Origin: Rhodococcus sp. IEGM 1409
GTDB lineage: Bacteria; Actinomycetota; Actinomycetes; Mycobacteriales; Mycobacteriaceae
Direction of reading: 5' to 3'
Assembly: GCF_030056735.1 (NCBI RefSeq)
Contig: NZ_JASHKN010000012.1
Location: forward strand, 124,001 to 188,000
Length of the DNA stretch: 64,000 bases
The first letter of the stretch is position 1; each line of letters starts with the position of its first letter. The translations under genes and the position numbers were made by a program. Below are positions 1 to 64,000 of this stretch, in pieces. The notes below the pieces were generated by a model. That model searched no databases, was not told where the DNA came from, and saw nothing but the letters and a program-made list of their open reading frames with translations.

Positions 1-461
1 GCGATCACCGACACGTCGTCGCCGACTCGTGAGAGCAGATCGCCCTTTCCAACCTTCTCGACGGTCTGGATCGGCAGGCGCAATGCGCGGTCCACGGTTC
101 GCTCGCGCAGATCCGCCAGGATCGTCTCGCCGAGTCGCTTGATCAGATAGGCGGCCACACCGGTGAACACACCGCCCACGAGTGCGGCGGCGGCGATGAT
201 CACGACCACTCCGACGATCGTCGATGTGGGCGCGTTGTCCCGGACCCGGTCGACCAGGACACCGAAGACGTAAAGCGGCACCAAGGCCATCGCCGACGCC
301 GAAGCCGCGACGATCAGGACCAGCAGGCTCTGCATCCGGTGTTCGGCCAGCGCTGTCCGCAACCACGTCCAGGTCTGGCGACCACTCGCGATCGGCAACA
401 ACTCGCGCTCTGTCGCTTTCTCCGCGACCGGCATATCGGTTGTCATGTCCGTGGCCGTCAC
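1..461 (-). CDS. ABC exporter half-transporter, membrane domain (partial, 3' end outside window)
   Basis: The visible N-terminal ~153 residues form part of an ABC exporter transmembrane domain. A short cytosolic start is followed by hydrophobic segments at about residues 45-65 and 80-105, then a basic stretch with the exporter-type motif DLRERTVDRALRLP and the segment VGKGDLLSRVGDDV. The chosen GTG start at 461 overlaps the TGA of the upstream ABC gene by four bases (GTGA, 458-461), so translation is probably coupled; an in-frame ATG lies at 446. The upstream partner has a degenerate ATPase domain, so this subunit, whose ATPase domain lies outside the window, should supply the hydrolysing site of a heterodimer. 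The substrate is unknown. Confidence 0.82.
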   Translation of the reverse strand, partial: MTATDMTTDMPVAEKATERELLPIASGRQTWTWLRTALAEHRMQSLLVLIVAASASAMALVPLYVFGVLVDRVRDNAPTSTIVGVVVIIAAAALVGGVFTGVAAYLIKRLGETILADLRERTVDRALRLPIQTVEKVGKGDLLSRVGDDVSVI

Positions 462-2212
462 CGCAGCACCGCTCCTCGGTAGTTCGCGTCGCCGCGAGAG
501 AGTTCGGAATGTGTGCCGATCGAGGCAATCACTCCGTCGTTCAACACGATGACTCGATCCGTCACGGCCAGGAGAGCCGGGCTACTGGTGATCAATACCG
601 TCGTGTGGATGCCACCGGCACCTTCGTGCCGCAGTTCCGCGATTCCTTCGGCGATCGACGCCTCGGTCACCGCATCCACCGCCGTAGTCGGATCGTGCAG
701 AACCATCACGGGAGCCTTTGCCACCAATGCGCGTGCAAGGGCGACGCGTTGACGCTGACCTCCCGACAAACTCGCGCCTCGATCGGTCACCTCGAGGTCG
801 AGGCCGTCCGGATGTGCCTCGACGACATCCGCTGCCGCCGACGCCACCAGAGCGCTCTGGATGTCGAGACCAGCGGCATCACCGGCGCCCGCGGTGACGT
901 TCGAAGCGAGGGACCCGGAGAACAGATCGGTGATGTGCGGCTCCACCAGCACTGTGCGACGCGCCAATCGCAAGTCCATGTCGGACAGGCTGATTCCGCC
1001 CACCCGGACCACGCCGCGATACGCGTCCTGCGCGAGCTGACCGGACAGGACCGCGACAAGAGCGTCGGCGTCCTGCGGTTGATAAGCCACGACGCCCAGC
1101 AGTTCCCCAGCGGGCAGGTGCAGATCGATGCCCTTGAGAGACTTGTACTCGACGCCGTCGAGGGTCAGATCGGTACCTTCGAGTTCGGTCTGCAAACCTG
1201 CTCCCCGCAGCGGCTCCGCGTCCAAGACCAGTGCCAGTCGATCCGAGGACGCCCGCGCCACCGCGAAGTATCCGGGAATCGACGCGAGCAATCCGAGTGG
1301 CTCGATGATGAACTGCGCAAGCCCCACCACGGTGATCAGTTCACCGACCGTGATCCGGCCCTGCAACGCGAAGTATCCCGCGAAGCCGGCAACACCGACT
1401 GCGAGCAACGCACTGATGGTCGCGGCAACGCCGGTGTAGATACCGGTTGCCTTCGCCGTGCCGATCGTCGACGCGAGCGCCTGACGGCTGATCGTGCGGT
1501 AACGCGCCGACGCGGTCTTCTCGCCGCCGATACCACGCAGCGGACGCAATCCGCTGACCAGATCCGTAGCCATCGCCGACGCCCGCGCGATCGACGCCTG
1601 CTGACCGGTGGCCCGCGACGTGATGAGCGGCGCCGCCAGTTGCAGCAGACCGAGAATGACCGGAGTACCGATCAGAACGGCCAGTCCCAGCCACAGATCG
1701 ATCCACACCAACGCCACCGCCGACGCCACCGCAGCGGTCAGGGCCGCCGCGGCGCGCGGGACGATGTCGGCGATCCATGAAGTCTGTTCGGCGTCCGAGG
1801 TGGAAACCGTCAGCAATTCGCCCGATCGCAGATCAGTACGCACCCCGCGTGGATCGAGGACGCGGTGCGCCACCTCGAGCCGGAGACGATGAGCCTCCTG
1901 CTGCATGGCGGTGACGATGAACCGGGCGCCGAAACGCCACGCGGCCGTCAGAACGAGAAACAGAGCCGCGAGACCGAGGATCGAGACGATCAAGGCCGTG
2001 GTGTCCGAAGTCTCCACCGCACGGTCGATGATCACACCGATGGAGATCGGCACCGCCGTCTCGGTGAGTTGGTGCAGACAGACCAGGGCCGTGCCGATAG
2101 TGAGTGGGCCACGGTTGCGGACCAGGACGCGTCGCAAAATCGCAGCACCGCTGTGTTTGCCACTCTCCGGCTCGTCCGAGTCGACGGTCACACTCGAGGG
2201 GGTCGAACTCAT
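458..2212 (-). CDS. ABC exporter half-transporter with degenerate nucleotide-binding domain
   Basis: A 584-residue fusion of a six-helix ABC membrane domain (about residues 35-315) and an ATPase domain (about 345-580). The signature LSGGQRQRV is intact at 482-490, but the other catalytic motifs are lost. The Walker A region reads GVVAYQPQDADALV (373-386) with no GxxGxGKS/T, the Q-loop Gln is not evident (VEPHITDLFSG), the Walker B Asp-Glu pair reads His-Asp (VLHDPT), and the switch His is replaced (ITSSPAL). Such a chain would be expected to give only its signature loop to a composite site in a heterodimer with the GTGA-coupled downstream gene. The ATG at 2212 has GGAG five bases upstream. 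Efflux function is inferred from fold only; the substrate is unknown. Confidence 0.85.
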   Translation of the reverse strand: MSSTPSSVTVDSDEPESGKHSGAAILRRVLVRNRGPLTIGTALVCLHQLTETAVPISIGVIIDRAVETSDTTALIVSILGLAALFLVLTAAWRFGARFIVTAMQQEAHRLRLEVAHRVLDPRGVRTDLRSGELLTVSTSDAEQTSWIADIVPRAAAALTAAVASAVALVWIDLWLGLAVLIGTPVILGLLQLAAPLITSRATGQQASIARASAMATDLVSGLRPLRGIGGEKTASARYRTISRQALASTIGTAKATGIYTGVAATISALLAVGVAGFAGYFALQGRITVGELITVVGLAQFIIEPLGLLASIPGYFAVARASSDRLALVLDAEPLRGAGLQTELEGTDLTLDGVEYKSLKGIDLHLPAGELLGVVAYQPQDADALVAVLSGQLAQDAYRGVVRVGGISLSDMDLRLARRTVLVEPHITDLFSGSLASNVTAGAGDAAGLDIQSALVASAAADVVEAHPDGLDLEVTDRGASLSGGQRQRVALARALVAKAPVMVLHDPTTAVDAVTEASIAEGIAELRHEGAGGIHTTVLITSSPALLAVTDRVIVLNDGVIASIGTHSELSRGDANYRGAVLR

Positions 2213-2332
2213 GGAACTCCAAGCATCGATGGAAGCGATAAAGTTAAGTACGGAGATAAGTAAGTCGACCCTAATACATGAGCAACTAGCGTCGACACGC
2301 CCAGTTCTCATAGAGTCGCGAGTAAGAATCAT

Positions 2333-2355
2333 TGCTTGCGCCGTGCAGGCAAGCA
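2333..2355. promoter_or_regulatory. Short inverted repeat in the leader of the small ORF
   Basis: TGCTTGC (2333-2339) and GCAAGCA (2349-2355) form a perfect 7-base inverted repeat with a 9-base spacer, just ahead of the small ORF at 2369. It lies in the AT-richer divergent region 2213-2368, which must also hold promoters for the ABC genes and for the otsA side. It could be an operator or a leader hairpin; nothing decides between these. Confidence 0.3.
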
Positions 2356-2368
2356 CGAGAGGAACATG

Positions 2369-2542
2369 ATGGCTGAGAACACGACCGTGGAAACCGAGAT
2401 CGCGGACGAGGAAATCGAGACCGTCGCCGAGGAAACAGCGCGCATGGCTCAGCGCGTTGTCGCTGCCTACGCGGAAGATGCCGACGAGTGCAGGATGCTG
2501 CTCTCGATGCTCGGTATCTCCCCCGCCGCCAAGCTCGACTGA
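2369..2542 (+). CDS. Small acidic protein upstream of otsA, function unknown
   Basis: Encodes 57 residues rich in Glu, Asp and Ala with a predicted amphipathic helical middle ([19 protein letters not shown]). No signal peptide or membrane segment is seen. Two adjacent ATG codons occur at 2366 and 2369; the GAGAGGA ribosome site at 2357-2363 is better spaced for 2369. The stop lies 31 bases before the otsA start, so the two are probably co-transcribed. I recall a short ORF in the same position ahead of otsA in mycobacteria, which supports it being real, but I recognise no domain. Confidence 0.65.
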
Positions 2543-2573
2543 ATCTTTCCCTCACCGACCGAGAAGGAACCAC

Positions 2574-4109
2574 GTGCCTGTCAGTCCGGATTCGACCAGT
2601 TCAACCCTTTCTGACAGCGCACCTGCTTCTTCGACCGGTGACACCGTGTCCGGGCAGGCCGAGTTCGTCGTCGTAGCTAACCGCCTGCCCGTCGACTTGG
2701 AACGACTTCCCGACGGCACCACCCGTTGGAAGAGAAGCCCCGGTGGACTGGTCACCGCCCTCGAGCCGATCCTGCGCAGCAATCAGGGCGCCTGGGTGGG
2801 CTGGGCCGGCGTCCCGGACGCAGACCTCGACCCGATCGTCGAAGACGGACTCGAGCTCTACCCCGTGCCGCTGAGCGCCGAGGAGATCAACGAGTACTAC
2901 GAGGGATTCTCCAACGCCACCCTCTGGCCGCTCTATCACGACGTCATCGTCAAACCCGAGTATCACCGCGAATGGTGGAACGCCTACGTCGAGGTGAACC
3001 GGCGGTTCGCCGAAGCCACTTCCAAGGCAGCGGCACAGGGCGCGACCGTCTGGATCCAGGACTACCAGCTGCAGTTGGTACCGAAGATGCTGCGGATGCT
3101 TCGCCCCGACCTCACCATCGGTTTCTTCCTGCACATTCCGTTTCCCCCGGTCGAGCTGTTCATGCAGATGCCGTGGCGCACCGAGATCGTCGAAGGTCTC
3201 CTGGGCGCCGACCTCATCGGCTTCCATCTTCCGGGTGGCGCACAGAACTTCCTTTACCTGGCGAGACGCCTTGCCGGGCAGCAGACTTCACGCGGAACCG
3301 TCGGCGTGCGCTCCAAACTCGGTGTGGTGCAAGTAGGTTTCCGCAGCGTCCGCGTCGGCGCATTCCCCATCTCCATCGACTCCGGCAAGCTCGACGAACT
3401 CTCTCGCACCAAGGCAATTCGAGACCGCGCCAAGCAGATTCGCAAAGAACTCGGAAACCCCAAGCACATCATGCTGGGCGTCGACCGCCTCGACTACACC
3501 AAGGGCATCGACGTCAGGCTCGCCGCACTCCACGAACTTCTCATGGAGAAGCGCATCGATCCCGCCGACACCGTCATGGTGCAGTTGGCGACCCCGAGTC
3601 GCGAACGCGTCGAAAGCTACGTACAGATGCGCGGAGACATCGAGCAGATGGTCTCCCGAATCAACGGCGAGTTCAGCGAAGTCGGCCGCCCCGTCGTCCA
3701 TTACATCCATCGGCCGATCCCGCGCGACGAACTCATCGCGTTCTTCGTCGCTGCCGACCTCATGCTGGTCACGCCGCTTCGCGACGGCATGAACCTGGTC
3801 GCGAAGGAATACGTCGCCTGCCGCAGTGATCTGGGCGGCGCATTGCTGCTCAGCGAATTCACCGGTGCCGCAGCAGAACTCCGCCAGTCATTCCTGTGCA
3901 ATCCCCACGACCTCGACGACGTCAAGGATTCGATGGAGAAGGCCCTCAATCAACCGCGAGAGGACGGCCGACGCCACATGCGCGCGTTGCGTCGTCAGGT
4001 CCTGACGCACGACGTCGATCGCTGGGCACGTTCGTTCCTCGATGCGCTCGCGCACGGCGGCGCGGCAGGCCCGGCGCTGATCGCCCCGGCCGAATCTGGA
4101 GAGCACTGA
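2574..4109 (+). CDS. otsA: Trehalose-6-phosphate synthase (GT20)
   Basis: OtsA transfers glucose from a nucleotide sugar to glucose-6-phosphate to give trehalose-6-phosphate, in the cytosol. The 511-residue chain has the GT20 landmarks in order: [58 protein letters not shown] and [18 protein letters not shown]. The length is normal for the family once about 35 poorly conserved N-terminal residues are counted. The start is GTG at 2574, after the AAGGAA site at 2564-2569. Actinobacteria use trehalose both as osmoprotectant and as the sugar of mycolate glycolipids. otsA next to mce4 is the mycobacterial arrangement. The 3' end carries a short tandem duplication that includes the stop codon. Confidence 0.95.
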
Positions 4110-4138
4110 GCCCCCCGCCGAATCTGGAGAGCACTGAG
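4090..4138. repeat. 21-base direct repeat spanning the otsA stop codon
   Basis: The last codons and stop of otsA (4090-4110) are repeated exactly at 4118-4138, at an offset of 28 bases. The second copy lies outside the gene. It looks like a recent local duplication just before the terminator hairpin and leaves the protein end unchanged. Confidence 0.85.
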
Positions 4139-4146
4139 GCCAGTGC

Positions 4147-4194
4147 AAACAGGCTGGAGCCGAGGAGATTAAATCTCCCGGCTCCAGCCTGTTT
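4147..4194. terminator. Bidirectional intrinsic terminator between otsA and the mce4 operon
   Basis: A perfect 16-base inverted repeat (4147-4162 with 4179-4194) is flanked by AAAC and GTTT, and its loop region can pair further as GGAGAT/ATCTCC. It sits between the convergent ends of otsA (4109) and the last mce-associated gene (4225). The A-start and T-end allow it to work on both strands. Confidence 0.88.
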
Positions 4195-4224
4195 CATGTC
4201 CGGCTCCAGCCTTCGTGTGTCTGA

Positions 4225-4791
4225 TCAGAAGGGTTGGACGTTGTTCACGAGCCAACGCCCGTCCTGCTTCTCCAGACTCATCTTGACGCGACTGCCACTG
4301 GCGACTGCCTCGGGTGACTCCGAAGACGTGGTGATCTGATTGAGGAAGAGCATCGTCGTCGCGCTGTCGGCCTCGGCGTCGAGAACCGCGGCGCCCTGCA
4401 CGACGACCTGAACGGTCAGCGACTTTTCCTTGGCGCCGGGAATGATCACCGATTCGATCAGGTTGGTGAACGTGCCCTGGAAATCGCCAGTCAAACCGTC
4501 TGTGGCCGCATGCAACTGCTGGTCGACGTTGTTGTAGTCGTACTGGAACATCGCTACCGCTTGATCGGAGGAAGCCTGCGCCACTTCGTCTCTGGTCTGA
4601 TCGATCGCTGCGGTGTCACGCGTTCCATCCGGGCCGAAGTAGAGATACGCCGACACTGCCGCCAACGCGATGGCCACTGCACTGATGACGCACAGAATGA
4701 TGGCGAGCGGTGAGACGCGCTTGGAATTCGGCGAAACGTCTGTAGCTTCGGTCGCGTCCTTGGCCGGCTCTGGGATTGCTGCTGAGGTCAT
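4225..4791 (-). CDS. Mce-associated membrane protein (second, distal)
   Basis: 188 residues: a cytosolic N-terminus, one transmembrane segment at about residues 28-51 (ends YLYFGPDG), then an extracytoplasmic domain ending DGRWLVNNVQPF, as in the Mas proteins coded after mceF. In Mycobacterium, Mas proteins help stabilise or assemble the Mce complex; a role in the Mce4 steroid importer is inferred from position. The ATG at 4791 overlaps the stop of the preceding gene (ATGA, 4788-4791). This is the last gene of the operon and is followed by the shared terminator. Confidence 0.85.
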   Translation of the reverse strand: MTSAAIPEPAKDATEATDVSPNSKRVSPLAIILCVISAVAIALAAVSAYLYFGPDGTRDTAAIDQTRDEVAQASSDQAVAMFQYDYNNVDQQLHAATDGLTGDFQGTFTNLIESVIIPGAKEKSLTVQVVVQGAAVLDAEADSATTMLFLNQITTSSESPEAVASGSRVKMSLEKQDGRWLVNNVQPF

Positions 4792-5576
4792 GGCACAAAC
4801 TCCACATTCGAGGCAAGCAACTGCCCGTCGACGTCGCACATGGTGATTCGGAGTCGGTAGTTGCGTTCGGCGGGCGCTTCGTCGCCGTTCTTCTGCATGG
4901 CTCGCACCGCGACCAGCGAAGTCCCGCAATCGCCGTCGGACTTCTCGAACCCGGCTTCGAGCACCTCGCCGTCGGTCTGAACCCCGGCCTGCCCGAGGAC
5001 GTTGACAAACGAATCCTTACGTCCGTCGAACTGCGACTTGAACTCGTCGGTGGTGCCGGCGAGGAACTTGTCGAGGTCGGCGGCCGCTGTATCCGCGTGC
5101 AGCGTCGTCAGATTCAGTGCGGTGGTCCGTGCTCCGGCCACGTAGCGCGCTCGGTCCTCGTCGGCGCTGGACGCCTTGTTTCGATCGACGAGGAGAAACA
5201 CCGTCAGGGCTGCGAGAGCAATGGCGATCACCGAAGCAACGGCGATCCCGACGACCAGCCCGGCCTTGGGCTTCGAACGAGCAGGTGTGGTGGAAGTTTC
5301 ACCGGTCGTGGCGGTTTCCGAGCCACTGCTGACGACCTTCTCAGGTGGAGTATCGGGCTTGCCCAAAACAACTGGTGCCGCCGACTTCTGTTCAGCTGGC
5401 TTCTGGTCAGCCGGCTTAAGTTCGGCTGGCTTCAGTTCGGCTGGCTTCAGTTCGGCTGGCTTCTTTTCGGTGGGCACTACTACCGCGGCAGCGTCTGCAT
5501 CCGCACCCGTGGGTCCGGCGCTGCGAGACGCGCGACGGCGCACCCGCTGCCCGGCCTGTGGATCTTCGTCTGTCAT
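4788..5576 (-). CDS. Mce-associated membrane protein with PAELK repeats (first, proximal)
   Basis: 262 residues in three parts: a charged, low-complexity N-terminus with repeats of the type PAELK (about residues 38-64), a single transmembrane helix near residues 100-125 (VGIAVASVIAIALAALTVF), and an extracytoplasmic domain ending in LLASNVEFVP. The C-terminal domain matches the Mas family downstream of mceF, with which it overlaps by one base (TGATG at 5574-5578). The repeats are coded by 15-base units and may vary in number between strains. The Lys/Glu/Pro-rich arm would face the cytosol in the expected topology, where it could contact the MceG ATPase or other parts; that is speculation. Confidence 0.83.
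   Translation of the reverse strand: MTDEDPQAGQRVRRRASRSAGPTGADADAAAVVVPTEKKPAELKPAELKPAELKPADQKPAEQKSAAPVVLGKPDTPPEKVVSSGSETATTGETSTTPARSKPKAGLVVGIAVASVIAIALAALTVFLLVDRNKASSADEDRARYVAGARTTALNLTTLHADTAAADLDKFLAGTTDEFKSQFDGRKDSFVNVLGQAGVQTDGEVLEAGFEKSDGDCGTSLVAVRAMQKNGDEAPAERNYRLRITMCDVDGQLLASNVEFVP
5386..5470. repeat. 15-base tandem repeats coding PAELK/PADQK units
   Basis: Five or so tandem copies of a 15-base unit (consensus GGCTGGCTTCAGTTC on the + strand) encode the Pro-Ala-Glu-Leu-Lys repeats of the proximal Mce-associated protein. Three copies are almost identical and the outer ones have diverged. Confidence 0.8.
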
Positions 5577-6970
5577 CAACCCTGCTGACCCTTCATGAAC
5601 TGTTCGAGACTGACGTCGCCGCCACCGAGGTTCGGTTGCGAGTACGTCCTTCCGTCCGGCCCGATGTACGTGCCTGTAATCGGATCGTACCGACGAGCCG
5701 AGACCGAAGGCGTCGACGTGTACGAGCTCGGGGTCGCCGTTATCGGTTCCGGAGGCCCGGATTGCGGATTGGTGCCCATCGGTACGTAGCCGGAACGGCA
5801 CTGTTCGACCGTCGGCGCACGACGTCCCGGATACTCCTCGCAGGGAAGGTTTCTCGCGCCGCGCACCGCGATCGGCGAATCCTGGGCAACCTGGCAGAAC
5901 AGGTCCGACGGCGTCTCGATCGGTGATTCGTCCTTCGGACTGCGCCACTGGTCTCCGGGCAGGAATCCCGTTGTGCACGGCGGCGGATCGTTGACCTCCA
6001 TGTGGAAGTCCACCAGCGCGCCGTCCGCAGCCGGACCGGAGCCGGCCACCGTGACCAGCGCTGCGGCCAGCGGCGGGTAGATGACCAGAATCTGTTCGAT
6101 CGCGCTGTTGTAGATCACGCCGACCTGTCCGACGGACACCAGGTTCGCCAGAAGAATCGGCAATGTCGGCTGCAAGTCTTGCAGAAGAGTATTCGCCTCC
6201 GCCGCAGCGGCCGGCCCCTTCTGGATGACCGCACGCAGGTCTGGGTCGCTGGCTCGGAGCTGGTCGGTGAACGTCACCAGATTGCTTGTCCAGGAACGGA
6301 TAGCGTCGCTGCTGACCACCTGAGTGTCCAGGAGTGGACCCGCCTGCTCGATCAGCGTCTTGGTCGCGTCGGAATTGTTGTCAGCCTCCTCGACGAACAG
6401 TCGAGCCGAGTCGATCAGCTTCTGCAGATCCGGGCCGGCACCGTTGAACGCCTTGAAGGATTCGTCGATGACGGTCTTGAGTTTGGTGTCGGAAATGCTC
6501 TGCAGCAACATATCTGCCTGGTCGAGCATCGCGCCGACATCCTGCGGGATGCTGGTTCGGTCTTCGGGAATCACCGATCCGTTCGCGAGATGACCGTCCA
6601 CCACGATCGCACCGGAACTGTCGGTGTGCGGAATCAGATCGACAAACTGCTCGCCGATCGCCGACACACTCTTGACTGCTGCGTCGACGTCCGAGGGCAC
6701 CTTGACACCACTCTCGAGGGACAGACGCGCATTCACTCCCGTCTCCGAGAGTTCCACCGCGTTCACGACGCCGATAGTCTGACCGCGGTAGGTGACGTTC
6801 GAGTTCTTGTACAGTCCACCGGTGGCGGGCAATTCGACGGTGACGTCGTATCGGCCGATACCGACCATCGCGGGAACACGTACGTACTGAGTGGCCATCA
6901 CGATCAATCCGACGACAGTCAAGACGGCGAAGATGGTGAGCTGGATGCGGACGAACTTTGTGAGCATCAT
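5576..6970 (-). CDS. mce4F: Mce4F, MCE-family lipid transport protein
   Basis: 464 residues. One N-terminal membrane segment (about residues 10-30) is followed by the MCE/MlaD domain (about 38-118: YDVTVELPATGGLYKNSNV ... VTYRGQTIG ... IGEQFVDLIP), a long helical region, and a Pro/Ser-rich tail with IGPDGRTY near the end, as in mycobacterial MceF. It should form part of the periplasmic Mce hexamer or tunnel that carries steroids to the YrbE permeases. The start may be 6970 (ATGA overlap with mce4E) or the next ATG at 6967. Assignment to Mce4 rests on synteny with sterol genes on both sides. Confidence 0.92.
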   Translation of the reverse strand: MMLTKFVRIQLTIFAVLTVVGLIVMATQYVRVPAMVGIGRYDVTVELPATGGLYKNSNVTYRGQTIGVVNAVELSETGVNARLSLESGVKVPSDVDAAVKSVSAIGEQFVDLIPHTDSSGAIVVDGHLANGSVIPEDRTSIPQDVGAMLDQADMLLQSISDTKLKTVIDESFKAFNGAGPDLQKLIDSARLFVEEADNNSDATKTLIEQAGPLLDTQVVSSDAIRSWTSNLVTFTDQLRASDPDLRAVIQKGPAAAAEANTLLQDLQPTLPILLANLVSVGQVGVIYNSAIEQILVIYPPLAAALVTVAGSGPAADGALVDFHMEVNDPPPCTTGFLPGDQWRSPKDESPIETPSDLFCQVAQDSPIAVRGARNLPCEEYPGRRAPTVEQCRSGYVPMGTNPQSGPPEPITATPSSYTSTPSVSARRYDPITGTYIGPDGRTYSQPNLGGGDVSLEQFMKGQQG

Positions 6971-8214
6971 GGTGCCGGTGCCCCCTGAGGAAGTCCTGGA
7001 ATGTTGATCGGCGGAAGTCCCGGAATCTGAATGGTATTCGGATCCGCTGCCGGAGCCTGTCCTGCGGGAGCCTGGCCGGCGGGAGCCTGAGCCGGCGGTG
7101 CGGCAGGCTTGAGCGGATCGCTCAACGGGTTGCCGGTCTGTCCGGCTAGCCCAGCCTGCTTACCCAACACGCCTTCCGGTCCGGAGAGCGTTCCGGCCAA
7201 CGGAGTTCCGGTGAGGAAGTTCGCGTCGAGTCGGGGCAGCGAGATGTCAATGGTCATCGCCAGGTTGGCGTAGTCACCGCGGATGACGTTGTCGATTCCG
7301 TTCTGTGGGAACGGGAATGTCAAGAGGACTCCGAGAACCTGGGTGAGGGCGTTACCGGAATCCGCCAACGCTTTCAGGGTCGGTGACAGCGCGCGAACGT
7401 TGGTCGCGAAATCGTCGCCGCTCTCCTGGATGACGCGGCTCGCAACCTCGCTGAGACCACCGAGGGAGGTCAACGCGTTGGTGATGTCCTGACGCTGAGC
7501 GACAAGAACCTCGAGTGCCGGCGGGATACCTTCGAGCGCTTTGTTGAGGGTGTCGTGTTGGGCCTGGACCGTCGAGGACAGTCGATCGAGTCCCTCCATC
7601 GCCGAAACGATGTCGCCTCGTTGCTTGTCCAGGCTGCCGACCAGCTGATCGAGCTGAGGCAGGAGGTCGCGAACGGAATCTTCGCGCCCACCGAGAGCGG
7701 CGTTGAGTTCCTTCGTGATGTCCTGGACCTGAGCGAGACCGCCGCCGTTGAGCACCACCGACAGCGAGGACAGCGTCTGTTCCGTCGTCGGGTAAGCGCC
7801 CGCCCGCTCGATCGGAATCAGGTCACCGGCTTCGAGTCGGCCCTCGGGCTCCTCCCCTACCGGCGGCGCCAACTCGATGTGCTGAGAGCCGAGCAAGCTG
7901 GTCTGACCGATTTTTGCAGTCGCGTTGGCCGGCAACTGAACCTCGGGGTTCAGCGACACCGTCACCAGAGCGTGCCAGCCCTGAACCTCGATGTTCGAGA
8001 CGCTTCCCACTGCGACGTCATCCACCCGGACAGGCGAATTCTGCGACAGCGTAGTCACGTTCGGCATCTCGATCTGGACCTCGTATGCGCCTTCGCCCCG
8101 CCCCTGAGTGCCCGGCATCGGCACCGAGTTGAGGCCGTTCCATTCACAACCGCTGGCGCCGAGAGCCACTGCTGTGGCCAACACGGCAACCGTGGTCTTG
8201 CGAGCTACCCGCAT
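6967..8214 (-). CDS. mce4E: Mce4E, MCE-family lipoprotein (LprN type)
   Basis: 415 residues. The N-terminus MRVARKTTVAVLATAVALG then ASGC is a lipoprotein signal with Cys23 as the lipidation site, typical of MceE. The MCE domain follows (about 42-125: YEVQIEMPNVTTLSQNSPV ... VGSVSNIEVQGWHA ... LGSQHIELAPP). A helical stretch and a Pro/Ala/Gly/Gln-rich tail with repeated QAPAG complete the chain. The start at 8214 overlaps the stop of mce4D by one base; its own stop overlaps mce4F. It is expected to be anchored to the outer face of the cytoplasmic membrane as one of six MCE subunits. Confidence 0.92.
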   Translation of the reverse strand: MRVARKTTVAVLATAVALGASGCEWNGLNSVPMPGTQGRGEGAYEVQIEMPNVTTLSQNSPVRVDDVAVGSVSNIEVQGWHALVTVSLNPEVQLPANATAKIGQTSLLGSQHIELAPPVGEEPEGRLEAGDLIPIERAGAYPTTEQTLSSLSVVLNGGGLAQVQDITKELNAALGGREDSVRDLLPQLDQLVGSLDKQRGDIVSAMEGLDRLSSTVQAQHDTLNKALEGIPPALEVLVAQRQDITNALTSLGGLSEVASRVIQESGDDFATNVRALSPTLKALADSGNALTQVLGVLLTFPFPQNGIDNVIRGDYANLAMTIDISLPRLDANFLTGTPLAGTLSGPEGVLGKQAGLAGQTGNPLSDPLKPAAPPAQAPAGQAPAGQAPAADPNTIQIPGLPPINIPGLPQGAPAP

Positions 8215-9509
8215 CAGTTCCCTCCGCCCATGTTGAAGAGTTCGGCGAGGTCCTTGGGAACACTCGTCATGGGAGCACCTGACATCGGCCCTGCGACGGT
8301 TTCCGGCTGATTCTGACTTGCCGCTTGCAATCCCGGTTCGGTGTAGACGATCTGATCCGGGAAAGCCTGCACGCCCGCGACCGGGTTGAACAGGAATCCG
8401 GGGTAGTTGCCGATCATCGTGCTGAGCACCGGTCCGAGGTACTGCTTGCACAGATCGGCACTGTTCTGGGAGTTACCACTGTCGATGCCTTCGATGGAAC
8501 CACAGATCCACTGGATCGGATTCTTGAAGTTACTCAGTGCAATTGCGCCGGTCATGCTGCCCTGCGCCGGCTTGTAGATCTGGTAGAAGTTGGCCAGCGA
8601 GGTCGGCCCGGAGTGCAGAACCTGCTCGATCTCGGGGCGCTTGTCCGTTAGTACCTGGGTGGCATCGGCCAGACGCGCAACCGATTCACTCAGTCCCTCG
8701 CTGTTGTCCTTGACGAACCGCTGAACGTCGCCCACCGCCAGGTCGAGATCGCTGAGTGCGGTACCCAACTCGTCGGAGCTGCTCGCGAGAACGCTTGTCA
8801 CCGAAGCAAGGTGACCACTGAACTGCACGATCTGCTCGTTGCTCGAGGACAATGCAGTGACGAACGCCTGCAGGTTCCGAATGGTGGAGAACAGATCGGT
8901 CCGGCCTTCGGACAGCGTGTGCATCGTGGCCGAGAGTTCGCGCAGCGTCGACCGAATGGACTCGCCGTTGCCGTCGAGATTCGTTCCCACGGTGTCGATG
9001 AATCGTCCGAGAGAGCCCTGATCGTCCAGACCTTCCGGCCCGAGTGCGTCGGACAGTTTGGTGAGCTCGGTCTTGATCTCGTCCCACTCCACCGGTACGG
9101 CGGTGCGCTCGATCGGGATCTCGCCGCCGTTGGGCATCTGCTCCCCGCCGGAATACACCGGGGTCAATTGCACGAAGCGTGCGGACACCAGGCTTTGAGC
9201 AACGATGAGCGCCTTGGCATCTGCCGGAACGTCCACGCCCGAGTCGATCTTCATCTCGACGTAGGTGTCCCGATCACGCGGTTCGATCTTGGTCACCTTG
9301 CCGACATTGACACCGAGCACTCGCACGACGTCACCCTCGTAGAGACCGGTGGTCGAGACGAAGTGCGCGGAGATCTTGGTCTTGCCCAGGCCTGGAATGA
9401 AGAGGTATGCCGCTCCGGCCACGAGCAGCGCGACCAGCACACCCGCGCCGATCAGCACCCACTTCTTGCGTGAGTTGGTGGAGCCCTGTGAGTCGATTGT
9501 CTCGGTCAT
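8214..9509 (-). CDS. mce4D: Mce4D, MCE-family protein
   Basis: 431 residues. A cytosolic N-terminus precedes one transmembrane helix (about 17-37, WVLIGAGVLVALLVAGAAYL), an MCE domain (about 42-125: ISAHFVSTTGLYEGDVVRVLG ending in SARFVQLTPVY), and a long coiled-coil-prone helical region that would build the tunnel. The C-terminus holds a Pro-rich segment. The ATG at 9509 overlaps the mce4C stop by four bases. Confidence 0.92.
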   Translation of the reverse strand: MTETIDSQGSTNSRKKWVLIGAGVLVALLVAGAAYLFIPGLGKTKISAHFVSTTGLYEGDVVRVLGVNVGKVTKIEPRDRDTYVEMKIDSGVDVPADAKALIVAQSLVSARFVQLTPVYSGGEQMPNGGEIPIERTAVPVEWDEIKTELTKLSDALGPEGLDDQGSLGRFIDTVGTNLDGNGESIRSTLRELSATMHTLSEGRTDLFSTIRNLQAFVTALSSSNEQIVQFSGHLASVTSVLASSSDELGTALSDLDLAVGDVQRFVKDNSEGLSESVARLADATQVLTDKRPEIEQVLHSGPTSLANFYQIYKPAQGSMTGAIALSNFKNPIQWICGSIEGIDSGNSQNSADLCKQYLGPVLSTMIGNYPGFLFNPVAGVQAFPDQIVYTEPGLQAASQNQPETVAGPMSGAPMTSVPKDLAELFNMGGGN

Positions 9510-10564
9510 TCTCCCGGCCCCCTGATCGTCGGTGGAAGGCCGGGGAAGAAGTCTTCCAGGTCGCCCGGGACCTGCTCGGGCGCGACGCTGGTGTCCACCA
9601 GGGTCTTCCACCAGTTACTCGGCAGAATGTTGATGATGAAGGCGTCGAAGAACGGGCCGCTGGCCACGGTCTCACCGAGCGCGGTGATGTACGGTCCGAG
9701 GCCGTCGAGCGCCCCGGCGATGTTGTCCTTGTTCTGCTGAAGAACCTCGGCGACGGAATTCAGTTTCTCGAGAGTCGGCCCCATCTGGGCTTCGTTTTCC
9801 TGCACCAGCGCTGACAGTTGGCGTGAGACTGCTCCGGTGTTGACGATCAGTTCGCTGATCGCGTCACGCCGCAGGCTCAGTTCGGCAAACAGCTTGTTGC
9901 CGTCGACCAGCAACGAATCGATCTGACCGCTTCTGTCGGAGAGGATCTTGGTGACATCTTCGGCCCGCGAGAGCAATTGGAGCAGGCTTTCGTCGCGCGA
10001 GTTGATGCTCTGCGAGAGCCTCGTCATTCCGTCCAATGCGGTGCGAAGTTCCGGCGGAGTATCGGCCAGCGTGTCCGAGATCGCGTTGAGCGAATCGTTG
10101 ATCTGTTCCGTGTCGAGTTCGGACACCGTGGTCCCGAGGTCGCCGAGCGCGTCGTTGAGCGAGTACGGGGAGTTGGTGCGTTCGATCGGAATCGGCGTAT
10201 CCGTACGCAACAGTCCGGATCCTTCCGGCCGTACCGCCAACGACTTTCGGCCGAGAACCGTGTTGGTCTTGATGTCGGCAGCTGTCTGCTCGCCCAGGGC
10301 GACACCGTCCTGAACGGTGAAAGTGACCAGCACCTTCTGGTCGTCGAGTTCGACGTCGCTGACCTTGCCGACATTCACGCCGGCCATGGTCACGTTGTCG
10401 CCGGCGACCAGGCCGCCGGCATCTTGGAAGTACGCCGAGTAGCGAATGCCGCCGTTGATGAACTGGAGTTGATCGTATTGAAGTGTGGCACCGACGGTTG
10501 CCACCGCCAGGACGAGACCGATGACACCGATCTGCACAGGATTACGTTCACGGGTAGGGGTCAT
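9506..10564 (-). CDS. mce4C: Mce4C, MCE-family protein
   Basis: 352 residues starting MTPTRERNPVQIG, with a membrane segment at about 10-30, the MCE domain (about 40-118: YSAYFQDAGGLVAGDNVTMAG ... VLGRKSLAVRPEGSG) and a helical C-terminal half. The ATG at 10564 gives the four-base ATGA overlap used elsewhere in this operon; an in-frame ATG at 10579 would add five residues and a longer overlap. It should be an alternate subunit of the Mce4 hexamer. Confidence 0.91.
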   Translation of the reverse strand: MTPTRERNPVQIGVIGLVLAVATVGATLQYDQLQFINGGIRYSAYFQDAGGLVAGDNVTMAGVNVGKVSDVELDDQKVLVTFTVQDGVALGEQTAADIKTNTVLGRKSLAVRPEGSGLLRTDTPIPIERTNSPYSLNDALGDLGTTVSELDTEQINDSLNAISDTLADTPPELRTALDGMTRLSQSINSRDESLLQLLSRAEDVTKILSDRSGQIDSLLVDGNKLFAELSLRRDAISELIVNTGAVSRQLSALVQENEAQMGPTLEKLNSVAEVLQQNKDNIAGALDGLGPYITALGETVASGPFFDAFIINILPSNWWKTLVDTSVAPEQVPGDLEDFFPGLPPTIRGPGE

Positions 10565-11583
10565 GAGACTTTTGCGCACCTTCCCGTGTCTTGCACTGCC
10601 GTGGGCAAGATGATCGTCGTTCCGTCAGGTCCGGAGAACTTGAAGGTGTTGGCGCACAGATAGAACTGGAAGAACGCTCCGTACGTGCCCACTCGGATAA
10701 GCTTCCGGTAGTCGGACGGCAGACGACCGAGAGCGGTGTTGATGTCGTCCTTGCCAAGGTCCAGCTGCGTCATCGTTCGGTTGGTCTCTCCGATCAGGGT
10801 CTGGATGTCCGGACGTGTCGCCTGCAGCAGCGACGCGAGATCTCCGGTAGCACCGGCGATCTCGGTGATCGAGTTACCGATCGGGCCACTGTCCTTCGCC
10901 AATCCACTGACCAACTGCTGGAGCTGATCGATCGTGGTGGAGAACTGATCGCCCTTGTCGTTGATCGTGCCGAGTACGTCGTTGAGGTTGGTGATGACGT
11001 CCCCGATCAGCTGATCTCGGTCCGCCAGCGTATTGGTGAACGAACTGGTGTTTCCCAGAAGTGAAACCAATGTTCCGCCCTGGCCTTGGAGTACCTGGAG
11101 CAAGGCCCCGGAGAGGTCGTTGACCTGCTGAGGGTCGAGTGAGCGAAGCAGGGGCTTGAACCCCCCGAGCAGCAGGTCCAGATCGAGAGCGGGTGAGGTC
11201 TGGTCGACCGGAATGGATCCGCCCGACGGCAGCGTCTCGGTGGAACCGGCGCCCTCGAGCAGTTCCATGTAGCGATCGCCCACCAAATTCTCGTAGCGCA
11301 CAGTCGCTTTGGTGCTCTTCATCAGCGAGTACTGGGTGTCGACGTCGAACTCGACCTCGGCCTGGTTGGAGTCACCGATGGACACTCCGGTCACCGACCC
11401 GACCGGAACACCGGCGATACGTACCTTGTCGCCGGACTTGAGTCCCGAGACGTCCGAGAAGGTGGCGTGAAATCCGTTGCTGCTGCTGAAGCGCACCTGA
11501 CTGAAAACGATCGCCAGTCCGGCGAAGATGACCGCCATGACGACGGTGAAAATCAGCAGCTTGACCGTGGTCGGTCTCATCAC
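10561..11583 (-). CDS. mce4B: Mce4B, MCE-family protein
   Basis: 340 residues: an N-terminal helix (LLIFTVVMAVIFAGLAIVFS), the MCE domain (about 36-115: GFHATFSDVSGLKSGDKVRIAG ... ENLVGDRYMELLEG) and a helical region with VNDLSGALLQVLQGQGGT, a pattern common in MceB. The end has two Cys (FYLCANTFKF and TGRCAKVS) that could form a disulphide in the extracytoplasmic space. Its start is one of two adjacent ATGs (11583, 11580) overlapping the mce4A stop. Confidence 0.92.
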   Translation of the reverse strand: MMRPTTVKLLIFTVVMAVIFAGLAIVFSQVRFSSSNGFHATFSDVSGLKSGDKVRIAGVPVGSVTGVSIGDSNQAEVEFDVDTQYSLMKSTKATVRYENLVGDRYMELLEGAGSTETLPSGGSIPVDQTSPALDLDLLLGGFKPLLRSLDPQQVNDLSGALLQVLQGQGGTLVSLLGNTSSFTNTLADRDQLIGDVITNLNDVLGTINDKGDQFSTTIDQLQQLVSGLAKDSGPIGNSITEIAGATGDLASLLQATRPDIQTLIGETNRTMTQLDLGKDDINTALGRLPSDYRKLIRVGTYGAFFQFYLCANTFKFSGPDGTTIILPTAVQDTGRCAKVS

Positions 11584-12764
11584 TTCCCGTCTTCCTGCTC
11601 GTAGGAGTCACCGAAGAGGTACTGGAAAATGGTCGGCACGGTGACGCGCAGTTCGGTGTTGGGAACGAAAGGCACGTTGCCGGTGTTGGTGACTGCGAAC
11701 GGGGCATGCCCGTCGACCTTCGGATCGAATTCGGGCAGACCATAACAATTGGGTCCGCCGGAGGCCGCGACCTTGGGGAGAGATTGCGGGTTCTGGTACG
11801 CCTCGGCGCCGTACATGAAGCTCGCGCTGAGCATGAGCGCCGCTTTGTCGCCAGTGCCGGCCAGTGGCTCGAACTTGATCCGGCCGTCGTTCAAGCCGAC
11901 GATGAAGCACGTCAGACCCGACGAGTACTTGTCGAGGAGGGTCGTCGTCGCGGTCAGAGTGTCGAGGGCGGTGGTGAGGTTCTGCTCGTTGTCGGTCAAC
12001 AAGGCGTTGCCGGTGTTCGCGAGGCCGGTGACGTTGAGCAGCAGCAGGTCGAGGTTCGCCTGCTCGGCCACGATCGATCCGCTTGTCGCGGTGGCGTTGT
12101 CGAGGATGCGCATCAGATCCGGTGCCACGTCGGCGTACAGGTTGGTGACATCGGCGGCGCCGACCAAGTCTTCCTGGAGCTGCGGCAGAACCGGGTTCAT
12201 CTTCTTCAGGTAGGTGTCACCGAGCTCGAGAACCTCGCCCAGCGACTCGCCGCGCCCGTTGAGTGCGGTGGAGATCGCGCCGAGTGTGGCGTTGAGCTTT
12301 TCCGGTTCGATCTTCGCGAGTACGTCCGAAAGATGTTCGAAGACACTGTTGAACTCGACGGTGACGCTGTCCGAAGCGATGACGGCGCCCTCTTGGATCG
12401 GCTGGGTCGAGGGATCGTCGGGAATCACGATGTTGACGTACTTCGCACCGAACACCGTGGTGGTCTTGATTTCCACCCGGGCGTTCGACGGAATCTTCGA
12501 CATCTGGCCCGGATCCATCGCCAACTTCAGGTTTGCCTGGTCGCCGACGAGTGAGATCGATTCGACGCGGCCGACCTGCACTCCGCGCAGCTTCACCTTC
12601 GCATTCGGTTCCATGACCAGCCCGGCACGCGTGGACGTCACGGTGATGGGCGTGCTCTTGGTGAACCCACCCGAGAACATGGTCAGGGCGACGGCAACGA
12701 TCGCCACGAGTCCGAGGACCAGGCCGGCTGCGGCCAACTTCTTGTGCCATCTGGGTACGGTCAT
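11580..12764 (-). CDS. mce4A: Mce4A, MCE-family steroid transport protein
   Basis: 394 residues with an N-terminal membrane helix (about 9-30), the MCE domain (about 36-118: TPITVTSTRAGLVMEPNAKV ... FGAKYVNIVIP), a long helical part, and a C-terminal domain containing GGPNCYGLPE as in mycobacterial MceA proteins. First of the six mce genes; 11 bases separate it from yrbE4B. In Rhodococcus and M. tuberculosis the Mce4 system imports cholesterol and other steroids; the flanking sterol genes support that role here. Confidence 0.93.
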   Translation of the reverse strand: MTVPRWHKKLAAAGLVLGLVAIVAVALTMFSGGFTKSTPITVTSTRAGLVMEPNAKVKLRGVQVGRVESISLVGDQANLKLAMDPGQMSKIPSNARVEIKTTTVFGAKYVNIVIPDDPSTQPIQEGAVIASDSVTVEFNSVFEHLSDVLAKIEPEKLNATLGAISTALNGRGESLGEVLELGDTYLKKMNPVLPQLQEDLVGAADVTNLYADVAPDLMRILDNATATSGSIVAEQANLDLLLLNVTGLANTGNALLTDNEQNLTTALDTLTATTTLLDKYSSGLTCFIVGLNDGRIKFEPLAGTGDKAALMLSASFMYGAEAYQNPQSLPKVAASGGPNCYGLPEFDPKVDGHAPFAVTNTGNVPFVPNTELRVTVPTIFQYLFGDSYEQEDGK

Positions 12765-12775
12765 CGCTTGCCCGC

Positions 12776-13627
12776 CTATCCCGACAGGTTGAAGTTGCCG
12801 GACCCGCCGTAGATGGCGAGTGAGATGAGCAGCGTGACCGTGACGACCGCGATCAACGAGGCGCGCACTGCGTTACCCACCGCGACGCCGACGCCCACCG
12901 GGCCACCGGTTGCGTTGAAGCCGTAGTAGGTGTGGATGAGCATGACGGCGAGCGCCATGACTATCGCCTGGGCGAACGACCACAGTATGTCCGTGGGTAT
13001 CAGGAAGGTCGTGAAGTAGTGGTCGTACACGCCGCCGGACTGGTTGTAGAGGAACACCGTCGCAAAGCGGCTGGCGACGAACGACGCGATCACCGCCAGC
13101 GAGTACAGCGGGATGATCGCGATCATGCCGGCCATGACGCGGGTGCTGACCAGATACGGAATCGACGGGATCGCCATCGTCTCCAGGGCGTCGATCTCTT
13201 CCGAGACGCGCATAGCCCCGAGCTGCGCGGTGGAGCCGGCGCCGATGGTCGCGGCGAGGCCGATTCCGGCGATGACCGGCGCTGCGATGCGAACGTTGAT
13301 GAAGGCGGCGAAGAAGCCCGTCAGCGCTTCCACACCGATGTTGCCCAGCGAGCTGTAGCCCTGAACGGCGATGGTTCCACCGGTGAACAGTGTCAGGAAG
13401 CCGACGATCACGACGGTGCCACCGATGACGGCGAGCGCGCCTGTACCCATGCTGATCTCGGCGATCAGTCGCAGAGTTTCACGCGGATAGCGCATCAGCG
13501 CTTTGGGAGCGTGACCGAGAGCCTTCGCGAAGAACAGCGCTTGATCACCGATGCTGTCGATACCGCGAGAGATCGATCCGATCTGTCGACGTGTGCGCGG
13601 GAAGCGTCCCGCTGCGGCCAACGCCAT
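12776..13627 (-). CDS. yrbE4B: YrbE4B, MlaE-family permease of Mce4
   Basis: 283 residues with the MlaE/YrbE fold: several membrane helices and the conserved cytosolic coupling region TAQLGAMRVSEEIDALETMA (about 132-151). The C-terminal helix pair includes YYGFNATGGPVGVGVAVG. YrbE4A and YrbE4B form the permease of the Mce importer, powered by a MceG-type ATPase that is not coded in this window. It lies 64 bases downstream of yrbE4A. Confidence 0.93.
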   Translation of the reverse strand: MALAAAGRFPRTRRQIGSISRGIDSIGDQALFFAKALGHAPKALMRYPRETLRLIAEISMGTGALAVIGGTVVIVGFLTLFTGGTIAVQGYSSLGNIGVEALTGFFAAFINVRIAAPVIAGIGLAATIGAGSTAQLGAMRVSEEIDALETMAIPSIPYLVSTRVMAGMIAIIPLYSLAVIASFVASRFATVFLYNQSGGVYDHYFTTFLIPTDILWSFAQAIVMALAVMLIHTYYGFNATGGPVGVGVAVGNAVRASLIAVVTVTLLISLAIYGGSGNFNLSG

Positions 13628-13691
13628 CAGATCTCCTCCCGTCCGTCGTTTGTCGTTCTGTCCACTTCGGTCTCTCCGACTGCCGTGTGCC

Positions 13692-14456
13692 TCATCCGGC
13701 CGTCAACTTGATACCGATGGTCGTGATGAGCACGTTGACGACGAAGAGCGCCATGAATGCGAACACGACGGTCTGGTTGACCGCGTCACCGACGCTCTTG
13801 GCGCCGCCCTTGACGTTGAGCCCGAGGTAGGACGCAACCAGGCCGGCGATCATGCCGAACAGTCCTGCTTTGACCATGGAGAGCATGAGCTCACCGAATC
13901 CGGTGAGCAGCGTGATGCCGTTGACGAAGGCGCCGGGGTTCACGTCCTGGATGAACACGGAGAAGACGAAACCGCCGAGGATGCCGATGGTGCAGACAAG
14001 TCCGTTGAGGAGCAGCGCCACTCCCGTCGACGCGAGCACCCGGGGAACGACCAACCGGTGGATCGGATTGATACCGAGCACCTTCATGGCGTCGATCTCT
14101 TCGCGAATGGTTCGGGCCGAGAGGTCCGCGCAGATGGCGGTTGCGCCGGCGCCGGCGACGATCAGCACGGTGACGATGGGGCCGACCTGTGTGACGGTAC
14201 CGAGGGCAGCTCCGGCACCACTGAGGTCGGCTGCACCGATCTCGCGCAAAAGAATGTTGATGGTGAAGCTGACCAGCACCGTGAACGGGATTGCGACCAG
14301 CACCGTCGGCACCATCGAGACTCGGGCCACGAACCAGGCCTGATCGATGAACTCTTGACGCTGGAAGGGGCGGGAGAAGACTGCCCGCAAGGTTTGGGCG
14401 GACATCTGAAAGAAGCCACCGACCGCTCGTAATGGCACCTCGACGAGGTCTACCAT
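13692..14456 (-). CDS. yrbE4A: YrbE4A, MlaE-family permease of Mce4
   Basis: 254 residues, MlaE family, first gene of the mce4 operon. The coupling region reads ICADLSARTIREEIDAMKVL (about 109-128), and helices follow to the end (VVNVLITTIGIKL). It pairs with YrbE4B. A KstR-like box at 14541-14554 lies 85 bases upstream of the ATG at 14456, so steroid induction by KstR release is likely. Confidence 0.93.
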   Translation of the reverse strand: MVDLVEVPLRAVGGFFQMSAQTLRAVFSRPFQRQEFIDQAWFVARVSMVPTVLVAIPFTVLVSFTINILLREIGAADLSGAGAALGTVTQVGPIVTVLIVAGAGATAICADLSARTIREEIDAMKVLGINPIHRLVVPRVLASTGVALLLNGLVCTIGILGGFVFSVFIQDVNPGAFVNGITLLTGFGELMLSMVKAGLFGMIAGLVASYLGLNVKGGAKSVGDAVNQTVVFAFMALFVVNVLITTIGIKLTAG

Positions 14457-14945
14457 TCGCCCTCCTCGTCCTTGGTTGCCGCAGTACTGTCTGTTCTCAT
14501 AGTCCAGCCCCCGACAGCTTGTGACTCAGGTCATATTAACTAGAACGTGTTCACCTGTCAAAAACAAGTGTCCAACTCTAAGAAGTAGCCTCGCGGCGCC
14601 AAACCGAAACCCGAAGATCTGGAATGGGGAAAGCATCCCTTTGCGGTGGAATTTTCGCCGAAATATCCTGGAAATTAATACTTTTGACTGATCGACACTT
14701 CTCAGCTCCGGGACCGAGATTCAGCTTTCGAGACATGCCTCGACCGGCAGGTCGGTGCAATATCGCACCGTTCATGGGAATGCAAAATTGGAACACAGTC
14801 CAGTTTTTTCGAGACCGTTGGTCTCATTGCAGAACGCAGGCCCAGCACCGCGCGCACCGACTCGTGAACACGCTATTTCTATCAAGAAGTGGGCAGGTAG
14901 ACCCGTTTATGTGTGAACAACGCTTCTACGTGTCGCGAGCGCTGA
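14457..14945. other. 489-base intergenic region, mce4 promoter side
   Basis: No credible gene is seen between yrbE4A and hsd4B. The part near yrbE4A has the KstR-like box (14541-14554). Further in lies a perfect dyad GAGACCGTTGGTCTC (14811-14825) in a lower-GC setting. The short ORFs here have no ribosome sites or recognisable domains. The rest is unexplained and is long for this compact region. Confidence 0.6.
14541..14554. promoter_or_regulatory. KstR-like operator upstream of mce4
   Basis: TAGAACGTGTTCAC fits TNNAACNNGTTNNA, the KstR consensus as I recall it, except for the last base. It lies 85 bases before yrbE4A, on the promoter side. KstR is the TetR-type repressor of steroid uptake and side-chain genes, released by steroid-CoA thioesters. 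Confidence 0.8.
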
Positions 14946-15863
14946 TCAGCCCAGCGCCCTCAGGGCCGTCGATGCCGAGAACATCTTTGCCGGGTCACGG
15001 TCCGCGAAGTAGTCACCCATCACCGCGGACAGCGCTTCCGGCGACCAGGAATCTCCGTCTGCGTCGAACCTCTGCTCGACTACGGGCGCCGCCATGAGCG
15101 CAACCATCGGGCCGTACACCACGAAAACCTGACCGTTGACGGCGTCGGCCGCCGGTGACGCCAGGTACGAGACGAGCGACGCCACATGCTCGGGTGAGAG
15201 CGGATCGATACCGTCGGTCGGCGCGTCACCGAACACGCCTTCGGTCATCGACGTCCGCGCCCGCGGGCAGATCGCGTTGGCACGAACGCCGTAACGTGAG
15301 AGCCCACGTGCGGCTGACAGCGTCAGCGCCGTGATTCCGGCTTTTGCAGCGCCGTAATTGGGTTGCCCTTCCGGTCCGAGGAGGCCCGCCTCCGAAGAGG
15401 TGTTGACGATGCGCCCGTACACCGGCGCACCGGCTTCCTTGGATTTCGCCCGCCAGTAAGCAGCGGCATTGCGGCACAGGAGGAAATGGCCTCGAAGGTG
15501 AACCTCGAGTACCAGATCCCAGTCTTCGTCGGACATGTTGAACAGCATCCGGTCACGCACGACGCCGGCATTGTTGACGACGATGTCGACACTGCCGAAC
15601 TGCCCCTGCGCTGCTTCCATCAGTGCGTCTGCAGTAGAACGCTCACCGACGTTGCCTGCCACGAATTCGACCTTGGCGCCGAGGCCGCGGATCTCCTCGA
15701 GCGTTGCTTCGACGGCCTCGTTCGGGGCCAGATCGTTGACGACCAACGACGCACCGGCCTTCGCCAGACCGATGGCCTCGAACTTTCCGAGCCCCGATCC
15801 GGCACCGGTCACGATGGCGACCTTGCCTTCGAGACTGGTTTCTGGGCTGTTCACAGCATTCAT
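14946..15863 (-). CDS. hsd4B: Short-chain dehydrogenase, 17-beta-HSD type 4-like (Hsd4B)
   Basis: 305 residues, SDR fold. The nucleotide site is VTGAGSGLGKFEAIGLAKAG near the start, followed by NNAG (about 104-107), then Ser-Tyr-Lys catalytic residues in NTSSEAGLLGPEGQPNYGAAKAG. This type, related to the dehydrogenase part of peroxisomal multifunctional enzyme 2, suits hydroxyacyl-CoA oxidation in the sterol side chain. The ATG at 15863 was chosen because the family alignment begins at LEGKVAIVTGAGSG. It follows fdxD by 109 bases with its own KstR-like box in between. Confidence 0.87.
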   Translation of the reverse strand: MNAVNSPETSLEGKVAIVTGAGSGLGKFEAIGLAKAGASLVVNDLAPNEAVEATLEEIRGLGAKVEFVAGNVGERSTADALMEAAQGQFGSVDIVVNNAGVVRDRMLFNMSDEDWDLVLEVHLRGHFLLCRNAAAYWRAKSKEAGAPVYGRIVNTSSEAGLLGPEGQPNYGAAKAGITALTLSAARGLSRYGVRANAICPRARTSMTEGVFGDAPTDGIDPLSPEHVASLVSYLASPAADAVNGQVFVVYGPMVALMAAPVVEQRFDADGDSWSPEALSAVMGDYFADRDPAKMFSASTALRALG

Positions 15864-15941
15864 CGAAGCGCTCTCCCGGTTCTCTGCGGTCGTGTGTCGA
15901 GTTACCCGGCTCGATTGCCGTGACCCACGAGTTCGCAACTT

Positions 15942-15955
15942 TAGAACGTGTTCTT
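15942..15955. promoter_or_regulatory. KstR-like operator upstream of hsd4B
   Basis: The core AGAACGTGTTCT (15943-15954) fits both half-sites of the KstR-type palindrome. It lies between the end of fdxD (15973) and the start of hsd4B (15863), so hsd4B probably has its own regulated promoter. Confidence 0.82.
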
Positions 15956-15972
15956 GTTTTGGGCAACCATCG

Positions 15973-16164
15973 TCACGGATGTTCGGTCAGCGCCGCACGC
16001 GGGCACTGGGCGATCGCGGAACGGACATCTTCCCAACGATCCTCCGGCGGACGTACGGAACTGATCACGAGCTCCTCGTTGTCGTCGAGGTCGAAAATAT
16101 CGGGGGCGATCCCGACGCACACACCGTTTGCCTCGCAACGGTCCAGATCAACCCTGACCTCCAT
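15973..16164 (-). CDS. fdxD: Small 3Fe-4S-type ferredoxin FdxD
   Basis: 63 residues. Cysteines in CEANGVC and, near the end, QCPRAAL give the C-x5-C...C pattern of single-cluster [3Fe-4S] ferredoxins that feed cytochromes P450. It could donate electrons to CYP125 (32115-33365) or another steroid oxygenase; the partner is not shown by the sequence. The start follows a good GAGAAGAGGA ribosome site. The operator at 16261-16274 lies 97 bases upstream. Confidence 0.88.
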   Translation of the reverse strand: MEVRVDLDRCEANGVCVGIAPDIFDLDDNEELVISSVRPPEDRWEDVRSAIAQCPRAALTEHP

Positions 16165-16260
16165 GGCGATTCCTCTTCTCTACTCACAACTCCTGGCACG
16201 AACACGGATACGAAACGAGTGCCGCAGGGCTGTGCCGCACACCGTTCCTGGCGATAACAC

Positions 16261-16274
16261 TAGAACCTGTTTCA
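16261..16274. promoter_or_regulatory. KstR-like operator for fdxD
   Basis: TAGAACCTGTTTCA matches TNNAACNNGTTNNA at every fixed position. It is the nearer of two boxes to fdxD in the divergent fdxD/fadE26 region. Confidence 0.82.
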
Positions 16275-16369
16275 GTCGTGTGCAATGATTCGAAAAAGTA
16301 CCGAGAACGGACGTCGAACGATCCGCTGGACACAGCGAAGGCGCCCCACGTCGCCGATGTACGCATCGA

Positions 16370-16383
16370 TAGAACCTGTGTCA
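16370..16383. promoter_or_regulatory. KstR-like operator for fadE26-fadE27-fadD17
   Basis: TAGAACCTGTGTCA has one mismatch in the right half-site (GTG for GTT). It lies 46 bases before the fadE26 start and 95 bases from the fdxD box, so the two divergent units seem to have separate operators. Confidence 0.72.
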
Positions 16384-16429
16384 ATCGAATAGTTGGCGCT
16401 TTGATTCGTATCTCTATGGAGAGGCAACC

Positions 16430-17611
16430 ATGCACATCACCTACACCCCTGAGCAGCAACAGCTCCAGGAGGAGTTGCGTGCCTACTTCGCACAACTGAT
16501 GACTCCCGAACGGCGTGAAGCACTCGCCGCCACGACGGGTGAGTACGGCGAAGGCAATGTGTACCGCGAAGTCGTCGCGCAGATGGGCCAGGACGGCTGG
16601 CTCACCCTCGGTTGGCCGAAAGAGTACGGCGGGCAGGAACGCTCCGCGATGGACCAGCTGATCTTCACCGACGAAGCAGCCATCGCCGGGGCGCCCGTGC
16701 CGTTCCTGACGATCAATTCCGTAGCGCCGACAATCATGCATTTCGGTACGGACGAGCAGAAGGCCTTCTTCCTGCCCAAGATCTCCCGCGGTGAGCTGCA
16801 CTTCGCGATCGGGTACTCCGAGCCCGAGGCCGGTACCGACCTGGCTTCGCTGCGCACATCGGCGGTCCGCGACGGCGACGATTACGTCATCAACGGGCAG
16901 AAGATGTGGACCAGCCTGATCCAGTACGCCGACTACGTGTGGTTGGCGTGCCGAACCGATCCGGAAGCCAAGAAGCACAAGGGAATCAGCATGCTGATCG
17001 TCCCCACCACGGCAGAAGGCTTCTCCTACACCCCGGTTCACACCATGGCCGGTCCCGACACCAGCGCCACCTACTACCAGGACGTACGCGTCCCGGCGTC
17101 GTCGATAGTCGGCCAGGAACACGGCGGCTGGGCACTGATCACCAATCAGCTCAACCACGAGCGTGTTGCGCTCACCTCGGCCGGACCGATTCTCACCGCG
17201 CAGCGCGAAGTCCGCGAGTGGGCACAGAACACCAAACTGCCCGACGGCCGACGCATGATCGACCAGGAATGGGTGCAGATCAATCTGGCGCGTGTGCACG
17301 CCAAGGCCGAGTACCTGAAGTTGATGAACTGGGAAATTGCCTCGGCAACCGATCATGCTCCGGGACCTGAGGCGGCGTCGGCGAACAAGGTGTTCGGTAC
17401 CGAATTCGCCACCGAGGCTTACCGCTTGCTGATGGAGATCCTCGGATCTTCCGCCACGATCAGGCAGAACTCCCCCGGCGCTCTTCTGCGCGGTCGCATC
17501 GAACGTATGCATCGTTCTTCGCTGATCCTGACGTTCGGTGGCGGTACCAACGAAGTGCAACGCGACATCATCGGAATGACAGCTCTGCGGCTTCCCGCAT
17601 CGAAGCGATAA
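16430..17611 (+). CDS. fadE26: Steroid acyl-CoA dehydrogenase FadE26 (ChsE4-type)
   Basis: 393 residues, acyl-CoA dehydrogenase fold with the FAD-binding features AIGYSEPEAGTDLASL and GQKMWTS, and the C-terminal FGGGTNEVQRDIIG. FadE26 and FadE27 of M. tuberculosis (ChsE4-ChsE5) form a heterotetramer that oxidises the C26-oyl-CoA in the first round of side-chain beta-oxidation; position and sequence match this pair. The stop is 12 bases before fadE27. The ATG at 16430 follows GGAGAGG. Confidence 0.92.
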   Translation: MHITYTPEQQQLQEELRAYFAQLMTPERREALAATTGEYGEGNVYREVVAQMGQDGWLTLGWPKEYGGQERSAMDQLIFTDEAAIAGAPVPFLTINSVAPTIMHFGTDEQKAFFLPKISRGELHFAIGYSEPEAGTDLASLRTSAVRDGDDYVINGQKMWTSLIQYADYVWLACRTDPEAKKHKGISMLIVPTTAEGFSYTPVHTMAGPDTSATYYQDVRVPASSIVGQEHGGWALITNQLNHERVALTSAGPILTAQREVREWAQNTKLPDGRRMIDQEWVQINLARVHAKAEYLKLMNWEIASATDHAPGPEAASANKVFGTEFATEAYRLLMEILGSSATIRQNSPGALLRGRIERMHRSSLILTFGGGTNEVQRDIIGMTALRLPASKR

Positions 17612-17623
17612 GGACCCACGATC

Positions 17624-18745
17624 ATGGAATTCACCCTTACCGAGGCCCAGCAGGACCTGTCCGGCCTGACACGATCCGTCGTCACCGAACTGGTGACCAA
17701 CGATCGCCTTCGTGAGCTCGACGCCGTCGAAGACCGTTTCGACGCCACTTTGTGGAATGCTCTGGCTTCAGCCGGCGTTCTCGGCGCGGCACTTCCGGAA
17801 TCGGTGGGCGGCGACGGATTCGGTGTCCTCGAACAATGCAGCATCCTCGCCGAACTCGGACGCGGCGTCGCAGCCGTTCCGTTTTTGACGTCCATCGTCG
17901 GATCAGCCTCAGCGATAGCGGAATTCGGCTCGGACAAGCAGCGAGACGAATGGGCAAGCGCTGCCGCCGCCGGCGAGAAGATACTCACCGCGGCCCTCGC
18001 CGAGGAATACAACGACGACCCGGCCCACCCGATCACGCGTGCGGAGAAGACGGCTGACGGTTGGCGAATCGACGGAGCCAAGATCACCGTCGACAGTGCG
18101 CCGCTCGCAGATCTTTTCCTGGTCCCCGCGATCACCGAGGACGGTGTCGCGGTCTTCCTCGTCGAACCGTCGGACGCGGGCGTGAGCGTCACGAGGCAGT
18201 CGACCACCGATTTCTCGAGTGCGGGTCTCGTCGAGTTCGATTCGGTGCAGATCCCGGCCGATCGTGTTCTCGGCTCGGTTGCCCAGGGATCCGACATCGC
18301 AGCGTGGATCGTCGAGCGAATCCAGCTCGGTTCGAGCGCCTACCAGTACGGGGTGCTCGATCAAGCGCTGAAGCTGACCGCCGAATACGCCACCGAGCGT
18401 GTGCAGTTCGGTCGTCCGATCGGTAGTTTCCAGGCTGTGGCCCAGCGCCTCGCCGACGGATACATCGACGTCAAGGGCGTCCGTCTGACGCTGTGGGCTG
18501 CCGCGTGGCGTCTGAGCGAAGGACTTCCGTCCGACGGGGCCGTACAGACGGCCAAGTTCTGGGCCGCGGATGCGGGACACCGCGTCGGGCACACCGCTGT
18601 TCACGTTCACGGCGGTGTGGGTCTGGACGAGGACCACCCGGTTCACCGCTACTTCCTCGCCGCCAAGCATCACGAGTTCCTGCTCGGCAGCGCTACCGAT
18701 CAGCTTCGCGCACTGGGCAAGGAACTCGCCGCAGTCCCTGCCTGA
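17624..18745 (+). CDS. fadE27: Steroid acyl-CoA dehydrogenase FadE27 (ChsE5-type)
   Basis: 373 residues, acyl-CoA dehydrogenase fold, more divergent than its neighbour. The C-terminal half has QFGRPIGSFQAVAQRLAD and the closing HVHGGVGLDEDHPVHRYF. In the ChsE4-ChsE5 type only one chain supplies the catalytic base and the other completes FAD binding. Co-transcribed with fadE26 and fadD17, for the C26 to C24 round. Confidence 0.91.
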   Translation: MEFTLTEAQQDLSGLTRSVVTELVTNDRLRELDAVEDRFDATLWNALASAGVLGAALPESVGGDGFGVLEQCSILAELGRGVAAVPFLTSIVGSASAIAEFGSDKQRDEWASAAAAGEKILTAALAEEYNDDPAHPITRAEKTADGWRIDGAKITVDSAPLADLFLVPAITEDGVAVFLVEPSDAGVSVTRQSTTDFSSAGLVEFDSVQIPADRVLGSVAQGSDIAAWIVERIQLGSSAYQYGVLDQALKLTAEYATERVQFGRPIGSFQAVAQRLADGYIDVKGVRLTLWAAAWRLSEGLPSDGAVQTAKFWAADAGHRVGHTAVHVHGGVGLDEDHPVHRYFLAAKHHEFLLGSATDQLRALGKELAAVPA

Positions 18746-18806
18746 GCGAGTCCCACCGAGTGGAAATCCATGACCTGGTCCGAGACGAATCGATGATGAT
18801 GCAGCT

Positions 18807-20438
18807 ATGAGTCAGAGCCCCACTGTTTCCGATCTACTCCTCGGAGTCAGCGAGATCGACGACCGCGGCATCCGTTTCGAGGACCAGGTCATCTCCTGGC
18901 GCGAGCACGTTCAACGATCGTTCGATCGAGCAGCGCTGCTGGACACGCTGCTCGATCGAACGTGCCCCAGGCATTTCGGTCTTCTCATGGAGAACGTCCC
19001 CGAGTTCTCGCTACTGCTCGGCGCGGCATCATTCTCGGGTTCGGTTGCAGCCGGACTGAACACGACCAGGCGCGGCCCGGCACTAGCGCGAGACATTGCG
19101 CTCTCCGACTGCCAGGTGATATTCACCGAGAACAACCAGGCACACCTACTCGACGACCTCGATCTCGGTGACGTCCGGGTGATCAACGTGGATTCTCCGG
19201 CCTGGACGGAGTTGTTGGCGCCCTTCGCCGATACGCCGGCCTACGCGTCGACGGCGCAGCCCGACGATCTGTTGATGCTCATCTTCACCTCCGGAACCAG
19301 CGGTGATCCCAAAGCGGTTCGCTGCACGCACCACAAGTTGGCCTCTCCCGGGGTCATGCTTGCCGATCGCTTCAGGCTCGGCGCCGACGACGTCGTCTAC
19401 ATGGCGATGCCCATGTTCCATTCCAACGCCATGATGGCGGCGTGGACGGTTGCACTGCACGCTCGTGCGGGAATTGCCATGCGACGCAAGTTCTCCGCTT
19501 CGGGTTTTCTGCCCGATGTCCGCAAGTACGGAATCACGTACTCCAACTACGTCGGAAAACCGTTGTCCTTCATCGCGTCCACCCCCGAGGTGCCGAACGA
19601 GCGGGACAACACCTTGAAGATCATGTACGGCAACGAGGGTTCAGCTCCTGCCGTCGCCACCTTCGTCCGGCGTTTCGACGCCCGCGTCATCGACGGATTC
19701 GGTTCCACCGAGGGCGGCATTTCGATCTCCGCGGCACCGATTCCGCGGACCGGCGCCCTCGGACTGCTCCCGGACGGCGTCAAGATTCTTGATCCCGAGA
19801 CCGGAGCACCCTGCCCACCTGCGGTGTTCGACGCCGACGGCCGGATCACCAACGCCGACGAGGCAACCGGTGAATTGGTCAATGTCACCGGTCCAGGCAC
19901 GTTCGCCGGGTACTACAAGAACCCGGAAGCCGACGCCGAGCGAATGCGCAACGGCCAGTACTGGAGTGGCGATCTGGCGTACACGGATGTCGACGGCTAC
20001 GTCTACTTCGCGGGGCGCAGTTCCGGTTGGCTACGAGTGGACGGTGAGAACATCGGCGCCGCACCCATCGAACGCTCGCTGGTCGGTTACCCGGGCTTCG
20101 CGCAGGTTTCCGTGTACGCGGTCCCCGACCGCGACGTCGGCGACCGCGTCATGGCGTCGGTGATTCCGGTCGGCGACGTCGACAATTTCGACCCGGTCGC
20201 CGTGGCCGAATATATCGATTCTCGGCCGGAACTCGGGCCGAAGCAGAACCCGACCTTGATCCGCGTGTGCAGTGAGTTCCCGCGGACGGCAACGTTCAAG
20301 GTGGTCACTCGAACGCAGAGCGCCGAACGCTGGAACACCTCCGATCCGGTGTGGATCCGCCGGCGCGGTGAAGCCGCCTTCCAATTGCTGACTTCCGAAA
20401 TGGCGCTCGGCCTCGAGAAGACTCGAGAGTCGGTCTAG
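18807..20438 (+). CDS. fadD17: Steroid-CoA ligase FadD17
   Basis: 543 residues, ANL superfamily. The phosphate loop FTSGTSGDPKAV, the adenine motif GFGSTEGG, the hinge-region aspartate in YWSGDLAYTDVDGYVYF and the late lysine in PRTATFKVV are present. FadD17 acts on C24 steroid side chains and makes the CoA thioester at the expense of ATP. It is third in the fadE26 operon, 61 bases after fadE27, and starts MSQSPTVSDLL. Confidence 0.9.
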   Translation: MSQSPTVSDLLLGVSEIDDRGIRFEDQVISWREHVQRSFDRAALLDTLLDRTCPRHFGLLMENVPEFSLLLGAASFSGSVAAGLNTTRRGPALARDIALSDCQVIFTENNQAHLLDDLDLGDVRVINVDSPAWTELLAPFADTPAYASTAQPDDLLMLIFTSGTSGDPKAVRCTHHKLASPGVMLADRFRLGADDVVYMAMPMFHSNAMMAAWTVALHARAGIAMRRKFSASGFLPDVRKYGITYSNYVGKPLSFIASTPEVPNERDNTLKIMYGNEGSAPAVATFVRRFDARVIDGFGSTEGGISISAAPIPRTGALGLLPDGVKILDPETGAPCPPAVFDADGRITNADEATGELVNVTGPGTFAGYYKNPEADAERMRNGQYWSGDLAYTDVDGYVYFAGRSSGWLRVDGENIGAAPIERSLVGYPGFAQVSVYAVPDRDVGDRVMASVIPVGDVDNFDPVAVAEYIDSRPELGPKQNPTLIRVCSEFPRTATFKVVTRTQSAERWNTSDPVWIRRRGEAAFQLLTSEMALGLEKTRESV

Positions 20439-20540
20439 CCCGATCGGTCAGTAGTGCTGAGCAAGCGGTTTGTGCGCCGACACCGTGATTTTGCTCCGCT
20501 GCCTCACCATTGCGCCCGTTCTTCCGGCAAAATTGCGGGT

Positions 20541-20696
20541 ATGAAGAACCCGAACCTGACGCCTTCGCGCGTTCTCGCAGTTGTCCTCGCCGCCGCCCTG
20601 GTAATTTTCGTGATCGCACGCCGCCGCGACGACGGTGTTCTCAGCCGCGGAGAATGGTTGTCGGACAGCGTCGGACCGGACGACCTCGCCGGCTGA
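20541..20696 (+). CDS. Small single-pass membrane protein, hypothetical
   Basis: 51 residues with a clear hydrophobic helix (about 11-26, VLAVVLAAALVIFVIA) followed by RRR, so the C-terminus is probably cytosolic. No ribosome site stands out. It lies alone between the convergent fadD17 and nitronate-monooxygenase-like genes and is followed by a terminator hairpin (20702-20738). No family is recognised; a chance ORF is possible. Confidence 0.4.
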   Translation: MKNPNLTPSRVLAVVLAAALVIFVIARRRDDGVLSRGEWLSDSVGPDDLAG

Positions 20697-20701
20697 AACG
20701 C

Positions 20702-20738
20702 CGTATGCCCTCAGCCGAAACTCGGCCGAGGGCATACG
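20702..20738. terminator. Terminator hairpin between fadD17 side and the leftward fadD19 operon
   Basis: An 11-base perfect stem (20702-20712 with 20728-20738) and further CCGA/TCGG pairing in the loop. It lies between genes ending from both sides (20696 and 20752). Confidence 0.7.
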
Positions 20739-20751
20739 CACGTGTCATCTA

Positions 20752-21867
20752 CTACTTCATCGAATCCAGTCGGGTTCGCGCGTCCTCGAACCCCGACACC
20801 AGCTCGGCCATGACCTCGGCGACCGGGCGGATCTCGTTCATCCGGCCCACGATCTGACCGACGGGCATTGCCACAACTTCCGGGTTCTCCGATGCAGCGA
20901 TTCTCTGATGAGCATCGCTGACCAGTAGGTTCTGCAGCGGCATCGGCAAGGGCGCCGGTGCTCCCGGGTTCGACCAGGCTTCCGTCCACTTGGTCTTGAG
21001 CAACCGAGCGGGCTTACCTGAGTAGATGCGCGAACGTACGGTGTCGGCCGACGTCGCGCCCAACAGTGCACGCTGAATAGCGGACGGGCCTTCGCCCGAC
21101 GCACTGCCGAGTTTGTATTCGGACGTGGTGAGCCAGTACGAGCCCATCCATACTCCGGACGCACCGAGTGCGAGTGCAGCAGCCACCTGACGGCCGCTGC
21201 CGATACCGCCGGCAGCCAGCACGGCAGCCGAATCACCGAGTGCATCAACGATTTCCGGAACCAGAACCATCGAAGCAACCTCGCCGGTGTGACCGCCGGC
21301 CTCGTAGCCCTGCGCAATCACGATGTCGACGCCGTTAGCGACGTGACGACGTGCATGCTCGACTGCACCGGCCAGTGCCGCTACCGGCACGCCCTTCTCG
21401 TGTGCCTGATCGATCACGTCCTTCGGCGGCGATCCCAGTGCATTCGCGATCAACGCAATCCGATGCCCCAGAGCAACATCGACGTGAGATCGCGCCACCG
21501 AGTGAAGCCATCCCAGTACGCCGGTCGCATGCTCGACGTCGTCGGAAAGCGGCGGCACACCCAGTTCGTCGAGTGTGCGGTTGACGAAGGCGCGGTGCTC
21601 CTCAGGAATCAGCTTGTCGAGGTCGACGGCGCCGCCCTCGGTCGGCACCTTGGCCGGCATGACGATGTCGACGCCGTACGGCTTACCATCGGTGTTCTCG
21701 TCCATCCACGTCAGTGCAGCTTCGAGCTCTTCCGGGTCGTTGAACCGGACGCAACCGAGCACACCCAGACCGCCCGCGCGACTGATAGCGGCCGCGACGT
21801 GCTCGGAAGGAGTGAATCCGAAGATTGGGTATTCGATGCCGAACTTGTCGGCGAGATCCGAACGCAT
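20752..21867 (-). CDS. Nitronate monooxygenase-like FMN protein
   Basis: 371 residues, a TIM-barrel FMN protein of the nitronate monooxygenase/enoyl reductase class. Motifs are FGFTPSEHVAAAISRAGGLG near the start, IVIAQGYEAGGHTGEV (about 178-193) and AAGGIGSGRQVAAALALGASGVWMG. It is a distant relative of IpdC further on. It overlaps the fadD19 stop by one base, so it is co-translated with a steroid-CoA ligase. A steroid-CoA reductive or oxidative step is possible, but the substrate is unknown. Confidence 0.8.
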   Translation of the reverse strand: MRSDLADKFGIEYPIFGFTPSEHVAAAISRAGGLGVLGCVRFNDPEELEAALTWMDENTDGKPYGVDIVMPAKVPTEGGAVDLDKLIPEEHRAFVNRTLDELGVPPLSDDVEHATGVLGWLHSVARSHVDVALGHRIALIANALGSPPKDVIDQAHEKGVPVAALAGAVEHARRHVANGVDIVIAQGYEAGGHTGEVASMVLVPEIVDALGDSAAVLAAGGIGSGRQVAAALALGASGVWMGSYWLTTSEYKLGSASGEGPSAIQRALLGATSADTVRSRIYSGKPARLLKTKWTEAWSNPGAPAPLPMPLQNLLVSDAHQRIAASENPEVVAMPVGQIVGRMNEIRPVAEVMAELVSGFEDARTRLDSMK

Positions 21868-23540
21868 CAGGCTTCCACGCTTTCTGTCGGCGACGCCACA
21901 GGAGCGCCGTTTCCGTTGTGATCGTCAGCCTCGCGCGATTCCGTTTCGGCCTTCGCCCAGCGGTAGTCGGGCTTGCCTGCCGGGTTGCGCTTGATCTGGT
22001 CTACGAACCACACGCTTCGCGGAACCTTGTATCCGGCAATCTCTTTGCGCGCCGCGGTAGCGATGTCGTGCAGCGTCGGCGACGCGCCTTCGCGTACCTG
22101 AACCACTGCGGCAACCCGCTGACCGAAGCGGTCGTCGGGGATACCGACCACCAGCACGTCGAAGATGTCCGGGTGCGCCTTCAAAGCGCCCTCGACCTCT
22201 TCCGGGTACACCTTCTCGCCGCCGCTGTTGATGGACACCGAACCGCGGCCGAGCATCGTGACCGTGCCGTCGGCTTCGACCTGCGCGTAGTCGCCGGGGA
22301 TCGAGTAGCGAACACCGTTGATGGTCCGGAAGGTTTCGGCCGTCTTGACCTCGTCCTTGTAGTAACCGAGCGGGATGTTGCCCCTGCGAGCGAGCATGCC
22401 GCGCTTGCCCGAACCGGGCTCGACCTCGTTACCGTCGTCGTCGAGAACCGTTGTGGAGGCGTCGATCTTGACCGTCGGTCCGCCGGTGTGCTTCTGCCCC
22501 TTGCTCAATACTGCCAGTCCGCCGAAGCCCGTCTCGGACGCTCCGATGGAGTCCGTCAGCAGGCGGTTGGGCAGCAGTTCGAGGAACTGCTCCTGGATGC
22601 TCGGCGAGAAGAGGGCAGCGCTGCTGGCCATCACGTAGAGCGTCGAAAGATCGTACGGCTCACCGGTCTCCGGGTTTCCGGCGATCAGTGCGTCGAGCAT
22701 CGGGCGGCCCATTGCATCGCCCGTGATGAAGATCAGGTTGACCTTGTGCTTGTCGATGTTCTGCCACACCTCGTGAGCGTCGAACTCCGGGTGCATCAAA
22801 CAGGTTCCGCCGCCGAAGAGGCTGTGGAACACCGCCGACTGCGAACCGCCGTGAATCATCGGGGGGATCGGGTAGCGGATCATGCTCGGGTTGGCAGCGC
22901 CGACCTTTGCCATCTCGTACTCGTCCTCGACCGGGACTCCGGTGACGAAGTTGATGCCGCCGCCGAGCACACGCCACCAGTCCTCGTGACGCCACATGAC
23001 GCCCTTGGGGCTACCGGTCGTGCCGCCGGTGTAGAGCATGAAGATGTCGTCGTTGCTGCGATCTTCGAAATCGCGCTCACCCGAACTCTGCGCGAGTGCG
23101 TCCTCGTAGCCGATTCCGAAAGCACTGAAGTCCAGATCGGTGCCGTCCTCGACCACGATGACGGACTTGACCTTGGGAGTGTTCGGCAGGACGTTCGCGA
23201 CTTTGTCCGAGTAGCGTCGCTCGTGAATGAGCGCAACCATGTCGGAATTGTCGAAGATGTACTGCAACTCGTTCTCGACGTACCGGTAGTTGATGTTCAC
23301 CATCACGGCCCGGATTTTGAAAACGGCGACCATGGCCTCGATCGCCTCGATGACATTCCGGCAGTAGATGCCGACCTTGTCACCCGGCTGAACGCCATGT
23401 TCACGCAGGTAGTGACCGAGGCGATTCGCCCGGTCCTCCAACTGCGCATAAGTCGACTCGCGATTGTCCGAGACCAGCGCAACGCGGTCCGGAACGAGGT
23501 CGATTGCGTGCTCTACGAAGTCTGCGATGTTAAGGGCCAC
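21867..23540 (-). CDS. fadD19: Steroid-CoA ligase FadD19
   Basis: 557 residues starting VALNIADFVEHAIDLVPDRV, which matches the FadD19 N-terminus. ANL motifs are LYTGGTTGSPKGV, GASETGFGG, and PGDYAQVEADGTVTMLGRGS. In Rhodococcus, FadD19 is needed for degradation of C24-branched sterol side chains, which fits ltp3 and ltp4 nearby. The chosen GTG at 23540 is only 10 bases from the KstR-like box and has no ribosome site, so the mRNA may be leaderless. A longer reading frame to 23651 would cross the operator and is rejected. Confidence 0.9.
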   Translation of the reverse strand: MALNIADFVEHAIDLVPDRVALVSDNRESTYAQLEDRANRLGHYLREHGVQPGDKVGIYCRNVIEAIEAMVAVFKIRAVMVNINYRYVENELQYIFDNSDMVALIHERRYSDKVANVLPNTPKVKSVIVVEDGTDLDFSAFGIGYEDALAQSSGERDFEDRSNDDIFMLYTGGTTGSPKGVMWRHEDWWRVLGGGINFVTGVPVEDEYEMAKVGAANPSMIRYPIPPMIHGGSQSAVFHSLFGGGTCLMHPEFDAHEVWQNIDKHKVNLIFITGDAMGRPMLDALIAGNPETGEPYDLSTLYVMASSAALFSPSIQEQFLELLPNRLLTDSIGASETGFGGLAVLSKGQKHTGGPTVKIDASTTVLDDDGNEVEPGSGKRGMLARRGNIPLGYYKDEVKTAETFRTINGVRYSIPGDYAQVEADGTVTMLGRGSVSINSGGEKVYPEEVEGALKAHPDIFDVLVVGIPDDRFGQRVAAVVQVREGASPTLHDIATAARKEIAGYKVPRSVWFVDQIKRNPAGKPDYRWAKAETESREADDHNGNGAPVASPTESVEA

Positions 23541-23550
23541 GAGATCAAAG

Positions 23551-23564
23551 TAGAACGTGTTACC
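23551..23564. promoter_or_regulatory. KstR-like operator between fadD19 and echA19
   Basis: TAGAACGTGTTACC matches the KstR-type core on both halves except at the last base. A -10-like TCTACT on the minus strand (within 23549-23554) overlaps its right arm and lies about 8 bases before the fadD19 GTG. Confidence 0.8.
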
Positions 23565-23619
23565 GTTTCTGGCAAGACCCAATTTGAGAGCCAGCTCACA
23601 GACCCGCCAGGAGCCATCA

Positions 23620-24444
23620 GTGCCCACTTCGACGACCGAAAAATCAGACATTTCGGAAACCGCGCCACATTGCCTCGTAGAGAAGCGCGGTCACGTCCTC
23701 ATCGTGACGATGAACCGCCCCGAGCGTAAGAACGCCATCACCGGCGAGATGATGGCGATCATGGTCGATGCCTGGGACCAGGTCGACAACGACCCCGAGA
23801 TCCGCGTCGCAATCCTCACCGGGGCGGGCGGCGACTTCTGCGCCGGCGCCGACCTCAAGAACATGTCCGCCAAGCCGCCGGGAGATTCCTTCGCGGGCGG
23901 TGGCGTCGACATGTCCAAGATCGAAGGCCTCCTCAAGGGTCGTCGGTTGACAAAGCCGCTGATCGCCGCCGTCGAGGGTGCAGCTATCGCCGGCGGAACC
24001 GAAATCCTGCAGGGAACCGACATCCGTGTCGCGGGTGAGAGCGCCAAGTTCGGCGTCTCCGAAGCCAAGTGGGGGCTCTTCCCGCTCGGTGGATCCGCAG
24101 TGCGTCTGGTGCGCCAGATTCCGTACACGATCGCAGCGGACATCCTTCTCACAGGCCGTCACATCAAAGCTCCGGAGGCCAAGGAGATCGGACTCATCGG
24201 CCACGTCGTCCCGGACGGCCAAGCCCTCGACAAGGCACTGGAGCTCGCCGACCTGATCAGTGCCAACGGCCCCCTCGCCGTCCAGGCGATCCTCAAGACC
24301 ATCCGCGACACCGAGGGCATGCACGAGGAAGAGGCCTTCCAGATCGACGCGCAACTGGGCATGAAGGTGTTCATGAGCGCCGACGCCAAGGAGGGCCCGC
24401 GGGCGTTCGGAGAGAAGCGACCGCCCCAGTTCAAGGGTGTCTGA
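23620..24444 (+). CDS. echA19: Enoyl-CoA hydratase EchA19
   Basis: 274 residues, crotonase fold. [16 protein letters not shown], the oxyanion-hole segment [17 protein letters not shown], and [19 protein letters not shown] are in the expected order. EchA19 hydrates the C22-C23 or C24 steroid enoyl-CoA in side-chain breakdown. The GTG at 23620 is preceded by GGAG. It is divergent from fadD19 and probably shares the operator at 23551-23564. Confidence 0.9.
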
Positions 24445-24454
24445 CCCACCCCTT

Positions 24455-24499
24455 TCCGATCTGCCCCTGTCTGATCTACCCCTGTCTGATCTGCCGCTG
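24455..24499. repeat. Three tandem 15-base repeats after echA19
   Basis: Three adjacent units of the form TCYGATCTRCCCCTG occupy 24455-24469, 24470-24484 and 24485-24499, starting eleven bases after the echA19 stop. They lead into the long hairpin at 24516-24566. Confidence 0.8.
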
Positions 24500-24515
24500 G
24501 CTGCACCCCCTTTTC

Positions 24516-24566
24516 GAGCGAACGTACCTTTCGGCGTCTTCAGTACGCCGAAAGGTACGTTCGCTC
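24516..24566. terminator. 22-bp perfect hairpin, copy 1 of a paired element
   Basis: A perfect 22-base inverted repeat (24516-24537 with 24545-24566) with a 7-base loop. It begins GAGCGAACG and ends CGTTCGCTC, as does the second element at 25619-25669. It overlaps the stop of the AbiEi-like gene and follows echA19, so it may end transcription from both sides. Confidence 0.8.
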
Positions 24567-25539
24567 AGCCGGTTTCGTCCAATTTCACCCACCTCGACCT
24601 CGCGAACAGCTGCGGCCGGGGCCGTGACTGCGCCAATCTGTAGTGCGCACGAAGGTCCTCGATCACGCGATCGGGATCAGTTCGCAGTGCACTGGGCACC
24701 GTCGGTAACACGATGATTCCCGCATTCTGCATTCGCGTCCGGCGTTCCACCGTGCGTTTGTAGTCCGTCGGCGCTGCATGCCATTCCAACGAGTCGATGT
24801 CCCACGCAAAGGCAACCGAATCGATCCATCCGTCCGGAATTGCGATGAAGTCTCCCTTCGCATCCCGGACCTCATGATTGAACAACATTTCCGGCAGCCC
24901 GCTCCGCTGCCACAGTTTTCGCGCGTGAACCTCAGGCACCGAATGGACGTTCGCGTTCACTTCGCGCAACACGACCCGAGGTAGCGCGGAACCCCGGCTG
25001 CTACCGGCGTCGAGTTCCTTCGCAAGTTCGCGCACCGAGACGTCGCCGCGCTGAACAGCCTCAGCGATGAGTGCCCGTGTGGGGTCGAGGGCATTGCACC
25101 GCCTCGCAGCGTCGAGTAACGCTCGCGGCAGCGGCGCACAGCGCAGACCGTTCCGAATCTCCGGCTCAGGCAATCGAACAGTGCGCTCTACCGTGACGAA
25201 CCCGACCGATTGAACTCGACGGTCGATGGGGATGAGCACCTGCACATCCCCCGAGTGCGTTCGATATCCGTACTCCGACATAGAGGATCGCCCAGTCAGC
25301 AGGGACTTGTCACCGCTCAACATGAGCGCCGCGATCGAGCGTTGACGTGGCGTCGGTTGACCGTTTCTGAGCAGGATGACCCCCGGCAATATGCGCTGCC
25401 ACGGTCCACCCACCCGACACCGGGTGTGCACTGCGGAGTTGGACACGCCCAATCGCGCCAACTCCGCCGTTCGGATCACTCCGCTTCGACTGACGCGGTA
25501 AATCGCGTCCAGATCATCGCCCCACGTTCCACGCCGCAT
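24565..25539 (-). CDS. AbiEi antitoxin-like / DUF559-type protein
   Basis: 324 residues. The N-terminal part (about 13-60, VSRSGVIRTAELARLGVSN then VHTRCRVGGPWQRILPGV) resembles the winged-helix domain of AbiEi-type antitoxins. The C-terminal part (PDGWIDSVAFAWDIDSLEWH) resembles the DUF559/Vsr-like nuclease core with Asp in place of the usual Glu. No AbiEii-like toxin gene is adjacent. Such orphan proteins are common in Rhodococcus; their function is unknown. The gene sits between two long related hairpins inside the sterol cluster, suggesting it entered as a cassette. Confidence 0.72.
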   Translation of the reverse strand: MRRGTWGDDLDAIYRVSRSGVIRTAELARLGVSNSAVHTRCRVGGPWQRILPGVILLRNGQPTPRQRSIAALMLSGDKSLLTGRSSMSEYGYRTHSGDVQVLIPIDRRVQSVGFVTVERTVRLPEPEIRNGLRCAPLPRALLDAARRCNALDPTRALIAEAVQRGDVSVRELAKELDAGSSRGSALPRVVLREVNANVHSVPEVHARKLWQRSGLPEMLFNHEVRDAKGDFIAIPDGWIDSVAFAWDIDSLEWHAAPTDYKRTVERRTRMQNAGIIVLPTVPSALRTDPDRVIEDLRAHYRLAQSRPRPQLFARSRWVKLDETG

Positions 25540-25618
25540 GGTTGCAGCATGACTCGAGCAGCAGCGCGGGTCCCGGCGGCGACCTGGGGTTTCAGTGCGC
25601 CTGTGGATAACTTTCGGC

Positions 25619-25669
25619 GAGCGAACGGCACGTTGAGCGCCTCAGATGCGCTGAACGTGCCGTTCGCTC
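25619..25669. terminator. 22-bp hairpin with one mismatch, copy 2 of a paired element
   Basis: Arms 25619-25640 and 25648-25669 with a 7-base loop and one internal mismatch. The outer nine bases equal those of the hairpin at 24516-24566 while the inner bases differ. It is followed by a G-rich and A-rich stretch, between convergent and divergent gene ends. Confidence 0.78.
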
Positions 25670-25706
25670 AGAAAAAGGGGGGCCCTCGAAAAAGGCAGGG
25701 TCCCGC

Positions 25707-26744
25707 TCAACCACCCACCGCAGCCGCGAGCTCACGCACATGGTCGGCGTCGCGGCAGGTCACCAGCAGCATCGTGACTCCGGCTTGCTCCCAACGCTTC
25801 ACCTCGGCGCGCACCTCGTCGACGTTGCCGATGATCATGGTCTCGGTGACCATGTCGTCGGGGACGACGGCAGCCGCTTCGTCCTTGCGGCCCGACATGA
25901 AGAGCCTGCCGATCTCGTCGACCTCCTTCTCGTAACCCATCCGCTTGTAGACCTGCGCGTGAAAGTTCAACTCCGGGGCGCCCATTCCGCCGACGTAGAG
26001 GGCCGTCATCGGCTTGAGAGCGGCGATGGCGGCGGCGCGATCGTCGGTCACGATGACCTGACACGTGGCGGCCACCTCGAAGTCTTCGCGACTACGACGG
26101 GCCCCGGCGCGCGCGAACCCTTCGTCGAGCCACTTGTTGTACATCGGGGCCAGGCGTGGGGTGTAGTAGATCGCCAGCCATCCGTCTGCGATTTCGCCGG
26201 CGAGCGCGACGTTCTTCGGCCCTTCGGCGCCGAGCCAGATCGGGATGTCCGCACGCAACGGGTGCGTAATGGGCTTGAGCGGCTTGCCAAGTCCCGAACT
26301 GCCCGGTCCCGCATACGGCAGAGGGTAGTGGGGTCCGGGACTGGTGACGGGCGCTTCACGGGCAAGAACCTGACGCACGATCGAGACGTATTCGCGAGTG
26401 CGAGCCAGCGGCTTCTCGAAAGGCTGGCCATACCAACCTTCGACGACCTGGGGTCCGGATACGCCGAGCCCGAGGATCGTTCGTCCGCCGCTCAGGTGGT
26501 CGAGGGTGAGCGCGTGCATGGCGCAACTGGTCGGTGTTCGCGCCGAAATCTGTACGACGGACGTACCGAGCCGGACCTTCTCGGTGCGCGATCCCCACCA
26601 GGCGAGCGGGGTGAATGCGTCCGAGCCCCAGGACTCCGCCGCGAAGACCGCGTCGAATCCCGCGCCTTCGGCGGCATCGATCAGTTCCGGGGCGTTTGCC
26701 GGCGGTTGTGCGCCCCAGTATCCGAGTTGCAACCCAAGCTTCAT
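25707..26744 (-). CDS. LLM-class F420-dependent oxidoreductase (Rv3520c type)
   Basis: 345 residues, luciferase-like TIM barrel. The start MKLGLQLGYWGAQPPANAPE is followed by FAAESWGSDAFTPLAWWGS, LDHLSGGRTILGLGVSGPQV and GAEGPKNVALAGEIADGWL, typical of coenzyme F420 users. Its neighbours match Rv3520c. The step it performs in sterol breakdown is not established to my knowledge. The ATG at 26744 has GGAGG eight bases upstream. It is divergent from the DUF35 gene across a perfect KstR-like box. Confidence 0.85.
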   Translation of the reverse strand: MKLGLQLGYWGAQPPANAPELIDAAEGAGFDAVFAAESWGSDAFTPLAWWGSRTEKVRLGTSVVQISARTPTSCAMHALTLDHLSGGRTILGLGVSGPQVVEGWYGQPFEKPLARTREYVSIVRQVLAREAPVTSPGPHYPLPYAGPGSSGLGKPLKPITHPLRADIPIWLGAEGPKNVALAGEIADGWLAIYYTPRLAPMYNKWLDEGFARAGARRSREDFEVAATCQVIVTDDRAAAIAALKPMTALYVGGMGAPELNFHAQVYKRMGYEKEVDEIGRLFMSGRKDEAAAVVPDDMVTETMIIGNVDEVRAEVKRWEQAGVTMLLVTCRDADHVRELAAAVGG

Positions 26745-26794
26745 CGCAGGCCTCCACATTGCCGGTGATCAGAAGTGACTCTTGCCACAATCTC

Positions 26795-26808
26795 TAGAAC
26801 CTGTTCTA
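26795..26808. promoter_or_regulatory. KstR-like operator, perfect palindrome outer bases
   Basis: TAGAACCTGTTCTA is the best match in the window to a KstR operator. It lies between the divergent LLM gene and the DUF35-ltp4-ltp3 operon. TCTACT (26805-26810) inside its right arm could be a -10 element placing transcription start at or near the GTG at 26818. Confidence 0.88.
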
Positions 26809-26817
26809 CTCGATCTT

Positions 26818-27795
26818 GTGACCATCGGAAAGAGCGGGGTGGCCGACAAGCCCCTGAGCGCACCATTGAATCTCCATTTCGACTACACCAGATCGACGGG
26901 ACCGACCATCGGCGCGTTCGTGACTGCCCTGCGTGATCGCAAGGTGATCGGCGCCCGTGGGTCGAACGGTCGTGTCTTCGTGCCGCCACCGGAATTCGAT
27001 CCGGACACGGCCGAACCACTGACCGACTTCGTCGGGGTCTCCGACGGCGGAACGGTCGTGAGTTGGACGTGGATGCCCGAACCCATCGAGGGACAACCAC
27101 TGACGAAGCCCTTCGCGTGGGCCCTGATCAAGCTCGACGGCGCGGACACCTCCATGCTCCACGCGGTCGACGTCGACTCCCCCGACGACATCAGCACCGG
27201 CCTGCGGGTTCGTGCCCGTTGGGCGTCGGAGCGGATCGGGCAGATCAAGGACATCGAATGCTTCGAACCAGGTGAGAGCGAAAATGGCATCGCGACAGTC
27301 GATTCCGACGCCGATCCTGTCACCATGATCACGACGCCCGTCGACCTGCATTTCATGCATTCCGCTTCGGCCGAGGAGAGCTTCTACCTCCGCGGTCTCG
27401 CAGAGGGCAAGCTGATCGGTGGTCGCAGCGGACCCGAAGACAAGATCTACATCCCTCCGCGCGGCGCCAATCCCACCAACGGGAAGCCGACGAGCGAGCA
27501 GATCGAACTGCCGGACAAGGGAATTGTCACCACCTTCTGCATCGTCAACGTCCCGTTCCTCGGACAGCGGATCAAACCTCCCTACGTGGCCGCCTACGTG
27601 CTCCTCGACGGGGCCGACATTCCGTTCCTGCATTTGATCCTCGAATGTGATGCCGCGGAAGTACGGATGGGCATGCGCGTCGAAGCCAAGTGGAAGCCTC
27701 GCGAAGAGTGGGGTTACACCCTCGAGAACATCGAATACTTCCGGCCGACAGGTGAACCCGACGCCGAGTACTCCACCTTCCAACACCACCTGTGA
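26818..27795 (+). CDS. Tandem DUF35/OB-fold protein, partner of Ltp4 and Ltp3
   Basis: 325 residues made of two similar halves (about 1-155 and 170-325). Each begins with a P-L/V-N/D-LHF segment, has a V-F/I-V/I-PP strand, and ends with IECFEPG or IEYFRPTG. DUF35 proteins are acyl-CoA binding partners of thiolase-like enzymes; ChsH2 pairs in this way with Ltp2, a retro-aldolase. Neither half has the paired Cys of the usual DUF35 zinc ribbon. GTG at 26818 lies nine bases after the operator with no ribosome site, suggesting a leaderless message. The first gene of an operon with ltp4 and ltp3. Confidence 0.85.
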   Translation: MTIGKSGVADKPLSAPLNLHFDYTRSTGPTIGAFVTALRDRKVIGARGSNGRVFVPPPEFDPDTAEPLTDFVGVSDGGTVVSWTWMPEPIEGQPLTKPFAWALIKLDGADTSMLHAVDVDSPDDISTGLRVRARWASERIGQIKDIECFEPGESENGIATVDSDADPVTMITTPVDLHFMHSASAEESFYLRGLAEGKLIGGRSGPEDKIYIPPRGANPTNGKPTSEQIELPDKGIVTTFCIVNVPFLGQRIKPPYVAAYVLLDGADIPFLHLILECDAAEVRMGMRVEAKWKPREEWGYTLENIEYFRPTGEPDAEYSTFQHHL

Positions 27796-27805
27796 GGCTC
27801 CTGAA

Positions 27806-28876
27806 ATGACTTCTGCAGACATCGCAGTCGTGGGCTTTGCTCAGGCACCCCACGTCCGCGAAACCAACGGCACCACCAACGGCGTCGAGATGCTCGTCCC
27901 GTGCTTCCAGCAGCTATACAGTGATCTGGGAATAACCAAGTCCGACATCGGCTTCTGGTGCTCCGGATCTTCCGACTACCTGGCCGGACGAGCGTTTTCC
28001 TTCATCTCGGCCATCGACTCCATCGGAGCGGTACCGCCGATCAACGAATCTCACGTCGAGATGGACGCTGCGTGGGCGTTCTACGAAGCGTGGATCAAGA
28101 TCTTGACCGGCGAGGTCGAGACCGCGCTGGTGTACGGCTTCGGCAAATCCTCCGCCGGGCACCTGCGCAAGATCCTGTCCATGCAACTCGATCCGTACCT
28201 CGTCACGCCGCTGTGGCCAGACTCCGTCTCGATCGCCGGGCTTCAAGCCCGACTCGGACTCGACGCGGGTAAGTGGACGCAGGAGGACATGGCGGAGGTT
28301 GCCGCTCGCAGCCGTCGTCACGCGCTGAGTAATCCGAAGGCTCAGCTCGCGGGCGAGTTCGACATCGAGGCACTGCTCGCCAGCCCCTTCCTCGCAGATC
28401 CGTTGCGCGCACACGATTGTGCGCCCATCACCGACGGCGCGGCAGCGATAGTCCTGGCCTCGGGCACCCGTGCACGAGACCTGTGCGAGCGGCCGGCGTG
28501 GATCACCGGACTCGAGCATCGCATCGACTCCCCCAACCTGGGCGCACGTGACCTGACGACGTCGCCGTCGACTACGTCGGCAGCCAAGGCAGCAACAGGC
28601 GGCGAGGTCGGCAACATCGACGTCGCTGAACTGCACGCACCGTTCACTCACCAGGAATTGATCCTGAAGGAAGCGATCGGCCTGACCGACGCCACCACGA
28701 TCAACCCGTCCGGCGGACCGCTCAGCGGCAATCCACTGTTCGCCGGTGGTCTGGAACGAATCGGCCACGCCGCCAAGGCAATCTTCGACGGTCAGGCGAA
28801 TCGCGCTCTTGCCCATGCAACAAGCGGCCCTGTGCTGCAGCAGAACCTGGTAGCAGTCTTGGAGGGACGGAACTGA
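27806..28876 (+). CDS. ltp4: Thiolase-like lipid transfer/aldolase protein Ltp4
   Basis: 356 residues, SCP-x/thiolase fold. The nucleophilic Cys and the late Cys and His of true thiolases are missing: NESHVEMDAAWAFYEAW stands where the Cys loop would be, and GGPLSGNPLFAGG replaces GGxxGHPxGxxG. This agrees with a retro-aldolase rather than thiolysis. In Rhodococcus ltp3 and ltp4 are needed for C24-branched side chains. The ATG at 27806 is ten bases after the DUF35 gene; its stop overlaps ltp3 by one base. Confidence 0.86.
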   Translation: MTSADIAVVGFAQAPHVRETNGTTNGVEMLVPCFQQLYSDLGITKSDIGFWCSGSSDYLAGRAFSFISAIDSIGAVPPINESHVEMDAAWAFYEAWIKILTGEVETALVYGFGKSSAGHLRKILSMQLDPYLVTPLWPDSVSIAGLQARLGLDAGKWTQEDMAEVAARSRRHALSNPKAQLAGEFDIEALLASPFLADPLRAHDCAPITDGAAAIVLASGTRARDLCERPAWITGLEHRIDSPNLGARDLTTSPSTTSAAKAATGGEVGNIDVAELHAPFTHQELILKEAIGLTDATTINPSGGPLSGNPLFAGGLERIGHAAKAIFDGQANRALAHATSGPVLQQNLVAVLEGRN

Positions 28877-30057
28877 TGGCCGGAACGCCTCAACTCGCGG
28901 CCGTGCTCGGCACCGGCCAAACTCACTACGTCGCAAAGCGTCACGACGTCTCGATGGCGGGCATGGTCCGTGAAGCCATCGACGCCGCGATGCTCGACGC
29001 CAACGTCGGCTGGGACGACATCGACGCCGTGGTGATCGGAAAGGCCCCCGACTTGTTCGAGGGTTCGATGATGCCGGAACTCGCAATGTCGGATGCACTG
29101 GGCGCCAACGGAAAGCCGTTGCTGCGTGTTCACACTGCCGGCTCGGTGGGTGGTTCGACGGCTATCGTTGCCTCGAGCCTGGTCAAATCCGGTGTCCACA
29201 AGCGGGTTCTGACGGTTTCCTGGGAGAAGCAGTCCGAGTCGAACGCGATGTGGGCGCTGTCCGTACCCGTTCCGTTCAACATGCCCGTCGGCGCCGGTGC
29301 CGGTGGATACTTCGCCCCGCACGTCCGTTCGTACATTCGTCGATCAGGCGCACCGGAGCACATCGGCTACCTCGTCGCGGTGAAGGATCGGCTCAACGGC
29401 AGCCTCAATCCCTATGCGCATCTGCGGCAGCCGGACATCACTCTCGAATCGGTGCAGGCATCTCAGATGCTCTGGGACCCGATCCGTTACGACGAGACCT
29501 GCCCGTCCTCGGACGGTGCTTGCGCGCTGGTGATCGGCAACGAAGAAGCCGCCGCGCAGGTGGAGGCCGAAGGCCGGTCCGTCGCCTGGATCCACGCGAC
29601 GGCCATGCGCACCGAGCCGACGTTCTACGCCGGGCGCGATCAGGTCAATCCCCAGGCCGGCCGTGATGCCGCGGCTGCGCTGTGGAAGTCCGCGGGAATC
29701 ACCGATCCGCTGAACGAGATCGACTGCGCCGAAATCTATGTCCCGTTCTCGTGGTTCGAGCCGATGTGGCTCGAGAACCTCGGGTTCGCGGAGGAAGGTC
29801 AGGGCTGGAAGCTGACCGAGGCCGGCGAAACCGCGATCGGCGGAAAGCTCCCGGTCAATGCTTCCGGTGGTGTGCTCTCCTCCAACCCGATCGGCGCCTC
29901 GGGCATGATCCGTTTCGCCGAGTCCGCGATGCAGGTCATGCGACGCGCCGGTGACCACCAGGTGGCCGACGCCCGTAAGGCTCTGGGCCATGCGTACGGC
30001 GGTGGCTCGCAGTACTTCTCGATGTGGGTCGTCGGCTCCGAACGTCCCACCACGTAA
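28876..30057 (+). CDS. ltp3: Thiolase-like lipid transfer/aldolase protein Ltp3
   Basis: 393 residues. The segment HTAGSVGGSTAIVASSLV occupies the active-site loop of thiolases but has no Cys, and GGVLSSNPIGASG has Asn for the catalytic His. DEIGYLV-like surroundings and CAEIYVPFSW are family features. With Ltp4 and the DUF35 protein it probably forms a complex that removes the branched end of plant or fungal sterol side chains, an inference from the ChsH2-Ltp2 model. Confidence 0.87.
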   Translation: MAGTPQLAAVLGTGQTHYVAKRHDVSMAGMVREAIDAAMLDANVGWDDIDAVVIGKAPDLFEGSMMPELAMSDALGANGKPLLRVHTAGSVGGSTAIVASSLVKSGVHKRVLTVSWEKQSESNAMWALSVPVPFNMPVGAGAGGYFAPHVRSYIRRSGAPEHIGYLVAVKDRLNGSLNPYAHLRQPDITLESVQASQMLWDPIRYDETCPSSDGACALVIGNEEAAAQVEAEGRSVAWIHATAMRTEPTFYAGRDQVNPQAGRDAAAALWKSAGITDPLNEIDCAEIYVPFSWFEPMWLENLGFAEEGQGWKLTEAGETAIGGKLPVNASGGVLSSNPIGASGMIRFAESAMQVMRRAGDHQVADARKALGHAYGGGSQYFSMWVVGSERPTT

Positions 30058-30092
30058 CAGCAGCACACACGCCGATCAGGAAGAAGCCGAAG

Positions 30093-30956
30093 ATGAAGTA
30101 CACCGTCGGGGTTGCCATGAACCCTCTGGACCAGTTGGCCGGTATCGCCAAAACGGCAGAAGAGTGCGGCTTTTCGTCGATCGCTCTCCCCGATTCACTG
30201 TTCTTCATGGAAACGCAGGCGGCGGATTACCCGTACACCCCGGACGGGTCTCGGATGTGGAATGCCGAGACCCCCTGGGTCGATCCGCTGATCGCCGCGG
30301 CCGCAATGGGCGCGGTGACCGAGAAGATCGAGTTCTACACCCAGGTACTCAAGCTCGGTAGCCGCAATCCGGTCCTGCTCGCGCGGCAGGTCGGATCAGT
30401 AGCGGCACTGACGAACAACCGTTTCGGCTTCGGTGTCGGAATCGGTTGGGCTCCGGAAGAGTTCGAGTGGTGCGGCGCGCCGTACAAGCGTCGCGGCGCC
30501 CGAGTGGACGAGATGATCGACGTCCTCAAACTGATTCTGGGCGGCGGCATGGTCGAGTATCACGGCGAATTCTTCGATTTCGATCGCCTGCAGATGAGTC
30601 CGGCTCCCACCAAGCCGGTTCCGTTCTACGTCGGCGGCCACACCGAGGTCGCACTCAAGCGGGCTGCGCGCGTGGGCGACGGTTGGACGTCGGCAATGAT
30701 CAAGTTCGACGATCTGGTCGGTGTCATCGCACGACTGCGTGAACTGCGTGCCGAGTACGGCCGCGAGAACGAGCCGTTCGAAATCCAGACGGTATGCATC
30801 GACCGTTTCGGCAAGGACGGCTACGCCGAACTCGAAGACGCCGGCGTCACGGACATCATCACCGTGCCTTGGGTGTTCGACGGAATCGGATTCGATGCCC
30901 CGCTGGAGGCAAAGCAGGAATCGATGCGCAAGTTCGCCGAGCAGTACATCAACTGA
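30093..30956 (+). CDS. LLM-class F420-dependent oxidoreductase
   Basis: 287 residues, luciferase-like barrel. It has AEECGFSSIALPDSLFF, RFGFGVGIGWAPEEFEWCG and FYVGGHTEVALKRAARVGDG, typical of F420-dependent enzymes. It differs clearly from the 345-residue LLM protein nearby. The stop is nine bases before the next ORF and the start is 35 bases after ltp3, so it is likely in the same operon. The substrate is probably a sterol-CoA or keto-steroid but this is not shown. Confidence 0.82.
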   Translation: MKYTVGVAMNPLDQLAGIAKTAEECGFSSIALPDSLFFMETQAADYPYTPDGSRMWNAETPWVDPLIAAAAMGAVTEKIEFYTQVLKLGSRNPVLLARQVGSVAALTNNRFGFGVGIGWAPEEFEWCGAPYKRRGARVDEMIDVLKLILGGGMVEYHGEFFDFDRLQMSPAPTKPVPFYVGGHTEVALKRAARVGDGWTSAMIKFDDLVGVIARLRELRAEYGRENEPFEIQTVCIDRFGKDGYAELEDAGVTDIITVPWVFDGIGFDAPLEAKQESMRKFAEQYIN

Positions 30957-30965
30957 GGAGCCGCG

Positions 30966-31376
30966 ATGAGTGACGAACACCCCGCCCGCGTCGCGGGTAA
31001 CGCTTCGCGCGCCGCAGCGAGTGGCAAGAACAAGGAAGCCTGGCTCGATCTCTTCGCCGAGGACGGTTGGGTGGAGGATCCGGTCGGGCCGTCGGGCTTC
31101 GATCCGGAAGGCAAGGGGCATCACGGGCGCGAGGCGATCTCGAAGTTCTACGACATGACGATCGCCAACGCGGACAAGCTCGAATTTCTGATCGACGATT
31201 CCTTGGTGTGCGGCAACGAGAATGTCAACATCGGCAAGATCCGTACGACCATCGGCGGCTCGATCATCGACGCCGAGGGTGTGTTCGTCTACCGGGTGAA
31301 CGACGACGGCAAGATCGCGTCGCTTCGAGCATTCTGGGAAGTGGACCGTGCGATGAAGACGGCACGCAAGGCCTGA
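30966..31376 (+). CDS. NTF2-fold, ketosteroid isomerase-like protein
   Basis: 136 residues, cone-shaped NTF2 fold. LFAEDGWVEDPVGPSG matches the ketosteroid isomerase segment that holds the catalytic Asp (Asp38 in the bacterial enzyme). The Tyr14 region (SRAAASGKNKEAW) and the Asp99 site (VFVYRVND, Phe in place of Asp) lack the oxyanion-hole residues. It is therefore either a modified isomerase or a hydratase-like protein. It follows the LLM gene by nine bases and a GGAG site, and the operon ends at a strong terminator. Confidence 0.8.
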   Translation: MSDEHPARVAGNASRAAASGKNKEAWLDLFAEDGWVEDPVGPSGFDPEGKGHHGREAISKFYDMTIANADKLEFLIDDSLVCGNENVNIGKIRTTIGGSIIDAEGVFVYRVNDDGKIASLRAFWEVDRAMKTARKA

Positions 31377-31388
31377 GAACCCACATTA

Positions 31389-31427
31389 CGAGAGCGGCCC
31401 CGGTCACACCGACCGGGGCCGCTCTCG
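31389..31427. terminator. Intrinsic terminator of the ltp4-ltp3 operon
   Basis: Perfect 17-base inverted repeat (31389-31405 with 31411-31427), GC-rich, with a 5-base loop, 12 bases after the NTF2-like gene. Confidence 0.9.
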
Positions 31428-31551
31428 TCGCAATCTAATTCGGCAGTGGTACTTGCACCGAGAACCTCGAAATGGTTTCCTGGTTCCCAACGTCGCGTGT
31501 CGATGACGGACTGCGTCAGGCATGGAGGCGTCGTACTGCAAGGGGTCACTT

Positions 31552-31932
31552 ATGACCATTTCGTTCAATCACACCATCATCGCCGCAAAAGACCGGCAAG
31601 AGTCGGCGTGGTTCTTCACTCACATGTTCGGTCTACCAGGCCCTGTCGAAGTCGGCTACTTTCTCGGCGTGGAACTCGATCACGGCGTGACGTTGGACTT
31701 CGCACAAGTGGAAGAGGGCGCCGAGGTGCCGTCTCAGCACTACGCGTTTCTCGTCTCCGAAGACGACTTCGACGGCATCTACCAGCGAATACAGGCGTTG
31801 AAACTTGATCACTGGGCCGATCCGCGCCAGTCGAGTACCGGATTCAACACCAACGACGGTGGGCGCGGGGTCTACTTCCTCGACCCGTCGGGCCACTTCC
31901 TCGAAGCAATCACCAAACCATACGGCGGCTGA
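31552..31932 (+). CDS. VOC/glyoxalase-family protein
   Basis: 126 residues with the two beta-alpha-beta-beta-beta halves of the VOC fold (FNHTIIAAKDRQESAWFFT; YFLDPSGHFLEAITKP). The candidate metal ligands are His7, His69 (QHYAFLV) and the late Glu. It starts after GGGGT and stands alone between two terminators. The enzyme class could be dioxygenase, glyoxalase or resistance protein. Nothing points to a sterol role except position. Confidence 0.75.
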   Translation: MTISFNHTIIAAKDRQESAWFFTHMFGLPGPVEVGYFLGVELDHGVTLDFAQVEEGAEVPSQHYAFLVSEDDFDGIYQRIQALKLDHWADPRQSSTGFNTNDGGRGVYFLDPSGHFLEAITKPYGG

Positions 31933-31940
31933 ACTACAAA

Positions 31941-31983
31941 CGGCGGCGCCTACGGGAGATGAGGGATCCCGCAGACGCCGCCG
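31941..31983. terminator. Terminator hairpin after the VOC gene
   Basis: CGGCGGCG (31941-31948) pairs with CGCCGCCG (31976-31983), with further CGGGA/TCCCG pairing inside. It follows the VOC stop by eight bases. Confidence 0.7.
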
Positions 31984-32114
31984 CAGTTCCAGGTTGCCAA
32001 CTAGTGGCCCCCCGGAACGTCTACTGTAGTTCTGCGTGCTCGAGAGTGCAGAGGCAACTCCCGAAAAGCTGCACAGAACCTACTCGCCGGTTACCAGGTC
32101 AGTATATGTCCGGA

Positions 32115-33365
32115 TCAGTGTTTGACCGGGCAGCCCGATGTCTTGTAATCAACCTGAAACTCTTTGATGCCGTTGAGCCAGCCCGAGCGCAGGCGACGGG
32201 GGTCGCCGAGCCTGGTGATGTCGGGTAGGTGATCGGCGATCGCGTTGAAGATCAGATCGATTTCGAGACGGGCCAAGTTGGCGCCGATGCAGAAGTGCGC
32301 ACCGGTGCCGCCGAATCCGAGGTGCGGATTTGGGTCACGCATGATGTCGAACTTCGTGGGGTTCTCGAAGACGTCTTCGTCGAAGTTGGCCGACGCGTAC
32401 ATCATGACGACGCGATCGCCCTTCTTGATCTTCTGTCCGCCGAGTTCGGTGTCTTCGAGCGCGGTGCGCTGGAAAGACGTCACCGGAGTGGCCCAACGAA
32501 CGATCTCGTCGGCCGCGGTCTTCGGACGTTCCTTCTTGTACAGCTCCCACTGGTCGGGATTGTCGAGGAAGGCGACCATGCCGTGTGTGATGGCATTGCG
32601 AGTGGTCTCGTTACCCGCGACCGCAAGCAGGATCACGAAGAAGCCGAATTCCTCTGGGGAGAGCTCATTTCCGTCGATGTCAGCTTCGATGAGCTTGGTG
32701 ACGATGTCATCGGCGGGACACTTCTTGCGCTGATCTGCCATCTGGTACGCGTATCCCAGAATCTCCATCGACGCTGCCTGCGGGTCGATGTCGAACTCAG
32801 GGTCGTCGTACGACGTCATCTGGTTGGACCAGTCGAAGAGCTTCATTCGATCTTCCTGCGGCACACCGAGAAGTTCGGCGATGGCCTGCAGCGGCAGTTC
32901 GGACGCGACCTGAACCACGAAGTCTCCGGCACCACCGGCAGCCGCGGTCGTGACGATCTTTTCGGCGCGCTCGGTCAGTTCCTCGCGCAGGCTGTTGATG
33001 GCTCGCGGGGTGAATCCACGCGAGACCAGCTTGCGAAGCTTGGTGTGCTCCGGAGCGTCCTTGTTGATGAGGATGAATCGCTGCATCTCGACGTTCTCGC
33101 GCGGGATGTCGTCGGCGAAGCGAGGAATCGCAGTGTTCTCGTGGGTCGAGAAGATGTCGCTTCGCTGCGAGACCTCCTTGACCTCTTCATGACGGGTGAC
33201 CACCCAGAAACCCTCGTCCTGGAATCCACCGATTTCCGGGGGCTGCGGATTCCACCACACGGGGGCCGTCTTCCGGAGTTCTGCGAACTCCTCGAAAGGC
33301 ATACGTTCCGCGTAGATGTCGGGGTCCGTGAAGTCGATTCCCTCGGGGAATGCGGGCTGTGCCAC
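32115..33365 (-). CDS. cyp125: Cytochrome P450 CYP125, steroid C26-monooxygenase
   Basis: 416 residues. The haem loop FGGTGAHFCIGANLAR contains the Cys ligand. The I-helix motif AGNETTRN and the ExxR motif (EIVR) are normal. CYP125 hydroxylates and further oxidises C26 of cholesterol or cholestenone, starting side-chain breakdown, and needs ferredoxin electrons; FdxD is a candidate donor. The start MAQPAFPEGIDFTDPDIYAER matches the family. The KstR-like operator at 33420-33433 lies 54 bases upstream, and fadA5 is divergent. Confidence 0.95.
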   Translation of the reverse strand: MAQPAFPEGIDFTDPDIYAERMPFEEFAELRKTAPVWWNPQPPEIGGFQDEGFWVVTRHEEVKEVSQRSDIFSTHENTAIPRFADDIPRENVEMQRFILINKDAPEHTKLRKLVSRGFTPRAINSLREELTERAEKIVTTAAAGGAGDFVVQVASELPLQAIAELLGVPQEDRMKLFDWSNQMTSYDDPEFDIDPQAASMEILGYAYQMADQRKKCPADDIVTKLIEADIDGNELSPEEFGFFVILLAVAGNETTRNAITHGMVAFLDNPDQWELYKKERPKTAADEIVRWATPVTSFQRTALEDTELGGQKIKKGDRVVMMYASANFDEDVFENPTKFDIMRDPNPHLGFGGTGAHFCIGANLARLEIDLIFNAIADHLPDITRLGDPRRLRSGWLNGIKEFQVDYKTSGCPVKH

Positions 33366-33419
33366 TGATGTCTCCTGCCCTAAGCCTTTTCATCACAGGG
33401 GTGATGGGGATCCGTGATG

Positions 33420-33433
33420 TGTAACACGTTCTA
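33420..33433. promoter_or_regulatory. KstR-like operator for cyp125
   Basis: TGTAACACGTTCTA fits TNNAACNNGTTNNA fully. It is the box nearer to cyp125 in the divergent cyp125/fadA5 region. Confidence 0.85.
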
Positions 33434-33443
33434 CTCTCATTGA

Positions 33444-34703
<1,260 letters not shown>

Positions 34704-34704
34704 G

Positions 34705-35193
34705 ATGACTATTCCCCCAGCAAAACCCAAGGGACTCGACGCCCCGGTGACGGTCAAGTTCATCAAGTGGATGTCGAAGGCAAACGTCGCCATGTATCGC
34801 GCCACCGACGGGAGGCTGGGTAGCAAGTGGCGGGTCGGCAGCGCGTTCCCACGCGGGCTGCCGATCTGCCTGCTCACCACTACCGGTCGCAAATCCGGTG
34901 AGGAGCGAATCAGTCCATTGCTGTTCCTCGAGGACGGCGAAGACGTGATTCTGGTGGCGTCGCAAGGCGGTCTTCCGAAGAACCCGATGTGGTACCTCAA
35001 CATCAAGGCGGATCCGGTGGTGACGGTGCAGATCAAGTCTCGGATCCGCTCGATGAAAGCCCGCGTTGCAACCGAGGACGAGCGCGCTCGGCTGTGGCCG
35101 AAGTTGACGGCGATGTACCCGGATTTCGACAACTATCAGGCCTGGACGGACCGCATCATTCCCGTCATCGTGTGCGAGCCACTGACAAACTAA
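34705..35193 (+). CDS. F420-dependent nitroreductase, Ddn family
   Basis: 162 residues, split beta-barrel. LLTTTGRKSGEERISPLLFL, ASQGGLPKNPMWYLNIKADP and WPKLTAMYPDFDNYQAWTD are Ddn-family features that bind deazaflavin. It matches Rv3547, which also follows fadA5. Proteins of this family use F420H2 to reduce quinones and, in mycobacteria, nitroimidazole prodrugs. The natural substrate here is unknown, but a role coupled to sterol breakdown fits its place. Confidence 0.88.
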   Translation: MTIPPAKPKGLDAPVTVKFIKWMSKANVAMYRATDGRLGSKWRVGSAFPRGLPICLLTTTGRKSGEERISPLLFLEDGEDVILVASQGGLPKNPMWYLNIKADPVVTVQIKSRIRSMKARVATEDERARLWPKLTAMYPDFDNYQAWTDRIIPVIVCEPLTN

Positions 35194-35250
35194 ACAATTT
35201 GTTTACAACAAAACATTTACAAGGGTCCGGGTTCGTGCCACCCTGGATTC

Positions 35251-35664
35251 ATGACCGATGACCAGTTCAGACCGATCGATTCCGGCCGCGAACGCGCACA
35301 TCGCGAGTATGCCGGGCTCTTTCGGATCAGCGAGCGCCACGGCGCGACCCAAAGCCAGCGCGCAAGGCAATCTCATCCGGAGATGCTCGAGCCCTACGGC
35401 GCGGTGCGCGTCGTGGCTCGTCTCGCCGGCGGCACCGACACACCGGAGCCGAACGAATCCGAAGTCGACGACGCCGACGTCATGGCTGCGTTGACTCTGA
35501 TTCCCAAGGCCCGAGCCGAAATGGAACAACTGGAAGCGCTGTTCCTCGGGATTGCCCGTGAACGGGGCATGACCTGGCAGGACATTGCCTTCGGACTCGG
35601 GCTCGGCAGTACTCAAGCCGCCCGCCAGCGCTACGAACGGCTCGTTCGCCGCACCGGAGGCTGA
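35251..35664 (+). CDS. Small protein with C-terminal helix-turn-helix, hypothetical
   Basis: 137 residues. The last 40 residues (ARERGMTWQDIAFGLGLGS then TQAARQRYERLVRR) look like a sigma-like helix-turn-helix. The N-terminal part is charged and has no recognised domain. The 57-base upstream region is AT-rich with AAACAATTTGTTT (35197-35209), a dyad that could be an operator. It has no known role in sterol metabolism and seems to be an inserted gene. Confidence 0.7.
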   Translation: MTDDQFRPIDSGRERAHREYAGLFRISERHGATQSQRARQSHPEMLEPYGAVRVVARLAGGTDTPEPNESEVDDADVMAALTLIPKARAEMEQLEALFLGIARERGMTWQDIAFGLGLGSTQAARQRYERLVRRTGG

Positions 35665-35758
35665 ACACGTGCCATAACGGGCGAGTTGGAGCACTATTGA
35701 CTCGTACGGTCCGCACGGCGTTTCGACAGAGCCTCGAACACAGCAAGGAGTCGCATAT

Positions 35759-36430
35759 ATGACGACGCATATTCAAGATCAAATCCTGGACCGACGCGAG
35801 ATCACTTCCGCACTCGTGCGCGCGCTGGAGCGTCGCCACGAGGTGCTGGATGCAGTGGTCGACAGCAAGGACCACCAGGAGGCACTGACCACCGTCGCCG
35901 AACTCCTCGGCACGTCGGAAGCGAATGCCGAAGCAGTTCTGAGCCTCAAGTTCAGTGCGCTCACCAAGGCCGCGCGCGATCGCATCCAGGGCGAGCTGGA
36001 GAATCTCGACGCAACTCTCGAATGGACGGCGCTTGATCGCCCCGCGAGCAGCGGGCAGAACTTCGGCCTGCGTCCGTTCAGCGACAGCGCAGAAGACAAG
36101 TCGCTGTTCACGATTCGCTCGGGCGAGCAGCTCGGCGAAGACGGCAAGCCGTGGAGCGAGGATCGAATCGAAGCCGAGCGAACAGGCGGTCTCGGCCGTA
36201 TCGAAGACGAGAGCGCTGCCTGGTTCGTCGCCGAGGACGTCTCCGGTGACAGTCCGAAGAGCGTCGGCCTGGTGTTCGGCGAACTCGACGGCCAAGAGGT
36301 CAACGTCGCGATCTGGATTGCACCCGAGTCCCGCAAGAAGGGCTATGGCACCGCCTGCGTGAAGCATTCACGGCGCGAGCTCGCAGCAGAGTTCCCCGGC
36401 ACTGTTCTGGTGGTTCGGGCACCCGCGTAG
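35759..36430 (+). CDS. Hypothetical protein with GyrA-like helical and GNAT-like parts
   Basis: 223 residues. The N-terminal helical section (LGTSEANAEAVLSLKFSALTKA) resembles the coiled-coil gate region of DNA gyrase subunit A. The C-terminal section (VNVAIWIAPESRKKGYGTACVKHSRR) resembles the acetyl-CoA loop of a GNAT acetyltransferase. It is an unusual combination of weak likenesses, not a confident assignment. ATG at 35759 follows AAGGAG. It ends before a 17-base terminator stem. Confidence 0.6.
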   Translation: MTTHIQDQILDRREITSALVRALERRHEVLDAVVDSKDHQEALTTVAELLGTSEANAEAVLSLKFSALTKAARDRIQGELENLDATLEWTALDRPASSGQNFGLRPFSDSAEDKSLFTIRSGEQLGEDGKPWSEDRIEAERTGGLGRIEDESAAWFVAEDVSGDSPKSVGLVFGELDGQEVNVAIWIAPESRKKGYGTACVKHSRRELAAEFPGTVLVVRAPA

Positions 36431-36443
36431 GCGGCACTCCCCT

Positions 36444-36483
36444 GTGAGTGGTTAAGGAGTCCCTGCACTCCTTAACCACTCAC
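36444..36483. terminator. Bidirectional terminator between convergent genes
   Basis: A perfect 17-base stem (36444-36460 with 36467-36483) and a six-base loop, placed between 36430 and 36497, where genes from both sides end. Confidence 0.88.
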
Positions 36484-36496
36484 GGGGCCGAAGGCC

Positions 36497-37411
36497 CTAC
36501 GCCCCGTACACCGGCGTCGGAATCTCCGCCTTCTCCAACAGCGTTGCGACGACGGGCCCGATCTCCTTCGGGTCCCAGCGGTCACCCTTGTCCTCGCTCG
36601 GGCCGTGACTCCAGCCCTCCGCGACGGTGATCTTTCCGCCCTCTACCTCGAATACTCGACCCGTGACGTCCTTGGACTCGGCGCTTCCGAGCCAGACGAC
36701 CAGCGGCGAGATGTTCTCGGGGGCCATGGCGTCGAAGCCCTCTTCTGGAGCCGCCATCGACTCGGCCATCGCCCCACCCGCACCGACGGTCATGCGTGTG
36801 CGCGCAGCAGGCGCGATCGCGTTGACACTGACGCCGTAATTCTTGAGCTCGGCGGCGGCCTGGATGGTCATCTCGGCGATACCGGCCTTCGCTGCGGCGT
36901 AGTTGCCCTGGCCGATCGAACCCTGCAGTCCTGCACCCGAACTGGTGTTGATGATGCGTGCGTCGACGGTCTTGCCGGCCTTCGCCTCGCCACGCCAGTA
37001 GGCAGCAGCGTGACGCAACGGCGCGAAATGCCCCTTGAGGTGCACGCGGATCACCGCGTCCCACTCGCCTTCGCTCATGCCGACGAGCATGCGGTCACGC
37101 AGGAAGCCTGCGTTGTTCACAAGTACGTCCAGTCCGCCGAAGGTGTCGATCGCGGTCTTGATCAGATTTTCGGCGCCCGCCCAGTCGGCGACGTCGTCTC
37201 CGTTGACCACTGCCTGGCCGCCCGCGGCGACGATCTCCGCTACAACCTGCTCGGCCGGACTTTCGCCGGTCTCGGAACCGTCGGCACCCGCACCGATGTC
37301 GTTGACGACGACCTTGGCGCCCTCAGCAGCAAACGCCAATGCATGCGCACGTCCGATACCTCGACCTGCCCCGGTGATGATGACTACGCGTCCGTCGACC
37401 AATCCACTCAT
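36497..37411 (-). CDS. Short-chain dehydrogenase (Rv3548c type)
   Basis: 304 residues. The NAD(P) site ITGAGRGIGRAHALAFAAEG, NNAG (about 101-104) and Ser-Tyr-Lys residues in NTSSGAGLQGSIGQGNYAAAKAG are intact. It is in the same subgroup as Hsd4B and resembles the dehydrogenase part of multifunctional enzyme 2. Its place beside echA20 matches Rv3548c, within the ring C/D-degradation (KstR2-type) set. The exact hydroxyacyl-CoA substrate is unknown. Confidence 0.85.
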   Translation of the reverse strand: MSGLVDGRVVIITGAGRGIGRAHALAFAAEGAKVVVNDIGAGADGSETGESPAEQVVAEIVAAGGQAVVNGDDVADWAGAENLIKTAIDTFGGLDVLVNNAGFLRDRMLVGMSEGEWDAVIRVHLKGHFAPLRHAAAYWRGEAKAGKTVDARIINTSSGAGLQGSIGQGNYAAAKAGIAEMTIQAAAELKNYGVSVNAIAPAARTRMTVGAGGAMAESMAAPEEGFDAMAPENISPLVVWLGSAESKDVTGRVFEVEGGKITVAEGWSHGPSEDKGDRWDPKEIGPVVATLLEKAEIPTPVYGA

Positions 37412-37467
37412 TTATGTCTCCTATTGCACTCTGCTCGGGCTTGTCGGCTCCGCTTGTGTGCTAACTT

Positions 37468-37485
37468 ACCAAGCAATCGCTTGGT
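37468..37485. promoter_or_regulatory. TetR-type palindrome between SDR and echA20 (KstR2 candidate)
   Basis: ACCAAGCAATCGCTTGGT is an 18-base inverted repeat with seven-base arms and a four-base centre. The flanking genes belong to the KstR2 regulon in Mycobacterium. The KstR2 motif I recall has CAAG-N2-CTTG, whereas here the spacing is six, so the assignment is tentative. No KstR-type box is found here. Confidence 0.65.
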
Positions 37486-37513
37486 TTGGTACACAGACGT
37501 AAGGAATCCCGAT

Positions 37514-38290
37514 ATGGGCATCAGCACTTCTTCCGACGGAACCGGCATCACCACGGTCACCATCGACTACGCGCCGGTCAATGCAATCCCGTCCAAGGGA
37601 TGGTTCGAGCTCGCCGACGCCATCCTCGACGCGGGTAAGGACCTCAACACGCACGTGGTGATCCTGCGAGCCGAGGGACGCGGATTCAACGCCGGCGTCG
37701 ACATCAAGGAGATGCAGGCCACCGAGGGATTCGACGCGCTGGTCGCCGCCAACCGCGGTTGTGCCGCAGCCTTCGCAGCCGTCTACGACTGCGCTGTCCC
37801 CGTCGTCGTGGCGGTCAACGGATTCTGCGTCGGCGGTGGCATCGGACTGGTCGGCAACGCGGACGTGATCGTCGCTTCCGACGACGCGATCTTCTCCCTC
37901 CCCGAGGTCGACCGCGGCGCACTCGGCGCTGCCACGCACCTCTCGCGCCTGGTGCCGCAGCACATGATGCGCACGCTGTACTACACGGCGCAGAGCGTCG
38001 ACGCGCACACGCTCAAGCAGTTCGGCAGCGTCTACGACGTGGTCCCGCGCGAGAAGCTCGACGAATGCGCTCGCGAGATCGCCGCGAAGATCGCCGCGAA
38101 GGACACCCGCATCATCCGGTGCGCCAAGGAAGCCATCAACGGCATCGACCCGGTCGACGTCAAGGGCAGCTACCGCCTCGAGCAGGGCTACACCTTCGAA
38201 CTCAACCTTCTCGGTGTGTCCGACGAGCACCGCGACGAGTTCGTCGCCACCGGCAAGCCGCGCGAGAACGCAACCCAGAAGGAAGGCTGA
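37514..38290 (+). CDS. echA20: Ring-opening enoyl-CoA hydratase-like EchA20
   Basis: 258 residues, crotonase fold. RAEGRGFNAGVDIKEMQ and VVAVNGFCVGGGIGLVGNAD contribute the two oxyanion-hole amides. EchA20 hydrolyses ring D of the bicyclic HIEC-CoA-type intermediate rather than hydrating an enoyl-CoA. It starts MGISTSSDGTGITTVTIDY at 37514 after AAGGAA and is the first of four genes with ipdA, ipdB and ipdC. The 7-base gap to ipdA indicates co-transcription. Confidence 0.92.
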   Translation: MGISTSSDGTGITTVTIDYAPVNAIPSKGWFELADAILDAGKDLNTHVVILRAEGRGFNAGVDIKEMQATEGFDALVAANRGCAAAFAAVYDCAVPVVVAVNGFCVGGGIGLVGNADVIVASDDAIFSLPEVDRGALGAATHLSRLVPQHMMRTLYYTAQSVDAHTLKQFGSVYDVVPREKLDECAREIAAKIAAKDTRIIRCAKEAINGIDPVDVKGSYRLEQGYTFELNLLGVSDEHRDEFVATGKPRENATQKEG

Positions 38291-38297
38291 GAAAAAC

Positions 38298-39206
38298 ATG
38301 GCTAGCAAGCGTGACAAGACGAAGTCGCTCGACGAGGTAGTCGGCGAACTCCGCAGCGGAATGACGATCGGCCTGGGCGGCTGGGGATCTCGCCGCAAGC
38401 CGATGGCCTTCGTGCGTGCGATTCTGCGTTCGGACATCAAGGACCTGACCGTGGTCACCTACGGCGGACCGGATCTCGGACTGCTGTGCTCGGCCGGCAA
38501 GGTCAAGAAGGCGTACTACGGCTTCGTGTCCCTGGACTCTGCGCCGTTCTACGATCCGTGGTTCGCCAAGGCGCGCACAGCAGGTGAGATCGAAGTCCGC
38601 GAGATGGACGAGGGCATGGTCAAATGCGGCCTCGAAGCCGCTGCCGCTCGCCTCCCCTTCCTGCCGATCCGTGCAGGCCTGGGCTCGGACGTCCGCAACT
38701 TCTGGGGCGACGAACTCAAGACCGTCACCTCCCCGTACCCCGAGGCCGACGGCCGTTCCGAGACCTTGATCGCGATGCCTGCGCTCAACCTCGATGCGTC
38801 ATTCGTCCACCTCAATCTCGGCGACAAGCACGGCAATGCCGCCTACAACGGCGTCGACCCGTACTTCGACGACCTGTACTGCATGGCCGCCGAGAAGCGT
38901 TACGTCTCGGTCGAGCGCATCGTCGAGACCGAGGAACTGGTCAAATCCGTTCCACTGCAGAACCTTCTGCTCAATCGCATGATGGTCGACGCCGTCGTCG
39001 AGGCACCGAATGGTGCGCACTTCACGTTGGCCGGCGAAAGCTACGGCCGCGACGAGAAGTTCCAGCGCCACTACGCCGAGGCCGCCAAGACCCCCGAGTC
39101 GTGGCAGGCGTTCGTCGACACCTTCCTCTCCGGCAGCGAAGAGGACTACCAAGCCGCAGTAAAGAAGTTTGCCGACACATCAAAGGCAGGGGAGCAGACA
39201 TCATGA
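38298..39206 (+). CDS. ipdA: IpdA, CoA-transferase-like ring C hydrolase alpha subunit
   Basis: 302 residues, class I CoA-transferase fold (GMTIGLGGWGSRRKPMAFVR). IpdA and IpdB form a heterotetramer that opens ring C of the COCHEA-CoA-type intermediate by a retro-Claisen reaction. The fold is that of CoA-transferase, but it acts as a hydrolase. Its ATG lies eight bases after echA20, and its stop overlaps the ipdB start (ATGA). Confidence 0.92.
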   Translation: MASKRDKTKSLDEVVGELRSGMTIGLGGWGSRRKPMAFVRAILRSDIKDLTVVTYGGPDLGLLCSAGKVKKAYYGFVSLDSAPFYDPWFAKARTAGEIEVREMDEGMVKCGLEAAAARLPFLPIRAGLGSDVRNFWGDELKTVTSPYPEADGRSETLIAMPALNLDASFVHLNLGDKHGNAAYNGVDPYFDDLYCMAAEKRYVSVERIVETEELVKSVPLQNLLLNRMMVDAVVEAPNGAHFTLAGESYGRDEKFQRHYAEAAKTPESWQAFVDTFLSGSEEDYQAAVKKFADTSKAGEQTS

Positions 39207-39958
39207 GCGAATCCACCGTCACCCGCGCAGAGTACGTAGTTCTTGCTTGTGCTGAAATCTTCTCCGGTGCAGGCGAAATCATGGCCAGCCCGATGTCGAC
39301 GTCGTCCACCATCGGCGCCCGCCTGGCTCGACTCACCACCGAACCCGACCTGCTCATCACCGACGGTGAAGCCCTCATCCTCGAGGACACTCCGGCAGTC
39401 GGAACGAAGGGCCCCGTCGAAGGATGGATGCCTTTCCGCAAGGTGTTCGACGTCGTCGCTTCCGGTCGTCGCCACGTTGTGATGGGCGCCAATCAGCTCG
39501 ATCGCCACGGCAACCAGAACCTCTCCGCCTTCGGACCCCTTCAACAGCCGACGCGTCAGATGTTCGGTGTGCGCGGCGCCCCGGGTAACACCATCAACCA
39601 TTCGACGAGTTACTTCGTCCCCAAGCACTCCAAGCGAGTGTTCGTCGACAAGGTCGACGTGGTGTGCGGTGTCGGCTACGACCAGATCGATCCCGAGAAC
39701 CCTGCATACAAGTACCTGAACATCCCCCGCGTCGTCACCAACCTCGGGGTCTTCGACTTCGGTGGTCCGGGAAACACGTTCCGCGCGTTGAGTCTTCACC
39801 CCGGCGTAACGGCAGAAGAGGTTGCCGAGAACACTTCGTTCGAGGTTGCCGGACTCGCCGAGGCCGGTATCACCCGTGACCCCACCGCCGAAGAACTCCA
39901 CCTCATCCGTGAGACCCTCGACCCGCGCAACCTCCGGGACCGTGAGGTCTCGGCATGA
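39203..39958 (+). CDS. ipdB: IpdB, CoA-transferase-like ring C hydrolase beta subunit
   Basis: 251 residues, class I CoA-transferase-like beta chain. It contains GTKGPVEGWMPFRKVFD, NQLDRHGNQNLSAFG and FDFGGPGNTFRALSLHPG. The catalytic Glu of true CoA-transferases is not obvious at the usual SENG site, in line with the known hydrolase activity of this pair. The start overlaps ipdA by four bases and the end overlaps ipdC by four. Confidence 0.92.
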   Translation: MSESTVTRAEYVVLACAEIFSGAGEIMASPMSTSSTIGARLARLTTEPDLLITDGEALILEDTPAVGTKGPVEGWMPFRKVFDVVASGRRHVVMGANQLDRHGNQNLSAFGPLQQPTRQMFGVRGAPGNTINHSTSYFVPKHSKRVFVDKVDVVCGVGYDQIDPENPAYKYLNIPRVVTNLGVFDFGGPGNTFRALSLHPGVTAEEVAENTSFEVAGLAEAGITRDPTAEELHLIRETLDPRNLRDREVSA

Positions 39959-41016
39959 CCCCCACCCTGAAGACCGCGCTGACCGAACTGGTCGGCGTGG
40001 ACTACCCGATCGTGCAGACGGGCATGGGCTGGGTTTCCGGGCCCGCGCTGACGTCGGCGACGGCTAACGCAGGTGGTCTCGGCATTCTGGCTTCGGCCAC
40101 GATGACGTACGACGAGCTCGAGCACGCGATCAAGAAGACGAAGCAGCTCACGGACAAGCCGTTCGGCGTCAATATGCGTGCCGACGCCACCGATGCGCCG
40201 CAACGCGCCGATCTCCTCATCCGTGAGGGAGTCAAGGTCGCGTCGTTTGCCTTGGCTCCCAAGAAGGAACTGATCACCAAGCTCAAGGATCACGGCGTCG
40301 TCGTCGTGCCCTCGATCGGCGCCGCGAAGCATGCGGTCAAGGTTGCATCCTGGGGCGCGGACGCCGTCATCGTCCAGGGCGGCGAAGGTGGTGGTCACAC
40401 CGGCGGTGTGGCAACAACATTGCTTCTCCCCTCGGTTCTCGACGCGGTCGATATTCCGGTCATCGCCGGTGGCGGATTCTTCGACGGCCGCGGGCTGGCT
40501 GCCGCACTGGCGTACGGCGCTGCCGGTGTCGCGATGGGAACGCGATTCCTTCTCACCAGCGACTCTTCGGTACCGGATTCCGTCAAGCAGGAGTACCTCA
40601 AGCGCGGACTGACGGATACAACCGTCTCGCGCAAGGTCGACGGCATGCCGCACCGCGTGCTCAACACCGAACTGGTGAACAGCCTCGAAGGTTCAAGCTA
40701 TGCAACCGGTTTGATCGCGGCAGCCAAGAACGCCACCAAATTCAAGGCTATGACGGGCATGAAGTGGTCGACACTGGCCAAGGACGGCCTCGCCATGAAG
40801 CGATCCGGCGACCGCACCATCATGCAGATCATCATGGCTGCCAATACCCCAATGTTGCTCAAAGCCGGTCTGGTGGAAGGTAATACCGAAGCAGGAGTCC
40901 TCGCTTCGGGTCAGGTTGTCGGCATGATCAACGATCTGCCCAGCTGCAAGGAACTGATCGAGCGCATCATGGAAGATGCAGTGGGACGTATCGACGCGCT
41001 TACGGCTCTTCGCTGA
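39955..41016 (+). CDS. ipdC: IpdC, FMN-dependent steroid-CoA dehydrogenase/reductase
   Basis: 353 residues, nitronate-monooxygenase-like TIM barrel: VDYPIVQTGMGWVSGPALTS, VIVQGGEGGGHTGG and AGGGFFDGRGLAAALAYGAAGVAMG. IpdC is needed for ring C/D degradation in Rhodococcus and M. tuberculosis and acts just before ring opening on an indane-type CoA ester. It is the last gene of the ipd operon (ATGA overlap at 39955). Confidence 0.92.
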   Translation: MTPTLKTALTELVGVDYPIVQTGMGWVSGPALTSATANAGGLGILASATMTYDELEHAIKKTKQLTDKPFGVNMRADATDAPQRADLLIREGVKVASFALAPKKELITKLKDHGVVVVPSIGAAKHAVKVASWGADAVIVQGGEGGGHTGGVATTLLLPSVLDAVDIPVIAGGGFFDGRGLAAALAYGAAGVAMGTRFLLTSDSSVPDSVKQEYLKRGLTDTTVSRKVDGMPHRVLNTELVNSLEGSSYATGLIAAAKNATKFKAMTGMKWSTLAKDGLAMKRSGDRTIMQIIMAANTPMLLKAGLVEGNTEAGVLASGQVVGMINDLPSCKELIERIMEDAVGRIDALTALR

Positions 41017-41033
41017 TCGACTTTGTCACCATT

Positions 41034-41066
41034 GAGTGCGTCTCGCCAACTCGGGGAGGCGCACTC
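41034..41066. terminator. Hairpin after ipdC
   Basis: GAGTGCG (41034-41040) pairs with CGCACTC (41060-41066), with CTC/GAG pairing inside. It lies 18 bases after the ipdC stop and has no T-run. The cluster of sterol genes ends here. Confidence 0.55.
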
Positions 41067-41207
41067 GATGCGTTGCGGATCGATACTGCCACTTCTAGTT
41101 GGCAATACGTCCGACGATGAATACAGAGCTAACTGAGCGCAATTGCATCAGGTACGCGTTCGACCGATACCGACTTGCCGCAGGAGGAGCAACAGATGCC
41201 CTAGTAG

Positions 41208-41480
41208 TTACGCATCCCCTCGCCGACGTAACTCGGCATCAACCACATCCCCCACCTGTACGTCTGCCGGCTCAACCCATCCCACAAAACCGCTTCGCAC
41301 CGGCTTCTTCCGGTTCCTCCAGTGCTGGAACGCAGACACAGCGAACCCGACAACCGCGAAAACCTAGATTCCCAATTGCGCCCAATCCCACCCTGATCGT
41401 GACGACGATGTCACATCGCCGATGACCCAAGGACCGATCAGCACGACGAACCCCACCGTGTAATTGAGCTGTGAAAGCAC
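41208..41480 (-). pseudogene. Small membrane protein remnant interrupted by an in-frame stop
   Basis: Reading from GTG at 41480 gives VLSQLNYTVGFVVLIGPWVI, then a polar loop, then LGI, a TAG stop (41366-41364), and without a frame change a second hydrophobic helix VFAVVGFAVSAFQHWRNRKK followed by a polar tail ending at TAA (41208). Two helices in one frame across a single stop suggest a two-helix membrane protein inactivated by one base change. No ribosome site is clear. A sequencing error, or two unrelated small ORFs, cannot be excluded. Confidence 0.42.
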
Positions 41481-41582
41481 GCGTTCGACGTGGCCGGCGC
41501 GCTGTCGACGACCTCTGCCGCCCCGCCTCGGTTAGCTCTGCGGCGAAGGAAACGATCGCCAACCACACCGGATTCCGTGACG

Positions 41583-42398
41583 TCAGCCCTTGTGGTCGAG
41601 CAACCTCAATCCTTCGTCAACCGATATTCTCCGAAAGGACTGTGTACGCAACGGGTCACACACTCCCTGTAGTCGTTGGGCTGCAACGGTTTGCCGACTT
41701 TCGAGCGGACATTCGTCCTTGCGTGCATAGAACATTTCTGACCATCGCCGAAGGTCGGACGGACTACTTGGTCCTACTTCCATCGCTAGAAGTTCTTCGT
41801 CCGTTGATCGGTCGAAACGCCGTTTTGTTCCCTCGACATCGAGAGTCCACGTTGTCATTTGCTCGAGGTTGGCATCGTCGCTTCGCAGCACCACGTCCGC
41901 GTTCGGGGCGCAGCCGTCGGGAGAGTAGGTCAGCACGCTCGCAATCCGATCCTCCGCTGCGTATCGATCTGTCCAACCACTCGGTGCGCCGTACACGTAG
42001 TCGAGTGATCCACACTTTTTGTCGGGAAGGGCTAATCGCGTGATGGCCCGGTCGTTGATCGCACCGAGCAGGTCGTATGAATCGGTGGGAACGATCAGCT
42101 CGTGACGACTGGGCCAAAAGTCGAAATTGCTGTGGTCCCCGTGAGCGCCTTCCACGTGGAACAGGTATATCTGGGGGTATTGGGGGCTCGTGGTGCGACG
42201 TGCGGGGCGTGCATCGTAGAACAGCGTTGTCGCCAGCTGGATCAGTAGACTCGCCCCCAGTGACCCGTACGGTTCACGAACAACGATTCCAAAGCGGTCG
42301 TGAACCGACCAATCGGGCAGCACCTCTTCCGGCGATGCAGGTGAGCCATCAATAGTCACATCGAAGACTCGCTGATCGAGCTGGGTTGCAGCGTGCAT
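41583..42398 (-). CDS. Unknown 271-residue protein in the amine transporter operon
   Basis: No family recognised. It starts MHAATQLDQRVFDVTIDGSP and has no signal peptide or membrane helix, but several aromatic-rich segments (IYLFHVEGAHGDHSNFDFWP; DYVYGAPSGWTDRYAAEDR) and three Cys. AGGAG overlaps the stop of the upstream ATPase gene (42407-42411), and the ATG at 42398 is 9 bases on, so it is translated from the transporter mRNA as the fourth gene. It is likely a cytosolic protein linked to the imported compound. Confidence 0.78.
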   Translation of the reverse strand: MHAATQLDQRVFDVTIDGSPASPEEVLPDWSVHDRFGIVVREPYGSLGASLLIQLATTLFYDARPARRTTSPQYPQIYLFHVEGAHGDHSNFDFWPSRHELIVPTDSYDLLGAINDRAITRLALPDKKCGSLDYVYGAPSGWTDRYAAEDRIASVLTYSPDGCAPNADVVLRSDDANLEQMTTWTLDVEGTKRRFDRSTDEELLAMEVGPSSPSDLRRWSEMFYARKDECPLESRQTVAAQRLQGVCDPLRTQSFRRISVDEGLRLLDHKG

Positions 42399-42409
42399 GC
42401 GGGTTTCTC

Positions 42410-43528
42410 CTATCTGGTCTCGGTCAGAATGTCGATGATCTTGTTTCTGTCGACAACACCCAGTTGAACGCCGTTCTCGCAGACACGGATCGGCAGTTCG
42501 GAGTTCAGCACAGTCTTCGCGGCAGCGTAAACAATTTCGTCAGGTCCGATTTCGCTCTCCGACAACAGTTCCGTCGACTCTGCCGGCCGCATCGCATTTC
42601 GCAGTGTAAGTACGTGGGCTTTGGGGACGTCGCTGACGAACTTGCGCACGTAGTCATCTGCCGGAGTGGCTACGAGTTCGGCGCCGGTGCCGATCTGGAC
42701 GATCTCACCGTCCCGCATGATCATGATGCGGTCCCCCAGTTTGAGCGCTTCCTGCAAGTCGTGGGTAACGAACACCATCGTTTTACCGACCACTTTGTGG
42801 AGTCGAATCACCTCGTTCTGCATCTCTCTCCGGATCAGCGGGTCGAGTGCAGAGAAAGGTTCATCGAACAGGAGCACGTCGGGGTCACCGGCTAGCGCTC
42901 GGGCGAGCCCGACTCGCTGTTGCATTCCTCCGGACAACTCCCCGGGAAAGGACTTTTCGTATCCGGTCAGCCCCACGAGGTCGATGACAGTCTGGGCTCG
43001 ACTCATCCTGTGCTGCTTGCCTTCTCCGCGGACCTCCAATCCGAATGCGACATTGGATTTCACGGTGCGGTGGGGAAGGAGTCCGAAATGCTGAAACACC
43101 ATGGCAACCTTGTCGCGCCGCAACCTTCGGAGTTGTGTGTCAGTGGCTTGGGTGATGTCCTCCCCTGCCAGCGTGATTGCACCTTGCGTGGGTTCCACCA
43201 GCCTCGTCAGACATCGCAGTAGCGTGGATTTGCCGGAACCGGACAACCCCATGATGACGAACATCTCACCGGCGGCAACCTCGAAACTGACATCGCGGAC
43301 GGCAACCGTGCATTGGGTCTGTTGCATGAGGTCGGTCCTGCTCAACGCGGAGAGCACTTTGTCATTGGGTATGCGATCCGCATCCGGTCCGAAGAGCTTC
43401 CACAGTTTTCGAACGTGGATCGACACAGGTGAGGTTGCGTCGGGCGCCTCGCGCGTACTGTTGCCAACGCTCATGTCAGTCGGTTCCGTTGCGGTAAAGA
43501 CGCTTTCGTCCAGAAGGATTTCGGCCAC
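42410..43528 (-). CDS. Quaternary-amine ABC importer ATPase (ProV/OpuAA type)
   Basis: 372 residues. Walker [10 protein letters not shown], signature [10 protein letters not shown] and Walker [12 protein letters not shown] are complete, and [18 protein letters not shown] gives the switch His. The long N-terminal VRKLWKLFG segment and a C-terminal CBS-like half are typical of ProV/OpuAA of glycine betaine and choline systems. An alternative start lies at 43474. The ATPase follows the permease by 18 bases. Confidence 0.92.
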
Positions 43529-43546
43529 GGTGATGCTCCAGTTCCG

Positions 43547-45451
43547 TCAGTGGGTGGTTTCGAGAGTGTCGGCTGTACGTAGTCGTCCAATCACTGCGCG
43601 AGATATGCGGTCGACGAGTACGGCGAGGATCAGCATGCTTACGCCGGCTTCGATGCCTTTCGCGAGGTCTACCCTCGATATTGCAACCAGGATTTCGGAT
43701 CCAAGTCCCGGTGTACCAACGAACGCGCTGACCACTGCCATGGCCATCGCGAGCATGATCGTCTGGTTGACGCCCACGAGGATGGTCGGGGATCCCATCG
43801 GTAGCTGTACCTTGCGCAGCAATTGCCAACGGGAGGCACCGAGGCTGTTGGCTGCCTCCATCACGGTAGCTTCGACTTCTCGGATGGCGACGTTGGTCAG
43901 TCGGATGACCGGTGGCATGCAGTAGAGGATGGTGGCGAGGACTCCCGCGGCGGGACCCGAGCCGACGAGAATGACTGCAGGGATCACCACGAGGTAGATC
44001 GGCAAAGTTTGCATGGTGTCCAGAACGGGCCGAAGTGCCTTGGCGAATCCGTCACTAGCACTCATCGCGACGCCGACCGGAATACCGATCAGGACCGCCA
44101 AGACCACCGAGATGCCCAGGATGCTGATTGTCGAGATTGCGGCGCTCCAGGTACCGAGCAGCCCGATGAGGGCAACTGCGGCGGTGGCGAGCAGCCCACC
44201 CTTCCAGCCCACCAGCATTGTTCCCGCCAGCGCAACCAGGAAGACCGCAGCCGGCCAGGGCAGCCAGTTCAACGTGTTCGAGACCGGTGCGATTCCGTAG
44301 TCGACGAGAGCACTACCGAGGGCGTCGAAGACATTTCCGTAGCTCACGTTGAGCCACTGAACGGCGTCGTCGATGGTGCCGCGTAGTGACAAGCTCATGA
44401 AGGCAAGCGGTTTGGTGAAGTCGGCCGATTGCAGTACGGGAATTGTGAGCGCGGCGACGGTGCCCACGCCGAACACGATGCCCGCGACAGTCAATCGTCG
44501 CGCGGGTTGTGCAGCATCTCTCCTGTCGAGGTTTGCGCTGATCCTGTCGAGGAGAATAGCCAAGAGAACAAGCGCGACACCACCTTCCAGTGCGGCACCG
44601 AACTGCAGCTGATTGAGACTGCGCCACACAGGTTGTCCCAGACCGGATGCACCGATCATCGCTGCAATCACCGCCATGGCCATCGCAGCCATGATCGTCT
44701 GATTGACACCAGCCATGATGCTCGGACGCGCCAGCGGAAGCTGCACCTTGATGAGGAGCTGCCACTTGGTGACTCCCAGGGATACCGCCGACTCGACGGT
44801 GCGGTCCGCGACGGTACGAATTCCGAGGTCGGTCATCCGAGCAGCGGGTGGGACGGCGTAGAGAAGGGTCACGAGCAATGCCGCGGTGTCGCCCGGGCCG
44901 AAAACCAGGAGGACCGGCAGCAGATAGACGAGCACGGGGATGGTCTGCATTCCGTCGAGGACGACGATCACCGCTGTACGGATTCGTCCGCCGCGGGCGC
45001 TCACGATGCCGAGTCCGATGCCGATGGCAGCAGCAGCAGCCGCTGCCACTCCCATCAAGACAATCGTCTCGAGCATCTGCACCCACAAGTTCACTGCGAG
45101 CACCCAGGCCACGGTAGCTACCGCCAACGCGCCGATCCACGGTCCGGCAGCAATGTATGCCACAAGCACGATTACCAACGCCACCAGGATGTCGGGGAAA
45201 ACCTGCAGCCATAGAACGGATTCGGTGAAGATCGACTCGATGGCATCACCGACAGGCTGGTAGAGCCAGTCACAGGTGGCCACGAACCAGTCGGCCGCAC
45301 TCGCTACGGCGTCGCCGAAGGGAAGCCGCCACTGAGCCGGGAAAGCTGCGGTTGTCATCAATGCTTTTGCCAGTAGCACCGCCACGATCCCGGTCAGCAG
45401 CAAAATCACACTGCGTTGCCGTGCCGTCGGCTGGGGCACGGTCACGGTCAT
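43547..45451 (-). CDS. Fused double permease of the quaternary-amine ABC importer (ProW type)
   Basis: 634 residues containing two complete binding-protein-dependent permease domains. The EAA-type loops are VESAVSLGVTKWQLLIKVQLP in the first half and MEAANSLGASRWQLLRKVQLP in the second. Most systems use a homodimer of a single-domain permease; here the dimer is fused. The ATG at 45451 overlaps the binding protein's stop (ATGA). The domains differ enough that the fusion appears old. Confidence 0.9.
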   Translation of the reverse strand: MTVTVPQPTARQRSVILLLTGIVAVLLAKALMTTAAFPAQWRLPFGDAVASAADWFVATCDWLYQPVGDAIESIFTESVLWLQVFPDILVALVIVLVAYIAAGPWIGALAVATVAWVLAVNLWVQMLETIVLMGVAAAAAAAIGIGLGIVSARGGRIRTAVIVVLDGMQTIPVLVYLLPVLLVFGPGDTAALLVTLLYAVPPAARMTDLGIRTVADRTVESAVSLGVTKWQLLIKVQLPLARPSIMAGVNQTIMAAMAMAVIAAMIGASGLGQPVWRSLNQLQFGAALEGGVALVLLAILLDRISANLDRRDAAQPARRLTVAGIVFGVGTVAALTIPVLQSADFTKPLAFMSLSLRGTIDDAVQWLNVSYGNVFDALGSALVDYGIAPVSNTLNWLPWPAAVFLVALAGTMLVGWKGGLLATAAVALIGLLGTWSAAISTISILGISVVLAVLIGIPVGVAMSASDGFAKALRPVLDTMQTLPIYLVVIPAVILVGSGPAAGVLATILYCMPPVIRLTNVAIREVEATVMEAANSLGASRWQLLRKVQLPMGSPTILVGVNQTIMLAMAMAVVSAFVGTPGLGSEILVAISRVDLAKGIEAGVSMLILAVLVDRISRAVIGRLRTADTLETTH

Positions 45452-46491
45452 GAGACGTCCGTGGGGATCCAGGCCTGCCACGTTCCGGGTGAGGCTTCCA
45501 TCCATTCGTCCACCGCTTCGTCGACGCTCATTCCACCTTCGTCGACATTGACCATCATCGAGTCGAGTGCATCGTCGGTGAGCGTGTACTTGTCCAGGAA
45601 GGCTGCGGCGACGGGATGATTCTCGGCGAAGTCGGCAGAGGCCATCTTGCGGAGACTGATATCTCCCCAGTTGCAGGCATAGGTGGTACCCCAGCACTCG
45701 TCCGAGTAGGCCGGGAACTCCACCCGCGTGAGATCGTACTTTGCCGTCAGAAAGTGTGGGGCCCACATCAATCCGAGGATCGGCTCGCCGCGCTCGTATG
45801 CTCGACTGAATTCGGCACCCAGAGCTGCTTCGGAGCCGGCGAAGGAAATCTCGTAGTTCAGGTCGAGGTTCTCGATACGCTGAACGTCGCCGTACTGCTC
45901 TCCCCAGGCAACGTCGCCCGAAAAGTAGCGACCCTTTGCACCTGGGGTGGCAGCAAAGGCATCCACACAGTCGTTCAAAGCCTCCCAGTTAGGCAGACCT
46001 GGACAAGTGGGTTCGATCCCGCGTGCCGGATCACCTTCGATGACGTAGGTGGGGACGTACCACCCTTCCTCTGCGCTCGGACCGGTGTCACCGAGGTCGA
46101 CCACACTCTTGTCGGTCTCGACGAACTTCTCCAGCAGGTCCTTCGATGTCAGATCCCACAGCTCCATCAGGACCGTGTCATCCGACGATGCCATCGCCGG
46201 GAAGGATGCCGCCCAGTCGACGGGAGCGATCTCGGCCTGGGCGCCCATCTCCTGCAGTACCCGATACGCGAGCCGAGACTGGATCAGTTGACTGGTCCAG
46301 TTGTTCTGCAGCAGAACAACTGGACCCTCTTCGGCAATGGCAGACTTCACGGAATCCGTGACGGCGCCATCGAATGCCGATCCCGATTCCGCGCGTGGGG
46401 CTGCGCACGCCGCAGATAACAGGGTCAGTGAGGTGGCAACAAGTACGATGCCATTTCTCACGATGCGCGGTCGCCGTTCTTTCTTCAACAC
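45448..46491 (-). CDS. Lipoprotein substrate-binding protein, OpuAC/ProX type
   Basis: About 347 residues with a lipoprotein signal (LTLLSAAC) and an OpuAC-type periplasmic fold. Many Trp and Tyr residues (NNWTSQ, PVDWAASF, MELWDL, EEGWYVPTY, GLMWAPHF) suit the aromatic cage that binds quaternary ammonium groups such as betaine or choline. GTG at 46491 is preferred because AAAGGA lies just before it; an ATG at 46506 adds five residues. Two palindromes lie upstream. The actual substrate cannot be told from sequence. Confidence 0.88.
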   Translation of the reverse strand: MLKKERRPRIVRNGIVLVATSLTLLSAACAAPRAESGSAFDGAVTDSVKSAIAEEGPVVLLQNNWTSQLIQSRLAYRVLQEMGAQAEIAPVDWAASFPAMASSDDTVLMELWDLTSKDLLEKFVETDKSVVDLGDTGPSAEEGWYVPTYVIEGDPARGIEPTCPGLPNWEALNDCVDAFAATPGAKGRYFSGDVAWGEQYGDVQRIENLDLNYEISFAGSEAALGAEFSRAYERGEPILGLMWAPHFLTAKYDLTRVEFPAYSDECWGTTYACNWGDISLRKMASADFAENHPVAAAFLDKYTLTDDALDSMMVNVDEGGMSVDEAVDEWMEASPGTWQAWIPTDVS

Positions 46492-46540
46492 AGCGGATCC
46501 TTTCATGTGGTGCCGTGCTCACACCGACGAAGAGCTAGCG

Positions 46541-46567
46541 TGAAACAGCGTCCACGCTTGCGTTTCA
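46541..46567. promoter_or_regulatory. Inverted repeat with TGAAAC/GTTTCA ends
   Basis: TGAAAC-AGCGT-CC-ACGCT-TGC-GTTTCA. The inner five-base arms are perfect, and the outer TGAAAC/GTTTCA arms pair with three extra bases on one side. The same TGAAAC-type end is seen in the 53814-53852 dyad. It is about 50 bases upstream of the binding-protein gene. Confidence 0.5.
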
Positions 46568-46605
46568 GCCTGATTACGGGGATGTCACCTATGGGGCAGG
46601 GCTGA

Positions 46606-46623
46606 GATTAACTAGAGTTAATC
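46606..46623. promoter_or_regulatory. 18-base perfect palindrome, candidate operator
   Basis: GATTAACTAGAGTTAATC, with eight-base arms and a two-base centre. It lies 115 bases upstream of the importer operon start. A transcription factor site is likely; the factor is unknown. Confidence 0.6.
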
Positions 46624-46856
46624 ATTGTCACCTGTTATGAAACGCTCTATTCGTGTCGTTCAGATTACCACCGAATCAGATCTCCGTGACATGTCGCTCC
46701 ATATATACAGGCTTGAAGCGTCTTACACACCACAATGGCAGAATTTTCACCTACAAACGACCGAAATATCCGGATCAAAATTTCTCTTGTCATTCAACAA
46801 TGATTCATAACATTCGCCACACCTTCACAGCGAGACACCAAAGGACGGACAGGCAC

Positions 46857-48083
46857 TTAGCGGCAAATCCAGTCCGCCATGACGTCCGCCAGCGCCTCGG
46901 CGCCCCTGTTGCAGTCGTCGGCTTCAGCGAACTCGTCGGGTGAATGGGACACGCCAGTGGGGTTGCGGACGAACATCATTGCGGTAGGGACCTTCGCCGA
47001 CAAGATTCCCGCGTCGTGACCGGCAGCGGTCGGGAGAACGGGGATGTCGCCAAGGTGAGCAAGGGAGCGCCGCAACCGTTCACGGGTCGACTGCGGAAAC
47101 TCGACAATCGGCGTCACCGACTCAGCGTCGACCTCGAGGCCTATACCGTCTGCGGCCGCGTAGGCCTGCGCCTCGGCAGTGATCTGATCCACGAGCTTGG
47201 TGAGTGTTTCCTCGTCGGCTGCGCGGGCATCCAACCACGCCCGCACTTCAGACGGAATAGCATTGGCGCCGTTGGGAAGAACTCGAATTTTCCCGAACGT
47301 CGCGACGGCATCGTGCAACTCCGCGGCCGAGCGGGCGGTGTGGACCGACGACGCGAATGCGAGCATCGGGTCGCGGCGGTCGACGAGGCGGGTGGCGCCG
47401 GCGTGGTTAGCCTCGCCGGAGAACACGAACTGCCAACGACCGTGCGGCCAGATCGACGAAGCGACGGCGACGGGGCGCTCGATCAGGTCGAGGGCGCGTC
47501 CCTGCTCGACGTGCAGTTCGACGTATACCCCGACACGATCGACAAGATCAGGATCCTCTCCGAGATGGCCTGGGTCACGGCCTGCTCTCACCAGCGCCTC
47601 GGCGAGGGTGATGCCGTCGTTGTCCCGCAGCGCCAAGGCGCGGCCCGGCGCCAATACCCCGGTGGACAGTTGCGAGCCGACGCAGGCGACACCGAAACGT
47701 GCACCCTCCTCGTCCGAGAATGCCGTGACCGCGACGGGACGTGTCGGCTCGATCCCCCGCGCACGCACGATGTCGATCGCGGCAAACGCCGATACCACGC
47801 CCAGCGGGCCGTCGTAGGCACCCCCGTCGGGTACCGAGTCGAGGTGAGATCCGGTCACGAACGCATCCCGGGGATCGCCGTCCCACCCCTCGGGCATCCA
47901 CCAGGCCCAGAGGTTGCCGTTCCGATCCTCCTCGACCGTCATACCGCGCGAGCACGCACAGTCCGAAAACCACTCGCGCAGTGTCATGTCAGCGTCGTTC
48001 CACGCGAATCTTCGGTATCCACGAGTCGACTTGTGCTGTCCCACATCGAGGGTGGTCGCCCACAGTGAATCGAAGGAGGTCAT
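46857..48083 (-). CDS. M20-family amidohydrolase (N-carbamoyl amino acid/allantoate type)
   Basis: 408 residues, M20 zinc peptidase fold. TGSHLDSVPDGGAYDGPLGV, FSDEEGARFGV, ELHVEQGRAL and the late TAAGHDAG carry the metal ligands. This pattern fits N-carbamoyl-L-amino-acid hydrolase or allantoate amidohydrolase, which release ammonia. In this amine cluster it might free nitrogen from an N-carbamoyl or ureido compound such as N-carbamoylsarcosine-like substrates; that is inference. The ATG at 48083 follows GAGGG. Confidence 0.86.
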   Translation of the reverse strand: MTSFDSLWATTLDVGQHKSTRGYRRFAWNDADMTLREWFSDCACSRGMTVEEDRNGNLWAWWMPEGWDGDPRDAFVTGSHLDSVPDGGAYDGPLGVVSAFAAIDIVRARGIEPTRPVAVTAFSDEEGARFGVACVGSQLSTGVLAPGRALALRDNDGITLAEALVRAGRDPGHLGEDPDLVDRVGVYVELHVEQGRALDLIERPVAVASSIWPHGRWQFVFSGEANHAGATRLVDRRDPMLAFASSVHTARSAAELHDAVATFGKIRVLPNGANAIPSEVRAWLDARAADEETLTKLVDQITAEAQAYAAADGIGLEVDAESVTPIVEFPQSTRERLRRSLAHLGDIPVLPTAAGHDAGILSAKVPTAMMFVRNPTGVSHSPDEFAEADDCNRGAEALADVMADWICR

Positions 48084-48209
48084 GTTCTCGGCCCTCTACT
48101 AGTGATGCCGGACGTCAGTCCGCGTGATTGTCGGGGTACACAGGAATAGCGAGGAAGTTGGCGGACGACGATGCCATCACTCCACTGAGGCACTTCGCGC
48201 CCGGGCTAC

Positions 48210-49526
48210 CTACATGGCGCCGGGAATCCAGGTCGTCCCGGCCAGGGGGACTCGGGCCATCGCGGATGCCTCGACGGTGAGGGCGACGAGGTCCTCGGGT
48301 TCGAGGTTGCGAAGGTGCGATTTGCCGCAGGCGCGGGCCAGAGTCTGCGCTTCCATGGTCAATACCCGCAGGTAGTTCGCGAGCCTGCGGCCGCCCTCGA
48401 CCGGGTCGAGGTTCTTCGACAATTCCGGATCCTGCGTGGTGATCCCGGCGGGATCCCTGCCCGCCTGGAAGTCGTCATAGAATCCGGCCGCCGAGCCGAG
48501 CTCTTCGTACTGCTCGGCATAGCGAGGGCTGTTGTCGCCCAATGCGATCAGGGCTGCGGTACCGATTGCGACTGCGTCCGCACCGAGGGCCATCGCCTTC
48601 GCGACGTCGGCACCGCTGCGGATGCCGCCGGACACGATCAGCTGAACCTTCCGGTGCACTCCAAGCTCCTGGAGTGCCTGGACCGCCTGTGGAATCGCGG
48701 CCAGCGTCGGGATACCGACGTGCTCGATGAACACGTCCTGAGTGGCGGCCGTACCACCCTGCATACCGTCGACCACGATGACGTCTGCGCCGGCCTTGAC
48801 TGCGAGCTTCACGTCGTAATACGTGCGGGTGGCGCCGACTTTGATGTAGATCGGCTTCTCCCAGTTGGTGATCTCACGCAGTTCGATGATCTTGATCGCG
48901 AGGTCGTCGGGGCCGGTCCAGTCGGGGTGTCGGCAAGCCGACCGCTGGTCGACGCCCATCGGTAGGGTGCGCATCCCGGCGACACGCTCGGTGATCTTCT
49001 GGCCCAACAGCATTCCGCCACCACCGGGCTTGGCACCCTGACCGAGGACGATCTCGATCGCGTCGGCCTTACGCAGATCGTCCGGGTTCATCCCGTACCG
49101 CGACGGTAGGTACTGGTACACCAGGTTCTTCGACTGCCCGCGCTCCTCGGGGGTCATGCCACCGTCACCGGTGGTCGTGGACGTGCCGACCTCACTGGCA
49201 CCGCGACCGAGTGCTTCTTTCGCCTGCCCGGACAGTGCACCGAAGCTCATGCCGGCGATGGTGATCGGAATATCGAGGTGCAGCGGAAACTTTGCGTTGC
49301 GGTCGCCGAGCACGACGTCGGTGTCGCACTTCTCGCGGTAGCCCTCCAACGGGTACCGAGACATCGAGGCGCCGAGGAACAACAGGTCGTCGAAATGGGG
49401 CAGCTTTCGCTTGGCGCCCCAGCCACGAATATCGTAAATACCTGTCTCAGCGGCCCGCTGGATCTCGGAGATAACGCCGCGGTCGAACGTCGCCGATTCG
49501 CGTAGGGCCGGGTTCGGTGTAGTCAT
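48210..49526 (-). CDS. FMN glutamate-synthase-like subunit (MgsC/GlxD type) lacking Fe-S cysteines
   Basis: 438 residues, the FMN domain of glutamate synthase as a separate protein. It has ITIAGMSFGALSGQAKEALG, GEGAKPGG-type GQGAKPGGGGMLLGQKIT, and SGGIRSGADVAKAMALGADA. The segment FYDDFQAG-RDPAGITTQDPEL (about 349-369; 48420-48482) aligns with the usual C-x5-C-x4-C-P-x-GI-x-TQ motif but has none of those Cys. With the GXGXG and amidotransferase subunits it resembles N-methylglutamate synthase. It is 11 bases downstream of the GXGXG gene. Confidence 0.88.
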   Translation of the reverse strand: MTTPNPALRESATFDRGVISEIQRAAETGIYDIRGWGAKRKLPHFDDLLFLGASMSRYPLEGYREKCDTDVVLGDRNAKFPLHLDIPITIAGMSFGALSGQAKEALGRGASEVGTSTTTGDGGMTPEERGQSKNLVYQYLPSRYGMNPDDLRKADAIEIVLGQGAKPGGGGMLLGQKITERVAGMRTLPMGVDQRSACRHPDWTGPDDLAIKIIELREITNWEKPIYIKVGATRTYYDVKLAVKAGADVIVVDGMQGGTAATQDVFIEHVGIPTLAAIPQAVQALQELGVHRKVQLIVSGGIRSGADVAKAMALGADAVAIGTAALIALGDNSPRYAEQYEELGSAAGFYDDFQAGRDPAGITTQDPELSKNLDPVEGGRRLANYLRVLTMEAQTLARACGKSHLRNLEPEDLVALTVEASAMARVPLAGTTWIPGAM

Positions 49527-49536
49527 GACGGTTCTC

Positions 49537-50253
49537 CTAGTACGCGCTGGCGTTGTCGACGTGGAAGTTATAGAGCTGGCGGGCCGAGCCGTAACGCGTG
49601 AACTCGGACGGGTCGACATCGAAACCCGCCGCTGCGAGCAGCTCCCGAAGTTCCGTCAGGTGCTCCTCACGCATCTCTTTCTTGATGCAGTCGGCGCCGA
49701 GGGAGGCGACGGTGCCGCGCACGTAGATACGTGCCTCGTACAGAGAGTCGCCGAGGGCCTCCCCCGCATCCCCAAGGACCACAAGACGTCCGGCCTGACC
49801 CATGAATGCGGACATGTGCCCGATGTTGCCGCCGACGACGATGTCGACGCCCTTCATCGAAATACCGCAACGCGCAGCGGCATTGCCGTCGATCACGAGC
49901 AATCCGCCGTGCGCCGTTGCGCCTGCCGACTGTGACGCATCGCCCTTGACGTGGACGATGCCCGACATCATGTTCTCGGCGACCCCCACCCCGGCGTTGC
50001 CGGTGACCGTGACGGTGGCCTGCTGGTTCATGCCGGCGCAGTAGTAGCCGACGTGCCCGTCGATGGTGACGTCGATGCCGGAATCGAGACCGCAGGCGAG
50101 CGCATGCGCACCCTGGGGTCCAGTGATGGTGACCGACTTCGGGGCCGCCGGTGAGGTGAGTTGCTCGTTGACGGCACGGATGCTCGACGTCGCAAGGTCC
50201 AGGACGGTCAAGGCCGTCGTCGTGATCGTCTCAGGGGTGGCTAGCGGTGCCAT
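49537..50253 (-). CDS. GXGXG domain subunit (MgsB/GlxC type)
   Basis: 238 residues. The right-handed helix of repeats typical of the glutamate synthase GXGXG domain is clear (GVGVAENMMSGIVHVKGDA, GGNIGHMSAFMGQAGRLVVLG). In the full enzyme it links the amidotransferase and FMN domains. The ATG at 50253 overlaps the upstream stop by 13 bases, behind GAAGAGGTG. Confidence 0.88.
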   Translation of the reverse strand: MAPLATPETITTTALTVLDLATSSIRAVNEQLTSPAAPKSVTITGPQGAHALACGLDSGIDVTIDGHVGYYCAGMNQQATVTVTGNAGVGVAENMMSGIVHVKGDASQSAGATAHGGLLVIDGNAAARCGISMKGVDIVVGGNIGHMSAFMGQAGRLVVLGDAGEALGDSLYEARIYVRGTVASLGADCIKKEMREEHLTELRELLAAAGFDVDPSEFTRYGSARQLYNFHVDNASAY

Positions 50254-51137
50254 ACGTACACCTCTTCCGGTTCGGGCTCGAAGATTCGGGCGTTGTCGAC
50301 GCCGGGCAGGTTGGCCAGGGCGCGGTATTCGGAGGCCATCGCAACCCACTGGTCCGTCTCGGCGATGACGGCGGGCTTACACGAAATGGCGTCGCGGACA
50401 ACTGCAAACGAGTCTGCAGTCGAGACGAGCAGGGTGTAGAAGCCGTCGAAGGTGTCGTTGAGCATCAACAGCGCTTTCTCCAGGTCGACGCCCTCGGCGA
50501 GCTGCTTGGCGACGAACCTCGCCCCGACCTCGGTGTCGTTGGCACTGTCGAACACGACGCCGTCACGTTCGAGCTGATGCTTGATGCTCATGTGATTGGA
50601 GAACGAGCCGTTGTGCACCAGGCACTGGTCGGGGCCGACGGCGAACGGGTGCGATCCCTCGGCGGTCACGGCAGATTCGGTGGCCATGCGAGTGTGAGCA
50701 ACTCCTTGCCAGCCATTCGCTGACGGCAGACCGAACCGGTTCGCCAGGTCGAGCGGATCTCCGACGCCTTTGAGAACGGTTAAGTCGTCGCCGAATCCGA
50801 TGACTCGCGCCGACGGCGCCACGCTGCGCACGGCGGCTGCGAGATCTTCTGGCCCGATTGCTCCGTGCAGGATCGTCGTCGGCGGCAGGTCGATTCCGGT
50901 GATAGCGGTATCGAGTGACGCGGACAGCGTCGCGGCGAGGTCCGCTGCGGGAACGGGGCAGTCGAGCAGCGAAACCGTGGCTTCGCCGATCGGGCACCAG
51001 GTTTGGTCGCCGTAGATGGCCATGCCCGCCGAGTCCGGACCACGGTCACACATCTGACCGAGCATGTCGGTCAGCAGAGCGCCGAGTTGCGGGTAGAGGG
51101 ACGGCTCACGCAAGTGAAGTCCGACGATTCCACACAT
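50241..51137 (-). CDS. Class II glutamine amidotransferase subunit (MgsA/GlxB type)
   Basis: 298 residues starting MCGIVGLHLREP; after removal of Met the Cys is the N-terminal nucleophile. CDRGPDSAGMAIYG, VAHTRMATESAVT, HPFAVGPDQCLVHNGSFSNH and NDTEVGARF are typical class II amidotransferase motifs. In the N-methylglutamate pathway this subunit processes gamma-glutamylmethylamide. The gene is 24 bases downstream of the ligase gene. Confidence 0.9.
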   Translation of the reverse strand: MCGIVGLHLREPSLYPQLGALLTDMLGQMCDRGPDSAGMAIYGDQTWCPIGEATVSLLDCPVPAADLAATLSASLDTAITGIDLPPTTILHGAIGPEDLAAAVRSVAPSARVIGFGDDLTVLKGVGDPLDLANRFGLPSANGWQGVAHTRMATESAVTAEGSHPFAVGPDQCLVHNGSFSNHMSIKHQLERDGVVFDSANDTEVGARFVAKQLAEGVDLEKALLMLNDTFDGFYTLLVSTADSFAVVRDAISCKPAVIAETDQWVAMASEYRALANLPGVDNARIFEPEPEEVYVWHR

Positions 51138-51161
51138 GGAGGTCTCCTTTCGGGAGTTCTG

Positions 51162-52523
51162 TCAGAACGCTGTCAGGTAGTGGTCGAGCTCCCAGGAGGA
51201 GACGGTGTTGTGCCAGGAGAAGAATTCCTCCCGCTTGAGTTTCGCGAAGTACGCGGCGACTCCGGGGCCGACGACGTCCAACGCGCCGCTCACGACCGGA
51301 TCCGATTCCAGCGCGTCCATCGCGTGCAGCAGCGTCATCGGCAGCATGTCGCTGGGGCTGTCGCCTGAACCTGGTGTCCCAGGGTCGAGATTTCGTGCAA
51401 TGCCGTCCAGGCCTGCGGCGATGGTGGCGGCCGCGGCCAGGTAGGGATTGGCCGAGCCGTCACCGCCACGCAGTTCCACACGATTCTTGTCCGGAACCCG
51501 GAGATAGTGAGTGCGGTCGTTCCCACCGTAGGTGGCGTACCGAGGCGACCAGGTGGCACCGCTGGCCGTGGAGGTGGCGCCGGTTCGCTTGTAGGAGTTG
51601 ACAGTCGGCGCGATCACTGCCTGCAGTGCGCATGCATGCTCGAGAATCCCCGCAATGAAGGCATACGCGGTCTTCGACAGTCCGAGTCCCTTGGGGTCCT
51701 CACCATCCGGGAATACCGAACCGATCTCGTTCCACAGCGACAGGTGCATGTGCATACCGGAACCGGTGCGGTCGGTGAAGGGCTTGGGCATGAATGTGGC
51801 CTTCATGCCGCGCTTCTCCGCGATGACCGACAGCAAGTACCGGGCGGTGATCACCCGGTCGGCCGTAGTCATCGCGTCGGCGTAGTCGAAGTTCTGCTCG
51901 AACTGTCCGTTGCCGTCTTCGTGATCGTTTGCGTAGTTGCCCCACCCCAGAGCGTTCATGGCCGTGGACACCTCGGTCAGGTGGTCGTACATACGCGTGA
52001 CGTCGCGGGCGTCGTAACACGGCTGACGGCTGACGTCGGCGGTGTCCGCGGTTGTGAGTGCGCCGTCGCCGGTGCGGTTGACGAGGAAGTACTCGATCTC
52101 GGCGCCGACGTTGACGGACAGGCCGAGTTCGGCCGCCTTCTCGAGCATCGCCTTCAGGATCACCCGCGGCGAGAACGGCCAGGGCTTGCCCTCCACATGC
52201 GGATCGCAGTGCACGATTGCCAGTCCGGCCTTCACGAACGGAATCGGCGTGAACGACGAGACATCGGGTATGGCAACAAGATCGGAGTCCCTGGGCTCCT
52301 GACCCATATGCCCGGCAGCGTAACCGGCGAAGCTCACGCCGTCGTTCTGAAGTTGTTCGACGGCCTCGATCGGGACAAGTTTGGCGCACGGCTTGCCCGA
52401 CAGGGTTACGAAGAGCGCAAGGATGAATGTGGTCTCGGTGTCCCGCGCCACCTCGGATAAAGTCTGCGGCGGCGAGGTGATGAGGGTGGGCGGGGTCAAA
52501 GCGTCAGCGGTGTCGACAGCCAT
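51162..52523 (-). CDS. Glutamine synthetase-family ligase, gamma-glutamylmethylamide synthetase type
   Basis: 453 residues, type III/GmaS-like. The metal and substrate motifs include GAEIEYFLV, NDHEDGNGQFEQNFDYADA, ATFMPKPFTDRTGSGMHMHLSL, NSYKRTG and KNRVELRGGDGSANPYLAAA. It is shorter than GlnA and lacks the adenylylation Tyr loop. Together with the split glutamate-synthase genes downstream it suggests gamma-glutamylmethylamide synthesis from methylamine and glutamate. The alternative is a glutamine synthetase paralogue for ammonia. It is the first of four leftward genes. Confidence 0.85.
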   Translation of the reverse strand: MAVDTADALTPPTLITSPPQTLSEVARDTETTFILALFVTLSGKPCAKLVPIEAVEQLQNDGVSFAGYAAGHMGQEPRDSDLVAIPDVSSFTPIPFVKAGLAIVHCDPHVEGKPWPFSPRVILKAMLEKAAELGLSVNVGAEIEYFLVNRTGDGALTTADTADVSRQPCYDARDVTRMYDHLTEVSTAMNALGWGNYANDHEDGNGQFEQNFDYADAMTTADRVITARYLLSVIAEKRGMKATFMPKPFTDRTGSGMHMHLSLWNEIGSVFPDGEDPKGLGLSKTAYAFIAGILEHACALQAVIAPTVNSYKRTGATSTASGATWSPRYATYGGNDRTHYLRVPDKNRVELRGGDGSANPYLAAAATIAAGLDGIARNLDPGTPGSGDSPSDMLPMTLLHAMDALESDPVVSGALDVVGPGVAAYFAKLKREEFFSWHNTVSSWELDHYLTAF

Positions 52524-52568
52524 GGGGAGCTCCTGAACTGTGGGTCTACGGATGAGTGGGTCTTCGTG

Positions 52569-53762
52569 TCAGCGCATTTCGCCGGCACCCTCGTAGGGGT
52601 ACAGGCTGCGGAGAAGATCACCTTCCTCGAAGCGCGAGTATCGGAAGTCGGACGGCTCGACGTTCGGGAGGGTCGTCTTGCCGTCATCGAGAAGCATGTC
52701 GGCGACGAGGCGCCCGACTGCCGGCGAGATTTTGAAACCATGACCCGAGAATCCGGTGGCCAGGAACAGTCCATCGACCGGCGCGGGACCGATGATGGGG
52801 TTGTAGTCGGGAGTCACGTCGTACGCGCCGACGTAGCTCGAGGTGATCCGAGGGTCCGGCATGTCTGGTAGACGGTTCCCGAGCTTGCCGATGTTCTTCT
52901 CGATGGTGCTGTTGTCTGCCCGGTTGCTGTACTTGTCGGGGTCGATGTACTCGGGCGCCGCGTGGTCACTGTTGCCGACAAGCAGCTCACCATTCGGCTC
53001 ACGGCAGATGTACTGCAATCCCGCAAGATCCGACAGCACCGGCACCTCCGGTGTCGGAGCACCCTGATCGATCAGAACTAGCTGCGCGCGTTGCGCTTTC
53101 ACTGGTATGTCGACGCCGACGCCGGCCCCGAGTTCGGGGGCCCACGGCCCGGTGGCGAGGATGACCTGCTCGGCATGCACTTCGTCACCGTCCGCGAGCG
53201 TCACCCCGTAGACGCGGCCGTCCGCATTCTGCAGAAGCGACGCCACCGGGGTGCTCTGACGGATCTTGACGCCCAACTGGCGGGCCGACGCACCAAATGC
53301 CATCCCGGCCATGTACGCCTCACCACGCCCACCGAGGGGTTCGTAGGCGAAGGCGGCAAAGTCGTCAAGGTGCAACCCCGGCCACAGTTCTGCCATCTTG
53401 TCGTGGCTGATGTAGTCGACGTCGATGCCGAGGCCCTGCATCATCGCGACGTTCGCCTTCAACGGGTCGATGTTGTTCTCGCCGACGCCAACCACGTATC
53501 CACACTGTCGGAATGCCATGTCGTCCCCGAATATCTCGGCGGCTCTGGTGAAGATGTCGATGCCGTACCACGACATCGCCGCCAGCGACGGCGTTCCGTA
53601 GTGGCACCTGACCACACCACTGGACTTACCGGTCATGCCCGAGCACAAGGTGCCACGCTCGAGGACCAAGACATCGGTCTCTCCGCGGTCCGCGAGCGAC
53701 CAGGCGATGGCGAGACCCTCGAGCCCTCCACCGACGATCACGAATTTAGCTGTCTGTGTCAC
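52569..53762 (-). CDS. FAD-dependent amine oxidase, DAO family (sarcosine oxidase/N-methylglutamate dehydrogenase-like)
   Basis: 397 residues. The dinucleotide motif is FVIVGGGLEGLAIAWSLADRG, followed by GKSSGVVRCHYG and, near the end, GLFLATGFSGHGFKISPAVG. This DAO-family group includes sarcosine oxidase beta, glycine oxidase and dimethylglycine oxidase. Beside the ligase and synthase genes a secondary amine such as N-methylglutamate or sarcosine is the likely substrate. No subunits of heterotetrameric sarcosine oxidase or of MgdBCD are present. It is 45 bases upstream of the ligase, so it heads the operon. Confidence 0.84.
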   Translation of the reverse strand: MTQTAKFVIVGGGLEGLAIAWSLADRGETDVLVLERGTLCSGMTGKSSGVVRCHYGTPSLAAMSWYGIDIFTRAAEIFGDDMAFRQCGYVVGVGENNIDPLKANVAMMQGLGIDVDYISHDKMAELWPGLHLDDFAAFAYEPLGGRGEAYMAGMAFGASARQLGVKIRQSTPVASLLQNADGRVYGVTLADGDEVHAEQVILATGPWAPELGAGVGVDIPVKAQRAQLVLIDQGAPTPEVPVLSDLAGLQYICREPNGELLVGNSDHAAPEYIDPDKYSNRADNSTIEKNIGKLGNRLPDMPDPRITSSYVGAYDVTPDYNPIIGPAPVDGLFLATGFSGHGFKISPAVGRLVADMLLDDGKTTLPNVEPSDFRYSRFEEGDLLRSLYPYEGAGEMR

Positions 53763-54096
53763 ATCGTTTCCTTCATTCGGCCGGATGCGTCAGGCTGTCT
53801 CAACTAAGTGCAGTGTTTCATGTCGTGAACCAGCGTTGTTCACTATGAAACATGCCAATGATGTCGGTCACGTTACGGAGACGTTGTTGGCGAATTACCA
53901 ATTCTTAGTCACATAAACATCTTTCGAGCAAATATTGCGCCTCGAGCAGCGCATTTACCGAGGTTCAGGATTGTTAACCTCGCAGAAACCTACAATGTGG
54001 TTTCCTGTTAGTACTTCCGGTTTCACACTGGAAGTTCGGCAAGTGAGCGCCATCCCCACCCATTACTGCTCATCCACCACTTCCACAGGAGAACCC
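53763..54096. other. 334-base divergent control region
   Basis: No gene is seen between the FAD oxidase and cupin genes. It holds the long dyad at 53814-53852 and is AT-rich around 53860-53960. The promoters of both operons must be here. Confidence 0.6.
53814..53852. promoter_or_regulatory. Imperfect inverted repeat between the two amine operons
   Basis: TGTTTCAT-GTC-GTGAAC (53814-53830) pairs with GTTCAC-TATGAAACA (53838-53852) apart from two unpaired bases. The eight-base arms TGTTTCAT/ATGAAACA resemble the ends of the 46541-46567 repeat, which suggests a shared regulator. Confidence 0.6.
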
Positions 54097-54480
54097 ATGA
54101 CCACGACCGACAAGCCCTCAGTCGCCCCGTTTCGCGTCACCGCCGGATTCCACGAGAACCTGCCGCAGATGCCGGTCTCGGAATACCCGGGCACCAAGGG
54201 ATTTATCGACGACGTCTTCTCCAACCCCGGCGGATCGGAGATGTCGGCAGGCTATTTCGAACTGCAGCGCACGGATGCCCCGCTCGACTACTACTACGCC
54301 TACGACGAGATGAAGGTCGTCCTCGAAGGTGAGTTCACCCTGGAGAACCTCGACACCGGCCAGGTCGAGGTCGCGAAGGCGAAGGATGCAATCTTCTTCC
54401 CCACTGGCTCGCGCATCCGCTTCACCACCCCCGACCGCGCACTGGCCTACTTCGTCGGCCACCGTTCCTTCGCTGCCTGA
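54097..54480 (+). CDS. Cupin-fold protein (EutQ-like)
   Basis: 127 residues, single cupin domain. YAYDEMKVVLEGEFTLEN and DAIFFPTGSRIRFTT match the two cupin motifs, but the His-rich metal site is weak, as in EutQ-type proteins. It is the first gene of the rightward demethylase operon. The ATG at 54097 follows AGGAGAA. It may bind an amine intermediate; the role is unknown. Confidence 0.75.
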   Translation: MTTTDKPSVAPFRVTAGFHENLPQMPVSEYPGTKGFIDDVFSNPGGSEMSAGYFELQRTDAPLDYYYAYDEMKVVLEGEFTLENLDTGQVEVAKAKDAIFFPTGSRIRFTTPDRALAYFVGHRSFAA

Positions 54481-54487
54481 TACCGCC

Positions 54488-55033
54488 ATGGCGGTATCGA
54501 TGAAGGCGACCAGTGTTCCGCGGTGGGGATCCGACTACTCGGCCGTCGATAACCTGGCAGCCGGCTCTGCCGTCACCCGCTACGTGCTCATCTCGGACAG
54601 CTCGGTCGGCCCACCGGCCATACTCGAGTTGATCGAGCGTGTGGCCCCTATCCCTCTTCGAACGTTGCGCGTCGACGACGTGGACGGATCGGGGCTCGGG
54701 ATGCTCGACGAACTGCTGTCCGATGCGCGCATCGGATGGCGGTTCGTCGTGGCGGGTTCCGAGCAGACTGTGGGCACCGTGCGAACTCGGTTGATCTCCG
54801 CGGGCGCGTTGCCCGCGGAGATTGCCGCGGTGATCAGCGACCACACGACTGATATCCGGGTGCGCGACGTGTTTTGCGCGCATTGCCATACGACGTCACG
54901 CTTGGTGCCGGTAGCCATCGGCGATCGGACACAGTGCGCGGGTTGTTCGGCCGAACTCACCGTCTACTACCACTTCTCCCGGCGCCACAGTGCGTACCTG
55001 GGATATCGCGCCGATGCGGAGGAACTGCCATGA
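54488..55033 (+). CDS. DmmA-like subunit of a dimethylamine monooxygenase-type system
   Basis: 181 residues. The N-terminal part is Ala/Leu rich; near the end CAHC and CAGC (about 138-162) form a zinc-ribbon-like Cys set. Small proteins of this kind accompany DUF3445 demethylases and their reductases. The start is uncertain: ATG at 54488 has no ribosome site, and ATG at 54500 is an alternative. Its stop overlaps the reductase start (ATGA). Confidence 0.72.
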   Translation: MAVSMKATSVPRWGSDYSAVDNLAAGSAVTRYVLISDSSVGPPAILELIERVAPIPLRTLRVDDVDGSGLGMLDELLSDARIGWRFVVAGSEQTVGTVRTRLISAGALPAEIAAVISDHTTDIRVRDVFCAHCHTTSRLVPVAIGDRTQCAGCSAELTVYYHFSRRHSAYLGYRADAEELP

Positions 55034-56007
55034 CCATGACCCTCGAGACAGTTGCAGGCGAGAACATCACAGGCGATCTGATTCTGACTGTCCGCGAAGC
55101 ACGGTTGTTGTGCTCGGGGATCCGCCAGATTGTGCTTGCGGATCCGGCGGGCCGCGCCCTGCCGTCATTCACCCCGGGCAGTCATATCGCGGTCAACTGG
55201 GTCGAGGGTCGCCGCAATTCCTACTCACTTACCGGTCCCTCGATCGAGCCTGACCACTATGCGATCTCGGTCCGGCTCGACGAGAACGGCCACGGCGGTT
55301 CACGCTGGGTTCACGGCCTCCATCCGGGGCAGCGAATCCGGGTGAGCCTTCCACGGAGTGCATTCGCACCCGTGCTCAACGCTCGGCATCACCTGCTGAT
55401 CGCGGGTGGAATCGGCGTCACACCGATACTGTCGCACGTCCGGGCCGCACTTGAATGGGGTCGTTCGTTCGAAGTGATCTATTCCTTCCGTGACCAGTTG
55501 GGGGCGCACGCCAACGAGCTGGCTACGCTCTGCGGCGACCGGATGATCACGGTATCGACGCCCGCCGAGCTCGCGAAGTGCCTGCTTGCCAAGCTGGCGG
55601 ATCAGCCACTCGGATCCCACGTCTACACCTGTGGTCCCGCACCGATGATCTCGGCAGTGGCCGAGTGGGCCCGCAATTGCGGCTGGCCGCCGGATCGGGT
55701 GCACGCGGAGGCCTTCGGAGCGGGCCCCCTACCCGAAGGAGCGCCCTTCGCCGTCAAACTCGGACGCACCGGAATGCTCGTTTCGGTGCCCTCGGGCACG
55801 AGCCTTCTCGAAGCCCTGCTGGACAAGGGAATCAACGTCCCGAACCTCTGCCGCCAAGGCGTGTGCGGCGAATGCCGGCTGAGCGTGCGCGGCGGCCGGA
55901 TCGAACACCGCGACCTGTTCCTCACCGATGAGGAGAAGGCAGCTGGAGATTCGATCATGCCGTGCGTATCACGTTCCGCAGGAGACAAATTGGAGATCGA
56001 GCTTTGA
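55030..56007 (+). CDS. Ferredoxin reductase-type electron-transfer protein, FMN/NAD and [2Fe-2S] (VanB-like)
   Basis: 325 residues in the order FMN/FAD domain (about 10-105, RRNSYSLTG), NAD domain (HHLLIAGGIGVTPILSH; YTCGPAPM), and a C-terminal plant-type ferredoxin domain with LCRQGVCGECRLSV and a late Cys (MPCVSRSAGD). This PDR/VanB arrangement passes electrons from NAD(P)H to an oxygenase. Its partner here is probably the DUF3445 protein. ATGA overlap at 55030-55033; its stop overlaps the next gene's TTG. Confidence 0.9.
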   Translation: MTMTLETVAGENITGDLILTVREARLLCSGIRQIVLADPAGRALPSFTPGSHIAVNWVEGRRNSYSLTGPSIEPDHYAISVRLDENGHGGSRWVHGLHPGQRIRVSLPRSAFAPVLNARHHLLIAGGIGVTPILSHVRAALEWGRSFEVIYSFRDQLGAHANELATLCGDRMITVSTPAELAKCLLAKLADQPLGSHVYTCGPAPMISAVAEWARNCGWPPDRVHAEAFGAGPLPEGAPFAVKLGRTGMLVSVPSGTSLLEALLDKGINVPNLCRQGVCGECRLSVRGGRIEHRDLFLTDEEKAAGDSIMPCVSRSAGDKLEIEL

Positions 56008-57002
56008 CATCCATCGACGCGCGTGCCGACCACATCGCACACTTTCCGTTCCCCTTCCCCCGCGACCAGTACCGCTACAGCACCAACGTCGAGCCGGCCG
56101 GAAACTCCACTGAGACCGCGGCCGGAAGCTGGGGTGAGAACCGCATCGCCATCGATGCCCACTACCACCGAGAGCTTTCCGAGCGCGCGCAGATCCTGGC
56201 CGAGGACTCGTCGCGGCACCAGTGTCTGCCCCACATGGTCCCCGCTGCCTGGGACGCGATGCTCACCCTGATGCGCACCCTCGCCGACGAATACCCCGAC
56301 ACCATGACTCTCGAAAAACGCTGCGACGAGTGGTTGTGGAAGAACGACATCCTCGGGATCGAACACAGCTTCGTGTTTGGTGACCTCGACACGTTGCCTG
56401 CGCCGCCGCTGGCATACATCTGCGGCCAAATCCAGGAGGACGTCGTGCTCCTCGATCAGCGTGAGGGCGCGTTGTGGGGCGACGCCGGACTGGTGACGTT
56501 CGCGGCAGACTGGTCTTTCGGATTCGACGTGGGTATGAGCTTCCTCGAGATCCACGGCCCCGTCCCACGGGTTCACAGCGAGAAAATAATCACCCGCGCA
56601 CACAACTTCCTGATGCGACTCGGGCCCGGCCAAAGTTACCGGCGCACCAATTGGACGCTGAACGTAGACGGCAAACTCGACACGTCGACCGAGACCTATC
56701 CTGTGTGGGGGAAGGACCGACGCACCCTCGCCGACGGTCCGCTCGCCGAGGTTGGGGATCGTCTTTTCCTCAGAACCGAAGTGCAGCATCTGATCAGGCT
56801 CCCTCACTCCGGCGCCGTCATGTTCCTGATTCGGACGTATCTGCTCTCGTTCCGAGACGTAGCCTCCGTTCCGGAATGGGGAGCGCGGCTGTACAAGGTT
56901 CTGGAGGATCTTCCGGTGGATATGGCCGAATACAAGGGTATCAACCGAATCCGTGAACCCGGCATGAAATGGCTTCTGACACATGGGGGTGTCGAGACAT
57001 GA
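56004..57002 (+). CDS. DUF3445 haem-dependent oxidative N-demethylase
   Basis: 332 residues. The segments WSFGFDVGMSFLEIHGPVP and SYRRTNWTLN are the conserved features I associate with DUF3445 haem oxidative N-demethylases. Such enzymes remove a methyl group from dimethylamine or related secondary amines and release formaldehyde. The start is a TTG at 56004 whose TTGA overlaps the upstream stop; the first ATG lies far inside the upstream gene and is rejected. Assignment to dimethylamine versus another N-methyl compound is not possible from sequence. Confidence 0.82.
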   Translation: MTSIDARADHIAHFPFPFPRDQYRYSTNVEPAGNSTETAAGSWGENRIAIDAHYHRELSERAQILAEDSSRHQCLPHMVPAAWDAMLTLMRTLADEYPDTMTLEKRCDEWLWKNDILGIEHSFVFGDLDTLPAPPLAYICGQIQEDVVLLDQREGALWGDAGLVTFAADWSFGFDVGMSFLEIHGPVPRVHSEKIITRAHNFLMRLGPGQSYRRTNWTLNVDGKLDTSTETYPVWGKDRRTLADGPLAEVGDRLFLRTEVQHLIRLPHSGAVMFLIRTYLLSFRDVASVPEWGARLYKVLEDLPVDMAEYKGINRIREPGMKWLLTHGGVET

Positions 57003-57571
57003 CGCTGACCGACAGGCAACTCCGGCGGGCGGCGCCCCGGAGCGATCAGTCACTCGACCTCGCACGCGCAACGGTCTCCGTGATCGCCCGCAGTGGCTTG
57101 CGCGGTCTGACCATCGCAGCCGTCGCCGTGGAGGCCGGAACCGACGAGGAAGTTCTTCGTAGCTTCGGATCAACCGATGCCCTCGTCGACGTCGCCCTCC
57201 GCTACGCGCTCGACAAGAGCGCGAGCATCTTCGCCGACATCACGCCACGCTCGTCGCTCGACAACTTCGTCGAGCACCTCACCGACCTCGTCGCCCGAGA
57301 CCCCGACCTTCAGGTCTTCCAGTACGAGCTGATGCTCGAATCCCGGCGGACGCCGCGACTCGATCCGCACGTGAAACTGCTGTACGCCACCTACCTCGAG
57401 GCGACTTCCCAGGCGCTGACCCGTCTGGGCATCACCGCTGACGAAGATCTGACCTTGCTGGTCTACTCGGCCATCGAAGGATTCATCATGCACCAACTCG
57501 TCGCCAAGGATCGCCTGGCCACGGAGCGCGCGATCGAACGCCTACGCCGAATCCTCTCCACCACAAGATAA
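56999..57571 (+). CDS. TetR-family regulator of the demethylase operon
   Basis: 190 residues. An N-terminal helix-turn-helix (about 15-60, ATVSVIARSGLRGLTIAAVA) and a helical ligand domain are seen. The recognition helix differs from usual TetR sequences. The ATG overlaps the demethylase stop (ATGA), so the repressor is made with the enzymes. It may bind the 53814-53852 dyad (inference). Confidence 0.8.
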   Translation: MTLTDRQLRRAAPRSDQSLDLARATVSVIARSGLRGLTIAAVAVEAGTDEEVLRSFGSTDALVDVALRYALDKSASIFADITPRSSLDNFVEHLTDLVARDPDLQVFQYELMLESRRTPRLDPHVKLLYATYLEATSQALTRLGITADEDLTLLVYSAIEGFIMHQLVAKDRLATERAIERLRRILSTTR

Positions 57572-57631
57572 TTCGTGTAACGGCATCGATCCGGATATCG
57601 CGTCGTACGTACACGTCCGGCACTCCAGGCT

Positions 57632-58225
57632 TCATTGGCGATCGAGGATTTCAGCCTTCAAGATCAACGCGTGCCCGGACATCGTGACAGCTCCCCGCTC
57701 TACCAGCAGGCAATCACCCGGCCCGGCGGTCCCGAGGTCCGTCGATAACCGCCCGTCGAGGACCAGCATGAGTACTGCCACTCGTTCGGCGGCATTCAGC
57801 TCGAAGAGAAGGTCGATATCCATGATCTCGACAGCCGCCGCAGTGCTCGACCGCTCAACCATCACGTTGAACGCCTCCGTCGGCCCGGCCGCAATACAAT
57901 CGGGTCCACTTTCTCCGGCGAAGGATGTCGGGCTCAGTCGCGGTATCACGGTCGGGGAAGCGTCGAAGTCGAGTGACACCGGGTACGGGCCGATCACGGT
58001 AAATATCCGATCCACTCCGAAAAACGATGAAAACGTCGAATTCGCTTCGAGCGAAGCAACACTGAACCGCCACCGGGAGTCAGCACCGGTCGCGATCTCC
58101 GCGGTGCTCCCCAGCCCGTTTGCCCACCGGGTGATCCGGCGATCCGCGCAGGGGATGATGCGCGCAGTTCGATCCGCAAGCAAGGTTTCTCCCTCAATTA
58201 TCGTGCCTACTGTTGAGATACTCAT
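57632..58225 (-). CDS. HutD/Ves-family cupin protein
   Basis: 197 residues. RRITRWANGLGSTAEIATGADSRWRFSVASL is the HutD/Ves core with a double-stranded beta-helix. HutD limits histidine-use in other bacteria; here no hut genes are present. It is convergent with the TetR gene and divergent from amt. A small-molecule sensor role in nitrogen supply is only a guess. Confidence 0.78.
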   Translation of the reverse strand: MSISTVGTIIEGETLLADRTARIIPCADRRITRWANGLGSTAEIATGADSRWRFSVASLEANSTFSSFFGVDRIFTVIGPYPVSLDFDASPTVIPRLSPTSFAGESGPDCIAAGPTEAFNVMVERSSTAAAVEIMDIDLLFELNAAERVAVLMLVLDGRLSTDLGTAGPGDCLLVERGAVTMSGHALILKAEILDRQ

Positions 58226-58416
58226 TCAACTGTTGTTACGCAGTAGGTTGCACTTGATCTTCCGATCTGCCCGGAATGTAATCGGTGCTAGTTAACCTAT
58301 TTGTGACCGAGACGCCCGCTTTTGCAACCTAATCTTTGGTTTACTCATGCTACATAGCGATTCCCAATGGCGAACAATCCTGTGTCACGCCACACTCCAC
58401 CGAAGGGGACGACCTT

Positions 58417-59772
58417 ATGAATGAAGCAGTCGCTGCAGCCGACACCGCCTGGATTCTGGCGGCTTTCATGGCCGTGAGCCTCATGGTGCCGGGACTAGCC
58501 ATGTTCTACGGCGGAATGGTCAGCGCCCGCAACACATTGAACATGGCCATGATGACGTTCGGCGCTTTCGCGGTAGTCGGGGTGCTGTGGATCCTGTTCG
58601 GTTACTCCGCAGTCCTCGGCAATTCCCTCGGCGGGGCTGGTCTTCTCGGTGATCCCCTCGAGTTCTTCGGCTCGAGCTCGCTCCTGCAGGCGTCGACCGA
58701 ACCCGGATTGCCACCCGCACTGATTTCGGGATTCCAGTTGCTGTTCGCGGCAATCACAGTCGCCCTCATCTCCGGCGCGCTGGCCGACCGGATGAAGTTC
58801 GGCGCCTGGATGGCGTTCGCCGGCCTGTGGGCCACGTTTGTCTACTTCCCCATCGCACACTGGGTTTTCGCGTTCGACTCCGAGGACGGCTCCGTAACCG
58901 GTGGATGGATAGCAAACACTCTCGGCGCCATCGACTTTGCGGGCGGCACCGCAGTCCACATCAACGCTGGCGTCGCGGCTCTCGCTCTCGTGTTGGTGCT
59001 CGGCACCCGCAAGACATTTCCCGCCGCGCCCCGGCCGCACAGCCTTCCGCTGACGATGCTCGGAGCCGGCATCCTGATGTTCGGTTGGTTCGGGTTCAAC
59101 GGCGGATCCGCCCTGTCCGCCGGCCTCAGCGCTTCCGTCGTCATTCTCAACACCGTCGCGGCAGCCTGCGCCGGAATCTGCGCCTGGCTGATAATGGAGA
59201 AATTGCGCGAAGGTCGCGCCACCTCATTGGGTGCTGCGTCCGGTCTGATCGCGGCGCTCGTCGCGATCACCCCGGCATGTGGCGCGGTCTCCCCCCTCGG
59301 CGCGCTGGCGATCGGAGCAATCGCGGGCGCAGTGTGTTGCCTGGCGGTATCGGTGAAATACCGACTCGGATATGACGATGCACTCGACGTGGTGGGAGTT
59401 CACCTCGTCGGCGGTGTCTTGGGTACGGTCCTGATCGGCTTCATCGCAGACCCGGCGGCACCCAGCGGTGCGGCAGGACTTCTCTACGGTGGCGGCTTCG
59501 ATATTCTCTGGCGCCAATGTGTGGCTGTGGCAGCAGTTCTCGCATACTGCTTCATCGTGACAGCGATAATCGCCTTGGTGTTGAAGAAGGTGATGGGAAT
59601 TCGGGCCGATCGCGACAGTGAGTACGACGGACTCGACGTTTCCGTCCACGGGGAAACGGCATACGTCCTCGACTCCGCGCCCTTCACAGGGCATACCCAC
59701 GACGCCTCCGACGCGGTCCTGGGAGCCGAGCGAATCACAAATAGTGCGGCGGAAAATACGGCGAAAGCCTGA
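58417..59772 (+). CDS. amt: Ammonium transporter (Amt)
   Basis: 451 residues with 11 membrane helices. MVPGLAMFYGGMVSARN, GALADRMKFGAWMAF, HWVFAFDSEDGSV, DFAGGTAVHINAGVAAL and HLVGGVLGTVLIGF carry the conserved residues, including the twin His (HxN...DVVGVHLVGG). A long C-terminal tail is acidic. It moves ammonium or methylammonium. The ATG at 58417 follows GAAGGGGA. No glnK/glnD genes follow, unlike the main actinobacterial amt operon, so this looks like a pathway-specific copy. Confidence 0.93.
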   Translation: MNEAVAAADTAWILAAFMAVSLMVPGLAMFYGGMVSARNTLNMAMMTFGAFAVVGVLWILFGYSAVLGNSLGGAGLLGDPLEFFGSSSLLQASTEPGLPPALISGFQLLFAAITVALISGALADRMKFGAWMAFAGLWATFVYFPIAHWVFAFDSEDGSVTGGWIANTLGAIDFAGGTAVHINAGVAALALVLVLGTRKTFPAAPRPHSLPLTMLGAGILMFGWFGFNGGSALSAGLSASVVILNTVAAACAGICAWLIMEKLREGRATSLGAASGLIAALVAITPACGAVSPLGALAIGAIAGAVCCLAVSVKYRLGYDDALDVVGVHLVGGVLGTVLIGFIADPAAPSGAAGLLYGGGFDILWRQCVAVAAVLAYCFIVTAIIALVLKKVMGIRADRDSEYDGLDVSVHGETAYVLDSAPFTGHTHDASDAVLGAERITNSAAENTAKA

Positions 59773-59791
59773 TACCTACAATCGACAACAG

Positions 59792-59834
59792 CAGTGGCCT
59801 TCCCCGCGGCAATCCGCCCAGGGCAGGGCCACTG
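59792..59834. terminator. Terminator hairpin between amt and the XRE gene
   Basis: CAGTGGCC (59792-59799) pairs with GGCCACTG (59827-59834). It is 19 bases after amt and precedes the end of the leftward regulator gene. Confidence 0.65.
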
Positions 59835-59837
59835 TCG

Positions 59838-60512
59838 TCATTCTTCGTGATGGTCGGGATAAGCCGTAACGGCGAGGAATCGGATGGGCAGCCGAACCAG
59901 ATCATTGGGACCGTGCAGCCCTTCACCATCAAGCAACAGTGAATCACCGGGTCGCAGTGTGTATTCCGCTTCACCGTGCCCGTAGACCATCACTCCTTCG
60001 AGCATGTAGAGCAATTCGGTGCCGGCGTGCTGAAACAAGGGAAACGTCTCGCTGGCGTCGGTGAGCGTGACCAGAACCGGCTCGAGTCTCTTGTGCTGCC
60101 CCCGGAGGGCGCCGAGAAGTTCGTAGTGGTGGCCCACCCGGGTTCCCCGCCCGACAATGACGGCGCCATGACCCGATTCGACGTACACGGCATCGCGGGC
60201 GGTATCCGCGCCGCGGAACAACGAAGTCACGGGCACGTCGAGTCCGGCTGCCAACCGCGCCAGCGTGGAAAGACTGCACGAGGTCTGCGAGTTCTCGATC
60301 TTCGACAGCATCGCCTTCGAGATGCCGACCTTCGTTGCCATGTCCCCAACGGAGAGGCCACTGGCCTTGCGTAGAGCACGGACCTGCTTCGCGATCACCT
60401 TCTCGAGGTCTTGCCCCGTAGGCGTATCGGAGGGCACCTCGCGCTCGACAGGCGCCGGGTCGCCGGTATCACGATGAACTGAGGAGGAACTTGATCGATT
60501 CGGCACCTGCAC
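59838..60512 (-). CDS. XRE-family regulator with cupin domain
   Basis: 224 residues. A helix-turn-helix (about 39-95: RALRKASGLSVGDMATKVGIS then MLSKIENSQTSCSLSTLARLA) is joined to a C-terminal cupin (about 145-215: FQHAGTELLYMLEGVMVYG and LRPGDSLLLDGEG). Proteins of this design (PuuR type) control polyamine and amine catabolism. Here it probably controls part of the amine island. The start at 60512 (MQVPNRSSS) is uncertain within 30 poorly conserved residues. Confidence 0.85.
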   Translation of the reverse strand: MQVPNRSSSSSVHRDTGDPAPVEREVPSDTPTGQDLEKVIAKQVRALRKASGLSVGDMATKVGISKAMLSKIENSQTSCSLSTLARLAAGLDVPVTSLFRGADTARDAVYVESGHGAVIVGRGTRVGHHYELLGALRGQHKRLEPVLVTLTDASETFPLFQHAGTELLYMLEGVMVYGHGEAEYTLRPGDSLLLDGEGLHGPNDLVRLPIRFLAVTAYPDHHEE

Positions 60513-60602
60513 ATGCTATCAACGGGTTTACTGACAGGAAACAGGAAATGCAGCCTGTGTCGAATCGTTCAGGTTCGGATCATACAACCGGATTGAGTAC
60601 CG

Positions 60603-61844
60603 CTAGTGATTGCCGAACAGAACCGCTGCCATCAACTGTTGGACCTTGGCCATGCCACCAGGTTCAGGATCGAACCCGATGAGCCGCCCCACATCCGGGA
60701 CGACGTTCAGAGCGGCATGAACAACAAATTCGGCTTCCACAGCTGAGAGTTCGGGCCGAACATCGAGGAGCAAGCTCGCCCATTCGGCCACGTGGAGTTT
60801 TTGCCGATTCCGGAGGTCGCTTCGATGGCTGGGCAGCAGGTTGCTCATCTCCGAGAAGTAGACGGACATCAGCTCATGCTGGACGAAGGACAGATTTACG
60901 TACATGGACGACAAAGCGCGGAGAGCGGCGGCGGCCGAGGGCTCCGCCTCCAACACTGCAGCCGTCGCGAGGTCCAGCCGATCTGCTGCACGGTAGAACA
61001 GCGCAGCAAGGAGGTCCGCCTTACTCGGAAAGAACCGGTACATACCCGACGCATTGAACCCTGCTGCCGCGGCAATCTCCTCAATACTCACATCGTGGTA
61101 GCCGCGAGAGTTGAAGAGTCGCATGGCTTCATGCAGGAGAAGCTCCCTCTTGTTGGTTGTTACCAACTGCGGAGATGACAACCGGACTGGCAGTTCGGTC
61201 GGGGAAGCCAAGGTGACACGGTCAAGCGAGAGACACGCATCCAGAAGGAGTCTTTCCATTCGTCGTTGAGGCAACACTCGACTGTGCGCTGTAATACTTC
61301 CGATTGCACTGAGCATCGCGGCAACGACAATTACCTTGTCCCGCATATCCAGCGGAGGCTCAACAGGCGAAAGATTACGTGCAACTTGACGATTAACCGC
61401 TCGGGACTGTTCACCAATCACAGCGCGATCTTCCGGGCCTAGGAAACGACCCTCCCACCGATAGATTCCGGCGGTGCGCCTGTTCCGAATCGTCGTTCGA
61501 ATTACAGCCAACAGGTCTGCCTGCAACCGATCACGTTCAGTTGCATCGGGGTTGAACTCCACCGAATCAAGAGCGCCCTCCAGTTCCTCGGTCAATGCCA
61601 GAGCTGAATGAAGAAACAGCGCATACTTGTTCGGGAAGTGACGATACAGAGCGGAGCCCGAGATTCCGACAGACGACGCGATCTCTTCGACGCTCACCGC
61701 GTGATACCCGCGTTCACTGAACGCAATTGCCGCGGCGGACGCAATCTGCGCCTTGCGATCCTTCGGGCGCTTCCGAATGGCAACCTGCCTCGGTCGCACG
61801 TCGACATCTGTCGACGACGAGGTGCATCCCTCTCCTTGGTTCAC
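60603..61844 (-). CDS. mce3R: Tandem TetR regulator, Mce3R-like
   Basis: 413 residues made of two TetR modules. DNA-binding domains lie at about 29-78 (AAIAFSERGYHAVSVEEIAS) and 231-280 (AMRLFNSRGYHDVSIEEIAA), each followed by a helical ligand domain. Mce3R of M. tuberculosis has the same double form and represses the mce3 operon beside it. This gene is divergent from a yrbE pair and mceA. Palindromes at 61871-61885 and 62049-62076 are candidate targets. Confidence 0.88.
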   Translation of the reverse strand: MNQGEGCTSSSTDVDVRPRQVAIRKRPKDRKAQIASAAAIAFSERGYHAVSVEEIASSVGISGSALYRHFPNKYALFLHSALALTEELEGALDSVEFNPDATERDRLQADLLAVIRTTIRNRRTAGIYRWEGRFLGPEDRAVIGEQSRAVNRQVARNLSPVEPPLDMRDKVIVVAAMLSAIGSITAHSRVLPQRRMERLLLDACLSLDRVTLASPTELPVRLSSPQLVTTNKRELLLHEAMRLFNSRGYHDVSIEEIAAAAGFNASGMYRFFPSKADLLAALFYRAADRLDLATAAVLEAEPSAAAALRALSSMYVNLSFVQHELMSVYFSEMSNLLPSHRSDLRNRQKLHVAEWASLLLDVRPELSAVEAEFVVHAALNVVPDVGRLIGFDPEPGGMAKVQQLMAAVLFGNH

Positions 61845-61870
61845 CGTCTACTCCTACCCTCCCGCCGAAA

Positions 61871-61885
61871 GATTCTATGAGAATC
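61871..61885. promoter_or_regulatory. Palindrome next to mce3R-like start
   Basis: GATTCTATGAGAATC has six-base perfect arms around ATG, 26 bases upstream of the mce3R-like gene. It may be a site for autoregulation. Confidence 0.5.
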
Positions 61886-62048
61886 AGCTTAAGCATGAGA
61901 GCGAGTTGGCATACCCACTTTTCGCGGACCTGGCTCGCAGATTCACATACTCCCAGGTAGGTGCAATGCCGAATACGCTGCCACCGAAAACTAGCGGCAG
62001 GTGCCGTTCGTCCGCAATCAGAATATCGGTTCACATAATGCTTGCCGG

Positions 62049-62076
62049 ACACATATATGTGTGAGATGCTTCACAC
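62049..62076. promoter_or_regulatory. Overlapping palindromes before the second mce operon
   Basis: ACACATATATGTGT (62049-62062) is a perfect 14-base palindrome. It overlaps GTGTGA-GATGCT-TCACAC (62059-62076), which has six-base arms. They lie 77 to 104 bases upstream of the first yrbE gene and are candidate operators for the tandem TetR regulator. Confidence 0.55.
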
Positions 62077-62153
62077 GCAGTTTGCTCGACCGACAGTTCC
62101 CGGACTGTTCGACGACCTCCTGAACAACGTTGATCTGCAAAGGAATCCCATAG

Positions 62154-62963
62154 ATGACGTACGAACTACCTGCGCCGAAAGGCCCGGTCAAGGACGTAGC
62201 GTTACAGGGTGGCTACCTGATCGGCTTCTCAGTTCAGGCCCTGTTCAGCTTGTTCACTGCCATTTTCCGTAGGCGACTCTCGCTACACGAAACCATTGCC
62301 CAGACGCTGTTCATCAGCAAGGTCAGCACAGGCCCGTCACTGCTACTCATGATGCCGATCGGCGTCTTTATCGCGGTGTCGGTCGGTGAGCTCGCCAGCC
62401 GTATCGGCGCAGGAGGATATTCCGGCGCAGTGGTTGCGTTCATCATCGTGGGGCAGGCAGCCGCACTGGTCTGCGCGTTGATGATGGCGGGCGTCGCCGG
62501 ATCTGCAATCTGCACCGATCTGGGTTCACGGAAGATCCGCGAAGAGATCGATGCCATGGAAGTGATGGGGCTCGACGTCATCGAACGGCTGGTCGCACCA
62601 CGACTCCTTGCGGCGGTGATCGTCTCGCTCGCTCTGTGCTCGATAGTCACGTTCGGCGGCGTTATGGCCTGCTACCTCTACCACATCTACGTTCAGCACA
62701 TGCCAGCTGGAACTTTCATGGCCACCTTCAGCCAGTACGGTCGATCTGCCGATTTTGTCATGGCACTCGTCAAATCCGCGATCTTCGGTCTGACCTCGAC
62801 GTTGGTTGCGACCTTCAAAGGTTTGCACGCCAAGGGCGGTCCGCGAGGAGTGGCCGACGCGGTCAATGAAGCAGTTGTCATGGCATTTGCACTCGTCTTC
62901 ATTGCCAATACAGTGTTGTCCGCGCTCTACACGGTGATCGTCCCTGCAGTGGGTGAATTCTGA
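62154..62963 (+). CDS. yrbE3A: YrbE-A, MlaE-family permease of a second Mce system
   Basis: 269 residues, MlaE fold. The coupling region ICTDLGSRKIREEIDAMEVMG and the KGLHAKGGPRGVADAVNEAVV segment are typical. The start MTYELPAPKGPVKD at 62154 has AAGGA nine bases upstream. First of an operon that continues to yrbE-B and mceA. The mce3-type label rests on the adjacent tandem TetR gene. Confidence 0.85.
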   Translation: MTYELPAPKGPVKDVALQGGYLIGFSVQALFSLFTAIFRRRLSLHETIAQTLFISKVSTGPSLLLMMPIGVFIAVSVGELASRIGAGGYSGAVVAFIIVGQAAALVCALMMAGVAGSAICTDLGSRKIREEIDAMEVMGLDVIERLVAPRLLAAVIVSLALCSIVTFGGVMACYLYHIYVQHMPAGTFMATFSQYGRSADFVMALVKSAIFGLTSTLVATFKGLHAKGGPRGVADAVNEAVVMAFALVFIANTVLSALYTVIVPAVGEF

Positions 62964-63820
62964 TGGCCGCCGTCGATTTTCGAGCTAAGGCACTCCAGGC
63001 GAGCCGACCTGTGCGCACCATGGGTGACGGGCTGGTCTCACTCGGGCAGCATGTCACCTTCTACGTTCGCACCATCGCGTCTATTCCGTTTGCCCTCACC
63101 AAGTACCGCAAGCACGTACTCGGCCAGATCAGCGAGGTCAGCTTCGGCACCAACTCACTGCTGTCCGGTGGGGGGACCATCGGAATCGTCTTCGCGATGT
63201 CACTGGCCGCAGCCATGATGCTCGGCGTCGAAACTCACCGCGGCCTCGAACTCGTCGGGATGACGTCACTCTCGGGAATGTTGTCCGCCGTTGCCAATAC
63301 GCGCGAACTCGCCCCCGTTGTCGTCGCAATTGCCTTGGCTGCCAAGGTCGGCACCGGATTCACCGCACAAATCGGCGCAATGCGCATTTCCGACGAGATC
63401 GACGCGTTGGACTCGATGGCAATCCGGTCCATCCCGTTTCTCGCCGGCACCCGGGTCATCGCAGCAATGATCTGCATCATTCCTATCTACATGATCGGCC
63501 TCCTAGCCAGTTACCTGTCCACTCGGCTGGTGGTCGTCTTCTTCAACGGCGCATCTGCCGGCACGTACGACTACTTCTTCCACCTCGCGATCTCGCCACA
63601 GGACCTCCTGTACTCGGGCCTCAAGGCAGTGGTCTTCGCCGCCGTCGTCGCGCTCGTGCACTGCGCGTACGGCTACTACGCCTCGGGTGGACCGGCGGGT
63701 GTCGGTCAGGCTGCCGGCCGCGCGCTACGGACCGCCATCCTTGCGATCGGAATACTCGACGTGCTGATGACTTTCGGCCTGTGGGGCCTCGTCCCCCAGA
63801 TCCCGGGAATGGGGATCTGA
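62963..63820 (+). CDS. yrbE3B: YrbE-B, MlaE-family permease of a second Mce system
   Basis: 285 residues, MlaE fold. FTAQIGAMRISDEIDALDSM is the coupling segment, and YGYYASGGPAGVGQAAG is near the end. The ATG at 62963 overlaps the yrbE-A stop by one base. It differs from YrbE4B in this window over much of its length, so the two operons are paralogues rather than a recent duplication. Confidence 0.86.
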   Translation: MAAVDFRAKALQASRPVRTMGDGLVSLGQHVTFYVRTIASIPFALTKYRKHVLGQISEVSFGTNSLLSGGGTIGIVFAMSLAAAMMLGVETHRGLELVGMTSLSGMLSAVANTRELAPVVVAIALAAKVGTGFTAQIGAMRISDEIDALDSMAIRSIPFLAGTRVIAAMICIIPIYMIGLLASYLSTRLVVVFFNGASAGTYDYFFHLAISPQDLLYSGLKAVVFAAVVALVHCAYGYYASGGPAGVGQAAGRALRTAILAIGILDVLMTFGLWGLVPQIPGMGI

Positions 63821-63823
63821 GCC

Positions 63824-64000
63824 GTGGACAGACTCACTACACGCACGAAGATCGTCTACGCACTGCGTGGCGCGATCGCCGTCGTGGTGGCCGTCGTAGC
63901 AGCAGTAACGTTGGTGCTGCGTGGATCCGGAAACCTCGAGCAGAGCACGGACGTGTTAGTGGCTGTTCCAGCCACGGCGGGCCTGATCAGCGGCGAGGCA
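63824..64000 (+). CDS. mce3A: MceA of the second Mce operon (partial, 5' end only)
   Basis: The first 59 residues: a basic start (VDRLTTRTKIVYALRG), a membrane helix (IAVVVAVVAAVTLVLRG) and the beginning of an MCE domain (VLVAVPATAGLISGEA). The GTG at 63824 is three bases after the yrbE-B stop. The rest lies outside the window. Confidence 0.82.
   Translation, partial: MDRLTTRTKIVYALRGAIAVVVAVVAAVTLVLRGSGNLEQSTDVLVAVPATAGLISGEA

Follow-up and report, generated by a model that had tools for sequence, protein, structure and literature searches.

Methylated amines commonly serve as a source of nitrogen. In the textbook methylamine route the last methyl carbon leaves via folate or as free formaldehyde, and N-formylglutamate is otherwise known from histidine breakdown, in which it is the product of HutF. 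Characterised relatives of the DAO fold are two-electron amine oxidases, which release formaldehyde or hand it to folate. The GmaS-MgsABC combination has already been described in actinobacteria (McTaggart 2015, accessible text). The accessible record of msmeg_6259-6264 of M. smegmatis gives these genes as GlnR-activated and annotated as glutamine synthetase/glutamate synthase. As for the dimethylamine demethylase, R. pomeroyi needs dmmD for growth on TMA and not for DMA turnover.

Gene content and conservation of the locus

We analysed a 64,000-nucleotide stretch of DNA from a soil Rhodococcus, the whole of which is here called the window. ORF calling with Pfam and NCBIfam searches found every gene named in a preliminary description at about the place given there (Table 1). 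The genes of the island that it had outlined were therefore borne out, but its left boundary was not, as the importer runs further left. On the right, the flank opens with a YrbE1A-like Mce permease, in agreement with the mce operon reported on that side.

Table 1. Features of the locus, with positions in the window
Feature	Position	Strand	Match
OpuAC + permease + ATPase importer	42410-46506	-	Pfam/NCBIfam
M20 hydrolase, proposed N-formyl-L-glutamate deformylase	46857..48083	-	NF006770
MgsC-like FMN Glu_synthase domain	ORF 48210-49619, likely start 49526	-	PF01645 311.6 bits
MgsB-like GXGXG subunit	ORF 49537-50349, likely start 50253	-	PF01493
MgsA-like class II amidotransferase (GATase) with Cys2	50241..51137	-	PF13522/PF13537
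GmaS, gamma-glutamylmethylamide synthetase (type III GS)	51162..52523	-	TIGR03105
Single-chain DAO-type flavoprotein, proposed N-methylglutamate oxidoreductase	52569..53762	-	
EutQ-like cupin	54097..54480	+	PF06249
DmmA	54488..55033	+	NF041259 105 bits, cut-off 60
DmmB-like NAD/2Fe-2S reductase	55030..56007	+	PF22290 + PF00111
Haem-dependent oxidative N-demethylase alpha (DmmC, HODM alpha)	56004..57002	+	PF11927 222 bits
TetR regulator	56999..57571	+	PF17940
HutD-family protein	57632..58225	-	PF05962
Ammonium/methylammonium transporter Amt	58417..59772	+	PF00909 380 bits
XRE-cupin regulator	59838..60512	-	PF01381 + PF07883

Neighbourhoods were counted over 80 named actinobacterial DAO loci. 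Co-occurrence was scored over 121 genomes, using lists compiled by hand from search tables, in which another E-value could shift a genome. The grouping was found to be conserved across Actinobacteria, with gmaS and mgsC each in 62/80 loci and M20 in 48/80. Among the regulators of the module none is better conserved than XRE-cupin (58/80 loci), which has 41-48% matches within proteobacterial gmaS clusters. Amt was found in 35/80 loci and the EutQ-like cupin in 22/80, mostly alongside dmm genes, while TetR (3/80) is local to close relatives. MgsC occurred in 30 genomes and DAO in 31, with both in 29. The quaternary-amine importer had been counted as a member of the system; its permease and OpuAC binding protein were present in none of the 80 loci, and we rejected it as a pathway component. 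A conserved GlnR box upstream of DAO is doubtful: a loose motif was found in 8/81 upstream stretches against 0.9% of controls, and L065, the nearest relative, lacks the site seen in the window.

Ligase, synthase, demethylase and flavoprotein

The ligase matched TIGR03105 with 619 bits (cut-off 470) and PDB 7cql with 386 bits. It keeps 10 of the 11 residues named for the methylamine-specific RhGmaS (the exception is Q175, here A198), and Ala66 and Trp325 replace the ammonia-site Asp and flap Glu of glutamine synthetase, as in GmaS enzymes. All three MgsABC subunits are present (GATase with Cys2, GXGXG and FMN Glu_synthase). The MgsC-like protein is 78% identical to MgsC of two classical loci (L147, L150) and lacks the 3Fe-4S cysteines, as they do; the MgsA-like N-terminus, MCGIVGL, is common to classical MgsA. 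DmmA (NF041259, over cut-off), a flavin/2Fe-2S reductase (PF00111) and the haem alpha subunit (PF11927) lie side by side, and DmmC matched PDB 5lte with 303 bits. No dmmD (GcvT) was found in the 80 DAO loci or among the window genes at 42410-61844. Demethylation of a secondary amine, ligation of the product to glutamate and transfer by a split synthase had all been proposed, and sequence and context support each of them.

The flavoprotein scored far below two families of related oxidases, with 138 bits against TIGR01373 (cut-off 529) and 98.6 bits against monomeric sarcosine oxidase, TIGR01377 (cut-off 479.65). We rejected it as an MgdA orthologue on the first of these scores and on the long branches separating it from three MgdA-like SoxB proteins, in a tree whose joins are weak and carry a long-branch warning. 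SoxD (MgdB) had no match in the host genome; 13 of the 121 genomes have one, including only 5/30 MgsC genomes. SoxA, SoxD and SoxG were absent from all 80 DAO loci. The absence of the classic MgdBCD partners, with a single-chain DAO in their place, is thus upheld. As to the further suggestion of a variant undescribed for the genus, GmaS-MgsABC is already known in actinobacteria, and the variant is spread over numerous genera of actinobacteria and occurs in some betaproteobacteria as well (Rhodococcus, Nocardia, Gordonia, Williamsia, Dietzia, Mycolicibacterium and Burkholderiales).

M20 hydrolase, HutD and N-formylglutamate

The M20 and HutD genes had been named without a role in the preliminary description; they point to an N-formylglutamate step. 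The M20 protein passed the curated cut-off for allantoate amidohydrolase (NF006770, 647.7 bits, cut-off 372), though its context makes this function doubtful. Its nearest solved structure is 3n5f, an N-carbamoyl-L-amino acid hydrolase, and its predicted structure has a pLDDT of 92. It belongs to M20 (PF01546) and does not match the HutG family (TIGR02017/PF05013).

We found M20 in 20 places in 19/121 genomes, 16 of them within ~5.2 kb of DAO and 4 directly before hutF. Eight of the 16 lie 41-238 bp from DAO on the same strand, and the M20 of the 49-52% type is beside DAO on the same strand in 8/8 places. The four hutF-linked genes end 8-80 bp ahead of hutF, and all 4 hutF genes found in the 121 genomes have such an M20. 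Relatives stood directly before hutF in 6/6 places found away from DAO. The order HutU-M20-HutF-HutI was seen in L177, L178 and Nonomuraea L182, and the M20-HutF pairing also in L179, L180 and Arthrobacter L183. L069, with a stop codon in its range, was left out of the M20 alignment. In the M20 tree L183 is placed within the B group, which is DAO-linked, and the remaining hut M20s branch off around the mgs-linked A rows. This histidine-operon context strongly supports M20 as a candidate N-formylglutamate deformylase, a non-orthologous stand-in for HutG.

The HutD-family protein matches PDB 5fcc HutD. HutD was present in 21/80 DAO loci, all of them with M20 (21/48 M20 loci against 0/32 others, p 3e-6, a value that overstates independence, as do all p-values here, through relatedness among the 121 genomes, the 80 loci and seven betaproteobacterial records).

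The host hut operon holds hutU, hutI and formimidoylglutamase and so takes the formamide route, and hutF had no match in the host genome; its histidine route therefore should not make N-formylglutamate. A role for M20 or HutD in host histidine breakdown was rejected on the same grounds. On the opposing side, the host genome has elsewhere a partial FGase match (75/219 positions) that at 37.7 bits passes the cut-off of 28.9, and one of the four hutF genomes (G006) also has a full FGase.

Of at least 11 betaproteobacterial plasmid DAO loci listed, we viewed 7 (H43, H44, H46 and H48 were left out). All seven carry an N-formylglutamate hydrolase, hutG in six and a related N-formylglutamate amidohydrolase in one, together with a HutD-like match (7/7), ETF (6/7) and gmaS (5/7). 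Three of these hydrolases were scored: two pass TIGR02017, and that of P. phymatum is under the HutG cut-off (116 vs 279). In five classical Sox loci (L147, L150, L158, L167, L171) purU was found in 4/5 and neither hutG nor HutD in any.

Proposed pathway and its relation to known systems

We consider it probable that DAO oxidises N-methylglutamate to N-formylglutamate and that M20 then frees glutamate and formate, within a dimethylamine/methylamine nitrogen-scavenging pathway. By homology to characterised enzymes, DmmABC would convert dimethylamine to methylamine and formaldehyde, GmaS would join methylamine to glutamate, and MgsABC would form N-methylglutamate from gamma-glutamylmethylamide and 2-oxoglutarate. 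Gene context suggests that the single-chain DAO, replacing MgdABCD, would act on N-methylglutamate, probably with two successive oxidations in this lineage (N-CH3 to N-CH2OH to N-CHO), and that M20 would act as the deformylase. HutD is associated with either kind of deformylase (M20 or HutG) and may sense or govern N-formylglutamate; XRE-cupin is the likely regulator. On balance we also lean towards a folate-free methylamine branch in which one flavoprotein proceeds via a carbinolamine to N-formylglutamate, the deformylase is an M20 enzyme in actinobacteria and a member of the unrelated HutG family in betaproteobacteria, and the methylamine step would release no free formaldehyde. N-formylglutamate and its deformylase would here replace the tetrahydrofolate and PurU of the classical route, with formate as the end in both.

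It is possible, though unlikely, that DAO is an ordinary N-methylglutamate oxidase yielding glutamate and formaldehyde, with M20 and HutD clearing N-formylglutamate from formaldehyde side reactions or over-oxidation. Sarcosine and dimethylglycine oxidases are its fold relatives, and plasmid L145 couples a different DAO-type oxidase with mycothiol formaldehyde dehydrogenase, a formaldehyde route. No M20 lies near a DAO in 15/31 DAO genomes: a search at E 1e-80 gave no match in 13, while G006 and G028 have the hut copy only. The favoured reading is limited further in that the M20 of G009, G039 and G058 is by a second DAO and not by the mgs-linked one, and in that DAO clades without M20 adjoin mgsC directly, so the formyl step cannot be general for DAO. 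A comparison of M20-linked DAOs found only lineage-like differences among sites. Against an ordinary oxidase, M20 or HutG with HutD beside DAO in two phyla, and the 49-52% type M20 invariably on its strand, is much for a repair enzyme, and mscR, the sole formaldehyde-oxidising gene queried, was found in 1/80 DAO loci, at 35%.

Quite improbable is a module that serves some other amine, such as ethylamine, isopropylamine or ethanolamine, via an N-alkylglutamate, with the adjacent demethylase feeding a different route. The module is complete without dmmC, which was found in only 20/65 DAO loci holding gmaS or mgsC; yet DmmC occurs in 21/30 MgsC genomes against 1/91 others, 10 of the 11 methylamine-enzyme residues are kept in GmaS, and only an N-methyl group could give rise to an N-formyl product. 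It is highly implausible that the genes form a glutamine synthetase/glutamate synthase that handles ammonia under nitrogen starvation, to which the annotation and GlnR activation of the M. smegmatis homologues and the adjoining Amt would point: Ala66 and Trp325 led us to reject it, and it would leave DAO, M20 and the demethylase without a role.

If oxidation to N-formylglutamate holds, surveys scoring the N-methylglutamate pathway by mgd genes would miss this route, an M20 family that at present carries the label allantoate amidohydrolase would gain its real substrate, and the role of HutD could be studied in a second pathway. The four-electron oxidation of N-methyl to N-formyl by a DAO-fold enzyme would be testable with few purified proteins. 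Our search found no literature treating N-formylglutamate and N-methylglutamate together; subscription journals were mostly outside it, so a precedent in print is possible.

The locus shares GmaS, three split Mgs subunits and an XRE-cupin regulator with the N-methylglutamate pathway of Rhizobium, Methylobacterium and Roseobacter, and dmmABC within such a cluster with Rhizobium L150. It differs in that no MgdABCD was found and no PurU/GlxA lies alongside, with a single-chain DAO, M20 and HutD instead. With the DmmDABC/HODM dimethylamine monooxygenase (Lidbury 2017, accessible text) it has DmmA, the Fe-S reductase and the haem alpha subunit in common, whereas dmmD is missing and an EutQ-like cupin is added. 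The clusters of methylotrophic Mycobacterium likewise combine Gma and MgsA-C in an actinobacterium with an EutQ-like cupin nearby, but the accessible text of McTaggart 2015 assigns a separate MgdABCD and mentions no step through N-formylglutamate. The five-step route of histidine utilisation (HutF then HutG) also pairs an N-formylglutamate deformylase with HutD, and M20 relatives sit in hutF operons; here, in contrast, N-formylglutamate would derive from methylamine and not from histidine.

Gene block, ligase and synthase

The gene list of the preliminary description proved correct, all named genes being identified with Pfam and NCBIfam. The right flank of the block is a YrbE1A-like Mce permease, and the closest named relatives of the DAO flavoprotein are from Rhodococcus (98% for Rhodococcus sp. 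IEGM 1379, 95-96% for R. jostii and R. opacus), the genus to which we accordingly assign the window.

Features identified in the window and in three further loci
Feature	Coordinates	Basis or remark
Betaine/choline-type importer	42410-46506	Pfam/NCBIfam
GlnR-like triple box	46562-46588	GTGAC-n6-GTAAT-n6-GAAAC, one mismatch
M20 hydrolase		Pfam/NCBIfam
MgsC-like protein	48210-49526	Pfam/NCBIfam
MgsB-like and MgsA-like proteins		Pfam/NCBIfam
Type III glutamine-synthetase-like ligase		Pfam/NCBIfam
DAO flavoprotein		Pfam/NCBIfam
EutQ-like cupin, DmmA, Fe-S reductase		Pfam/NCBIfam
Haem-demethylase alpha subunit		Pfam/NCBIfam
TetR, HutD, Amt, XRE-cupin		Pfam/NCBIfam
Tandem TetR protein	60603-61844	single ORF, two TetR_N stretches, ahead of Mce operon
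L145, Streptomyces plasmid	16384-18610	oxidase of another type adjoining mgsC
L181	7581-8672	MSOX-like oxidase adjoining mgsC
L146, Candidatus Mycobacterium methanotrophicum plasmid	7688-13182	glnT, MgsABC, DAO near an integrase

Among solved structures, the ligase matched 7cql best (386 bits), followed by the glutamate-methylamine ligase 9qur (354 bits), against 198 bits for the best glutamine synthetase. We took 7cql to be RhGmaS because the residues named in PMC7948447 all fit it at one offset. Ten of these 11 residues are kept in the window ligase, including catalytic Asp177, Glu186 and Arg312 as well as both substitutes for the ammonia-site Asp and the flap Glu; the lone change is Gln175 to Ala. 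MgsA keeps Cys2. MgsC is 78% identical to that of classical Sox-linked clusters and, like theirs in the two alphaproteobacteria compared, is without the glutamate-synthase 3Fe-4S cysteines, whereas MgsC of a betaproteobacterial locus (L148) keeps four cysteines at this site.

GmaS with MgsABC was proposed for actinobacteria in 2015 in Mycobacterium strains, where MgdABCD was assigned elsewhere in the genome and EutQ-like cupins were noted (PMC5023230); DmmABC was demonstrated in Ruegeria (PMC5520151); GlnR activates genes of msmeg_6259-6264 (PMC4222082), several of which respond to nitrogen limitation (PMC4617892). The GlnR-like box, about 55 bp upstream of the opuAC start, is the sole one of that quality among 4 matches in the window, hinting that the importer may be under nitrogen control of its own. 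The haem demethylase step itself is expected to yield formaldehyde. Two HODM alpha genes lie close together in several actinobacteria (L092, L093, L096, L109, L112, L116, L123), the paired copies matching that of the window at 41-46% and 59-67%.

The single-chain flavoprotein in place of MgdABCD

SoxD is the small subunit that marks MgdABCD. No SoxD match was found in the host genome, an assembly of 58 contigs with a stated completeness of 100%, in line with the earlier statement that the MgdBCD partners are absent. We searched 121 genomes of the family, evenly drawn, with E cut-offs of 1e-120 for MgsC and 1e-80 for DAO; since genomes and loci are related by descent, the statistics are descriptive only. 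MgsC occurred in 30 genomes and DAO in 31, with 29 common to both, while SoxD was present in 13 of the 121 and in just five of the 30 with MgsC. G042, the sole genome with MgsC but lacking this DAO, carries an MSOX-like DAO situated between its XRE gene and mgsC, and its SoxD on a different contig from the MgsC locus.

A DAO search found 87 relatives, of which 80 named loci were kept and searched by tblastn for every window gene. Because contig ends shorten many loci, these counts are lower bounds: gmaS 62, mgsA 61, mgsB 62, mgsC 62, XRE-cupin 58, M20 48, Amt 35, dmmC 23, cupin 22, HutD 21 and TetR 3. Neither importer permease nor binding protein was detected in these often shortened 80 loci, nor were SoxA, SoxD or SoxG. 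The arrangement gmaS-mgsA-mgsB-mgsC-DAO is also seen in Frankia, Acrocarpospora, Nocardioides, a Mycobacterium plasmid and elsewhere.

The predicted DAO model (pLDDT 89) best matched L-proline dehydrogenase beta, SoxB and dimethylglycine dehydrogenase. Among 27 DAOs compared, Arg52 was invariant and Lys344 nearly so; they align with one Arg and one Lys in SoxB, residues that in sarcosine oxidases hold the carboxylate of the substrate. This alignment is consistent with an N-methyl amino acid substrate, though not proof of N-methylglutamate itself. In the Streptomyces plasmid L145, S-(hydroxymethyl)mycothiol dehydrogenase follows the oxidase of another type that adjoins mgsC, an arrangement as would be expected of a formaldehyde-releasing version.

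The M20 hydrolase and histidine breakdown

At E <=1e-80, M20 was found at 20 places in 19 of the 121 genomes. Sixteen have a DAO nearby. In eight of them M20 shows 79-100% identity and the DAO lies no more than about 5.2 kb away; in the other eight, at 49-52% identity, the gap is 41-238 bp and both genes are on the same strand. The remaining four (G006, G007, G009, G028; 63-77%) end 8-80 bp upstream of hutF, and no further hutF gene turned up in the 121 genomes. Two of these loci read HutU-M20-HutF-HutI, one M20-HutF-HutD and one M20-HutF. In the plasmid collection, the only two M20 relatives at E 1e-70 (Nonomuraea and Arthrobacter records) are both ahead of hutF. HutF and HutG convert formiminoglutamate via formylglutamate to formate and glutamate, as outlined in PMC12772324. 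Since M20 adjoins hutF and three of the four hutF genomes yielded nothing of the HutG family (PF05013) at E 0.001, M20 is by context predicted to be an N-formylglutamate deformylase.

In the M20 tree the hut-linked proteins branch around mgs-linked rows, and the Arthrobacter one falls inside the DAO-linked B group; it thus seems that a single enzyme type has repeatedly been used in both settings. M20-linked DAOs form one group in the DAO tree (100/100; 14 chosen rows, exclusive of the DAO2-M20 operons L172-L174). Among the 31 DAO genomes, 13 are without M20 (E <=1e-80), two carry it solely as a hut copy, and a further three have it beside a second DAO. R. ruber-group and Frankia-like loci have no M20 in the viewed region, and may release formaldehyde or use a different hydrolase. 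In L172, L173 and L174, M20 lies beside a second DAO that matches the window one at about 53%, overlapping it in L172 and L174; a flavin reductase directly precedes the pair in L172.

The host carries hutU and hutI as well as an aromatic-amino-acid-lyase gene, with formimidoylglutamase directly 3' of hutI (TIGR01227, 298 bits, cut-off 229) and no hutF match at E 1e-60. As predicted from these genes, its histidine route is one to formamide, without N-formylglutamate. The window M20 is the sole match in the host at E 1e-80; contig C22 holds a partial FGase match. N-methylglutamate is the most plausible remaining source of N-formylglutamate. A literature search, with subscription journals mostly outside its range, found no paper containing both compounds.

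Comparison with betaproteobacterial and classical clusters

Plasmids gave a further, independent line of evidence. In the plasmid collection, 33 records matched the DAO at E 1e-30; betaproteobacteria account for at least 11, and we viewed seven of these (Aquabacterium, four Paraburkholderia, Cupriavidus, Burkholderia). Their DAOs (32-35%) adjoin hutG in six; in P. phymatum the neighbour is an N-formylglutamate amidohydrolase scoring below the HutG cut-off. Two of three hydrolases scored passed the N-formylglutamate deformylase cut-off. A HutD-like match was present in all seven loci, ETF in six and gmaS in five, and two haloarchaeal DAO loci viewed had none of hutG/hydrolase, HutD, ETF or gmaS. 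HutD was found in 21 of 48 M20 loci versus 0 of 32 without M20. Thus two unrelated deformylase families accompany DAO in two phyla, with HutD beside both. The five classical Sox-type clusters viewed carry purU in four cases and hutG or HutD in none.
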